Part shown: positions 1 through 64,000 of the stretch, piece by piece | How positions within the stretch are numbered: position 1 is the first letter of the stretch | Layout: every line of letters begins with the position of its first letter | NCBI RefSeq assembly: GCF_964355755.1 | Contig: NC_092674.1 | Coordinates: 19,177,001-19,241,000 of the forward strand | Direction: 5' to 3' | Length of the DNA: 64,000 nt | Source: Antedon mediterranea | Lineage: Eukaryota; Echinodermata; Crinoidea; Comatulida; Antedonidae | Made by a program: the position numbers and the translations under genes | Notes under the pieces: model-generated | The model's input: only the letters and a program-made list of their open reading frames with translations | What the model was told of the DNA's origin: nothing | The model's database searches: none

Positions 1-149
1 CACAGGCGATGACCTGAATTTAAATGTTTTATTGAATAAAGAAAAGTCACACATTTACTTTAACAAAAACTTAGATAAAAAAATAGAATTATTTTACATG
101 AACAATTTTAATCCAAAGCAAAACAAACATTTGATTGCATATAACCGTT

Positions 150-225
150 TATTTTGTCTTTTTAGTTCACTATGTCGGTCGGTCAGTCTGTCGGTCTGTC
201 TGTCGGTCCGGTATCACTATGCGTT
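150..225 (+). repeat. GTCGGTCT-type microsatellite after a conserved leader
   Basis: A short stretch reading TTTTTAGTTCACTATG is followed by tandem GTCGGTC/TGTCGGTC units and ends in CCGGTATCA. The same leader, repeat and trailer recur near 890-990. A short inverted copy lies near 5,268-5,290. The open frame across it (repeated SVCLSV residues) is a by-product of the repeat and not a gene. Confidence 0.75.
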
Positions 226-242
226 TTATCGCTTTCTGACCT

Positions 243-905
243 TATCTTGATATCAGTTTAATCTAGCTAAGTCAATTTTTCACAGTATATTCCTTATGGC
301 CAGGAATCGATGTGGTTATGTTTTCACGGTGCGCAATAAAAAATTACGTGGTCTACGCACGATTTAACAAAATCACGTTTGTAATCATATCTTCATAACC
401 ATGAATCACAATTAAATAAAATTTGGTACTCATAAATTTCAGGGCATAAATCATCATATGGCAATACAATTACGTGCGTAGCGCATGTAACGCATGCGTA
501 CGCGCGCTTAGAATTTTCAAAATTTATTTTCGATGAAATAAGAGTACGTTTCAGGCAATTTTAAGCGTTTACAACATTGCCATGAGTCACAAAGCCACAA
601 AGTTACGCGCGCACGCGCATTTAAAATTTTAAAATGCGCAAAATTCATTTTTAATCAACTTTCTACGCGTTTCTTGTCATTTTGAGCATGTCAAAAAATT
701 TTTACGCGCGTGGTGCGCACGTAGCTTTAAATACCTACTTTTTTCGCGTGATTTATGTTTTTGCAGCCTTTTCTAATAATTTTACCATCTTTTAAACAAT
801 TTCGACTTAAAATTACGTCATACGTGCACGTCGAATTGGATAATTTGCGCACGTTTTTGATGAAAAAGTTAAAAAATTCGTCAAAATTATGCCTTTTTAG
901 TCGCG
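243..905 (+). mobile_element. Helitron-like copy A (incomplete)
   Basis: From TCTTGATATCAGTTT at about 246 the sequence matches the copy at 41,518 and the inverted copy ending near 35,115. The part near 780-890 (AATTTCGACTTAAAAT, then ACGTCGAATTGGA) matches 54,190-54,300. It carries no 5' TCAGG terminus and no clear CTAG 3' terminus. It runs into a small hairpin (TAGTCGCG, loop, CGCGACTA) at about 898-917 and then the microsatellite. No coding capacity is seen. Classification rests on similarity to the better-bounded copies at 34, 41, 53 and 62 kb. Confidence 0.6.
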
Positions 906-990
906 TGGACGCGACTATAGTTCACTATGTCGGTCGGTCTGTCTGTCGGTCTGTCTGTCGGTCTGTCTGTCGGTCCGGTATCATTATGCA
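890..990 (+). repeat. Second GTCGGTCT microsatellite with hairpin leader
   Basis: Same leader and trailer as the array at 150-225, but with about 20 extra bases that form a hairpin (TAGTCGCG / CGCGACTA) inside the leader. The GTCGGTCTGTCT units are then repeated about three times. Confidence 0.75.
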
Positions 991-2686
991 TTGTAGCACG
1001 CGACTTAATGGCTGGTGGCCTTGTTAAGTGAAAAATGGCTTTTGGGGACAATACATCTTTAAACAATCAGGCCTATCGTTTTTAAATACTATTCACAATG
1101 TAAAGTGTTCTGCAATCCTCAAGAATTTCTGTGTGAACATCTTTTACATGAAAAAGAAATGCAACTTCCTTCTCACGCTTTATAAAATTATAAAGTTCTT
1201 ATTGCAATATTTCCTGGACGGAAAATAAAGACGCATTCAGCAATTTAAGCCCCTAGACAAGTAATGAAACCACCAGTATCAATCACATTCAAGTTCTGAA
1301 TATCACGGCCAATATTGATCACATTTTAAAACTTTAAAACGCGTAATTCGTAAGTAATTTGTTCAGGGACATCTTTGAGATTTCATACAAAAATATTATT
1401 AAAAAATATTAACACCCTTAATATATATGAAATTAACAAAGTTCAAACTGCTCTCTGGACCGGAGCTAAATCTTTACTCCTGACCCAAACTCTATACTCA
1501 GACTCGGTTTACGCGTTTTCCATCGATAACCTTTGCAAAATCGATTGCATGTCGTTCATTACTTCATTAAAGTAATCCTTTTTTACATAATATAAAATGT
1601 CATAGAAACAGTCTCTGGTACAGATGTATAATGGTAATTTTTTCTTTCAAATACGTTTTAAATGTATCTTTTATTTATTCATCATTAATCGATTTATAAT
1701 TATAATGTTTCCTAATTGGAATCTTAATTTTATGCTTAAATTAATTTGTCTCATGTTGCCACTTTCTTTTTTTCTATGTTCCATTTAAATATTATATGAT
1801 TCTGATACTAATATGAATTGATATAGATTTAGTTCACTTGGTTTTATATACTAATTCACAGTATGTTCCTTGTAGCATGACTTATACTTAGTGTAATTAT
1901 AATATTGGACACATTTGTACCTTTATATCATTTCTTGACTTTTGAATATATTTACCGTATGTTATTTTGTTTAGGCCTTTGTGTGGAAAAACAATACGAA
2001 CAAACAATCATTGAATAAAGAATATTTAATGTCAATTTTGATTATGGCTGGCAGGTAAATGAAGTATTTGCATTAGGCCTAAAGAAACCATTTTTACTTC
2101 TAAATAATTTTAATCGTTCAGCTTATTTTTGTATTAATTAAGACATCGGTAAAAATATTTCTAATAAGGTGTTCACCATGCTAGACCTACCAATGCAATT
2201 GTTCTAACCTTTCCGGGAAAAGAAACCGTGTTTTGATTTTTCTGCAATTAAATAATACAAAATATCACGATGATTTAAAAAAAATAGCTTATAGCCTTGG
2301 CCTATTTGCATTCAACTCATTAATATGCTCGAATATTGATAATTACACCATGCAGGAGATATATACAGATGTATATATTTTCTCCATGATTACACAAGCT
2401 CTAATGATTTTATTCTCTGTCAAATTTTAAAAGCATGCTTCATTTTACATAATACTATCTATGTAATTCAAATACTGTATATATATATTTTTGTAATCAT
2501 ACAGTATTCTATAACCTATTGACCAGTGTTAACTATAATGGTTAAAAGTAAGGCCTCGAAACGAGTGAATTATCAGTTACCGGTATTAGTTTACAAATTA
2601 ACAGCCTGCTGGGTATTCTTGAGACTGTTTGCTACTACAGTATTATTAGGTATACAATTAAAGGGTTAATTTTGAAAATATCTTAC
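991..2686. other. No recognisable gene
   Basis: AT-rich DNA with only short chance open frames and no exon with a recognisable protein. A possible minus-strand polyadenylation hexamer (AATAAA, plus-strand TTTATT at 2,409-2,414) would suit the EGF gene to its right. Further 3' exons of that gene cannot be excluded here. Confidence 0.5.
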
Positions 2687-3955
2687 TTGCATTTTCGCAG
2701 TTGTCACCCTCATAATTCTTGGAACATTCACAATAGTAAGCTATCTTTTTACCACTACTGATGTCTTCCTTGCACACTCCTCCATTTTGGCATACTAGTA
2801 CATCACCACAATTCGCAATTGTATCTACACCAACAACAAAAAAACAACAACAAAACTTTAGCACAATAAATTTTAGATAAAACTGAGCTAATAAATAGAA
2901 ATAATTTAAGAACATGTTTGCAAATAATTTAACTAAGCAATCACGTCGGATTGCAAAATTTGCCAGGGTTGACTGGCTTAGAGTGTGACAAACCTCACCT
3001 TGTTCGATGTTGCCGACGTCCACCGCATCCATATCAAGCAGAGGTTCATCAATGTCCTCTGAATTCCCAGAAAGAAGAAACAGAATTGTTAGCTTTGGCC
3101 TTAAGTGAGCAGTAAAGGAGTAAATCGTATTCAGAATTACCCTTATTAAACAAAAATGTATTATGGAAGTGAGACTTTATTTTTTTTTAATGGAGGTTTA
3201 TTTCTCTTTCGTCATAGAATACATTCAACAGAGCTTATCTCACTTGTTCCCTGCCTGACTGCACGCCGTCCGAGACCCGATTCGAGTGAAACAATACTGT
3301 TCACTCAAAATTCGTCTTGGTACAGATGGTTTCATAGGCTCTCACCATTAAACCACATTATTACTAAATTACTTAATTATGGCTTCTTAAATTAATATGT
3401 TTGATCTGGAAGATGTCAATGGCAAGCCATTCATCGTCAACTGATATCACTGGAAACATGGCAAAACGTGTGTGCCTAGTTCGGCCAAATCTGCAAACTC
3501 TAAGTTTGCTAGTGTTGACTAGGCTTGGAGTTCAAAACCTCACCTTGTATTTCGATTACGGGTTTGACCCCAGGTTTGACCTCCACCACACCAACATCAG
3601 GTTTGTGCTCAGTAGGAGATTCATCAATGTCTCCTGAATTAAGAAAGAAAAATGATTAACTTTAGCCTAATGATGATGAAATACACGTTACATCGCTTAC
3701 ATAACTTTGTTTAGTTGGTTTGATTCCTGACAAAAAAGGGCATGATTATTATAATATAATAATATTGAAATTTGAGCGAAATCATTTTACTGAAAATGTG
3801 ACCCTTCCCAATCGAATAAACACACGTGTTAACTTCACTATTAAACCTACTACTAAATTAAAAAACACAATTTTACCTTTATCACCTTCATTGCCTACTG
3901 CATACGCTACAAAAGATATTATTACTACAGCAACGAATATCGACGATCGACCCAT
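2687..3955 (-). CDS. Small secreted EGF-domain protein, four exons recognised
   Basis: Four minus-strand exons join in one frame, all with phase-1 introns: 3,877-3,955, 3,544-3,633, 2,999-3,058 and 2,687-2,824. Exon 1 starts at the ATG at 3,955 and encodes a signal peptide: MGRSS, a hydrophobic FVAVVIISFVAYAV core, then NEGDK. Exons 2 and 3 encode related acidic linkers starting GDIDE and EDIDE. Exon 4 encodes one EGF-like module with six cysteines in the usual spacing (CQNGGVC, then YYCEC, then NYEGDNC). The product should be secreted or an extracellular N-terminal part. The 3' end is uncertain. After NA the exon ends at a good donor, but reading through gives KIFSKLTL and a stop. More EGF exons could lie to the left. 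I do not recognise an orthologue. The exon structure is well supported; the function is unknown. Confidence 0.7.
2960..3640 (-). repeat. Tandem duplication of an exon and its intron edge
   Basis: The block at about 2,960-3,070 and the block at about 3,500-3,645 match across the acidic exon, its acceptor (TTCAG) and the intron just after its donor (shared CAAACCTCACCTTG / AAAACCTCACCTTG and the GTTGACT..GGCTT stretch). This explains why exons 2 and 3 of the EGF gene both begin with a DIDE motif. Confidence 0.7.
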
Positions 3956-4782
3956 ATTGATAAATGATAGTAATGACAAGTTGTTCGTTTTACTTATAAC
4001 ATTGATTATTGAAATGTCAATGAATTAATATACAACACATACAATACAATTGATATGTCAATATTTACACAACAAATGGTGTTCACTTAATGCAATGCGC
4101 ATTACATACATTAAAACAATGTTGATTTAAATGCTGTCACGTATAATATGTTGATGAAGTACAGATGTTTTTTATAAACAACTTTTGCGTTATATTCTCG
4201 TAATGATAAGTACTTATTGGTGAGGTATACCACTCATTTAAACGTCATCAACATTTACTATTCTTTCTTTGTTTTCCCGTTCCATGTAGATTTTTCTCAA
4301 CACATACGAGAATTTGCAGTACATAGCGTCGAAAGGAGTTTATTGTTTGGAATCAATTTATTTAATGTTTATATAGGCATATCTCTGTATATTTTATTCA
4401 ACATAAATTATGATACAAACGCAACAAAATTATTTGATATATACAAATATTATGACTATTGCAGCCTAAAGAGCTGAATTGCAATAATAATAATTATGTA
4501 CATTATACAGTTACAAAAAAAATACGAATACACAATATACAAAAAATCGCAGCCCCAAAAAATTTGTAAAACATTGCAATAAAAAACTAGATTAGGAAAA
4601 AAATATCAATTATTGAATTAAATTTTAAAAATAATGAAAGTTTACATTTTTATGTAACATGATGGGGGACCAATCCGTGTTGTATTGAACTTCATCCGTA
4701 TTTTGCTGTTTCACACTATTTTAACAGTGAACTATAAACATCTGAAGTGAAGAGATCGTTTACATCATAATATGACAGGGAT
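3956..4782. other. No recognisable gene
   Basis: Presumed upstream region of the EGF-domain gene. It is AT-rich, with only short chance open frames and no recognised repeat. Confidence 0.4.
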
Positions 4783-5139
4783 ATTGAGCTTATACAAATC
4801 AATAGTTCGACCAACTTTGGAATATGGTAACAGTTTGATGTCCAATGCATGAAAAAGATGGTGATAAACACTGGAGAAAGTGCAACAGAGAGCTACCAGG
4901 CTTTTACCAGGATTGAATAATCTTAGTTACCATGAGAGGTTAATTCACCTTAAACTTCCAACGTTGGCATATAGAAGGAAACGAGCTGACGTAATTCAAA
5001 TATTTAAAATGTTCAAAGGATTTGAAAATCTTAGTGGAAGTGATTTCTTTGAGCTATACTATGATTCTCAAACTAGAGGTCATAGCCTGAAAAGAAAGAA
5101 AAGTGAAGTCAAGATTGCGACAATTTTCCTTTTCTATTA
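4783..5139 (+). pseudogene. LINE reverse transcriptase C-terminal fragment
   Basis: The first part reads SLYKSIVRPTLEYGN in one frame. After a frameshift a second frame reads QQRATRLLPGLNNLSYHERL, then LPTLAYRRKRADVIQIFK. This pair is typical of the end of the RT domain and thumb of non-LTR retrotransposons of the CR1/Jockey/RTE type. The fragment is short, frameshifted and has no start or tail, so it is a dead remnant. It lies between the EGF gene and the 82-bp repeat and has no visible relation to either. Confidence 0.8.
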
Positions 5140-5267
5140 GAGCAATTAATGATTGGCTTACGTAAGTTCTCTACAACCTCATGCAAATCAGGGTAATTGT
5201 CTGGAAGAGTTTCGTTTATCTAACAAGGCCATATACATGGCTGCAGTCGCGTGCTCAAAGTTAGTGT

Positions 5268-5290
5268 TTACCGACCGACCGACATAGTGA
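5268..5290 (-). repeat. Short inverted copy of the GTCGGTC leader
   Basis: On the minus strand this reads AGTTCACTATGTCGGTCGGTC, the same leader as at 165 and 921. Confidence 0.6.
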
Positions 5291-5390
5291 ACTGTGCATC
5301 TGAGTTCACTAGTTTGGGGCATTTTAACCCACAGTATTATGTGTGCATGTGGTGAACCACGCGTCTGAACTCTATTCTTGAAACAGTCAC

Positions 5391-5668
5391 ACAACTGGTT
5401 TTGCAGAGGATATCACGGAATAGTAAATCTAACCTATATTGCAATTGTCTTTCAGCTGTAACATGATAGTCACCAACTGGTTTTGCAGAGGACATCACGG
5501 AACAGTAAATCTAACCTATATTGCAATTGTCTTTCAGCTGTAACATGATAGTCACCAACTGGTTTTGCAGAGAGCATCACGGAACAGTAAATCTAACCTA
5601 TATTGAAATTGTCTTGCAGCTGTAACATGATACAGTCACAAGGTGGTTTTGGAGAGGACATCACGGAA
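5391..5668 (+). repeat. 82-bp tandem repeat, about 3.3 copies
   Basis: Units start with AACTGGTTTTGCAGAGGA near 5,393, 5,475 and 5,557, and a partial diverged one starts near 5,640. Each contains ATCACGGAA.AGTAAATCTAACC and CAGCTGTAACATGATA. No open frame runs through it. Confidence 0.85.
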
Positions 5669-6595
5669 TAGTATCTGCCGTCGCAGTCAGGCAGACGTTG
5701 ATTAAAATATCTTCGTGTATGTATGTGTTTCTTTTACAGAAGTCAGAGCATTATAACCATATAGGATAATTTTGTCTGGATTTGCCAATTCTTGGTATCT
5801 CAATTCAATTCCATTTATTATATAATTTGTATATTAACCTAAATAGAATATTGTGTTGCACTAAGACTACAACACAATAGGAATACAAAAAAAAAAGTAA
5901 AAAAAAACACGACACATCATTCTTACTCAAGTAGCTAGGTCAACTTTCGTATGCACTTTGAGGTCCAGAGAATTTGACTTCAGAAAGGTATACATTTATA
6001 TTCAGTCTATAATGAGACATTTTAGTCAAAAAAATGACCGGAAATGCCATTTATGACCTTTGACCCACAACCCAGGGCATGTATGTATCTCCGTAACTAC
6101 TGGTCGTAGACACTTGAATTTGGTTTTAAATTGTTCGAAATATATATTTTGTTATTTGTTACACATTTTTATAAATGTAACAAAAGGTCAGGGTCAATGG
6201 TTATATGAACAAATAAAAAAGGTACTTGTATCTCGGTAACTACTGGTCGCAGCAATGTTGGTCTCAAAATGTTCAGAACGCCTGTATTTATATTCCGGCT
6301 AATGGGGTATTTTAGTCAAAAATGATCAGAAATGCAATATCTGACCTTTGACCAACATACCAGGGCATCTTCATATCTCTGTAAGTACTGGTCGTAGAAA
6401 CTTAAATTTGGTATCAAATTGTTCGAAATATACATATTTACATTCATTGTAATAGAAAATGTGGTTAAAAGATGAACAGAAATACTATTACTAATGTTTC
6501 AAACAAAAAACATATCTCTACACAACTTATCCTTAGATAGTAATGTTATGCAATAACTGATACTTTAAATTTGTTTCAATTTCAAGTACTAGTTA

Positions 6596-7885
6596 TTGCT
6601 GTCTTCGAGGACGATCAAACATTTTTATAGAAACGTCAAGCTCAACAGTTCTTTTCAGAATGCTAGAAGTAACTTGCCATATGTATCCGATTAAATGCCC
6701 CGGGCATTTATTGTTCCAAGGGGATTTTAGGGGGAGGGGAGGCATCTTTATTTGGGGTATAATATCGTAACATGTATAATCAAATAAATACCACCTAGAT
6801 GTAAAAAAACACAGCACAATTAATATCAAAAAGTGATAAAATTGTGTCAAAATGCTTGGTAAATTGTAGATTATGGTAGTTAATGAAATGTGTTGTGATA
6901 CAATTATTGTCTAAATGCATGTGGCGGGACGTTTATTCCACATGATGTTCTATTGGAGGGAATGGTGGTGTTTATTTTAGGGAGGCTTTTATTCAAAGCG
7001 GGTGTTTATTCGAATAAATACTCTAATTTTAATAATTATAATCCGTTTCTCAACTGATAAAAGGTACTTTACATGATTCGTTTTTCTCTTTATGCTTTTT
7101 AACGAAATGTTTGTCTTTTAGAATAAAAGTGACACTGTCATAGATTCCATTAAATGGATCTTCTCCTCCAGGTGCCATTATCATTATATAAAACAATGAC
7201 ACATCATTATCCTGACACGATAGCACTCATAATGGATCTTCATTCTATCATCTGTTTGTTTGTGACTACAATTTGACAACAATATTTTGCATATTTTTCA
7301 ATGCCAATACATAGTTTCATTACTATTGTACAATATGTCCAGCTTTCCTGAAAACACCCTTGTGTACTGTAGTACAGTGTTGTAGTATGATTTTATCTGA
7401 TGCTCTTATTGTCAATGCATTCAGTACCTAAAACATGTCAAAGTTTCTAGTGGTATTGATAATAAATCTCAAGAAATATATATTGTTTTATTATCTACAG
7501 TGGGAACAGACGTGTATATGTATAAAGTTTTGTCGGTGACATTCAAAAATATTATGCAACAGTGTTACGGAATAATGACAATGAATTGGTCTATTATAGT
7601 TGTCTCTGATACCTTTTATTACATGATTGTACTTGCACCCAGATAGAATGAGGTTTATTCCAGTTATTATTCTTATTATATTAATTAATTTTTTTTATAT
7701 CTGGGGTGTATTTATTTGATTATACATGTTACCATTATTACACCCAAACAAAATAAACGCCTTCACTGAATAAATAAATACCCGGGCTTTTTATTCGGGT
7801 AACTACGGTAAGTTACTTCTAGCATTCTTAATTGTTGAGCTCGACGTTTCTACCAAAATGTTTGAACGTTCTCGGGGGTCAACAA
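6596..7885. mobile_element. TA-flanked MITE with about 200-bp TIRs
   Basis: The left end (TTGCTGTCTTCGAGGACG, then CAAACATTTTTATAGAAACG) matches the reverse complement of the right end (TTGTTGACCCCCGAGAACG, then CAAACATTTTGGTAGAAACG). The inverted match continues inward through AGAATGCTAGAAGTAACTT and AACATGTATAATCAAATAAA. TA flanks both ends (6,594-6,595 and 7,886-7,887), as in Tc1/mariner-type insertions. Nothing coding is seen inside. It interrupts the foldback element. Confidence 0.7.
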
Positions 7886-7970
7886 TACTTTCTAGCATTA
7901 TTATAAGCAAAAGTACAATTATTACAAACAGTAAAGGATTTGTTTTAATTCCTATAATGAAACCATTAAA

Positions 7971-7981
7971 GCATCAGTTAT
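7971..7981 (+). repeat. LINE target-site duplication, left copy
   Basis: GCATCAGTTAT here is repeated right after the LINE poly(A) tail at 18,902-18,912. The match can be extended by the ambiguous A bases before it. It fixes the 5' end of the LINE at 7,982. Confidence 0.85.
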
Positions 7982-8815
7982 GTAGCGGACTCCGAGATAG
8001 CAAACCGGTTAAAGGCATTGGGTTGCAAACCAGTAAGTGATATAATGAGGCAAAAAATCAGAGTCAACGGACAACTGACAAGTTGGCTTAATGGTGATAG
8101 GGCTGTCTTTGTTGAAAAAATGTCATCCCCCATACCTAGGCAAATCGTTCTAAATGGTTTCAAAGCTCGTGTGTTTCACGAAGGACAAGAGATCAAATGT
8201 AACAAATGCTTGAAAAATGGACACGAAGCTTATCAATGTAAGGCTAATAGAGTATGCTTAAAATGTCACCAAGAAGGTCATACTATGAGCACTTGCAACA
8301 ATGAAATAGGCCAACAGCAAATATCAGCCAACTCAATGGGATCAACAGGGGCATATATTAACCGTATGTGGGAATCATTTGTGCACACTCCAATACCAAA
8401 ACAAATAACAGATAAAGACTTAAAGATAACAGATAAAGATAAATCACATGATAATGCAAACCCAAATTCAGACACAGAAGTAGATATTGATGAAGTGTTC
8501 AGCTCACAAGATACTGCAGATGACAGCAGCGGAAGTGAATCTGATGAAGAACAAGAACATGTAAAAGATAAAGATATAATAATTTTGGACAGTGAGGAAA
8601 AGACCATTAGTGAAGCAAATGAAAGCAAAGAACAGAAGAAGGTAACATATTTTTTTGTTTCTTCCACTCAAAACTCAAAAAGTAACAATGAAAGGAAAGG
8701 GGCTACCACTGATGAAAGTAGAACTGAAAAAGATTTAAAGGAAACATCACCAGAAAATCCACCACAGAAAACCAAAAAAAAAATCAACCTAAGGAAAAGG
8801 GTTACAAGAAAGTAA
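7982..8815 (+). pseudogene. LINE ORF1 (gag-like, CCHC zinc knuckles), 5'-truncated
   Basis: The frame is open from the insertion point at 7,982 (VADSEIANRLKALGCKPV) to the stop at 8,813-8,815. It therefore lacks its own start codon and the N-terminal part. Two zinc knuckles follow each other: CNKCLKNGHEAYQC and CLKCHQEGHTMSTC, both C-x2-C-x4-H-x4-C. Such knuckles bind nucleic acid in LINE ORF1 and gag proteins. The C-terminal part is acidic and low in complexity (many D, E, S, K) and ends in a basic KTKKKINLRKRVTRK tail. A 5' truncation of this kind is the usual outcome of incomplete target-primed reverse transcription. The truncated copy could not make a normal ORF1 protein. Confidence 0.85.
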
Positions 8816-8940
8816 GTTGCAGAACTACTGTATCATACTGTGCAATATGACTTCAAATGTTTATTATTACAATTTAGTTTTTTTATTTAAGATAAATTAT
8901 AAAGTTTATAAAATGTTTTTATATTTAATAATCATATGAA

Positions 8941-11900
8941 AAACAAAAACAAATTAGTATTTTTAAATGGGTCAAAGACAACAAAGCAGATATCATCTTC
9001 ATTCAAGAATCACATTTGACAAATGATAAAACCCAGTCACTGAATGATATATGGCAAGGTGATTCCTACCACTGCTTTGGCTCATCACACAGTAGAGGAA
9101 CATCCACATTTATTGCTAGTAAAATTCAACACAGGGTAACAAAACAATACAAAGATATTAATGGTAGATTTTTACTTCTAAGAGTTGAAATAGATGACAA
9201 CTATTTCATTCTTGTTAATTCATATGCCCCAAATTATGTAAAAGATCGATGTTCTTACTTCAGGACTTTACATAAAACAATTATTGACTTCAAAGAAAGC
9301 AAAAATGATAAAATAATTATAGGTGGTGACATGAATTGTGCTCTAGACAGAAAATTTGACCAAAAAGGTAGTGTCGATAGAGTAGATAATTCTGTTTTTA
9401 CAATAACACATTTTATGAAAAATCTGAATCTTAATGACATCTGGAGAAAAAATAACCCGGATACATGTCAATTCACATGGCGAAGGAAATCCACCCAAAC
9501 GTACAGAAGGTTGGACTATTTTTTTATATCTAACGACTTATGTGAATATGTTAACACATGTGATATCAGGCCGTCAATCATGTCTGATCACCAAGCCATA
9601 TCCTTAAAAATAAGTTTAACTAATGAAGAAAGAGGCCCAGGATTATGGAAAATGGACAATTCTCACTTAGATAATGAAGATTATATAAACAACATCAAAA
9701 ACATAATAGAAAGAGCTAGATTAGAAGAACTTAACCCAAAGGATAAATGGGAAATGATTAAAGTAAAAATAAAGGAATTCTCCATAAAATATGGGAAAAT
9801 GAAAAATAAAAATAAATGCAAAAGAAAAGAAATACTTCAACAGGAAATTGCTATCATTAATGATTTAATTATGAAAAAGGATAATACTGATAATAATATC
9901 CAGTATGAAACAGAATTAGATCAAAAAAAGAATGAACTTGAGCAAATTTACCTATTGGAAGCTAAAGGTGCTCAAATTAGGTCAAGAGTAAAGTGGATAG
10001 AAGATGGCGAACGAAACACTAAATACTTTCTTGGTTTAGAGAAAAATAATAGTAATAAAAAACATATTAAAAAATTAAAAAAACAGGACGGATCCATTAT
10101 ATCAAATTCCACAGAGATATTGAAGGAAGAGGTTAATTTCTTCAAAAAAATATATGCAAAACATGATGTTCCTTACAAATCAATTGATAAGTACCTATCT
10201 CATGTTAATTTAACTAAACTCACAGAGGCAGAACAAGAGATGTGTGAGGGTCATCTCTCTCTCTTCGAATGTGAGCAAGCAATAAAGAAAATGAAAAAAA
10301 ATAAAGCTCCAGGCAGTGACGGTTTAACAGTTGAGTTTTATCAACTCTTCTGGTACCTTATCTGTGACCTTGTTTGTGATGCACTAAATTATGGTTTTGC
10401 CACACAAGAAATGTCTGTGTCACAAAGAAGGGGAATAATCAACCTTATTTACAAAAAAGGTGATCACAAAGATTTAAATAACTGGCGCCCTATCACTTTA
10501 CTCAATATTGACTACAAAATAGCTTCTTTTGTTCTTACAACAAGATTACATCGAGTTGCAAAGTATATAATAAACAATGACCAAAAAGGGTATGTAAAAG
10601 GTCGCTTTGGTGGTGACAATATAAGACTAATAGAGGACATAATTACTTACATGGAAAATGAACAGCTTGAAGGTATACTTATAAGTTTAGATTTCCAAAA
10701 AGCATTTGACAGTGTCAATAGATCATTTTTAATAGAAGCCTTAAATAAATTCAATTTTGGTATTTCATTTGTGAACTGGGTAAAAGCACTGTATAACAAT
10801 ACAAATTGTATATTCACAAATAATGGTTGGCAATCAGAAAGTTTTGCAATGCACCAAGGTATTAGACAAGGATGTCCCTTGTCTGCTCTATTGTTTATTT
10901 TAGTAGCTGAAGTCCTAGCTACAAAAATAAGAGCATGTGATATGGTCAAAGGCCTGATTGTTCCTGCAGGCAATGGTATATTTAAAGATATTAAGATTGC
11001 ACACCTAGCAGATGACACTGTGCTTTTTCTAAAGGATATAAATAGTATAGATAACAGCATAAGTATTATTGAAAAGTTTGGAGAGGTTTCTGGATTAAAA
11101 TTAAATAAGAATAACACAAATGCTTTTTGGCTTGGCAGTTTAAGAGACTGCAAGGACACACATGGTAACATTTCTTGGACATCCACACCAATTCGGATAT
11201 TAGGTATCTATGTTGGACATGATAAGGAATATTGTTATCAAAAGAACTGGAAAGAAAAAATAGACGCATTAGAAAATACCCTAAAAACATGGGAGAAAAG
11301 ACACCTCACTTTTTTTGGAAGAATTACTATTGTAAAAACATTAGCGCTCTCAAAAATTATATACAATTCCTGCATTTTGCTAGTACCAGAAAAAGTAATA
11401 AAAGAGGTGGATAAATTAATTTTTAAATTCATTTGGGAAACTAAGAAAGAGAAAATAAAAAGAAAAACCATGTGTGCCAATTACAGTCAAGGTGGTCTAA
11501 AAATGGTAGAATTCAGATCTCAGGTAATATCTTTCCAAGTTAAATGGTACAGGAGACTGTATGAAAACGATGATGCCAAATGGAAATATTTACCTACATT
11601 TTATATAGAAAAGATAGGCCCAAAATCATTAACCTCAAATTTATCAAAAGTTCCGTGTAATATATCCGTACCACCATTTTACCTCTCAGTTATTAAGTCT
11701 ATAGCAGTAGCTAATGCTTGTAATAATAGATTAAATAAGGAACCAATAAGCTATGATGACATTATTAATCAATCATTATGGGGTAATGAGTTTATATGTA
11801 TTAAAAAGAAGCCGTTATATAACTGTAACTGGATTAGTTCAGGGTTTTTAAAAATATATGATGTAATAAATAATAATGTGTTTAAGCCTGCGATAGAGAT

Positions 11901-12423
11901 AAAAAGAAGGTTAAGATGTACACAAAATTGGATCAGTGAATATTCATGTATATTGAAAGCCATTCCAAAAGAATGGAAATGTATTTTAAAATCAACACAT
12001 GACATTAATGTAAATGATATACCTATTACAAACAATAAGGTTAAGAAAGTTTCTGGTCTTAAAGAAAAAAAACTGGCACATTTTAATTTTAAATTGTTGC
12101 ACAGAATATTGCCAACAAATGAAAGATTACATAGGTGGAGACTTGTAAATTCCCCATGTTGTGACACATGCAATGTTATTGAGAATGATAAACATATGTT
12201 AGTAGAGTGCATAACAGTAAAATCTTTATGGAGAGAGATAAACGAAATAATTAGAGCAGTAAGCATACATATTCCTGTTTTTTCTTTCAAAAGACTTTTA
12301 TTTGAAACTGACAATAATTACGTAAATAAATTATACACTTTAGGAGCATTTTGTATTTATAAAGTAAAGATATTAAGTTTATTGGAAAAAGAAAAAAAAA
12401 ATCAATCTCCTACAAATGTTTAA
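8941..12423 (+). CDS. LINE ORF2: APE endonuclease and reverse transcriptase (N-terminus lost)
   Basis: One frame of about 1,160 codons runs from 8,941, just after a TGA, to a TAA at 12,421-12,423. No ATG is suitably placed. The endonuclease motifs FIQESH, GGDMN and a late SDH are present, but the usual first N-x-G strand is missing, so the N-terminus has been lost. The RT domain shows NKAPGSDGL, then NNWRPITLLN, then LDFQKAFDSV, then QGIRQGCPLSALLF, then the catalytic HLADDT box (LADD in place of the more usual Y/FADD). The C-terminus has a CDTC..H..C zinc-binding pattern. The role would be nicking the target and copying the LINE RNA. The protein resembles the L1/Tx1 group. It is probably inactive, since the endonuclease lacks its first motif, but the RT frame is undamaged. 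Confidence 0.9.
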   Translation, partial: KQKQISIFKWVKDNKADIIFIQESHLTNDKTQSLNDIWQGDSYHCFGSSHSRGTSTFIASKIQHRVTKQYKDINGRFLLLRVEIDDNYFILVNSYAPNYVKDRCSYFRTLHKTIIDFKESKNDKIIIGGDMNCALDRKFDQKGSVDRVDNSVFTITHFMKNLNLNDIWRKNNPDTCQFTWRRKSTQTYRRLDYFFISNDLCEYVNTCDIRPSIMSDHQAISLKISLTNEERGPGLWKMDNSHLDNEDYINNIKNIIERARLEELNPKDKWEMIKVKIKEFSIKYGKMKNKNKCKRKEILQQEIAIINDLIMKKDNTDNNIQYETELDQKKNELEQIYLLEAKGAQIRSRVKWIEDGERNTKYFLGLEKNNSNKKHIKKLKKQDGSIISNSTEILKEEVNFFKKIYAKHDVPYKSIDKYLSHVNLTKLTEAEQEMCEGHLSLFECEQAIKKMKKNKAPGSDGLTVEFYQLFWYLICDLVCDALNYGFATQEMSVSQRRGIINLIYKKGDHKDLNNWRPITLLNIDYKIASFVLTTRLHRVAKYIINNDQKGYVKGRFGGDNIRLIEDIITYMENEQLEGILISLDFQKAFDSVNRSFLIEALNKFNFGISFVNWVKALYNNTNCIFTNNGWQSESFAMHQGIRQGCPLSALLFILVAEVLATKIRACDMVKGLIVPAGNGIFKDIKIAHLADDTVLFLKDINSIDNSISIIEKFGEVSGLKLNKNNTNAFWLGSLRDCKDTHGNISWTSTPIRILGIYVGHDKEYCYQKNWKEKIDALENTLKTWEKRHLTFFGRITIVKTLALSKIIYNSCILLVPEKVIKEVDKLIFKFIWETKKEKIKRKTMCANYSQGGLKMVEFRSQVISFQVKWYRRLYENDDAKWKYLPTFYIEKIGPKSLTSNLSKVPCNISVPPFYLSVIKSIAVANACNNRLNKEPISYDDIINQSLWGNEFICIKKKPLYNCNWISSGFLKIYDVINNNVFKPAIEIKRRLRCTQNWISEYSCILKAIPKEWKCILKSTHDINVNDIPITNNKVKKVSGLKEKKLAHFNFKLLHRILPTNERLHRWRLVNSPCCDTCNVIENDKHMLVECITVKSLWREINEIIRAVSIHIPVFSFKRLLFETDNNYVNKLYTLGAFCIYKVKILSLLEKEKKNQSPTNV

Positions 12424-13419
12424 GAGAGCCAGTCACTAAAAATCAAACATTAGGTGGCAAGGGTCAAAATTTCGAATTGGCTCATATTTTGCACATTGGT
12501 AGACCTTGATGTAAGTAAACCTGATGTGTAGTTTGTTTGGTAAAATATCGCTTAGTTTTCGAGAAAATCGAAAAATAACAATTTTCGGCCAATTTTGTTA
12601 ATTTTCGGTGTATAATTTACATTAAGTTTAACAGCCTCTGGAAGCCAAAAGAAGCTACCTAGCGTTTTAATATTTTACACTTATGTTAACTAGCATCTTG
12701 ACAATAATTTAGTAAAGTTTCCAAAAATTTGATGAAATTTTAAGATTGTTACTAATTAATTACTAATTAGCATATATAAAACTCTTAAAAAGTAGGTTAA
12801 AAACAAACGCGTTTTTTTTCATGTGCGACGAATTTTTTTTAAATAAAAAAATCATCAATCTAAAGTTTAGATACTAATATTTATGAATCAAGTAAAAAAT
12901 ATTTGGGGAAACTATTTTGCGCTCCACGCCAGAGCAGCAAAGTTGTAAGAAATTCAAAGATTTTATCTGTCGGCAAGATCAATCAGATGTACCTATTGTT
13001 ATCTATTTAGCAATCTAAGTCGCTTTGAGCCAAACTTTTATTACGCGAAACAAACTTGAAAGATAAACTGAAAGTTCCTGGAATAATTTTGAGTTAAGTT
13101 GCAATTTAATCACAAACTAAATATACGTTTCTGGTAAAATTTCAATTACTAACCAATATACGAAATTAAGCAATTAACTAAAAATCACTCGCTTATGCTT
13201 TGTCAAACCATATTATTATAAATTATTCCATCCTCTCATAGTTTATATAGGATAAAAGTGAAAAACACATTTGTTTTAACTTGTTATCGTTTTCCTGTTT
13301 GTCGAACCTGGTCGAACTTACTCAACGAGAATGTTTCAAAACATTAACCACAGTAGACAAAACACTGCATATATTCGATAGACAACTATATCTTCATTGG
13401 CGTTGACAACGGAACTGAT

Positions 13420-16059
13420 TTGTTATCCATTTTAGTTTATGTCTTACAATGTAAAGACGTGTTGAAAATAATATTTATATATAATTATTGTCTGATGGCT
13501 TTAAGTTCAAACAAGATGGAGATTTCATGTTCTTTTAAATCGGTTGTTGGCGGAGCTTGTGGATTCGATAGAAAAAACCGCAAACAGAGCACTGAAGTTC
13601 TACCTTTACAAGCATGCCAGAAGGAAATCGCTGCACACAGATCCATGTTTAGGTTTACGGGCATCGATAGTGAGGTAGACCTAATTCTTAGTCGAGCAGC
13701 AATGTTTATCTTGCCCGCTGATATACATAGTTGGACTGTTTGTCCCTTGCATCGATCGGAACTTGGCTTAGGTTGGTCTCGAGGAAATAACAACAGATGT
13801 AGAGTGCCGCCTGATCTATCTAATCACATCCAAAGCAAGGGAAAGGGACCCAAGTGCGATAGGGGTATTAGCAAAGAAGATTCGCAACTAATATTAAAGA
13901 AAACAGGAACTTTCCTGCAAGTTGGTTCAGGTAAATATAATTTAATTTTTATATTTTTATATATTTAATGTAATTTAAACTGTTAAACAAAAAACCTGTA
14001 AGTTAATGTTTTTACGCTTTTTATCAGGTATCTGTTCAACTTGCCGTAAGATGCTGAAGTCATTGTTACCTGTAACCTCGAACACTGAAACAAATAACCC
14101 TAGTCTCGTCGATCAGATGAGCGCACTAACAACTGTAAGTTAAAAAATACCGTACAGTATGACATTTATGAATACGCATTTATTGGCGGAAAGATTAAGT
14201 AAATAATGTGTTTCATGTTACTTTGTTCATTTTATTTCGTATGTTGGTGGTAGGAGGAATATTTTCTGCATTCCCTGCCATTGTCATCATCATTTTATAT
14301 ATATCACGAATCAGTGCGTCAATAATTGAATCAAAGTCAGTAGTAATTTTTTACCAATATTAATATTATTCTTATTTTCAGGAAAGTAATAAGGATGAGT
14401 TCTACATGCCATTAGCCACTCCAACTTGTCAAGCACCGGCGTGTGATGTTATGGATACTCAAATGAGCCTTCCTATATCAATTTTGTGATCCAACTTTTG
14501 CTTCAACTACCTCAGAAGATGAATCAATTCAATCTACACCAAGAGAAAAATTAAATGCATTTCTCAATTCAAGGGACGTCAGTCCAATTAGATATCCTTT
14601 ATCTGCACCGCTGGAGCAAGTTTCAGACCGTACTAAACGTTTCCACATGCGCAAGGCTCGTCAAGTTGTCTCTATGTGCCTGGAAGAAATCGCACCTGGT
14701 CAGTCGACTACTCTACTTGAAGGCTTATCAAGTGATAAAACCACAGAAGCTGACGAAAGAACCGATTCTTCTCTATTAGATGCTCTATCAGAATGCTATC
14801 TTCATACTAACCACTGGAGTACAAGACGTCAGATTTTATCGATCATGGTTGTTAAGGTTACCTTCAAGGAACTGCAGAAATGGATACCTAACTTGACTAG
14901 ATACCGTTTTAACGTGGCCAAACACCATTTATTGTTACATGGTAGAGGTTCTGTAATTCAACCTCTAAAGAACACTAGAGTATGCGTACAGCCAGGGAAA
15001 ATTGACCACTTTGTTACCTTTATAACAAGTTCTCAAGTTATACAAGACTTGCCATTTGGAGAAAAAACTCTAAAACTTTCTACAGACAGAGTTATAAAAA
15101 TCCCAAATGTTGTGCGTAATCTTATCCCAGAACAATGTATTCTTCAATACGAGAGTTACTGTCAAGAGAAGAATTTTCAACCTATGAGCCGCAGTACATT
15201 GCGTAGAGTTCTCAGCGTTTGTTCTGCTTCTGTACGCAAATCCTTACAGGGCCTTGATTATATCTCTGCCAATGGTGGAAAAGCCTTCGATGTACTCTTC
15301 CCTAGAGAAACACTTAGATTATGAAAATCACAAGAACGCACTAGAACATGAAACACTATATGACAGGGCAATGAAATTATACGCAACACAACTAGAAGAG
15401 GGTACTTCTAAAAATCCAGAACCAACGATTTGCCACGGTTTGACATTGGCCCCGACCTGCAAATGGGTTGGGCGCTAAAGTCCTTTGCAAAAAAAACCCG
15501 ATTTTCTGTTCCACAGAAAACCTACCTTATTGATGTTTTTGACGCTGGAGAGCAGACAGGACAGAAAGCTGATCCATGTGATGTCTCACGAGAGATGAGA
15601 TCGGCCAGGCACAGCGATGGTTCACATCTATTTAGCAAGAGTGAATTTTTAACAGCACAGCAGATTGCAAGTTTTTTCTCACGCTTAGCTAAAAAAAGGA
15701 GGACAGATGCAGCCGTTCATGATGATGATGACGAAGATGATGATTACGATAGTAATGAAGATGGTGACGAAGTCGAAGAAAATGGAGACGATTCAAAAAC
15801 GGAAAAAGAAAGAGAAATTCAACTCTTATCGCAAACCGTAGTGGACACAATAGGCTTGCAGCATCCAATAATGTTTGAAAGGCATAATATATGTGAACTG
15901 AAAGCTCAAGAAAAACTCTCCAGATTCTCTTTGTCAATGTTGCAAGAAATGTGTACTTCTCTTGAACTTGATACCACAGATATAACCATAAAGCGCAAGA
16001 AGCCATACATTGATTTGTTGGGAAAGCTGGTTTCCACGTGCAGTTGCTCGATTGATTAA
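13420..16059 (+). pseudogene. Broken transposon-encoded gene, family not assigned
   Basis: Parts on the plus strand: a first exon with the reading MEISCSFKSVVGGACGFD onward, ending at a donor at 13,930; a second exon from 14,028 (ICSTCRKMLKSLLP) to a donor at 14,133; and a third from 14,383. A frameshift falls between about 14,440 and 14,490, where one frame stops at TGA and the next is already open. The following frame (to 15,324) has HLLLHGRG, VQPGKIDHF and FQPMSRSTLRRVLS. After another shift a C-terminal part (15,430-16,059) reads MGWALKSFAKKTRFS, then GEQTGQKADP, then LTAQQIASFFSRLAKK, with an acidic tail. From memory, this pattern resembles large uncharacterised proteins repeated in cnidarian and amphioxus genomes. 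If so, the central catalytic part is missing here. Placement inside TTAA TIRs makes transposase the likely original role. Confidence 0.65.
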
Positions 16060-16242
16060 GGTAGCAACGAAGGTAGAACTGTGTCTGTGAGAATTCTTTA
16101 AAATAACAATTTAATATGTGGGACGATTCTGTTATTTAAATTGTTAGTATTTTAAGTCGCGTTCTGTAAATTTGTAATAAAGCGAAGGGGTGTAACAATG
16201 GTAAAACAATAATTTATTGTTTAGGCTACAAATTATTAGAAA

Positions 16243-16630
16243 ATTTCGCACGAGCACATGAACGTTAACGGTTGTCACCATTCTACTCATTTGCATAACA
16301 ACAGAGTTCAGCGAACATTTGCATTAACGTACGTGCTCGTTTTGATTTTGCGCTTCGACGGGAAGTGTAGAACGCAACACATGTGTAGCGCACGCAACAT
16401 ACGCAACAAGTATTAAAATAAATCATGGAATACCTTGGGTTTAGAGACTAAGCCTAGCCAGGCATGTTTAATCATGTTTTGGTTAACGTTTTTCATTGAC
16501 GCTATTTTTCAGAAATAAGGTTATCGACACACGTAACTAAAGTTTTTCGTAATGCTTGCGCACGCACAGATCAAGTTGTTTACAAAGTGGGCGGAGCTTG
16601 GAAAATAGCGTTAACGTGCTCGTGCGAAAA
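16243..16630. mobile_element. MITE-like inverted repeat inside the TTAA transposon
   Basis: The left end TTCGCACGAGCAC...GTTAACG is matched by the inverted right end ...CGTTAACGTGCTCGTGCGAA. No coding sequence is present. GC-rich, palindromic CGCA words set it apart from its surroundings. Confidence 0.55.
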
Positions 16631-16666
16631 CTCCCTATATGAGAAGATAAGAACATTATGTTGTAA

Positions 16667-16837
16667 AGCCTGTTTTCCACTAGGCAAAATTATTCGCGCA
16701 AATCAAACATTTTCGCGTATACGCGCACGCCCAATGGAACACTTTGTTGATAAAAATAAACTGCGCATGCGCGCGTATAGTGCAAAAAATGTTCAATTCG
16801 CGCGAATAAATTCACCTTGTGGAAAACATAACAGGCT
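16667..16837. mobile_element. Short MITE, 171 bp
   Basis: AGCCTGTTTTCCAC..GG..AA.TTATTCGCGC at the left is repeated inverted at the right (GCGCGAATAAATTCACC, then GGAAAACATAACAGGCT). The middle is rich in GCGCA and CGCGC. Confidence 0.65.
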
Positions 16838-18901
16838 TGATGAAGCTAAGCGAGTTATAATGTTGAGCTCAGATAGTAAATGCTTAATTTCATCATGGGT
16901 TAGTCGTTTAAATTTTACTAGAAATATATTTTTAGTTTGTGCTTATATGAAAACGTGATTCCAAATTATTCAGGACCTTTCAGTTTACCTTTAAAGTTTG
17001 TTTCTCTTAGTAAAATTTACCTTAAATCTGTAAATAGAAAACAATAGGTACATCTGATTGATCTTGCCGACAGATAAAATCTTTGAATTTCTTACAACTT
17101 TGTGGCTCTGGCGCGGAGCGCAAAATAGTTTCCCCAAATTTTTTTTACTTGATTCATAAATATTAGTATCTAAACTTTAGATTGATGATTTTTTTATTAA
17201 AAAAAAATTCGTCGCACATGAAAAAAAATGCGTTTGTTTTTACCCTAGTTTTTATGAGTTTTATATATGCTAATTTGTAATTAATTAGTAAAAATCTTAG
17301 AATTTCATCAAATTTTTTGAAACTTCACTAAAATATTTTCAAGATGCTAGTTAACCTAAGTGTAAAATATTAAAACGTTAGGTAGCTACGTTTGGCTTCC
17401 AGAGGCTGTTAAACTTAATGTAAATTATACACCAAAAATTAACAAAATTGGCCGAAAATTGTTATTTTTCGATTTTCTCGAAAACTAAGCGATATTTTAC
17501 CAAACAAACTACACATCAGGTTTCCTTACATCAAGGTCTACCAATGTGCAAAATATGAGCCAATTCGAAATTTTGACCCTTGCCACTAAATTACGAATAT
17601 GTCTGATTTTTGGTGACAAGCACTCTTAAATCTGAAAAAAAGATAAGAAATATGTAAATCTGCAGGTATACTGTATATGCTCAACCAGATTAAGGAAGAA
17701 AATATGTAAATGAGATACCATGAATGATGAATCTATTATGTTTTTTTTTTTTTTTTTTCTTGCTACTATACTGTATGTTTTGTAAATATGTATACCTTGA
17801 TGATTTGAAAACAAAAAGACAAAATGTGAAAAGCTTTTTATAGATTGATGATAAAAAAAAATGATGAAGGATAAGAAGGTTTAGGTTTAAGTGGGGAAGT
17901 GTTTTCATCAAAGCTTTCATATTATAGGTATATACCGTATATATGTAATTTGCACATTCTTACTGCATGTGGAATTTTGAAATGATAAAATGGTTAAAAA
18001 GAAAAAAAAAATGTCTAATTTTTTTAATGGATCATTAAACACAAATGTTGTTAAATGATAATGTATGTATAAATAAATAATAGAATAAATAATAAGTAAA
18101 AAAAAATAATTGAATGAACCCACATAGGAAAAAAAAAGTTAAATGAAACTTTGATGGGTTATACTGTAGATGCAAAAAAGGATAATCTGTTGGAAATAAA
18201 TTTTGTAAACATTTAAAGATCAAAAAAATCAATGTTAAAGGATGAGGAAAATATAATGTTAACAGTAAAAAGTTAGTAAGTAATTAGTATAACAGAGAAT
18301 ATGCATTGTTTAAATGAAAATATGTTTGCATAGATAAATCCAAAGAAAAATAAAATGAGACAAACCCATGGGATGGATTTATTAAACATAAACGTATTAT
18401 AATTGTATGAAATAAATATGCATGAAGATGAAAAAAAAACAAAAACAACTATGTAAGAAAAAATAAGCTTTGTTAATGAAAATGTGTTATAGATAATATG
18501 TATAAAAAGAGGAAACTATGTAATCAATGTGGTTAAATGATAATGTATGTATAAACAAAATAATATATGGAAATAGTTTTTTTTTTTTTTTAAAGAAAAT
18601 AAGTAAAAAAATGTGGTAGATGAAAAAATCAAAAACAACTATGTAAGAAAAAAAATAAGCTTGTTAATGAAAATGTGTTACAGATAATATGTTTAAAAAG
18701 AGGAAGCTATGTATTCAATGTGATAATATGTAAACAAATGAATAAAACTCTTTAAATAAGTATATGTATACAGATGATTAAACAAACATTGTAAATATAA
18801 TGATATGTATAGTGTATAGTGAAAAATATATGTAAAGAGAACAGTGGTATGGAAATAAAAGTGGGATGAACCCACATAAGATAAAAAAAAAAAAAAAAAA
18901 A

Positions 18902-18912
18902 GCATCAGTTAT
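18902..18912 (+). repeat. LINE target-site duplication, right copy
   Basis: GCATCAGTTAT follows the poly(A) tail and equals 7,971-7,981. It also continues directly into the right foldback arm (TGCATAACATTACTG), which shows where the LINE landed. Confidence 0.85.
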
Positions 18913-19649
18913 TGCATAACATTACTGTCTAAGGATAAGTTGTGTAGAGATATGTTTTTTGTTTAAAACATTAGTAATTAATAGTATTTCTGATCATCTT
19001 TCATCCAAATTTTCTGTTAGAATGAATGTAAATATGTGTATTTCTAACAATTTGATACCAAATTTAAGTTTCTACGACCAGTACTTACAGAGATATGAAG
19101 ATGCCCTGATATGTGGGTCAAAGGTCAGAAATGACATTTCTGATAATTTTTGACTAAAATGTCCCGTTAGAGTGGTTGCCGAGATACAAGTATCTATTTG
19201 TATTTGTTCATATAACCCTTGACCCTGACCCATTGTAACATTTAAAAAAAATATGCAACAAACAACAAAATGTTTATATCGAACAATTTAAGACCAAATT
19301 CAAGTGTCTACAACCAGTAGTTACGGAGATACATACATGCCCTGGGTGTGGGTCAAAGGTCAGAAATGGCATTTCCGGTCATTTTTTACTAAATAGTCGC
19401 ATTAGACTGAATATAAATGTATACCTTCTGATCAATTTGAGACCAGTGGTTGTCAAGATTTAAAGACCTATTAGTGTTTAGTTTTATAACCTTTCACCTG
19501 ACCTTTTGACCTTCTGCCACATTTTCAAAATGTGTAACCAAGCCAATAATGATTGTTTGACCATCCTAAACCAATTTCTGAAGTCAAATTCTCTGGACCT
19601 CAAAGTGCATACGAAAGTTGATCTAGCTACTAGAGTAACTCTAACATTC

Positions 19650-19851
19650 AGTGTTCCCACTAGCGACGCGAACGTAACGCAACCTACGCAACATAAGAAA
19701 ATTCCCTTCAATTAATTGTGTTTACCTCCGTCTGCGTGAAATCGAACCTGTGATATTTGCAGCACTGTTGCGTCGTCGGTTCCCACTTGCGATTACGCAA
19801 TACACCACTTTGTGTCAATACGTCGCTGCGTTACGATCTAGTGGGAACCAC
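19650..19851. mobile_element. MITE with GTTCCCACTAG ends
   Basis: Starts AGTGTTCCCACTAGCG and ends with the inverted CTAGTGGGAACCAC. It sits directly next to the foldback element. No coding sequence. Confidence 0.6.
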
Positions 19852-19902
19852 GATTCACAGGAAAATATGAACCTTCACAATTTAATAGACACACCTAAAG
19901 CG

Positions 19903-20063
19903 TGGTTCCCACTAGCAAGGACGTAACGCAACGCAAGTGAATTGACCAATCACAAGCGATGGCTTATTCGCTTGTGATTGCTAACTGTCTATAACTTCGC
20001 TTGTCATTGGTTAAAACGCTTGCGTTGCGTTTACGTCCTTGCGTTACGTTCTAGTGGGAACCA
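19903..20063. mobile_element. MITE with TGGTTCCCACTAG ends, 161 bp
   Basis: TGGTTCCCACTAGCAAGGACGTAACGCAACGCAAG is matched inverted at the right (20,015-20,063). A second internal inversion (CAAGCGATGG / ATTCGCTTGTGATTG) is seen. It is related to the neighbour at 19,650-19,851. Confidence 0.75.
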
Positions 20064-20561
20064 AGCTTTATCATCATCAGTTTCAGCCATGATGATGAGG
20101 TTACTGACCAGTAAGTACTTTAAATTGAAATGTTTAATATCTTATCTGCATTGCTTTCCACGTAGGAGGCTACAACAGCTACAATAAAACAGCCACTAAT
20201 GTTGATGATGATATCGATATGATAATGGATTATTCTTTGTTCGTTTTATAAACATTCATTATTGTCGTACAGACAAATTAATTTAATGCAATTAATTTAA
20301 TTGTTTTACCTTCATTAACCTTAATGTTGATTTAAATACACTTTTGTCTAGTATACTAATGAAGAACTGAACGAATATGAAGAACTTTTTATTATTTTCC
20401 CGTAATAAAAAGCACTTATTTATTTATATACTACGGAAAATACTATACTACTCTCTGTGCTTTCTTTCTTATTTTCCCTTGCATGTAAGTTCTACTTTTT
20501 TCTTAATACTTTAAAATTAAAATTTGCATTATTATCATTGAAGAGTGTTATATTATACAAA

Positions 20562-20713
20562 TAATGAATGTTTATGAGTGCAATGGTACAAATAATGGCA
20601 CGAGGTGAATGATGAAAGGTTATATCAACGAGGCAAAGCCGAGTTGATATAACCTTTCATCATTCACCAAGTGCCATTATTTGTACCATTACACGAATAC
20701 AAAACATTCATTA
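20562..20713. repeat. Long hairpin, arms of about 65 bp
   Basis: AATGAATGTTT.TG.GT.CAATGGTACAAATAATGGCAC, then TGAATGATGAAAGG and TTATATCAAC, is mirrored almost exactly after a short GAGGCAAAGCCGA loop. The arms differ at only a few bases. Confidence 0.85.
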
Positions 20714-20754
20714 TTTGTTTTATATAACATCTAAATAACAAACAAAAATGTTTC

Positions 20755-20880
20755 AAAAAGTACTATTTAACGATCGTTGAATAGTGCGTACTATTGCACG
20801 CCATGTGACCCACATTCGTCCAATCAAATGACAGGAATTTATATAGGTGTTATATAATACACATTAGAGCATGTACTTTC
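20755..20880 (-). repeat. Dispersed repeat, also at 62,435-62,530
   Basis: Reverse complement of this block (TATATAACACCTATATAAATTCCTGTCATTTGATTGGACGA, then GCGTGCAATAGTA.GCACTATT) matches 62,435-62,530 on the plus strand. No end structure seen. A second dispersed motif (AGTCATGTGATGC, then ACCAAT and CTATGTAATATAA) occurs at 21,023-21,066 and 28,648-28,708. Confidence 0.65.
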
Positions 20881-21139
20881 TTCATCAATGGATTGAACTT
20901 GTTAGGTGTACATTCACAATTCTCAATCATCTAGTATTGATACGGGCACAATCCAGAGCCTAGTCACTATAACAGAAATAATTTCCCTAGGGAAACAAAA
21001 CATTTTGGATTCCTGGAGGGCTAGTCATGTGATGCCATTTCGACCAATTCAAGCTATGTAATATAACTTAATATAGTAACGTATTGGGTTTTTTGAAAAA
21101 AATGGCCAGTTGTTTAACAGGCTTTGCTAGAAATTCTTT

Positions 21140-21145
21140 TTTATT
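21140..21145 (-). terminator. Candidate UFD1 polyadenylation signal
   Basis: AATAAA on the minus strand, about 220 bases past the UFD1 stop codon. It is the first clear hexamer in a plausible place. Transcript ends were not seen. Confidence 0.5.
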
Positions 21146-21366
21146 TATTTTAGCAATATTAACCATACATTACTATATGTATATTATAAATATGTTGTCA
21201 TAATGTACAACTCTTAAAACTGCTCGAAACAAAGTTTGGAACAGTTATAATTCTAGTGTACAGCATTGCATTTCTTTTACCCGAGAAGGATATTATTCAA
21301 AATATAGATGTTATGTCAAAATTGAGATTATAGAGGACTGGGATTTAAATGTATACATTGTAATCT

Positions 21367-24300
21367 TCACTTATTCCTTACAGTCTTTTTCCTAAGTCGA
21401 TTACCTTCACCAGTAAATGCTTCAAAATTATCAGTTTGATCCTGAAAAAAAAAAGGTAATAATTATTATTTATATTAAAAACCCCAATGTTACTACTGAT
21501 ACATAATAGCAATGAGCAATCAATAGGATTATTTAATGTTTGGGTAATTCAAGTGTGTTCAGACTCTTGTTATCCTTCAACTTACTTCATTTTGATCAGG
21601 GTTAGTTGTTGGTTTAGCTGTTCTTATAAATGTAATTGTTCCTTGTTTGTAATCATAGTTCGGAATTCCACTGTAACATAATTATTCACATATTAATATT
21701 TTTTTCTTCTAAAAACTGTTATATTGAACCACATTCACCAATTTGCTGATGTAGTCCTTACTGTATATTAGTTAATGCTCATATATTGGTGTGTGGTAAA
21801 TTGTTATAAACACTCGAGAGATAAACACTAAACTAAGTCAAATGATTTCCAACTATAAGGATCGCTTAAAATATCAGAGGTCTGACCCGAACATCATTAT
21901 TAACATAACTCACCAAGTTTTAAAATATTCAAAAAATAGAAGGGAATAAAGCTAGATTGAACAGGAAGATTGTATAGTAGTACTTTCTATAGGCTTGTAT
22001 TGTATACTGTGTATACATGCAAAATCTTATTACATATTCTTATTATATTTGTAGAGAGCAATACATAATTACCGTTTGTAGATGCGTGGCTGTAAAGAAA
22101 CTGGTTTTGAGTCTAAATTTTTAGTCTTGCCATCCAGTCTGTTACCAGATCCTTGAAATGCCATGAATTTACTCTCATCAATATAGTCGGTATCATCAAC
22201 TTGCATACTCTGTGTAGATATCAAAAAAGAAAAAATCGAAACATTTACAGAAAATGAATACTATTATACAAAATATCTGGCAAAAACATATCTTGAATGA
22301 AAATATTGATTATACACTTATGGAAACAGATCAATTTAAGACAAGTATAATATACAAAATTAAAATTAAAATTGTTAGGAATGGCCTTTAACAAATCACA
22401 CCTTACCTCCGGTTCTGGATCCTGTGGTTTTACTCGCTGTGGTTCAACATAGCCTACTGGTGCTGTAAAATCAACCTATGAAAAAAAAAGTTTACAAGCT
22501 GTGAGCCAAATCAGAAGATTTTTAGATATTTAAATGTTCAATAAATGTTAACATTATTCGTTTGTATTGCCTATCATGTGTGTGCTGGACAAAACATGTC
22601 TATAGGATTCTAGTCTAGTAATGTTTCTAGTGCAACCAGAAAATGATCTAAATAGCAATGGTCTCAATAGCAAAAGAGTTTCCCAAATTACTCTTAATTT
22701 TTTTCAGATAAAAATTATTTTACTGAAATATTGATGGTTGTACTTACACTCATATCACATTCTATAATAGACACTGCATCGGCTGGCTTTGTTTCCAAAA
22801 CTTTTAATTCATATATCTTATCATTGTATTTAATTGCAATCATATCTCCTCTTGTTAAACAAGCAAAACCTCGGAGTATATTTTCGAGTCTTTAAATGGG
22901 TTAAAGAAGTACAAAAATCAAGCTTTATGTATGTACATTTAAAAAAAAAAAAAAACAAATCAAACTAACTGTTTAATAACTACATTTTTGTTTGAAAAAA
23001 TTAAAATTAAAGCGATTACATAAACATTAGCAAAGCAAAAGGATACACTGCTTTTGGATTTGAAATATCTAAGAAATCAACCGACTGTGGTTGAAATTTG
23101 GAAAATGTTGCCACTGACAAAGATGTACTTTCCAACTGAAGTAAGTCTCCTTCTTGAAGTAGCAAGTTTTGCATCATCTGGAAAAAATAAAAACGTACCA
23201 AAGTAGTGTCATAAAATTCAAACCCAATTTGCCATGAATTTATTTTCTTGTTTTAAAATTTTACTGCTTGACTTAATTGTGCATCTATATATTGTGTAAT
23301 ATAGTGTTTGGGTTGTTGAGGTACTAATGAAGGACTCTGACTCGCTTGACTGTCGTAACACATATATTATTTATTCAGTATAATACTTCAGTACAATATA
23401 CAACTATAAGTATACATAAGGAACGCGGAGGATCAATGATGCTGTCGGTGAGGTGTGAAGTGTGTTAGTCTGCTTCTGGAGAAGTGGCTGTATGGTGTGT
23501 CTGGGCCCTTCTGAAACTTGGGGGTATATTGGCTCAGTTCATTTGCATAATGTCATTACATCATCTGTGAGGGTAACGATTGGTCCTAAGTTGATCCAGG
23601 GGTGTTTAAGTGGGAGTGATTAACGGTGTCATAAGGTATTTCTGTGATGGATGACACTGTCAAATCTGTACTTAAATAGTGTCAATCACTCCTGGTTTTA
23701 ACGATGGGAAAGTCACAAAATTAAGCTAAGTGTTTTCTTTAGGGATTCTATTATAAACTAAATGGTCATTAAAACATCTGGACAAACTCTCCTTCGGACT
23801 TTCTGGGTCAAGTTTGTGAACCTATTTAAATTCCGATACAAAGGTCAATTTCTTAAATATAAAAGTATATCTTTATATCACATCCCTCTGTTTCCCTTTT
23901 TTTTTTTAATCTATTTAACATATAAAAATGGTTATAATAGTGGCATGCAAAATTAAAGTTATATAAAAGAAAAAAACATTATTATACATATAAGCAAAAA
24001 TTGAGTTAGCCAAAACCATTGACTCTGAAGTGTAACCTTATCACTTTCACTCTCTCTCTTCTCTCTCTTAAAAAAATGAAATTAAAATTGAATTTGGTAT
24101 AAAAATTCCGGAATTTATATAAAATTTGAGGTTTGTCAGTTGGTCTGCTGGACGGATGTCGCAAAGGAATAATAAAACTCTTTTCAAGGAATCTAAAGTA
24201 AATGGCATCGTTTTGGTAATATGGAGAATTACGTTTTGTTCGCTTTGGTAAAGGATTATCTTCTTTATAAGGGCACATTCTGTGGACAGGGGCGTCATTT

Positions 24301-27300
24301 GAATTTTGTGTTTTAAGCATAACTGTGTAACGTCAAGCTTTTCGGATTCCATTTTAGGGGGAAATTTGGAATTGACTAAAATTAAGATAAATAAAATTAA
24401 AATTTATTTAAAATAAACAATATTAAACTAAATAAACGATATAAAACTCAAACAATAAAATTTCAAGTTCAACTATTATAACAATCTCACAAAAGTAAAT
24501 TAACTTATAATTCGACAGTAAATACTGTATATTTGATACGCTCGTGCGACTTATTTATAGTCTGCCCATCCGGTTGTTTATATATATAGCTCGTAATTGG
24601 CTCTACTCCTCCCTCGAGCGTTAATCAAACGTCAATTGGTCAAATTTAAAGAACTTAAAGAATATGTACAATGAATATATATCAAATAGCGCGACAACTT
24701 ATCGCGTTCTAATGGCCTTCAAATATAAATCAATCAAATCGAAACATAAAACTCAAGAAACTGTGGCTGATTAGCCTAGAATCAAAATATCAAACTCAAT
24801 CACTTAAAACTTTAAAGAAACAAATGTGTGTGTCCCGTTGACACAAACTTATCCACAATATATCGTTATCGTCACAACTTTATCGATTTAAGCATTTATA
24901 TTTACAGGTAATTACGATTTCAATCGGTCGGCAAATTCGACTTTTGTACTCAATGTTAAAAAAATTACAATTAAAAGTACTAAGAAAATCTCCTGTTTTT
25001 GTATATCAATTAATTAATGCTTGAGATTAACGACTCAAAGGTTAAACAAAATATTTGTTACAAAATGATTGTCGTTCTTTTTAATATCTCAATATATCGA
25101 TCATTCAAAATTCAAAATTAATCATTATCAAAAAGCTCGTTACAAAATCAATACTTAATCATAATTTCAATTCTCTTTTAACTGAAATCACATCATTACT
25201 AAACAAATCTCATCAAATACGTAGACTATGCTATCAATAATTTAGCAAATGTCGTAATTTAAAAATAATCTTGCAAAAAAAATTTAAATCAGTAATTCGT
25301 TGCATTATACAAACGTTTTATGAATCGTTTTGGCGATCCACTTATCGGTATCTGTTTATCATTAATGATCTCTTTAATTAATTTATCTGTATCGTTATAT
25401 CTGTCAATATTCCACCAAAATTTGCGATCATTAGATTCTTGTTTTTTGTTTTATCGGTGTTACGTTTGGCTGAAGTCGGTTTAGAATATGAAACTAAAAC
25501 TTGGAAATGTCCTGCTTTAAATCTACCTCGGTTTAATGTCATACTTGAATCATTAGGTGCTGTCATAATTAAATTAGTTTGTTCCTTTATTTGTTCTTCT
25601 TTCATTTGGAATGGGGCTGCTAATCCCATGTTATTCTCTACACAGTCAATGTAAGGTTGCACGTTAAGGGGTTCAAATTTAGTTGGATGTGTAAGGGTAT
25701 CTGATTGCAATTGGGTTGGTGTCCTATCATGTTCGTTGACAAATTAAACATTGTTTTCGTCATTTACTACGTTAACGGTGTTCTGAATTTTCTCATTATT
25801 ATCGGTGGGTTTATTCAACAATTATTTTAACAATTTAAAAAACAGTTTTAGTGTGTATATATGTAAACTCTCACTTTTTCAATCAAGGTTACAAATCAAA
25901 ATCAAAATGGTTTCGACTTACCCCAAATGCTTCGGATCCAATTAAAATGAATTAAAAGAATGCAAAAGTGTTCAAAAATGTTTAAATGTTCAAACAACGA
26001 ATTAAAAAAAAATGCGAAAGGTGTTCATCAATGTTCAAAAAAGTAAATGTTAAAGAAAAAAACGATAAAAAAAACGGCGTGAAGTTGAAAGTCTCTAAAC
26101 GAAACAGTTCTTGTCCGCTTGCTTCTGTTTTGATTCTTCTTGGGTCTTCCTCGATTATCTTCTTTGTCTTTATCCAATGGTTATAATTTCATAAAATTTC
26201 TGCTTGTCTCGATTTCATTCAAATATAATTTCAGCTTGTCTTTTGTGTCTTCCTCGATTATCTTTTTTGTCTTCATCCAATGGTAATAATTTGATCAAAT
26301 TTCTGCTTGTCTCGATCTCATTCAAATATAATTTCAGCTTGTCTTTTGAGTCAAAGTAAATTTCTCTCCTTTCAAACAAATGTGGTTATTTTTGTCTTCG
26401 TCTTCGTGTCTTGTTAAGTGTTTATTTCTTGTTTTCTCACTCCGTTCCTTATGAAATTTGGGTCTTCCACCATGTAATATAACGTTTGGGTTGTTGAGGT
26501 ACTAATGAAGGACTCTGACTCGCTTGACTGTCGTAACACATATATTATTTATTCAGTATAATACTTCAGTACAATATACAACTATAAGTATACATAAGGA
26601 ACGCGGAGGATCAATGATGCTGTCGGTGAGGTGTGAAGTGTGTTAGTCTGCTTCTGGAGAAGTGGCTGTATGGTGTGTCTGGGCCCTTCTGAAACTTGGG
26701 GGTATATTGGCTCAGTTCATTTGCATAATGTCATTACATCATCTGTGAGGGTAACGATTGGTCCTAAGTTGATCCAGGGGTGTTTAAGTGGGAGTGATTA
26801 ACGGTGTCATAAGGTATTTCTGTGATGGATGACACTGTCAAATCTGTACTTAAATAGTGTCAATCACTCCTGGTTTTAACGATGGGAAAGTCACAAAATT
26901 AAGCTAAGTGTTTTCTTTAGGGATTCTATTATAAACTAAATGGTCATTAAAACATCTGGACAAACTCTCCTTCGGACTTTCTGGGTCAAGTTTGTGAACC
27001 TATTTAAATTCCGATACAAAGGTCAATTTCTTAAATATAAAAGTATATCTTTATATCACAATTGTAACTATATATTAAATTTTGTAAACATTTTGTATGG
27101 GTTAAACCTCTTGTTACAAAAGTGTTCCTCCTCGTTTAAAGGAAAGTAACCAACAAATATTATTATTATAATATTATCTATGCTAGTAACTACAACAGCC
27201 TGTGGTTTTTTATGGTGTATGAACTGTTAACGTTAAATACAGGCTGAGTAAATATACATGTTTTAGCCAAGTCATATTAATAAGGGGATATGTGTTATTA

Positions 27301-30300
27301 GCAACTAATATCTTAACTTTCTGCAATAAAAAATCCTTAAGACAAGACAGATAATGTCATATTGATTAATTAAAAAAAAATCAATTAAAAAATAGCCAAG
27401 GATGAGACTTGATTTATTAGTTAGTTAGTTATTTTAATATTAAATTCACATAATTTTTCTGGTGTGCTGAAGAACACCAGTTGGTATGTTTACAGTACTT
27501 ACCCAGTAAGGTAAATAAACTTTTCCTTCATCAGCAACAAATTCTAAGACACCACAATGTGTTTCACGATGTTCTTTTACATTTGTTAACTTGAACAACA
27601 TTGGGTACATTATGTTCATACGAGCTGTTGACAGAATATGTTATGTTGATGAATAACAACATTGGGTACATTATGTTCAAACGAGCTGTTGACAGAATAT
27701 GTTATGTTGATGAATAACAACATTGGGTACATTATGTTCATACGAGCTGTTGACAGAATATGTTATGTTGATGAATAACAACATTGGGTACATTATGTTC
27801 ATACGAGCTGTTGACAGAATATGTTATGTTGATGAATAACAACATTGTGTTACATTATGTTCTGTTGATAACAATTCATTATTGTCACATTTGCCATTAA
27901 TTATTTAAACATTTAATACATTAACGGCAATTCGATTTTTAAAATTTTAAACACAAAACATATTATACAGATATTGCCTGCTTAGAGGTAAAATATAAGA
28001 TTTGACATCTCAGAGGGAATGATATTTTCTCAAGGGAATATATATTTCCCGAAGCACCAGCTGAGGGAAATTTAATTTTCGAGAGCATAATATCATTTCC
28101 TTAGGGGTATCAAACCTTATATTTTACCAATATAAAAGGCGATATCTGTTATATTACATAGCCAACAACAAGTAGAATATCTACTGGATTTTAAATTAAC
28201 AGAAGAATTATCATCAATAAGCATATTAATAGTAATAATATTACCAGGTCGGAAAAATAAATAATAATTCATCTTCTTCGAGCCGAATCACCCGATATTT
28301 AGCGCGCCGCACATACCAGGTTACTACCGTCAGTATTGACCAATCACAAACAGTTTTTTGTCTCTCTATAGAAAAGTTTAGTTGAATTATTTCTTCAAGC
28401 AAGTTATGTGCCGCAGCATGTAAAATGTAGTATCGTGATGATGTGGACTAATCTTCGCGAGTTCAAGTCCCAGTAGATGACTTTTATTTATTTATCGCCA
28501 AACGTGAGTGTTGCCACAAGCAAATTACACAGTTAATATCAAACTCTTCGACAATTTACTGGATTTTATATGTTTAATGACAGGGAAACAATAATCGCGT
28601 GAAAATTACACGAGTAAAAATATACGATTTATGATCCTCGCAGCAGTAGTCATGTGATGCAGTTTCAACCAATCACGTTCACGTATTTACATAGGCTATG
28701 TAATATAAAAAATATTTAATGTACAGTAGTACATATAAAAGAACAGGGCTGATGCTTATTATTATATAAGTACTGTATAATGCTAAATAATTTAATAAAT
28801 GCAATATAAAGTGCATACTTTGTGACTGATTTCACTTTGTGGAAAAAAGAAAATACAGTACTTACTTAATGTATCTAATGCAGAAGGTGGCATAATGACT
28901 AAAATGAGAGAACAAATAATAAATTAAATAGATCAGAAAATAAAAATTTTATTGATTTTATGAAAAGGCTGAAAACATTTAAAAGATTTGACCTTAGCTT
29001 CAATCTTCAGATTGGTGGCTAATTTACCTAATTGCTTACAAATTCTCGGTTCAAATCCTGGATTTTGACAGCAGAATTTTTTTCATGGCCAGAATAGTGC
29101 AGCTGCAAAAGAAAGGCTTATGGGAGTCTAAAACTAAGCAACTGTCTTGGAGAATTTGATTTGTTGACACAGTAATTTGAGTTTTCTGTCAATATAAAGC
29201 CACCATTACGGTAGTTAGGATGAAATGGAACTACCCCAACAATTTAATCAATTCTATTAAATGAAGAATGCTTTGATTTTTTTGTTTGTATGACTTACTT
29301 TTTCCACCTCTTTCAACATCCTGACGGCAATTCCCTTGTAACATTGACACTGAGAAGCATCGGTATTGTGTCTTGTAACTCCTCTGGACATTATCAAATG
29401 AAAACCCAAACTAGGCAATACAAATATAAAACAAAATTAACACTGTAATAACTTGAGGAAATATCTATTTTAAGACTAAATATTCAGAAGAACTTGATTC
29501 AATGTTCGATCTTTATTGCAAGGATTGTCATCAGGAATTGATTTGAGAAAAGCACTTTCTGATGATCCAATAAAGATCGAAATGTTGAATCATGACTTCT
29601 TTCTCCTTATATAAATTTCATTGGTGGTACTAAATTTAAACAGACAGTCAAACAATCTAAAGTATAAAGACACTTCACCTACCTTTTTAAAAATCTAATT
29701 TAACTACATTTTATGTAAAAATAAATACTTTGTAGACCTATTGCGATAATTGTTATTGTCTTAGGTTACAAATGTGAAAAATAAGTTGATTCTAATATTT
29801 TAATTGGCCTGCTATAAATATTAGAATGCATCGCGCACAGATATATATTTTCATATTGCTTATGTGATGCACCCGATGTTTTGAACAAAGAATGAAGTTG
29901 TTGAACCAAGCATGTCAATATAAACACACAGAATTAATCGGAAAGTGTCTAGATAATAATAATTTCTTCCCTTTTCCGTGAATCAACCCTCAAGAGGAAC
30001 CAAAGATACTTTGAGGCATACTGCAAAATTTACATTTTAAATCAAAATAGAAGGCGCTTTAATCAATGACGTCCATGGATTTATAGGGTTTGTAGTATTA
30101 TAAGATAGGAGCTTGGCAACAGTTATCCATCTTGCGCATGCGATCTCTGCTAAGACCATCTACGAGAGAACATTCGATGCGAGTCACTTAGGTAGTGAAT
30201 TGCCTTCTCTTTTTATCATAATAAACCTTAGAAAGTACATTCAAAGCAAGGAATGACCTGGTTTAATGTTTTTAAAGTACATTCAAAGCAAGGAATGACC

Positions 30301-30524
30301 TGGTTTAATGTTTTTAAAGTACATTCAAAGCAAGGAATGACCTGGTTTAATGTTTTTAAAGTACATTCAAAGCAAGGAATGACCTGGTTTAATGTTTTTA
30401 AAGTACATTCAAAGCAAGGAATGACCTGGTTTAATGTTTTTAAAGTTATATGCATTATTTTTACAAAACATTAAAAATTGCAGGTAAAGTGTCTTATCAA
30501 TAGTTTAAACTTCTGCTTTACCAT
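21367..30524 (-). CDS. UFD1: UFD1, ubiquitin recognition factor of the p97-UFD1-NPL4 complex
   Basis: Ten minus-strand coding exons join in frame to 302 aa (human UFD1 is 307): 30,522-30,524 (ATG only), 29,299-29,410, 28,866-28,898, 27,503-27,624, 23,047-23,177, 22,748-22,889, 22,407-22,475, 22,073-22,209, 21,586-21,670, 21,367-21,441. All introns are GT-AG. The N-terminal double-psi barrel part (about 1-190) has [54 protein letters not shown] and [15 protein letters not shown]. The C-terminal part has two p97-binding SHP motifs, FQGSGNRL (about 222-229) and FTGEGNRL (about 287-294), and a basic tail. UFD1 binds ubiquitin chains and, with NPL4, delivers substrates to the p97 ATPase in cytosol, ER and nucleus. 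The start codon lies at the very end of its exon, whose acceptor at 30,562 implies a non-coding exon further upstream. One intron holds an LTR retrotransposon. Confidence 0.96.
23291..23294 (+). repeat. LTR element target duplication, left (ATTG)
   Basis: ATTG before the left LTR equals ATTG at 27,061-27,064 after the right LTR. Confidence 0.7.
23295..23882 (-). repeat. 3' LTR of the UFD1-intron retrotransposon
   Basis: Nearly identical to 26,474-27,060. On the minus strand it starts TGTGATATAAAG and ends TATATTACA. An AATAAA-type signal (CTGAATAAATAATATATG) near its end suits an R region. Directly upstream of it (minus strand; plus 23,883-23,907) is a polypurine tract, a run of A then GGGAAACAGAGGGA. 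Confidence 0.9.
25378..25710 (-). CDS. Unrecognised 110-aa frame inside the LTR element
   Basis: Sense-strand frame of the retrotransposon, starting [17 protein letters not shown] and ending in a basic, K-rich part. No zinc knuckle, no protease or RT motif. It could be a remnant of gag or chance. Listed because it is the longest sense frame in the interior of an otherwise young-looking element. Confidence 0.3.
   Translation of the reverse strand: MQSDTLTHPTKFEPLNVQPYIDCVENNMGLAAPFQMKEEQIKEQTNLIMTAPNDSSMTLNRGRFKAGHFQVLVSYSKPTSAKRNTDKTKNKNLMIANFGGILTDITIQIN
26474..27060 (-). repeat. 5' LTR of the UFD1-intron retrotransposon
   Basis: Near-identical partner of 23,295-23,882. The visible differences are two adjacent bases near the outer end (TATAGTG against TATAACG on the plus strand). 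Short identical open frames at 23,762 and 26,940 are LTR sequence and not genes. Confidence 0.9.
27585..27850 (-). repeat. 61-bp tandem repeat that copies a UFD1 splice acceptor
   Basis: Four near-perfect 61-bp units plus a partial one. The unit closest to the exon contains the real acceptor and the first 30 or so bases of the exon 27,503-27,624 (plus strand TGGGTACATTATGTTCATACGAG, then CTGTTGACAG). Each further unit repeats the acceptor and exon start. Use of an outer acceptor would add 61 bases and shift the frame. Confidence 0.9.
27967..28149. mobile_element. MITE-like inverted repeat in a UFD1 intron
   Basis: ACAGATATTGCC...GGTAAAATATAAG at the left is mirrored by CTTATATTTTACC...GGCGATATCTGT at the right, and the GGGAAATGATATT core is mirrored as well. 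No coding sequence. Confidence 0.65.
30233..30446 (+). repeat. 42-bp tandem repeat, five copies
   Basis: Five perfect or near-perfect units (AAAGTACATTCAAAGCAAGG, then AATGACCTGGTTTAATGTTTTT). The unit is a multiple of three and free of stops in one frame on each strand, so both strands show an open frame of repeated 14-aa units. It lies in the first coding intron of UFD1, about 75 bases past its donor. No sign of translation. Confidence 0.9.
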
Positions 30525-30561
30525 TCTGGTGGTTAAGTGTTTCTACTTCTCTTGATTGATT
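30522..30561 (-). other. UFD1: UFD1 first coding exon, ending exactly in ATG
   Basis: On the minus strand: acceptor TATTTTACAG at 30,562, 37 bases of leader, ATG, and donor GTAAAG. Joining this ATG to the next exon (TTTGGGTTTTCA) gives MFGFSFDN, which fits the start of UFD1 proteins (MFSFN in human). The acceptor means a non-coding exon should exist upstream. Confidence 0.75.
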
Positions 30562-30727
30562 CTGTAAAATATAAATAAAAGAAAGTGGTTATTTAACTGG
30601 CAGAGAGTTGGACCATGGACCTATATCCATGGTTGGACAATGTTACAAAGATAATTTATACGGTTAACTTAATAAAGTTATAAAGGTTATTAAACTAGAC
30701 GACAGTTGGATACGATATAACACGGTC

Positions 30728-32430
30728 GAACAATTTCCTATCACTCTCCATCACCAAGTCATACATATTTAGGAGTAGAGGAACAATTTCCTATCACTCT
30801 CCATCACCAAGTCATACATATTTAGGAGTAGAGGAACAATTTCCTATCACTCTCCATCACCAAGTCATACATATTTAGGAGTAGAGGAACAATTTCCTAT
30901 CACTCTCCATCACCAAGTCATACATATTTAGGAGTAGAGGAACAATTTCCTATCACTCTCCATCACCAAGTCATACATATTTAGGAGTAGAGGAACAATT
31001 TCCTATCACTCTCCATCACCAAGTCATACATATTTAGGAGTAGAGGAACAATTTCCTATCACTCTCCATCACCAAGTCATACATATTTAGGAGTAGAGGA
31101 ACAATTTCCTATCACTCTCCATCACCAAGTCATACATATTTAGGAGTAGAGGAACAATTTCCTATCACTCTCCATCACCAAGTCATACATATTTAGGAGT
31201 AGAGGAACAATTTCCTATCACTCTCCATCACCAAGTCATACATATTTAGGAGTAGAGGAACAATTTCCTATCACTCTCCATCACCAAGTCATACATATTT
31301 AGGAGTAGAGGAACAATTTCCTATCACTCTCCATCACCAAGTCATACATATTTAGGAGTAGAGGAACAATTTCCTATCACTCTCCATCACCAAGTCATAC
31401 ATATTTAGGAGTAGAGGAACAATTTCCTATCACTCTCCATCACCAAGTCATACATATTTAGGAGTAGAGGAACAATTTCCTATCACTCTCCATCACCAAG
31501 TCATACATATTTAGGAGTAGAGGAACAATTTCCTATCACTCTCCATCACCAAGTCATACATATTTAGGAGTAGAGGAACAATTTCCTATCACTCTCCATC
31601 ACCAAGTCATACATATTTAGGAGTAGAGGAACAATTTCCTATCACTCTCCATCACCAAGTCATACATATTTAGGAGTAGAGGAACAATTTCCTATCACTC
31701 TCCATCACCAAGTCATACATATTTAGGAGTAGAGGAACAATTTCCTATCACTCTCCATCACCAAGTCATACATATTTAGGAGTAGAGGAACAATTTCCTA
31801 TCACTCTCCATCACCAAGTCATACATATTTAGGAGTAGAGGAACAATTTCCTATCACTCTCCATCACCAAGTCATACATATTTAGGAGTAGAGGAACAAT
31901 TTCCTATCACTCTCCATCACCAAGTCATACATATTTAGGAGTAGAGGAACAATTTCCTATCACTCTCCATCACCAAGTCATACATATTTAGGAGTAGAGG
32001 AACAATTTCCTATCACTCTCCATCACCAAGTCATACCTATTTAGGAGTAGAGGAACAATTTCCTATCACTCTCCATCACCAAGTCATACATATTTAGGAG
32101 TAGAGGAACAATTTCCTATCACTCTCCATCACCAAGTCATACATATTTAGGAGTAGAGGAACAATTTCCTATCACTCTCCATCACCAAGTCATACATATT
32201 TAGGAGTAGAGGAACAATTTCCTATCACTCTCCATCACCAAGTCATACATATTTAGGAGTAGAGGAACAATTTCCTATCACTCTCCATCACCAAGTCATA
32301 CATATTTAGGAGTAGAGGAACAATTTCCTATCACTCTCCATCACCAAGTCATACATATTTAGGAGTAGAGGAACAATTTCCTATCACTCTCCATCACCAA
32401 GTCATACATATTTAGGAGTAGAGGAACAAT
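30728..32430 (+). repeat. 53-bp minisatellite, 32 copies
   Basis: Unit GAACAATTTCCTATCACTCT, then CCATCACCAAGTCATACATA, then TTTAGGAGTAGAG. There are 32 full units and a 7-base partial one. Almost every unit is identical; one substitution (TACCTATTT) is visible near 32,036. It lies just upstream of the UFD1 ATG exon. All six frames are interrupted. Confidence 0.97.
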
Positions 32431-33562
32431 GTCACCACAATTCTGATTAAAATTCAGTTAAAATGCTTACGCAGAACATACTTGTTCTCCATTCATATAC
32501 AAAGAAAGTAAATACCGATTCGATGGATGCAGCTGGATGGTAGTAAATGGGGCTATGGCGGTTTTTCTTTTTTTTTCGATATTTTTCTTTTAATTGGTCT
32601 CTAGTTGAGAGATTCTTTAGAGCTGTAGGTTATACTGTATTTTATAGGTTGACTATCTGTTTATATGTGTTGGCTAGATACATTTTCGCCGTTTCCCAAT
32701 TTAAAAACCAAATTTTTTTAAACTCTGTAATTGGTTCTGGCGATATATGTTACATACTGTAAGGGATGAATGTTTATTTAGGCCTAATTTATTTGTTTTC
32801 AATTTATTGTACAGGTTGCAATAAGTTTACTCTTTAAAAATTATTGTAAAAATGTACCCACAAGAGTACATTTCGTTTCAATTTGTTTATTTTTCCACTC
32901 ACTTATATATATAATTTGAACAAACGTGAGTATACATATATTAAATGTGGGTGGATGGAGGTCACAGTAAGTTCACTGAACTTTAAGTTGTGACCCCCGT
33001 AGTGATTTTAGTTACATACAACTTCTATATAATGTTCAATAAAACATTGATATGCAGTATAATGAATTACTGTTTTTTAACTTATGGTAGTGAATTAATA
33101 ATGTATGTAAATAAATAAAAAATTAAATATATGTACAAATTATGAAAAAACATAATAGTACATAAATTCTAACTAAAAGTTAGCTTAAAATATTTAAATA
33201 ATCCACTTTTAATTAAGTAATGTTTGTTTTATATTGGTCCATGTACCAAATAATAACATTTACAGTAGAACCGCTAAGTATAGTAACAATGCTACGGAGT
33301 AGACTAAAATATAAATATATAAAAGTGAAGGTACATAAAATAAAAAAATTAAATTATAGAGGTTAAGATAAACCAGGCAGTTATATAATATAATGATAAA
33401 AGGGATAATGATAACAATTAGAGTACAATATGAAATATAATTAAATATGGTATAATAACAAGTATAACGATACAATGTAGCGGAGATTATTGAATACCAG
33501 GGTGAAGGATTTAATGCCATGTATCACCACCAAATAAATAAGGATAAAAGATCGGCGAAAAA
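32431..33562. other. No recognisable gene
   Basis: AT-rich spacer between the minisatellite and a LINE tail. Open frames here are short and biased by T or A runs. It is part of the 9.4 kb between the UFD1 and CDC45 start codons. Confidence 0.4.
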
Positions 33563-33794
33563 TTATGTAGCATATTCTGACACCATTTTGTGTTTGAAAT
33601 TAGATTTAAAACTAGAAAAGGAAGATTTCTGTTGAGAGTGAAGTCCAAAGTTTGGGACCAAAATAATAAATAGAAGATCGTCGAGCCTTAACATTTAAAT
33701 TATCAAAGATATAATTGGTTACAGAGGTTCTGGTTTTATAGGAATCTAACTGTTTTGGCAGGCGTTTATCGCTTTGATGTTTAGTCCGTAACAC
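33563..33794 (-). pseudogene. LINE ORF C-terminal fragment
   Basis: Minus strand reads RLPKQLDSYKTRTS, then YYFGPKLWTSLSTEI, then, after a one-base shift, FKSNFKHKMVSEYAT and a stop. The GPKLWNSL-like box and a following FK..K stretch are typical of the very end of CR1/L2-type LINE proteins. Only this tail is present. Confidence 0.7.
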
Positions 33795-34041
33795 ACTACA
33801 TTTTATTGTAAGGAAAATCCCTGGATTGTGTCACGGTCACCAAACGTGCTGGAGAACAACAGGCCCATGAAGGTTTCTCGTCTCATCTTCTACCACCACA
33901 TACAAATTATCCGACCATTGACGTTTCATTATATTAGTTTAATTAGTATAATTATGATTATAAACAATCATATTTTTACAATAATGGTAATTTTAAAAAG
34001 GTCATCCCTCTCACCTGTAATAAAATAAATGAAATATATAA

Positions 34042-35172
34042 CTAGATTTAATTCGTCACTATGACGAATTTAATAGAGTATATGCATTGATTTAAATAAA
34101 GATAATAGATTTTTAAAAGATATATTGATTGATTGATTTTCTCAGAATCTTTAATTATTTATAATAATATGATAGGATCTTGTTTACGCAAATACAATAG
34201 CCGGTATCACAATCCCTCTGCGTATAATGTCATAAACCACATTTTTTACATAAAGACATAAAATACTTTTTATCTAGATTTCATTATAAATCATGTGTAT
34301 AATCTATACACTAAAAAATACAATTGAACAAACAATACGGATAATAAAAAAAATCTTATTTCGTTTCGTTTCCCAAGGTGAGACTCGAACTCGGTACCTT
34401 GAATGCTATAAACAGGAGCAAAGACCACCGAGCCATACACAACTGACTAAAAGTTATGGAAAGTTTCCTCTGTGTACTTACTATGCAGTAACCACTTTGG
34501 TGCAGATAGATTATTACATACCGCAATGAATTATAATGTTTTACTATGACATCTTTAAAAATTGAAAAAAATGATGCACTGTTAAACTATATACTTTTAA
34601 CTTTAATATATGAAGTTAATGTTAAGTTTGTTATTTCGGCCTAAGAAAATGTTATAATTTGTTTGATTGTTGAAATTCATTTTTAAAATTTAATATGCCA
34701 TTAATGATGACTTAATCAACTTTTGTTCTCTTAATTTCATAATAAATCATACGATACATACACTTCAAGAAAATGAAATAAAAAAAAAGATGTTTTAAAC
34801 GCTTAAAATTGCCTGAAACGTACTCTAATTTCATCGAAAATAAATTTTGACAATTTTGAACATTTTAAGGGCGCGTACACATGCGTTATACGCGCTACGC
34901 ACGTAATTGTATTGCCATATGATGAAATATGACCCGAAATTTATGAGTACCAAATTTTGTTTAAAAGTGATTCATGCTTGTGAAGATATGATTACAAACG
35001 TGATTTCGTTAAATCGTGCGTAGACCGCGTAATTTTTGATTGTGCACCGTGAAAACCTAACCACATCGATTCTTGGCAAGTAAGGAATATACTCTGAAAA
35101 ATTTACTTAGCTAGATGAAACTGATGCCAAGATATTGGTAAGGAAAGGATAAATAAATAAATAAAGATCCTG
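34042..35172 (-). mobile_element. Helitron-like copy C, uninterrupted
   Basis: On the minus strand it begins TCAGGATCTTTATTTATTT and ends with a short hairpin (AATTCGTC, loop, GACGAATT), six bases and CTAG. A TC start, a 3' hairpin and a CTAG end are the hallmarks of Helitrons. No Rep/helicase frame, so it is non-autonomous. It shows the uninterrupted form of the copy in CDC45 intron 3 and so serves as an empty-site reference. A 43-bp flank (AATAAATAAATAAAGATCCTGACAGAATC...) is directly repeated at about 35,151-35,193 and 35,222-35,264. Confidence 0.75.
34376..34440 (-). other. tRNA-like module inside Helitron copy C
   Basis: Minus strand: TATGGCTCGGTGGTC (A-box-like), then about 30 bases, then CCGAGTTCGAGTCTCACC (B-box-like). 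It does not form a complete tRNA gene. The partner in copy B is at 42,263-42,331. Likely an old tRNA-derived SINE captured by the Helitron family. Confidence 0.5.
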
Positions 35173-35374
35173 ACAGAATCAAGAGGTTATATGCATATCA
35201 TGTTTAACCTACAGTAACCTAATAAATAAATAAAGATCCTGACAGAATCAAGAGGTTATATGCATGATAATATAATAAATATAATAATAATAAATAATAT
35301 AATAAAATATCCAGGCGGTAAAAGTAGACCTACATAATATAAAAACGATCACGATGTATAATAAATGATCACGA

Positions 35375-35840
35375 AAATGTATTTAGGCCTAGGCCTAGTG
35401 CGCCAAATACAAAATTGCGACTAAAGAAAAACGCAATCGGCATTATAAAAAAAAAGCGTAGTGGTGGTGCGCGCCAAAACAAATTCCAAAAGTTGGTTTT
35501 ATTGCGACCAAAATTAAACGTGATCGATTTGAGCCCGATCGTCTTACAATGGGCCCGATCGTCTGTGGTTCCGATCGTCTGAACCACAGACCGATAGTAG
35601 GTCAGGCCTAGGCTAGCAGCCTAGCTGAAGCAGGAGGAGGCCCTACTATCTAGTAGGCTAGTAGAAGGCCTAGGCCCTACTAGCTAGCTAGGCTAGCTTA
35701 CTTACTTAGGCTAGGTAGGCCTCTAGAAAAAAGAGAGGCCTACTAGGCCTAACTAGCTAGTCCAGCCGGATGCCGTCTAGCCTAGATAGGCTAGGCCTAG
35801 GCTAGTACTCTAGGCCTAGGTCTGTAACTGTCTGTGAATG
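35375..35840. repeat. TAGGCCTA-rich low-complexity DNA
   Basis: Dense TAGGCC, GGCCTA, CTAGGC and CTAGCTAG words, many palindromic, with a short ATCGTCTG/CCGATCGTC stretch at 35,525-35,600. No gene. Confidence 0.7.
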
Positions 35841-36259
35841 GATATGTCTAGACTATCCTACTAAAGTTAACTTTAGTTAAAGTTAAGCAATAATTCTTAT
35901 CGATACCTGTTTAATTTACATTATTTAAAATTTGCGAATTCTAATAAATGAATCAGCAATATGCAATATGGCAAAAAAGAACAACAATGTAACGCCCTCA
36001 ATTTAGGCAGAGTGTGTATGTGTAGGAAAGTTTTGCAAACAACAAACCAGCAACCCCTATTTTTAGCCAATCACAAGCAACATTTTAGAGGAAGAAAAAC
36101 ACATAACACTGGCAAAAATTCCCGCGAAATAAATAAGCCAAAGAAAGGCTATACGCAGCTTAAACACAACAACGTTGCGACAAGTAAAACGCATCAAAAT
36201 AGTAAAATATGACATTGGTTTAGAGGCTAAAAGGTACAGCAGTTAATATATGAACACAT

Positions 36260-36515
36260 TTTTTAGGTATAGGTCTAGGCCTAAGACTAGGAGGTAGGCA
36301 GGCAGGGAGGGGGCCTCTAGACTAGCCGGCTAGCCTAGGCCTACTAGTACTACTAGCTAGTAGGCTATGCCGGCCTAGCCTACTAGATAGAGGCCAACAA
36401 GAGGAGGTTAGTAGCCTAGTACTTAGTAGTAGTAGTTGGTCCTAGCTACTGTAGTAATAATCTATATTAGTAGGCCTAGGCCTAGGCCTAGTACTAGTAG
36501 TATTTAAATCGATAT
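36260..36515. repeat. Second TAGGCCTA-rich block
   Basis: Same word usage as 35,375-35,840 (AGGCCTAGGCCTAGGCCTAG near 36,475). The 420 bases between the two blocks are ordinary AT-rich DNA with a short, unrecognised open frame (35,961-36,212). Confidence 0.7.
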
Positions 36516-36613
36516 ACAACGAATATATTTATAACTCATCCACAAAATAATGATTGATTTCAAACGCGACCGATATATTGTCAAAACTAAGTATAGCGCT
36601 GTCTGTAGGATTC

Positions 36614-37109
36614 AGGGACGATTCGGCCCGGGACTATTCGGCCCACTTATGGGCCGAAACATTCCACTTTGTGGGCCGAAACGTCTCACTTTAGACCAAA
36701 TTCATCAAGTTTTTAAAGGTGTTTACACGTATTTTATTGATATTGACATATTGATATAATATAATAATTTACTAAAAAAACGTAATTTTATATTAAATTT
36801 ATTACTTCGAAAACCTTGTTTATTTCGTGCATTCGCCAAGCGGCCAACAGAGGGCGTAACTTGTTTACATCGTTTGCTTGACTAAAAAATGATCATTTTC
36901 GACAGTGTTTTCAAAATGTTTGCTTTATTGCATCTTTATCCCTAGTAGTAGTGCTACCCTATAGTCTCTCAGAAAATAAAGTTTGGGGAAAAAAGGCTTA
37001 TTTTATGCTTATAAATGCATGTCAAAGTCGATAAATGTAAGTGTGCCAAATCGTCTCAGGGCCTACAGTAATAGTCCCGGGCCAAATCGTCTCAGTGCCG
37101 AATCGTCCC
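36614..37109. mobile_element. MITE with GGGACGATTCGGC ends
   Basis: GGGACGATTCGGCCCGGGACTATT at the left is matched inverted at the right by GCCGAATCGTCCC, with a further AATAGTCCCGGGCC just inside. No coding sequence. Confidence 0.75.
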
Positions 37110-37326
37110 GCTACCTACTGTAGCAGCACGCCATACAAAATGGAAGTTAAAGTTGATTTTATAGTCTAGCTAGCATCTCTACGCTAGCCGGGATGCGAAA
37201 ATTTGTTTCTCAATCTCATGTACTTTTTGTTATAAACTGAGTCATACATCCTATTTCAGATATTTTTAATTTGATTGGACAGTTTCAGTTTTGCATTTCA
37301 TTTTTATCTTTTTCTTCAACAACTAA

Positions 37327-38375
37327 GACCCCATTTACACTTCAGCTTTTAGCGAGCCCGAGGCCGGCTCCGAGCCAAAAGTACACAAGTGTAAACACTC
37401 TGGGAACAACCGAGCCGGCTCAATTTTTAGCCTAGTCTAGAGTAGGCTTCGGGCCGGCAATTGCGGGCTTCGGGCCGGCACTTCGTATAGTGTAAACACT
37501 CGCGGTCATAAAATGAACGTTCTGGGTCAACCATAGTTTAAAGTTTACGAAACTTATTGCTGATGAACGGGAATTCTTCATTGAAATTAAATTGGTGAAG
37601 ATGTATACGCCTTTTTTCACGAAACGGAAGACATCTTCAATCGATGACAAACAATGCCGTGCAACGAAGCGTAACCAACAGAAATAACATAGCGTTTTCA
37701 GGGGATTTCAGGACACCATGCGGCTCCTATGCTTATACACTGTGGTGTTTTTTTTTCGATGGCCTTGAAGTGAAAACAAAATTTTTTTTTTTCAATCACA
37801 CAGTTATGTAGACTAATCTTTAAAGACCATTTTACAGTAAAAATGTTGTCCATACGGCTGTCCGTTGAGGAGTTACGAATTAACGGAGTAACTTGTCCTC
37901 AGAAAATAGGCTGAAAACGCTATGTTATTTCTGTTGGTTACGCTTCGTTGCACGGCATTGTTTGTCATCGATCGAAAATGTCTTCTGTTTCGCGAAAAAG
38001 GCGTATTGATCTACTACTATTCTTCAGAAAACGAGACGCAAACATTAGTAGTAAAGCAATAATACAATTGTTTTGATCCATATTAAATACCATTATTTGA
38101 TTCTTTTTTGCTCAATTTCGATAGGCCTAGGCCTAGTGTAAATCGACAACGTTTAATAATATTAACTTTTTAAGACGGTTGGTGGGCGCACATGAGCGGA
38201 TATGACGTGAATGTAGCGAAATCGTATCATCGAGCACTCTTCCGCGAGAGCAAGTGTAAACACAATAGTAGGGGCCCGAGGCCGTCTTTTTGGGTAAGTG
38301 TAAACCCATTGCGGGCTAAAAAGAAAGCCGGCTTGGGGCCGGCTAAGAAATCGTCGATGAAGTGTAAATGGGGTC
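37327..38375. mobile_element. PIF/Harbinger-type MITE, 1.05 kb, TAA duplication
   Basis: Ends GACCCCATTTACACTTCA and its inverse TGAAGTGTAAATGGGGTC, each flanked by TAA (37,324-37,326 and 38,376-38,378). A TWA duplication is typical of PIF/Harbinger. The interior holds a second inverted pair (37,605-37,701 against 37,911-38,007, sharing CGCTATGTTATTTCTG and GTTTGTCATCGAT), probably a nested or captured foldback. GCCGGC-rich ends set it apart. No transposase. Confidence 0.8.
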
Positions 38376-38379
38376 TAAT

Positions 38380-39903
38380 TCATCTTTTTAAAGTGTGAAC
38401 AATTGAGCAACTAATGATGATATGACTGTAATAAATGAATTAATAAAAATGATTAAAACGTGTGGGGTTTGTAATTTAAAACAGCCAGCAACACAACGTC
38501 TTGACAACAACAAATTTAGCTAGAGTGTTAATAACGTCTTAAAATCAGATTATATTCAGGACTGAAATGTTTAAAACCATCTTTACTAAAATGTTATGTT
38601 ATAGCAGATGTATTGTAATGTTATAACAACATTGTATAATTTTGTGACGTTATTGTTAACACTTTAGCTGAATTCGTTTTGTCAAAACGTTGTGTTGCAT
38701 ATTTGCCATTAATTAGTTTAAAAAAAAAGATTATTTATTAAATTAAATGAGACCAAAAACTGAAAATGTTTGATCTAATAAAAATATCTGAAATAGGATG
38801 TATGCCTCAGTTTATGACAAAAAATTATGTGTATCCAGACGTTAATTAGTATACTGGCATTCCGGGCCTTCCTTGTTTAAATACTTTTAGTAGGCTACTT
38901 CCTAGATATCTTAAAACCTACAGTAACCCTCTAAATAATCTCTCTCTCACTACAGTATATAAAGTAAAAAGAAGATTCCAACCCCATACATCGCAGGGAC
39001 AAATTTCATTTTGTAATTTTGTTTAGCAAAATTGCTAATCAAACTGATTTTTGAGTCAAGAAACATAGTTTTGTATTTTATTTTTTGCTACACAATTTTA
39101 GAAATGTGTAGCAATATTGTTGTTTTGTATAGCTTTTTGCTATGCTACACTGGCGAAATTATTCCCTGCATCGACAAGCAAAGTTGAGTCTAATTAATTT
39201 GAATACACAGAAAGTGTTTGTGTTACTGTATGCGCAATTTGAATGAAGGATTTCCTTACGCAATTTGAATCAAAATACTCCCCTTTTTACACTATCGACT
39301 GAGAGAAGAGCAAGCGTTGAACTTGGAGGCAATTTCCATTTACACTAGCCAAAAAAACTGCGAGATGAACTTGAGTTGCGCCCATTTACACTACATCAAT
39401 CACCCCGGTGCTGTCAATCAAATCAGATCAAATTTTTCAATAATTAGGCCTACATAGAATTGGCCAGGGAAGAGTTGCACCAATATTACATTATTTTAGG
39501 CTTTTTGGTATTAATGCACACGAACAATTTCAATATTTTCAGCAGAAAAGAAAAATCACAAATGTTTTTGTGCCTTTAAAAGAAAATAACGAACATCACA
39601 ATATATCAGACAATTATTATTTTAAGCAAAAAAAAATGTATTTTAAGTATTTCTTTGACAAAGGCTTCCCCTTTTATGCCTACTAGGCCTACTACTATGT
39701 TGGAAGAACTGTCTACTTTTCAGTGGGAATAACTGGTTCTTCCCCGATATGATTTGTATTAACGAATTTTGGCAAAAATAGAAAGAGCCGTCTAAACTAC
39801 TGTACTTTTATGATACAAAATTATATCATTACCTGTTAAAATTAACTTACCATTGGTCTATATTAATTTTATTTTTTTATAGTCATCAATTAGAAGTTTC
39901 AAA
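38380..39903. promoter_or_regulatory. Upstream region of CDC45, promoter not located
   Basis: No gene. AT-rich, with small TTTACACTA-type repeat pieces near 39,285-39,400. The CDC45 promoter and possibly a UFD1 leader exon should lie between here and the minisatellite, but no TATA box, initiator or CpG cluster stands out. Confidence 0.35.
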
Positions 39904-42900
39904 GATGTTGATTTCGGATCTTCGAAAAGAGTTTTATGATGTGATACTGCATAAGGTAATTTACCCCAAGAATTTATTTATATTAAATCTAGTCACTGTA
40001 TTTTTATTGTTTTTTTTAAATACTTTTTTGGTATGTACAGTAATGAAAAGTAATTATTAATAATAATATGTTTTTTTATTCTTTATTACAGCATGTATTA
40101 TTGATGGTAGCATTTGATGTTGATGCACTATGTGCATGTAAGATTTTGATTTCCTTATTCCAATGTGATAGTGTTCATTATACGTTGGTACCTGTTAGTG
40201 GTCAACAAGATCTTGAACGAGCATTTCTGGAACATTCAGAGCAGGTAAAAATAAGTTGTTAATATAATGTTTCATTCTATATGGAAATTTGTTTATCGTA
40301 TATTATCGTATTTCCACGGGTATTATAGTCCCACTAAAGTATAAGGGCCTAAGCTGCGGTTGCCTGGTCTGGTAAAAAAAATTACCAATTTTTTTTATTT
40401 TGGTTATTGTACTATTGTTCTGGTTTCGATTTAATTGCTGCATTCTTGTTTATTGCCGTTAAAAAAAACTTCACTGAGTAACTTGAGCATGTGCATGCAT
40501 TTTTCTTTTATGAGGCCTTGTTTTAATGGGAATTTTGCATCATCAAATTGAAAACATGATTCATACTTTGTGCCCTGGTAGCTTCAACTAAGCCTGGACC
40601 GTTTACAAGGGCTGTATTAGCATGATGTACAACCAACCATTTGTATGCTAGAGTAAAGTCTAATTTCTACACCGGAATATAGCTTTAGATACCTGGGTTT
40701 TGGATTGTAGAGAAATTGTTCAAATGAAACAATTTTGCAGAACCAAAGCACAGGGAAATCCCCTGTATAGTCATAATGTACCTCTCAAATTCGGAAAACA
40801 TTTTGTGTGCAAGAGGATTTACTACTAGTACAATATCATTACATGATGTAACCAATTACTATATTATGAGCTGCAATATTAAATTTCAACATTCTTATAA
40901 ATCTTGTAGTTTATTGTAATACAGTGTATATATTACTGTATTTAAAAACCATTATATTTGTTTATCATGATGCACTGGTTATCAACTTTTTAAGTAAAGA
41001 ATATTAGCCACTCCTGGTTTGGATTAGATATTGCTCTTTGATTTGTTGGTATGTCATGTATTATTCTCTCTCATTTCCTATTATTTTGCTTATTTTTATA
41101 GATTAAACATGTTGTTCTGATAAACTGTGGTGCTAACATAAACCTTTTGGATGTTCTTCAACCAGAAGATGATGTCACATTCTTTGTATGTGACAGTCAC
41201 AGACCCATTGATCTTGTTAATGTTTATAATGACACCCAGGTATTAAAGCTTTCATTGAAATACAATTTACACATTTTATGATGTGTGAAATCCACATGAG
41301 CCTGGCAGTTTTTAAACATACTTTTACTATTATTACCCAGAAAATTAAGGTTTCTCCCCCCCCCCCTCCCATTGCACATCATTTTGGCCGTTTATTTATT
41401 TATCAAAACAATGAAGATGAACTAAACCTTATTATAGAATGGTTAACCTTAATGATTCTGTCAGAATCTTTATTTCTTTATTTATTCTTTCCTTAGCACT
41501 ATTTTGTCCGTGAATTATCTTGATATCAGTTTCATCTAGCTAAGTCAATTTTTCAGAGTATATTCCTTATGGTCAGGAATCGATGTTACATAGAAATTAC
41601 ATGGTCTATGCACGATTTAACTGAATCACGTTTGTAATCATATCTTCACAAACATGTATCATAATTTGGTACTCATCAATTTCATGTCATATTTTATCAT
41701 GGCAATACAATTATGTGCACACACTTACATTTTTAAAAGTTGTCAACATTTATTTTCAATGAAATTAGAGTACGTCTCAGGCAATTTTAAGCATTTAAAC
41801 AATTTCCATGAGTGTGCATATTTTTGCACGCGTACTGTGCTTAAAACATTGATACGCACTCGTTTTCCCTGATTTCAGTTTTAAAACCTTTCTTAACATT
41901 CTTTTTAGCATTTCATTTTCTTAAAGTGTATGTACTATCATATGTATGTTTTATTATAAAATTAAGAGAAAAAAGGTTGATTACAACATTATTAATTGCA
42001 TATTAAATGAAAAAAATTATAATTTCGACAATCTGGGGCCGAAATAAACAAACTTAACATTAACCTTCTTCTTTAAAATGTTCATATAATATTAAAGTTA
42101 AAATATATACTTTACCAGTGCATCATTTAAAAAAATGTTTAATGATGTCATCTTAGTCAAAAATTATGATGATTATGATATGTATATTTCTATCTGTACC
42201 AAAGTTGTTTCTGCATAGAAAAATACACGGAGGAATCTTTCTTCAGCGTTTATTCAGTTGTGTATGGCTCGGTGGTCTGTGCTCGCGTCTTGGGTGACCG
42301 TCTATAGCATTCAAGGTACCGAGATCGGGTACATTATACATGAGAAAAAATAACTCATGTAATGTAACAAATGTAAAATGTGGTTTATGATGCAGAGGGA
42401 TGATCTTTGATCGGATTGTGGTACTGGCTATTGTATTTGCGATAGCAAGATCCTATCTTCATATATTATAAACTAGCAATTATACCCGCCCCAGGGCGGG
42501 TTTCCAATTTAGTATAAAACCGTCTCAATGAAAATCCGATTAATTTGATGAACCTCATAACCCCTGGATGCCAGTAACTCCCTATACTCACCAACTCAAT
42601 CACACCCAACACTCGGGTGATTCTTCCCAGTACAAATATTACTTCCAAGAACTTTAGCTTGATAATAGGAGGGCGGTACATAGCTGATAGGCATGGCTTA
42701 AGTACTTTGCAAACTGTGTAGATAAATAGGTGTCATATTGGCTAATGATTAAAATATCTAATTTTGATACCACTGACTTTCGATAGCCTAACCCTATCCC
42801 AGGGCGGGTTTCAAAATTAGTTTATCTCCCTATTCTTCCCAGTGCAGGTCAAATTCAATTCAACTTCAGCGTCTAAATGAGAGGGGTATACATAGCATAG

Positions 42901-45900
42901 TTGTAAACTGTGTAAATGAATAGGTGTCATATTGGCTGATAATTTCTCCTCTCACCATCCCAGCCACAATCAACAAACCTTAACTACTTCCCTGGACAGT
43001 TCAAATGTAGTAACTTTCCCTAGTACAATTCCAATCATATAGGCTACTTCATTCGGCCAGTATTTCCGCTCCTCCTCCCTCCCAACACACCCCAGATACT
43101 GGGAGATGTGTTTAAGACGGTTCCAGTACAAATAGGCTAGTCAATCTAGCATTTTGAGTGAAACAAATTGCAAACAGAGATTTTTTTTTTTTAAATGGTT
43201 ACATATGATAAGGTGATGCAAAGGTATGCAAATTAGCTTAAATATGCAAATTAGGGTGAAATTACAGGGTTACCATATCTTAAAAACTACTAATCGTAGA
43301 GAGTTCATTTTTGCACAGTCTGGTTCAGAATATATATATTTATATTTGCTCTAATGAGACATTTTACATAAAAATGTCCAGAAGTACCAAATTTTGACCC
43401 TTGACCCCATTTCTCAATATTTACATAAATATGTGATTAAAATGTCTGTAGAGACTTTATTTTGGACTCAATGACTTGGATATAGTTTTTCAATACCCAC
43501 CATAGAACTTTATTATAATTCCTAAAATCACAACTTCGTCACGCACCTCGAAAGTATGCAAATTAGTAGTACAAGTAATATTAAATATGCAAATTAGGGA
43601 GTGAAATTACAGCGTTGCCATATCTCGAAAACCGCTAATGCTAGAGTGTTGATTTTTTCACTAAAATATTTAAAATGTATATATTTATATTTGCTGTAAT
43701 GAGACATTTTACAAAAAAATTCCCGGAACTATGACATTTGACCCTCGACCCCATTTCTCAATATTGCATATAATGAAAACTAAAATGTCTGTAGAGACTT
43801 TGTTTTGCCCTCAAATGACTCGGATACAGGTTTCTAATAGCCAACATAGGAATGTTTAGTAAATCTCAAAATCACACCTGTATCACTCACCTTCAAAGTA
43901 TGCAAATTATTAGTACAAGTTACATGAAATATGCAAATTAGGGGGTGAAATTACAGGTTCCTATATGTATCGAAAACCGCTAAGGTAGAGAGTTGATTTT
44001 TTCAAAAACTTGTTAAGAATGTACATATTTATATTTGCTCTAATGAAACATTTTACGAAAAAATGACCGGAAATACAACAATTGACCCTTGACCCTATTT
44101 ATCAATGTTTGCATACATAATGCGACTAAAATGTCTGTAGATAATTTTTTTTGACTCAAATGACTCGGATACAGTTTTCCTATTGTCAGCATAGGACCTC
44201 TTTGTAATTCCCAAAATCACATCTTTGTCACATACCTTGAAAGTATGCAAATTATTAGTACAAGTTACATGAAATATGCAAATTAGGGGTGAAATTACAG
44301 TCTTCCCATATCTCGAAAACCATTAATGCTAGAGAGTTGATTTGAATTCAGAGTTGATTCAGAATGTACATATTTATATTCGCTGTAATGAAACATTTTA
44401 TGCAAAAATTGTCTTGATTGAATTATGACATTTGACCCTTGACCCTATTTCTCAATATTTTCATATAATTCAACTAAAATATCTGTACAGACTGTTTTGG
44501 CCTCAAATGACTCAGATACAGGTTTTCTATAGCCAGCATAGAACTGTAGTAATTCTCAAAATCACACCTTTGTTAATACTTCCCTAGAAAATATGCAAAT
44601 TAATAGTACAAGAGGTGAAAGTTGCCATATCTCTATCGGTCATTAGCGTTTTTCGAGATACATAAGGCTGTAATTTGCATATTTCATATAACTTGTACTA
44701 ATAATTTGCATACTTTCGAGTTGCTTGACTTTTGGAATTACTAAACGATCCTATACTGGCTATATAAAACCTGTATCCAAGTCATTTGAGGCCAAAACAA
44801 AGTATGTACATACATTTTAGTTGCATTATATGCAAATATTGAGAAATAGGTTCGAGGATCAAATGTCATACTTTCGATAATTTTTTTTTCAATAATGACC
44901 CAGATACAGGTTTTCTATAGCCAGAATAGAACTGTTTAGTAATTCTCAAAATCACACCTCTGTTACTTCGCTTGAAAGTATGCAAATCAGTAGTACAAGA
45001 AAGTTGCCATATCTCTCTCTCTCGGTCATTAGCGTTTTCGAGATACATAAGGCAATTCACTGTAACTTGCATATTTCATATAGCTTGTACTACTAATTTG
45101 CATACTTTCGAGGTGCTTGACTTATACTGGCTATATAAAACCTGTATCCGAGTCATTTGAGGCCAAAACAAAGTCTGTACATACATTTTAGTTGCATTAT
45201 ATGCAAATATTGAGAAATAATAATAATAATATCCTGGATTTATATAGCGCCTAATGTTGTGTAACCTCTAAGCGCTGTACATAAACTAATACGAAAAAAG
45301 GGAATTCCAACCATGCCAAAACGAAGGCGTGATTTTGGGAATTACAAAGCGGTCCTATGCTGACTATAGGAAACATGTATCCGAGTTATTTGAGTCCAAA
45401 ACAAAGTCTCTACAGACATTTTAGTCGCATTATGTATGCAAACATTAATAAATGGGGTCGAGGGTCAATTGTTGTATTTCCGGTCATTTTTTCGTAAAAT
45501 GTTTCATTAGAGTAAATATAAATATGTACATTCTGAACAAGTTATTGAAAAAATCAACTCTCTAGCCTTAGTGGTTTTCGATATAAAGGAACCTTAAATT
45601 TCACCCTCTAATTTGCATATTTCATGTAACTTGTACTAATAATTTGCATACTTTGGAGGTGAGTGATACAGGTGTGATTTTGAGATCTACTAAACAGTCC
45701 TATGTTGGCTATTAGAAACCTGTATCGGAGTCATTTGAGGGCAAAACAAAGTCTCTACAGACATTTTAGTTTCATTTATATATGCAATATTGAGAAATGG
45801 GGTCGAGGGTCAAATATCATACTTCCGGTCAATTTTTTGTAAAATGTTTCATTGGAGAAAATAGAAATATGTACATTTTGAATACGGCTGTGAAAAAATC

Positions 45901-48900
45901 AGCTCTCTAGCATTAGTGGTTTTCGAGATATAGGACAACTGTAATTTTTTCCCCTTATTTGCATATTTTATTTAAATTGTACTACTAATTTGCATACTTT
46001 TGAGGTGTGTGACAAAGGTGTGATTTTGGGAATTACAAAGTGATCCTATGCTGGCTATTAGGAACCTATGTCTGGGTCATTTGAGGGCAAAATAAAGTCT
46101 CTACAGACATTTTAGTCACATTGTATAATGCAAACATTGAGAAATGGGGTCGAAGGTCAAATGTTGTACTTCCGGTCATTTTTTCGTAAAATGTTTCATT
46201 AGAGTAAATATAAATATATACATTTTGAATAGATCAGTGAAAAAATCAACTCTCTCGGACTAGTAGTTTTTGAGATATGGTAACCTTGTAATTTCACCCT
46301 AATTTGCATATTTAAGCTAATTTGCATATCATCGGGATGAGTGACAGAGGTGTGATGCTCAAATTTTGATCTCCTCATCATATATGACCATTTAAAAAAG
46401 AAAAATCTCTGTTTGCAATTTGTTTCACTTTGGGCTGTTTTTTTTGCTAGATTGACTAGCCTAAAATTATGTTAGCCATCATTCACAACCCATAATACCT
46501 CAGTGGCAGTTTTCAAATGTAGTTTAAAACATTCCCAGTACAGTTTCGGTCATGGCGATAGGATAGGCCTACATCTCCACCCCAAACTCCCAGCCTCTTC
46601 CCAGGGAATAATTAAAATACTTTTTCCAACCACAATTCTGGTCAATTTGATAGCCTCTACCCCTAGCCTAAGCAAAAACCCCACTATCCCCTGAACTCCA
46701 ACTCCCTCTCTGTATAACGAACAAACATCGAAAGTGGGGGTTTTGACCACATTTTGGTCCCTAACTTAGATCCTAGGTGGCATATGATGTTCAAATATAG
46801 CTTAGAACATTCCTGGTACAATTGCGGTCATTTTGATACCCCATATGTAAGATTACGTGCAGTAACAGAAATTTGTATAACGAACAAACAAACAAACAGA
46901 CAGACGTACAATCTCTCTCACTTATGATATTATAAATATTTAAAGATTCTGACAAAATCAATCAATCAATATTTTATTTAAGAATCAATTATCTTTATTT
47001 AAATCAATGTATAGACCAGGAGCCCAGAGGGGTCAACCTAGCTGGAAAGTTAACCAATTTCTATGCATGTGGCAATTATCTACGTACATATCAATGTATG
47101 GAAATGACAGTCTGGCGCGTTTCTTTTGGTGGGTGTGGCTAGGAGGGACACTGTAAAGGGTAAAAAAAATGAGCTAGATCAGCTGAAAAGTTAACCCCAT
47201 GAAATATTTTGCAAATTGTTTGACATAGAATGAAATATAAGGAATGGCTATTGCCAGACGATTTTAGTGGTGGGGGGTGCCTGCCAGACCCCCATTTCTG
47301 GAGGGCCAAAAATGAGCTAGATCAGCTTAAAAGTTAACCCTCTAAAACTGGTGGGAAAATGTTCAATAAACTCATAAATATCATGAATGACCATTGCCAG
47401 ACATTTTCAGTGGTGGATTGTGCCCGCCAGACCCCGTCAAACACCCAACCCCCCAAAAAATTGAGCTAGATCAGCTGAAAAGTTAACCCCATGAAATATT
47501 TTGCAAATTGTTTGACATAGAGTGAAATATAATGAATGGACATTGCCAGACGATTTTAGTGGTGGGGGGTGCCTGCCAGACCCCCATTTCTGGAGGGCCA
47601 AAAATGAACTAGATCAGCTTAAAAGTTAACCCTCTAAAACTGGTGGGAAAATGTTCAATGTACTCATAACTATTATGAATGACCATTGCCAGACATTTTC
47701 AGTGGTGGATTGTGCCCGCCAGACCCCGTCAAACACCCCCACTCCCAAAAATGAGCTAGATCAGCTGAAAAGCTAACCTTTTAAAACATGCTGTAGAATG
47801 TTCAGCATGATCCCTAGTATAATAAATGACCATTGCCAGACATTTTAAGTGGTGGGTTGTGTCCACCAGGCCCCCTCAAACACCCAACCCCCAAAAATGA
47901 CCCAGATTAGGCCAAAGGTTAACCACTGTAAAACTGGTGGGAAAATGTGTAGTATACTGTCAAGGATATGAATTGTCATTACCAGACATTTTTATTTGCT
48001 CATTATAGAACCACCCCATATCCATCCAACCCCTTACCTAATTCACAAATGTGCCACTATGGTATATAAGTTCAACATAGTGTAAAATAGGTATTCAGAA
48101 CAAGACTTCTTTGTCTTTTTGTGGTGTGGAAAAAAGTAAATCAATTAGTCAATTGGTTTATGCAGTTAATTAAAGGACATATTTAGAAACTGACTTATCT
48201 TCTATAATGGTTCCCTAGAGAATAATGTTGTTGATTATCATCAACATTTCAAAACAAAGGCTTATTTTATTAAATGCATTTTGATTATGATAGAGAGTGG
48301 TACATCATATTTCAAAGTGCTCCATCTGCCAAACGGTAACGGCGGACAACGATTGTATGTTGAGAGCGTTCAGTGAAATGATAATATGGTCAACTGTAAA
48401 GAATGCTGCTGCATTAAACGTAAGAAAATGAAGTCTGACAAACATGCTGATACAACAAACAAGGTTTTTCTTATGAAACAACCTAAAAATTCAATCAGCT
48501 ATCACCCTTTATGTCATAGGTATTACACTGCCGTGAAACAAAACAAAGTAGTGTCCTTCAGAAATCAGATGAGTGTGGCATGTTAAAGGGAACTTGCATA
48601 TTTTGTGGAAAAGGCCGAAAAAAATGGGAAAGAAGAGAAAAGGCTTAAGATAGCAACTGTTTCTGGGTGGAAGTCACTTTCCCAGCGGGTAAAATTTAAA
48701 AAAAACCAACGTATCAATAGTCTAATTCGGTGTGGCGTTGATCTGCCGAGTTCAGTTCTTCTAGAAACTGATAAACATGAGGGTTCAACAGAAGAGCATT
48801 CATCTTATTGAAGTAACACATCTTATGGAAGTCACAAAAGGGCATTTTCATCCCTACTGAAACATATTGAATTATTATTAAGTATTGGGAAAACAACGAG

Positions 48901-51900
48901 CTATACTTGTCTCTGATTTGCTAAGCTTTTACAAAATCGAATTTGTCAATAATGGAGGAAAACTGATATCAACTCATATTCGTCCCAAAATCTTACAAAG
49001 AAAATTCAATAAAAATTTAAAGATGAAATCAAAGTAAAACCTGCAGACAGACGAAGAGGTAACTTCATTTATAGATCACTTCTTCTAGGAGAAGAAGCCA
49101 CTGCTCGACTTTATGATAATTCTGAACAATATGTACAGGATAATAAAATAAAATGGGCTGCTCTTCATCTTAGATCTATAACCATGCAGCTCCCACAGAC
49201 AAAGACCTGCTACAGTTCAAAACTTAAAAGAGTGTGCTGCCAAGATACCATCACAGTTAAAATTATTCTTTAGGAGTCTTCTTGGTGGCATCGACCAAAA
49301 TGCCAATGATGCAAACAAAGACAAGTTTGATAGAAAGGTTATTTCCATTGCATCTGATGCCATCTATAATGTATCTCGTGGAACTGTGAAACCATGGAAA
49401 CACACTGTCGTTGGTTTATGTTTTACATCTCTGACAGGATCAAAACTGGCTATGCAAATTTTGACATTGTATTAGTAGTGAAAGCAAAGGCCTTGAGACT
49501 GAGTTTGCCTATTCAGTTCAAGATGATGAACGCGACGCCCCAGATGGTATCCGGCTTGACCCAACCTTGGCAACTGCATGTGTATGGGAGAATAATGATA
49601 CAAATGTAGAAACACTTGATGGTAAAGAAACTCTACACGCTACAGTTGGACATACATATCAGAATATATCGCATGACGACCAACTGCTCAATAGGAATAC
49701 TATTGGATTTCGGGATGGTAGAAACAGGCGGAAATTTGTTGGAGTTGAAAGAGAAATACCACCTTTTAGGATAGGTATAAATAAAGCTTTGTTTATAAGT
49801 TCCAATGCCACATCAACTAAAAATGTTAGAGAATGTAGTACAATCACTGACAAACCAATGGAATACCAAATACCACTGAAGGCATTGGATATGTATTGGT
49901 TTTGGAAACTGAATGATGGAGATACACCCCTACATGCCGGATTCATGAGCAAGTATATCAATAATCATTTACCAGTTCAGTGCATTTGCTACAGGGATCC
50001 TATATCAAAATCCCCAACAAACAATGATGTGGTTAGAGAGAGAAAATGATCCAGACTATGGCTATTGCCAAGGAAACTGGCCAAGACTATGCAGACAAGA
50101 CTATGCAGTTGTGACATATGATTTGGCAGTAGCATTAAAAGCTTACTCCATACAAACAATACAATCCCCCCTATTTGATAAGCTTTTAGTATTACAGGGC
50201 AATTTTCACACAGAGTTGGCGTTCTACGGAGCAGTTGGAACGTACATTAACGACAGCGGTATCGAATATATTCTCCAAGAAGCAGATATCTTGGCTGAGG
50301 GGTCAATGATGGGTTTCATCAAAGGAAAGTTTTACAACAGGTGCACTAGAATTCACCAATTGCTTGCCAATGTCTTGGAGCAAAAGTTGTATAAACGCTT
50401 TCTTCAAGAAATAAATGCAGAAGATCATCACACATTTCAAGAAATAATGTCAACTGCACCTTTGGACCCATCATTGATTGAAGAACATATATCGGATCCT
50501 GTTGTAATTAATCACCTGCAGAAGTACGAGAATTACTTCCAGTCAGTGCTTACTGGAAATATAGGTTCAACAGCACAATTCTGGGCTATTTACATTTTTC
50601 TTATTAATCGACTCCATAGAGAACTTCAGAGATGTGTGAAAACAAATGATGTCACTGGCTACATTAATGTATTTCCAACCATATTATCTGTTTACTTTGC
50701 CCTGAACCAACCTAACTACGCCAGATGGGGAACTCTATTCATACAGAAACTGAAAAACGTTGACCTAAAGTACTGGAAAAATGAGCATTTTCCATCAGAC
50801 GTACAAATAAGCACTACAGTAGATCAGCTGTTGACCTTTCCTTAGAACAGACGGTCAATCGTGATTCTTCTTCAAGTATGAGAGGGATTGTTGCCTTTCC
50901 TAATTCAGAAAATGCAATGCACCAGTGGTCATTGACTATGAGTCAACGAGCCATGGCAGTCACGGAGCTGAGAACATTTGCTGGTCTTGAATTGGGGGAA
51001 ATGCAACAGCTCAATGCCGTCCATCAAGAATAAAAAAGGACACATTGACAGTGAAACGGAAGAAACAGAGATTGAAGAATCAAGTGATTCTTATGGCGAT
51101 GCATGGAGTGAAGAGGAATATATGGATTAATTTAAATAATTTGTGCAGAAAAGTCATAGCTTATTAAATAAGACTGTTTTTTGTTGTAACTAATGAAAAC
51201 TACTGTAGATAGAATAAGGTACTACATAAAGTATCATATGCTAAAATGTCGGGTGTTTGATATTTGATGTAGTTCTCATTTTAGTCATTCATGCTGTTTT
51301 TTAGTGTACTTAATTGCTCCATATATTTTGTTTTATAAGATTAGGTTTTGAGTTTATATAGTTCATGTTTTTTTTTTGAGGGGGGGGGGGGGGGGTGGGT
51401 GGGTGGATGTTTAATGGGTGTCTGGCGGACACAACCCACCACTTTAAATGTCTAGTAATGGTCATTTATTATACTAGGGATCATGCTGAACATTTTACAG
51501 CATGTTTTAAAAGGTTAGCTTTTCAGCTGATCTAGCTCATTTTTGGGGAGTGGGGGTGTTTGACGGGTCTGGCGGGCACAATACACCACTGAAAATGTCT
51601 GGCAATGGTCATTCATAATAGTTATGAGTACATTGAACATTCTCCCACCAGTTTTAGAGGGTTAACTTTTAAGCTGATCTAGCTCATTTTTGGCCCTCCA
51701 GAAATGGGGGTCTGGCAGGCACCCCCACCACTAAAATCGTCTGGCAATGTCCATTCATTTTATTTCACTCTATGTCAAACAATTTGCAAAATATTTCACG
51801 GGGTTAACTTTTCAGCTGATCTAGCTCAATTTTTTGGGGGTGGGGTGTTTGACGGGGTCTGGCGGGCACAATCCACCACTGAAAATGTCTGGCAATGGTC

Positions 51901-54900
51901 ATTCATGATAGTTATGAGTTTATTGAAGATTTTCCCACCAGTTTCAGAGGGTTAACTTTTAAGCTGATCTAGCTCATTTTTGGCCCCCCAGAAATGGGGG
52001 TCTGGCAGGCACCCCCCACCACTAAAATCGTCTGGCGATATTCATTCATTATATTTCACTCTATGTCAAACAATTTGCAAAATATTTCATGGGGTTAACT
52101 TTTCAGCTGATCTAGCTCAATTTTTGGGGGGTTGGGTGTTTGACGGGGTCTGGCGGGCACAATCCACCACTGAAAATGTCTGGCAATGGTCATTCATGAT
52201 AATTATGAGTTTATTGAACATTTTCCCACCAGTTTCAGAGGGTTAACTTTTAAGCTGATCTAGCTCATTTTTGACCCCCCAGAAATAGGGGTCTGGCAGG
52301 CACCCCCCACCACTAAAATCGTCTGGCAATGGCCATTCCTTATATTTCACTCTATGTCAAACAATTTGCAAAATATTTCATGGGGTTAACTTTTCAGCTG
52401 ATCTAGCTCATTTTTTTTACCCTTTACAATGTCCCTCCTAGCCACACCCACCAAAAGAAACGCGCCAGACTGTCATTTCCATACATTGATATGTACGTAG
52501 ATAATTGCCACATGCATAGAAATTGGTTAACTTTCCAGCTAGGTTGACCCCTCTGGGCTCCTGCTCTAGTACTGTATAACCTATAATTCCTCGTAGTGAC
52601 GAATTATATCTAGTTGTAAATTATTACTGTATATATAGATATGTTTGTTTGTTTCTCTAGGTTAAACTGTTACTTGACTCTACAGAACAATTGACAATAC
52701 CATCTTATGAAGATATATTTAATGATGAAGAGGTAATTTTAGGATAACTGTAGTTATAGTTATACTTAAATGATTTATTGAAGGCATTAACAGGCAGAAT
52801 TGGAATTTTGTCATCATTGTCTGTTCATTGATCGCGTTGAAATCTAAGGCCTGTATTCATGAATACAGGCCTAAGTTGTTGCGGTTGTCCATGTATTGCA
52901 AGAATGTCCATGGTAATAATCTTTCATTAAATACTCTACATAGATGAGCAGTTATCTATCACTTTAATTGCAGCCTACAATAGTTTGTGTAGCTGTGACA
53001 TTTGTGTAGCGCTGTCTATAACTTTACAGTTACAATGTTAATCAGAACATACTGAAAAAAAACAACTACTGTATTATTTATTTTATTTTATTTCTTTATT
53101 CTGACATAAAATCATAGGATAAAAACACAATAAAGTACTGAGACGGCAAACTTATTTCCATTGTGGTCCTAAACACATACGATTTCTATTGTGGCTTGTA
53201 AGATACATATATATCTACTTAATAATTGTTGTAATTAAACTATTTCCTTTGTATATACATATTACAGAGTGATTCGGATGATTCTGGTAACGAAAGTGAA
53301 AGCTCCCAACCTGACAAAAGGAGGAGACTTGATGAGGTAACTACAATATCTATGCTATTTAAGCCCTGAACATACATACACATAATAATTATTATATATT
53401 ACTGTATCCCCAGACTATGAGTAGGAAAATAATAATACAAATATGTTGTTTAATCTAAATAGGAAAGTATAGTGAGGAAGTTGGAAAAGAAACGAGCTAG
53501 AAGATTATGGGAAGAAAGCCGACAAAAAATTATTTTTCAGTATGAAGAATTTTCATTTTATTCTACTTCAGTAAGTATGCACATTATTACTCTCAATTTG
53601 GTGTGTATATATTTGCAGTATTGCAATAATATAATCACCAATGATTTATTTCCACAATGCTTTTTTTGTGTCTTGTGTACTGTATGTTATGTTTGGAATC
53701 AATTCTTATTGGTTATCTGCACTTGGCGGATAACCCCTTGTTATTTTCAGGATCTTTTTTTTTTCTATATTCTTCTTCTTACTTTCCGCGAATTTTGTTC
53801 GCAGCGTATCTCTAATTCTGGCCAACATAAGATTGTATAACTTTTTCATAAGATTTACCTTTATTTGTAGATGTGCAAGAAACTTTTTTTATGATTTTCG
53901 AGTCGCGCAGCGTAAGTTACGCGCAATTTTATGAATTTCAATGATTGATCATAGATTAAAAACCAAAAGTCAGTTTGTATTGAAACTTGGTGAAAATTTA
54001 AGTCATATCATGCGCAAACTGTCTATGAATTAAAAATGGCATGTTTCACAGAATGTTAAAATTTCAAAATGTGAAAAATCAATTTCTAATCAACTTTCTA
54101 TGCGTTTCATGTCATTTAGAGCATTAAAAAAATTCCCACGCTTCCGCATTTTTTTTACGTGCGTGTGTGATTTTTGTTTTTTCATCCTTTTCTAGTAATT
54201 TTATCAACTTTTCAAACAATTTCGACTTAAAATCACGTCATACGAGCACGTCGAATTGGACAATTCGTGCGCGTTTTGATGAAAAAGTTCAAACATTTGT
54301 GAAAGTTATACCTTTTTTTAAACAGTCATAGATTCTAAACTACCATAGGTGGTTTACTTTTTCAAAATTACATATTCTGGAAGTAGATGAGTTGTAGATA
54401 TCGAATCATGCATCGATATGGCTAACCGGACATTGTGACGTCATCATATGGCCACTCGAATATAAAATATAGGATTTTTGTCTCTTTTGTCATAGCTCAT
54501 CACATTTGGTAGAGCGCATCTCCACTTATTCATATTCCATTTTCCTCCATTTTTGTATATCGTCTAGATCAATCAATTATCTTTTGCATTTATTATGTCA
54601 TCATGTGCAAAAGCGTCAATAACTTTGATCACTTTTTTTCACCTATTCTGCACTGTATGTAGTACGTATACAGTATATGGTGTATACTGTATATATTAGA
54701 CGTGACACCAAATAGAAAGCGCACTAACATTTTTTTCAATGGCCTAATTGTTTTTCTGTGCGCAATATTCTAACGTATGACGTGCACATGGCTTTTGGGC
54801 TGCGGATAACCTAACTCGTCCGTAGCGACGAGTTCAAATCTAGTTCTTATTTGAATTTGTGACATGCACATATTCACAGACTTCACTTCAATTTTTTTGA

Positions 54901-57900
54901 AAGACCATGAGAAAAACCAAAATCTAAAAAAGACCACATTCCATTTATCATAAGTGCATATGGGAATGCGTGATGTAAATCTTCACTTTGACAATTTGAA
55001 AAAGAAATTACAATAAAAATGCGAAATAGTATGAACATTTCATATGTTTTCAGAAATATTAAACCAGCCCAAATATTTCTGTTTTAAGATTAACTGTCTT
55101 GGTGTTTTTGTTTTTAGGCTGCTTATGTAATATATCAACTGGCTTGGAAGCTGTCAAAGGATTCTAATGACCTTCTCTGGTATGTTGTCATTCATATAAG
55201 GCCAAAAAAAAAAAATAGTTTGTTTGCTGTCATCCGCCGCCCCTAATTTCGCAAAAAATTTGGGGCGGAGATAAGAAAAAGTTTTTTTTTTACGTTGAGG
55301 GCGCTTTAAAAAAAAAATTTTTTATGATTTTTTTTAAAATCGAGTGTGCGAGGATGAAATAATAAAAATAATAACGTAGCGTATACTTCGGTGTATAATC
55401 GCACTTTTGACACGCAAATTTAACCTCTAAATTAATTATACACCGAACATAAATGCCTCAACACACAGATATTGCCACCTCGCTGGCTAGGCCTGGGCCT
55501 ATTAGTATTACTAGGCCTAGCTAAAGTCTAAAGAGTAGCCTAGCCTAGCTACAGTGTACTAGCGTAACGTAGCGTAACAGCAACCTGCTAGTTTTCAAGG
55601 CATTCTAGCGTGATTTTGTACTAAATATGATGACAAGATTTGTTCATTATGGAGCTGTTTTAGGCGCTCCGATAAAATTTCATTTGTAAACGTTTACGAT
55701 ATTGGAATAGTATTAGGCCTATAGTTATACGCAGGATCGTCGTACCCCCAGCGCGAGCAAGCCCTTCTTGGCAACCACATTGTGTACACAGTATTCGACT
55801 AGTATATTCTCCAGTTGATTATAGTATAGACCTCTAGCGTACACACTTCTAGGATACATAGATACTAATCGAATACGATTGTCCGTGAAAACGTGCGCCT
55901 CTCGATAAAAGGATCGAGCGAGGCTAGCCCACACACACACGTGCGGTCATGCACTCGATGTTGCGGGTGCGAAACTCATGAATAACAAGTTAGAAAGAAC
56001 TGACGGAATGGGGGACTTCCCTTCTTGTTGAGGCTGGGCGCGGCCGTCTTATACATCGACGATATAAAAAATACCGATATTTTACTCTCAGTTAGGGGGT
56101 GCGTCTTATACACAGGTGCGACTTATACACCGAAATAATTATACGGTACACTAACTTCTAAAATATTTAATTAGGCCTGCTAACAACGACCTACTGTGTA
56201 GTAGGGCTAGCCTAGGCTAGTTTAGACACGGGGCCTATGGCGCCCAAAACAGAATTAAAGTGTGAAACAAATTATGAATAGATGTTTGAGCTCGTTGTTT
56301 TATTCAGTGTGTTTTGTTACTCTCAAATTTGCGTACAATTAACAGAGAAATTAACTAACTAATTAATTAATTAACTTTTTTCCACCCGCCCCCCTACCAA
56401 AAAAAAAAAACTTGACAGCAAACAAACAATTTTTTTTTTTAGGCCTAATATTGTTCTGAACATTGAGTACAGTTGAATTCAGAGTTTTGGAAAGAAGTAC
56501 CTGATGCTTGTTACTATACACTTAATAAAAATTATACTTTCTAATTCAATGACAATGACAAAACAAAAAAATATTAAAAGGGCATGCATACACAAATGTA
56601 CATTTAACAATGAAGCAATAAATCACAAAATAAATATATCTTTGGGCACATGTTTACCTAAAGCAAGGACCATCCTAGTTTAACACATTGACTGGCAACA
56701 CCACCACCCTCTGTGTCAATTTCTTACAAGCCTAGGAGTTTTCTCCAAAAAAAACCACCTACATAATTAATTAATTCTGACATAGGCAAGCACAATGCAA
56801 AAACTTCGGTACAAATCTCCGCCTTTAGATGTGCCGCGAAACGTAGATTTTATAACATTAGTTTTCAGTTCGACGCTAATGTTCCATATTTCTATCTTAG
56901 GAAGATATTATAAAGAGTTTTTTAACAAAATTTATGATTTCAACAGTAGATTTTCAACTCAATTTCAATTCTTCGCGGTCAAAGTAATTTCCGGGTTTAC
57001 AATGAGTTCACCTTGCAACAACCTGGTTTCAACTATTTTCTCTCTTTTATACACAAGGGAGCAGTTAAAATAATAGATTTGACCCAAAAGGTGACTGGAA
57101 ACAGGCACTTTTCATCAATCAATACAGTGTCCCTTTGGAAGACGGAAGAAAAAAACAGATAGTAGGACTGGAGCTTAAGTTGGCCATTAGTCATAGCCTT
57201 TTTAGTTTTTTGTTTATTTTAACGGACCGCGCGTGTGTGAAAGTACAGTAGTTAAAAAATAAAAATTATACTGAAAATTAATAAAGATCAAATTAAATAT
57301 ACGCCATAAAGAATCGGAATATATTATGGGGAATAGTAATATAACATTACATAGGGAGATTTGATGATAAGACATTTTGTTTAAAATCGAGTGAAATCCC
57401 GATGGCTGAGTTTTATTGAGTAAGCTGGCAGGAATAACTGTAGGCTATCTGTGTCCACTTTTCATATCTATTAGAGGATTTCATGTGATTATATGTTACC
57501 ATATTATTAAAACTAAAAAATTCAACATATATCCCTCGAATAACCACCTCCCTCAAATGAACTCCGCCTCCCCAAAGGGCCCTACCAAACAATAAACACT
57601 ATACTGTAAAATGTTATTAATCATCTAAAACACTGTGAAATAGAGTAGTTTAGTTTTACGATTGTCAAGCATTTTTAATAATGGTAACCGACAAAATATG
57701 TACAAGGAGAACATTATCATTCCGAGAACCATCGTCTACACTTCCTAGAGGGGGAGCGAGCGAAGCGAGCTCACCCTCTAGTATTTCAAATTTGTGTTTA
57801 CTAAAAAATATGAAAATCTGTCTATCTGTAAATATAAATATTTTATTATTGAATACAACTATATCATCTAAAAAAACAATAAGTTAGTTAACCTTTTTTG

Positions 57901-60900
57901 TACAATCTTTATATTCACAGGTGGTCGATAATTGGTCTTACAGATCAGCTGCTGTCAAAGAAGATTGACAGGTATGTTCCAATCCCATCAATTACAATAA
58001 CAACAATAAATAGTGGATACATTTGTACACAGTTTATTACGTGCTGTAATTATTTTACTTTATTTTGATAATACATACTGATGTCTAAAAAAACCTAATT
58101 TTTATTTTTTTGTAAATGGTGATTTGCAACTTACTTTAGAAACAAGTAGTAATTTTACATTTAATAAAAGAAATGCATGGTTACACCAATATTAATGTTT
58201 TTAGGCATTAACAAAATAATGATTTCACTTGTAAAAAGACAAAATAAATGTATTTTAAAAATCTATGGCATATTTAAAAACAACATTATAAACCAAAAAG
58301 TTTTGAAGAACTATATATCTTACATACTGATTTACTGAACATTTCGCAAAAATACATTTTATAAGGCCCACCAACTCCATAGAAAAAAGTGTTTTGTTTA
58401 CTACTTTATTCAAGGTTTTAAAAAATATATAATTACAGAGAGAAGTATTTCTTAGATGCATCTGAACTAAATCGTCACGTTTCACGTCACAACCGTCTTG
58501 GTCAGGAAGAGGATGCAACTCAACAGTCGGTGAATGCCATGAAAATTACTTTCAATCCAGAGTATCCTTTGAAGTTTGAATCTCAGACTTTAGTATGTAC
58601 TTCTTAAAACTACAGGTCATTTCATCCAAAGATTTGATTGGCTGAGTTCACAAATATCATCAAACTAAAACTAGTTTTTCAAAAGGTGCATGGCCTAACT
58701 AATTTTCTGTAGGTTACCAAAGTCTGTTAATTCAGTGTCTAGACTGACAAACTTTGGAAGATATTGTGGTTGCCAAGTTCAAATTGTTCTCACATTTACC
58801 AACTAAAGTTTACTTTTAAACTAGGTTGTGCACCTCGGTTTGCTTGCAACAATCAAATAAGATTGTTCATTTGATCCTGCTGCATGCTTAAGAATTAGAG
58901 TTCCAAAAGAGTTCTAATGTCACAGACAAACAAACAGTTTGGTAAAGTTTTTTACTATAGACTAGGCTTTACACACAATATGTGGTATATGAGGTACTGA
59001 TCTTTAGAATTTATCAAAGAACCATTAATACGTTTATCAATCTTGTTGTTTAGTAATCGGTTGTGAAATGTTTCCAGCTATTACAATAATTTTCCCTAAA
59101 ATTGTACTACAATAGACTTCAATTAGCACTGTATCGTCATTGGTCACTTTTTGATAGCATTTGCCATTCATCTTACACAGCCTGCAAGTAAGTGGATTTG
59201 TCAATTTTTAATTAGGTAGTCATGTCAGATGATTGCTTGGATGACATAACGTTTGTGTAATTTGACAACATACTTTCTCTGTTATTTAAAAAGGGCTGTT
59301 GCACTCTTGTAATAATTTTTAGGAGTCTTTCAATTTTCGACAACTTAAATAGGTCATATGTTATTGAATGTCATGTCAATTCAACCATTGTGCTTATGCA
59401 GAAAAGTTGGGATGTGACATGACCTAGGTCATTGGTCACCACAAATCAAAACCTTTACGGTTAGCTGTTCAAAATCTATCATTTAACAATTTCCTATTGT
59501 ATTTTTCTACAGTCTACGGTTATGGACAGCAAGAGGTTTTAAGAAACTGCATGAGTTTTTAGCAGATATGGGGATGCCTCTAACACAGTGTAAACAGAAA
59601 TTTACAGCCATGGATATAGCATACAGGGAAACATTCTGTGATTCACTGCAAAACTCTGGAAAGAAATATGGGTAAGCAAAAAAATCATTGTCAACATAAT
59701 TAGGGTATGTTAAGACAGCATTAAGATGGCGTTATGTAAGTGGCGTACATAGTTTTGTGTCTGAACTAGGCCGCGGATTAGCATTAGGGAACTGCCAGTG
59801 GCATTAATAACCCTAGCAGGGAGAGGGTAGATTTAATAATGCTAAACTTTAATGCGTTTGTGATGAATGTATGCATGTTCTATCTGCTTAGAAATAATGA
59901 TTAAATGTTGATCATTGTGTCTAAACGCCTTGACTTTTAACGCCATGGACTACCACACGCCTTGCATTAAATAACGTTGTGAGTCTGAACATACCCTTAA
60001 TTTACAATAAAATTACAAAATTTATGATTCATTACAATATGTGACGAATTTTCAGGAAGAGTGTAATGAATACAATTAGCCAATCACAGCTTTATTTTGA
60101 CAATTTTACTCAGACTTGTTTTGTTAATTGCTTTTTTTTTATTTGGTTCATAATTTGCTTATCTTGGTAAATTAATTTTCCACCTTAAGAATGAATCTTG
60201 GTACTGTACCTATCAGTATACCACAATGTGTAAATATGTTTATTCCTGAAGATAAACAAATAAAGGAATGAATATTGAATCATAATGGCTTGCCTCACTT
60301 TTTTAGGAGTTTGTTTTTTATTATCATTACTAAGATATGTTGTTCATATTTTGTGGCGGTATAGATACTGTATGTGTGGCATTTACATTCTTACTGTTCT
60401 TTCTTATGTCTGTTAACAATTTAATTATTTGGTTTTGACTAGGCTAGATCAGATTACTGTTCCTTCATTCTATGCACAGTTTGGCTATAAAAACAAGGTT
60501 AGTATATATTTTATTTATAATTTTTGCAAATAAAATTCTAACATCACATAATTCGGTCAGTTTAGAAATTTAGTAAAAAAAATGTTTCTTCTGAACAATT
60601 GTCTATTTAGTACATACATAATGTCTTGCATGTGATGTTGTTTTGTTTTTGTAGTTTTGTGCTTTTGATGCAGTCCATGCTGCCTCTGCCTTGCTAGAAT
60701 CAATAGTAAGTTTATCTATTTTTGAACTGTAATTATTAAATTTAAAACTACTGTTCTGCTGTTCCACTATACGTTGGAGATGTGAAATGTGACAAAGGCC
60801 CAGTTGGCCTAATAAATAAAACAATGTGTAGGTTTCACTGTACAAGTTTAAAAAAAAAATGTTTTGTTTTTAGGAGAAGGACAAGGTGGGAGATGCAAAC

Positions 60901-63678
60901 TTTTTAGAAGCACTTGATGCATTGTCAAGGTAATGAATATCAATACCAAATATAGCAATACATTGCTATTTTATGCTTGATTGGCTTTTGTGATCTATTT
61001 ACCAATAGTCGCTGATCAAAGAACATTGTAAAGTAAATTTTATTCTTTGTTAAACAACTTATTATTGAAATTAAAATTATTATTATGTATATCCAAGCAT
61101 GGAGCTATCTAATTTTATAGCTCTATGATCCAAGATAGTTAATTTGTATTTTGATAAATGTATTTTTTTTTTAAATCCAGGGTTCATTTAGACAAACTTG
61201 AATGTGGTTTGGAGATCAGTAAGCGTCAACACAAGGCAATTGTAAGCCAGATCAGAACACTGTTAGACATGAATCATGTGGTTTCTGCTGGACCATTCCT
61301 GTATGCCTACATACAAGAAGGCACGCTTGATGTCAAGTTCTTCTCTAAGGCAAACTGTCTTGCTCTGCTTGCTAGATTCACGCTTGAGGCATTTGTAAAA
61401 ATGGTAGGATTTTGTTTTTTAGTCATGATTAAATAATTAAATTCTATCAGAATCAGAATAAGCAGAAAACACCAAAAATAATTTCTTTAGAAATTCAGCA
61501 AAAAATTAAATTAATAGAATATTGTTTATTTTGAAAATGTTATGCATAGGAAAAAATAGTTTCAAATGTAAAAATTATAGAAATATAAAAATCATCCCAA
61601 AAAACAGTTTATTATAACCCAATTTACAACAAACATTTTTCAATTCCTATCTAATAAAATGACTAGTAATTGTAAATTTAACCATAACAAATATATATAG
61701 AAATTACCTAGTACAAGTATAATTTTTTTTTAGTCTAAAAGTAAAAAAGTGAAGAATCTGCCACTGGTAATGGTTGCCCCTTTAAATTTTGAGCAAGGAA
61801 CATCTCTAGTTGTTGGTGTACCGCCACTCATGGAATTAGAGAATTCACCTAGAAGGTATGGTTGTATTTGATATTTTAATTTGAATGAAAACTGGTCTGA
61901 AAGTATTCAATTTGTAGATGATTTTATTGTGACTGACGTTTGATGTAATAACAGACTCTAGCTTTGCATCAGAAAGCTAAACAAAAATATAGAAAGTTGT
62001 ATAATAGTTTAATTATCATCATGTTGGCCATTGTGCTAGTTTAGTGGTTAAAAATAAAGGTATTTATTCTGGTCCTCAAGCTTAACATGAAACTGAGAAA
62101 ATTGGGTTAATAGGCCCACAACATACCTAGCAGCCAGTAGTGCAGCACCTACCAGCTGCAGCACACATGGAGACAATCCTCTACAATGTCTATATACAAC
62201 TTTACATACTCTGAAATTGTCAACCTGTCTGTAGATAGATAAGATTTCTGTTAAAATTTTTACATTAGTTTGTTTGGGCGTGCATTTGAACAAACAGCTG
62301 AGAAGACTGGTTCTAGAGTTCTGCATGACAGCTTTGATCCTTCAAGTAAGAAACATTTCATTGTATCCATTTCATTTTTACTAACCTATTTTATATTCTA
62401 TGATTACCAATATCTAAGATATCTAAATATATCAGATATTATATAACACCTAAATAAATTCCTGTCATTTGATTGGACGATTGTTTAACATCGCGTGCAA
62501 TAGTATGCACTATTACACGGTCGTCTAATAATACTTTTTTCTGTGTACAAAAAAAATCGTCGCAAAGATTGAATGTTATGACTGGTTTTGCGATGGAAGT
62601 ACATTTTGTTGCGGATAACCATTGTAATATTGTCAGGATCTTTTTATTTCATCTTTATTCTTCTTTCTTTCCACGATTTTTGTGCACAGTCTATCTCAAA
62701 AACCTGTATGCATAACCTTTTGTAACTTTACCAGAATTTAAACCTTTATCTGAAGATGTCGTAAGGTTCACTAACGCCAGATTTGCCGCAGCGTAACATA
62801 CGTGTTATTTTATGAAATTCTAAAATAAATTCAGAATGATATATCATTTTTTATTGAAACTTAATAAAATCATAATTTATAAAAGGGGTCAACTTTGTAT
62901 GGAATTTTAAATATGTTCTTGATAAATAAATTTTCTTTCACATGAGTTACAACAATTTTCATTTTTATTATTTCATCATATAAAAAAAATTAGAATAACA
63001 TGAGTTACTTAATTTAATCTATTCAGTAAATTTCAATATTTTATAGCTCATCAAAATGATAAGTTACCCACAGTATTGGAACTTGTTATGGAAGCTGTTG
63101 AATTGTAGATATGAATTCATATAAAAATGTTGTCTATCGGATGTCATGACGTCATGTCATGGCTGGTTGAATTCAAATAGTCGGATGTTCACCTCTTTCG
63201 TAAACATTGGTCGCGTTTAAAAGAGTGTGCATCTTGCTTTTACATGCCTGAAATTCTTCAATCTTTTATGAATGTAATTATTTAGATAATTATCTTCTAA
63301 AAATGCTTCATTTTTATGACGTCATCATGTTAAAAATTGGAATAAAAGATGGGTCTCGCAATTTCTTCTATGCTACACTGTATATTATTATATACAGTGT
63401 ATTCTGTCAAAATACTGTATACTGTATGACACAGAGACACAATTTATCACTGTAAACATTTATTTCATGTCATAGGATGTCATATTTTAACGTATGTGCA
63501 TGTTGCGTTTGAGCGGATAACCCAAATTCGTCAAAGTGACAAGTTCAAATCTATTTTTTTAAATTATTGAAAAATGTATTTATTAACAATCTTGTTTTAA
63601 ATTGTTTTGCTAGTATTTGCACTGAAAACTGAAGATAGAAGCAAATTCTTTGATGCACTAGTATCACTACTCTCATGA
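39904..63678 (+). CDS. CDC45: CDC45, replicative helicase (CMG) subunit
   Basis: Eighteen coding exons join in frame to 568 aa (human 566): 39,904-39,954; 40,092-40,244; 41,102-41,239; 52,661-52,732; 53,268-53,336; 53,463-53,570; 55,118-55,179; 57,921-57,971; 58,439-58,561; 59,116-59,187; 59,513-59,671; 60,443-60,497; 60,655-60,705; 60,874-60,929; 61,181-61,403; 61,734-61,855; 62,269-62,345; 63,614-63,678. Every intron is GT-AG with matching phase. The start [13 protein letters not shown] aligns with human CDC45. The N-terminal RecJ/DHH-like fold has [11 protein letters not shown] and [11 protein letters not shown]. An acidic segment ([13 protein letters not shown]) and a basic KRRRL follow, then [34 protein letters not shown] and the conserved end [15 protein letters not shown]45 binds MCM2-7 and GINS to form the CMG helicase. 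Intron 3 (11.4 kb) is nearly all transposon. Confidence 0.97.
42263..42331 (+). other. tRNA-like module inside Helitron copy B
   Basis: TATGGCTCGGTGGTCTGTG resembles an A box, and GGTACCGAGATCGGGTAC a decayed B box. It matches the better-kept partner at 34,376-34,440. Confidence 0.45.
43131..46466. mobile_element. Giant foldback of 3.3 kb with subterminal unit arrays
   Basis: The outer ends TAGGCTAGTCAATCTAGC and GCTAGATTGACTAGCC are inverted, as are the inner AACAAATTGCAAACAGAGATTTTT stretches. Each arm has four or five units of about 340 bp: TATGCAAATTA, a TATCTCGAAAAC block, TATTTGCTCTAATGA.ACATTTTA, CCGGAA, GACCCTTGACCC, then TGTCTGTAGAGACTTTGTTTTG. The arms meet near 44,600-44,700. No gene, only shadow frames. 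Confidence 0.8.
45219..45320. repeat. Small insert within the right foldback arm
   Basis: Between ATTGAGAAATAATAATAATAAT and CGAAGGCGTGATTTTGGG the arm is interrupted by about 100 bases (TCCTGGATTTATATAGCGCC, then TGTAACCTCTAAGCGCTGTACA). The left arm has no equivalent. The word TATATAGCGCCTAATG...AAGCGCTGTACA is a common short tandem or SINE-like sequence in marine invertebrates (from memory). Confidence 0.45.
47014..52566. mobile_element. TA-flanked DNA transposon, 5.6 kb, long TIRs
   Basis: Ends GA.CAGGAGCCCAGAGGGGTCAACC and its inverse GGTTGACCCCTCTGGGCTCCTG, flanked by TA (47,012-47,013 and 52,567-52,568). TIRs are about 1 kb or more, and each contains alternating units of about 135 bp (GAGCTAGATCAGCTGAAAAGTTAACC, then GCCAGACGATTTTAGTGGTGG, then GCCAGACATTTTCAGTGGTGG). 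A decayed gene lies between (48,386-51,130). The empty site is preserved in Helitron copy C, near 34,080 (TGCATATACTC). Confidence 0.85.
48386..51130 (+). pseudogene. Decayed gene of the TA-flanked transposon, family not assigned
   Basis: Pieces in order: a cysteine/histidine-rich start ([12 protein letters not shown], then [12 protein letters not shown], 48,386-48,586), a lysine-rich piece (48,605-48,811), and a badly broken stretch to about 49,560. Then come two good frames, 49,567-50,049 ([12 protein letters not shown], then [14 protein letters not shown], then [11 protein letters not shown]) and 50,024-50,845 ([18 protein letters not shown], then [18 protein letters not shown], then [11 protein letters not shown]). 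They overlap by 26 bases in different frames, so one frameshift would join them. A third part after 50,846 ([11 protein letters not shown], then [13 protein letters not shown]) continues in another frame. The pattern (NYARW, then EQTVNRD) is familiar from uncharacterised repeated proteins of invertebrates. Its position inside TIRs makes it the likely former transposase. Confidence 0.6.
53747..54843 (+). mobile_element. Helitron-like copy D, in CDC45 intron 6
   Basis: Starts TCAGGATCTTTTTTT and ends with a perfect hairpin (ACTCGTC, CGTAGC, GACGAGT), six bases and CTAG at 54,840-54,843. A GCGGATAACC word stands both just before the start and just before the 3' hairpin, as in copy E. Length 1.1 kb, no coding sequence. 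Confidence 0.75.
55218..56428. mobile_element. MITE-like element in CDC45 intron 7, with a nested one
   Basis: GTTTGTTTGCTGTCA and its inverse TGACAGCAAACAAAC mark the ends, followed inward by T/A homopolymers and GGGGCGG / CCCGCCCCCC. Inside, CGGTGTATAATCGCAC (55,389) and GTGCGACTTATACACCG (to 56,132) form a second inverted pair, and GTGCGTCTTATACACAG lies next to it. TAGGCCTA words occur within. No coding sequence. Confidence 0.65.
57745..57785 (+). repeat. Strong hairpin ending in CTAGT, intron 7 of CDC45
   Basis: CTAGAGGGGGAGCGAGCG and AAGCGAGCTCACCCTCTAG pair nearly end to end. The CTAGT end after a GC hairpin resembles a Helitron 3' terminus, but no matching start was identified. Confidence 0.5.
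59703..59996. mobile_element. MITE, 294 bp, TTA duplication
   Basis: Ends GGGTATGTTAAGACA and its inverse (GAGTCTGAACATACCC), flanked by TTA (59,700-59,702 and 59,997-59,999). A TWA duplication again suggests PIF/Harbinger. In CDC45 intron 11. Confidence 0.7.
62435..62530 (+). repeat. Dispersed repeat, partner of 20,755-20,880
   Basis: TATATAACACCTAAATAAATTCC, then TGTCATTTGATTGGACGA, then GCGTGCAATAGTATGCAC, as at 20,755-20,880 inverted. Confidence 0.65.
62633..63554 (+). mobile_element. Helitron-like copy E, last CDC45 intron
   Basis: Starts TCAGGATCTTTTTATTTC and ends with a decayed hairpin (AATTCGTCAAAGTGAC) and CTAT in place of CTAG. A GCGGATAACC word stands before both ends, as in copy D. 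No coding sequence. Confidence 0.7.
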
Positions 63679-63760
63679 ATCGCATTACTGGATGAATTGG
63701 TGCCCCCTATAATAGAAAGCAGGTATAATTGGAAAATACAACATATGCTGTATGAAAGGA

Positions 63761-63766
63761 AATAAA
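63761..63766 (+). terminator. CDC45: Candidate CDC45 polyadenylation signal
   Basis: AATAAA 83 bases after the CDC45 stop codon. Further hexamer-like words follow near 63,830. Past 63,800 nothing coding is seen to the end of the window. Confidence 0.65.
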
Positions 63767-64000
63767 AGACTTATGCAAAACAAAATTCATAGCCAATGTG
63801 TGACATTTAAAACAATTTGGTAATAATTTAATAAATTAAATGTAAATAAAGGTCAGGTGTTCTTTTTGACCGAGGTATTAGGTTTATATTTATGATATGT
63901 TAATGTATTCATTATTTTGAATAATATATGGATACAGTATATACAGTATAACTAAAAACTAATAAATTCCCTGCATAATATCTAGATATTAAACTCAGTG

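Follow-up and report, generated by a model that had tools for sequence, protein, structure and literature searches.

Described gene pairs and the Antedon locus

In humans, UFD1L and CDC45L are described as a bidirectional promoter pair of 22q11.2; according to two methods a single CpG island covers both start sites, a third giving separate islands, and UFD1L is expressed in 71 of 73 tissues, CDC45L in 11 of the 73 (PMC2887419). TRMT2A–RANBP1 is given as another bidirectional pair of that region (PMC6554986), and PDI–RhoGDI as a deeply conserved microsyntenic gene pair of animals (PMC5722932). Bidirectional promoter pairs are defined by start sites within 1,000 bp of each other (PMC2423431), and are said in one survey to be conserved only in vertebrates, with co-regulation not being the selective force (PMC3403606). 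No report of the UFD1–CDC45 pair in an invertebrate appeared among the open-access literature matches listed. A shared promoter of the two genes was reportedly the subject of a mouse and human study by Kunte and colleagues in 2001.

The window analysed here is a stretch of 64,000 nucleotides of the crinoid Antedon mediterranea (C5:19,177,001–19,241,000; the genome comprises 354 Mb in 18 contigs), without a single N. Positions given without a chromosome are those of the window. It carries the same two genes, both essential cell-cycle genes, in the same divergent orientation as in human, UFD1 on the minus strand and CDC45 on the plus strand, with their 5' ends facing in the exon models and their splice-site-exact assembly. 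In contrast to the human pair, 9,380 bp with repeats lie between the start codons (30525..39904), and four other 22q11.2 genes are on other chromosomes. As in PDI–RhoGDI, unrelated genes have probably long been adjacent, whereas UFD1–CDC45 is arranged head to head and joins a replication gene to a ubiquitin-pathway gene. Given the published human pair and the same pair here, shared descent is much the most economical explanation, and Antedon mediterranea very probably inherited the two genes side by side from an ancestor shared with humans. An ancient linkage had been proposed in a first-pass annotation of this DNA. For human versus one animal it is supported, because two genes are very unlikely to end up as neighbours in the same orientation by chance; the comparison, resting on one genome, is a single data point, and the label ‘22q11.2’ overstates it, since the four tested genes lie elsewhere.

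The UFD1 and CDC45 genes

Gene models were built by exon searches with human protein sequences, followed by splice-site-exact assembly. The UFD1 coding region (21367..30524, minus strand) has 10 coding exons and encodes 302 aa. Exon 1 contributes the ATG only (30524–30522), exons 2 to 5 lie at 29410–29299, 28898–28866, 27624–27503 and 23177–23047, and exons 6 to 10 at 22889–22748, 22475–22407, 22209–22073, 21670–21586 and 21441–21367, ending in TGA (21369–21367). The CDC45 coding region (39905..63678, plus strand) has 18 coding exons and encodes 568 aa, with its ATG at 39905 and a stop codon ending at 63678. Exons 1 to 6 are at 39905–39955, 40092–40244, 41102–41239, 52661–52732, 53268–53336 and 53463–53570, exons 7 to 12 at 55118–55179, 57921–57971, 58439–58561, 59116–59187, 59513–59671 and 60443–60497, and exons 13 to 18 at 60655–60705, 60874–60929, 61181–61403, 61734–61855, 62269–62345 and 63614–63678. 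All 26 coding introns (9 in UFD1, 17 in CDC45) have a GT donor and an AG acceptor. Exon by exon, the models bear out what had been annotated: both genes are complete, with intact frames, they stand head to head on opposite strands, and the outer coordinates proposed earlier, 21367 and 63678, are the exact ends of the two stop codons.

Identity to the human sequence used as query is 62.8% for UFD1 and 54.0% for CDC45. Independently of these queries, a PDB search placed UFD1 on 9yrc_H (E 1.5e-119; query residues 10–297 on 16–303) and CDC45 on 8q6o_P (E 6.2e-211; residues 1–568 on 1–567). For comparison, the percent figures in Table 1 of PMC4487986, taken here as identity, are 56 for fly and 87 for zebrafish UFD1, and 39 and 74 for the respective CDC45 proteins. 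The Antedon values lie between those of fly and zebrafish, in keeping with an invertebrate. In genome-wide Pfam searches, which score candidates only and may miss exons, UFD1_N1 has one match, the UFD1 exon at 27.5 kb (E 6.7e-15). The CDC45 family has six; five are in the window (four over the cut-off) and one, sub-threshold, is on C1 (E 2.6e-4). UFD1, which carries the UFD1_N1 domain and resembles animal UFD1 over its full length, can be taken as a single-copy orthologue. The same may be said of CDC45, with its open frame, full-length similarity and above-cut-off matches confined to the window.

Both genes contain repeats. In UFD1, the boundary between exon 4 and the preceding intron has been copied by a 61-bp tandem repeat (27594–27862), four copies of which share the acceptor sequence and the first codons of the exon, while only the last (27624) continues into the real exon. 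Use of an upstream copy as acceptor would shift the UFD1 frame, because a length of 61 bp is not divisible by 3. Intron 4 of the same gene holds two 588-bp direct repeats, 99.66% identical, at 23295–23882 and 26473–27060 with about 2.6 kb between them, which look like a young LTR-element-like insertion. In CDC45 intron 3, an element at 47012–52568 has two arms in inverted orientation, each about 980 bp long, 90% identical and built of 143/291-bp tandem units; it encloses two overlapping ORFs (49465–50845), which are without Pfam match.

The interval between the start codons

The earlier statement that no other gene lies between UFD1 and CDC45 agrees with a scan of 30525..39904, in which no host gene was found: all 21 stop-to-stop ORFs of at least 60 aa were searched and none exceeded a Pfam cut-off, though shorter exons would escape a scan of this kind. 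The sole weak match, at E 0.006 and with 17.4 bits where 27 are required, falls in repeat sequence. A gene hidden in the interval was rejected on this count of 0/21 ORFs of at least 60 aa.

Much of the interval is repetitive. On the UFD1 side it is lengthened by a 53-bp minisatellite (30728..32430; 32.1 copies, 99% matches). Diverged repeats with further copies elsewhere in the window occupy 34033–35181, and nearer to CDC45 there is an inverted-repeat element (37224..38823) with arms of about 80 bp, which contains a nested element with perfect 19-bp inverted ends (37326–38376) and a fold-back (38488–38698). Between these lies an island, 35850..36270, which has only itself as a match in the genome, by a search that passes over very common words, and which is a candidate shared promoter region. 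CpG content has no peak there and shows no clear CpG island.

Predicted first exons

The start codons of both genes are preceded by strong splice acceptors. The UFD1 start-codon exon is 40 nt long (30522..30561, minus strand), with the acceptor ...ATTTTACAG/AATC at 30561 and the donor ATG/GTAAAG; that of CDC45 (39883..39955, plus strand) has the acceptor TTTTTTTATAG/TCATC at 39883, with the ATG at 39905. A weight matrix derived from the 26 coding acceptors, a training set that excludes both of these, gives them scores of 12.8 (30561) and 13.3 (39883). A score of at least 12.8 is reached by 9 of the 26 training acceptors, by 13 of 6,452 sites in the whole window, by 1/360 minus-strand AGs in 32431–39880, and by none of the 416 plus-strand AGs there, whose maximum is 10.7. 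Such acceptors imply that UFD1 and CDC45 probably have upstream untranslated exons. If these are spliced from further out, both start sites would lie inside the interval, and each gene probably begins with one or more untranslated exons there.

Two possible donors for such exons flank the single-copy island. For UFD1 it is CAG/GTATCG on the minus strand (35907..35909, last exonic base 35907), which scores 7.4 compared with a median of 8.7 for known donors and is outscored by five other candidates on that strand. For CDC45 it is GAG/GTAGGC on the plus strand (36291..36293, last exonic base 36293), scoring 7.5, with three plus-strand candidates above it.

E2F and CCAAT motifs

Consensus forms of E2F and NF-Y sites were used for the motif search. 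The only WTTSSCGCSAAW site in 32431–39904 is ATTCCCGCGAAA (36118..36129, plus strand), and 53 bp away is a CCAAT box of the form RRCCAATSR (AGCCAATCA; 36065..36073, plus strand). A second RRCCAATSR match in the interval is at 39850 (minus strand). Two weak E2F-like 8-mers, TTTGGCGC, occur on the minus strand at 35400–35407 and 35471–35478.

The chance of such matches was estimated from 2,000 first-order Markov simulations of 32431–39904, for motifs picked post hoc. At least one WTTSSCGCSAAW 12-mer arises with a probability of 0.0195 (0.02–0.03 overall, post hoc). For the 10-mer TTSSCGCSAA the corresponding values, likewise post hoc, are 0.0475 by simulation and 0.063 at the control rate; the 10-mer lies within 100 bp of a CCAAT motif in 0.1% of simulations, again a post hoc figure. 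By chance alone a CCAAT motif should turn up within the interval (P 0.53), and for any such E2F-like 8-mer P is 0.445; neither the CCAAT box alone nor the single 8-mers were retained as evidence.

Across the genome, the 12-mer has 678 + 637 strand matches, versus 154 + 149 for its reversed control. The 10-mer occurs within 6 kb upstream in four of the five MCM loci, these being named on a Pfam MCM_N match alone, one of which holds a stop; locus L020 is without it. In the control, made up of the window outside the interval and six 10-kb flanking pieces, there is one site in 114,657 bases, giving a Poisson P of 1.6e-4 for the MCM_N loci. This rarity set against the MCM_N loci indicates that the site type marks replication genes in this genome. 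The CCAAT part is uncalibrated, because none of the four MCM_N loci that carry the E2F 10-mer has RRCCAATSR within 100 bp of it. Motif support for a promoter at 36.1 kb is modest and post hoc.

Other 22q11.2 genes

MRPL40 was located on C8 by genome search (PDB mL40, E 1.8e-20), HIRA at C3:35.58 Mb (PDB HIRA, E 4.2e-9), TANGO2 at C3:35.32 Mb with another copy on C8, and RANBP1 at C3:37.02 Mb, as one RanBP1 domain spread over exons. The best single-domain PDB match of RANBP1 is a Ran-specific GTPase-activating protein (E 2.6e-16), single RanBP2 domains reaching 1.9e-14; whole RanBP2 chains top its ranking because they hold four copies of the domain. A RanBP1-type array at C5:8.7 Mb looks like RANBP2. 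All four tested 22q11.2 genes (MRPL40, HIRA, TANGO2 and RANBP1) are thus off C5, the chromosome of the pair, and a whole 22q11.2 block kept around the pair was rejected, 4/4 being on C3 or C8. The likening of this locus to human 22q11.2 in the first-pass annotation was too broad, with three of the genes on C3, MRPL40 on C8 and the pair on C5; the conserved unit is the UFD1–CDC45 pair and not the human region.

Several 22q11.2 genes fall within 1.7 Mb on C3. Near RANBP1, one gene combines a C-type lectin domain with a weak VWC-type match, a domain order that we take to resemble DGCR2, another 22q11.2 gene. This DGCR2-like gene, a MOZART2 gene and RANBP1 stand together at about 37.012–37.027 Mb, with HIRA and TANGO2 1.4–1.7 Mb off, and the group is possibly a remnant of a 22q11.2-type gene cluster, on another chromosome than UFD1–CDC45. 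TRMT2A–RANBP1 is likewise a divergent 22q11.2 pair, and its arrangement was not seen here, where the divergent neighbour of RANBP1 is the MOZART2 gene; no TRMT2A-like exon was noticed in the approximately 14 kb upstream of RANBP1, in ORF lists gone through by eye and a short motif scan.

Origin and retention of the pair

On balance, the explanation that fits best as a whole is an ancestral divergent pair with a central start region, kept as a unit. UFD1 and CDC45 would have been divergent in the common ancestor and retained as a two-gene unit, each being transcribed outward from a central region at about 35.4–36.3 kb that is flanked on both sides by untranslated first exons. The 5' introns would since have been lengthened by transposons and the minisatellite, leaving the start codons 9.4 kb apart. 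In S phase, CDC45 would be driven by E2F together with a CCAAT-box factor; UFD1, which is broadly expressed, would use the same open chromatin. A break inside the interval would then strip one gene of its promoter, so that splitting of the pair would be selected against. For the central region as a shared promoter, considered on its own, the case is evenly poised. Regulatory constraint as the cause of retention falls just short of that.

A shared or co-regulated promoter had been suggested as what kept the genes together. It is plausible in view of the predicted untranslated first exons and the E2F and CCAAT sites in the single-copy island, but the very different expression breadths of the human genes speak against tight co-regulation having preserved the pair. 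The same difference, start codons set 9,380 bp apart by an interval rich in repeats, and the published survey in which co-regulation is not a selective force on bidirectional pairs (PMC3403606) are all in keeping with a pair that is ancestral and held by inertia only, its genes not co-regulated and having their own promoters near their own first exons. We regard this as an appreciable possibility, well below an even chance. Four other 22q11.2 genes are on different chromosomes from the pair, so regional inertia alone does not explain it, and the strong acceptors at both start-codon exons would place the starts further out in the interval.

It is improbable that the pair was kept because its products act together, matched expression being selected since p97-UFD1-NPL4 unloads the CDC45-containing CMG. 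This had been put forward as making functional sense of the neighbourhood, and it is true that Ufd1-Npl4 recruits Cdc48 to ubiquitylated CMG, but the ubiquitylated subunit is described as Mcm7 (PMC5382235) and not Cdc45. UFD1 has many other roles, and in human expression UFD1L is near-ubiquitous where CDC45L is narrow. The story of an unloader beside a helicase subunit is weakly supported.

Independent joining of the two genes in this lineage and in vertebrates is very improbable, the chance of a given divergent neighbour being about 2.5e-5 (an estimate that assumes 20,000 genes). The 32-copy minisatellite and the transposon copies of the interval would offer an opportunity for separate loci to be misassembled into one between 30 and 40 kb, but this is the least probable reading of all, as the window has no N and a false join that recreates the human order would itself be improbable.

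The retained divergent unit can be taken further. UFD1–CDC45 might be a regulatory unit of at least deuterostome age, in which one E2F-responsive core fires CDC45, the helicase activator, and UFD1, the adaptor of the helicase unloader, in opposite directions, and which has moved from chromosome to chromosome as a cassette that cannot be split, amid rearrangement of the remaining 22q11.2 neighbourhood. In this full form the proposal is speculative and rather unlikely. If true, it would contradict the vertebrate-only conservation of bidirectional pairs stated in PMC3403606. Were the pair found across phyla, it would stand as an exception to the reshuffling of bidirectional linkages that has been described between invertebrates and vertebrates, and would provide a natural experiment on divergent pairs that stay unbroken amid broken surroundings. 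It would also bear on the reading of 22q11.2 deletions, as both genes would share control DNA.

Other elements and gene families

Beyond UFD1, a retroelement at 7970–12423 of the window has two long reading frames, one with a zinc knuckle (281 aa) and one for an endonuclease/reverse transcriptase (1,163 aa). On the other side, 18–25 kb beyond CDC45 (C5, about 19.258–19.266 Mb), both strands carry long ORFs, five in all (509, 432, 300, 266 and 222 aa), none of which reaches a Pfam cut-off; a large DNA virus or element that has integrated there is a possible source. Sialyltransferases (GT29) have 150 exon matches genome-wide, many in tandem clusters at places that include C7:20.77–20.89 Mb and C9:6.93–7.21 Mb. 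Expansion of GT29 is typical of deuterostomes, and the many GT29 and few innexin matches are a hint of an invertebrate deuterostome; COX1 had no match in the genome. Innexins have two matches in the genome, and echinoderms and lancelets are described as having few of them (PMC8769644).
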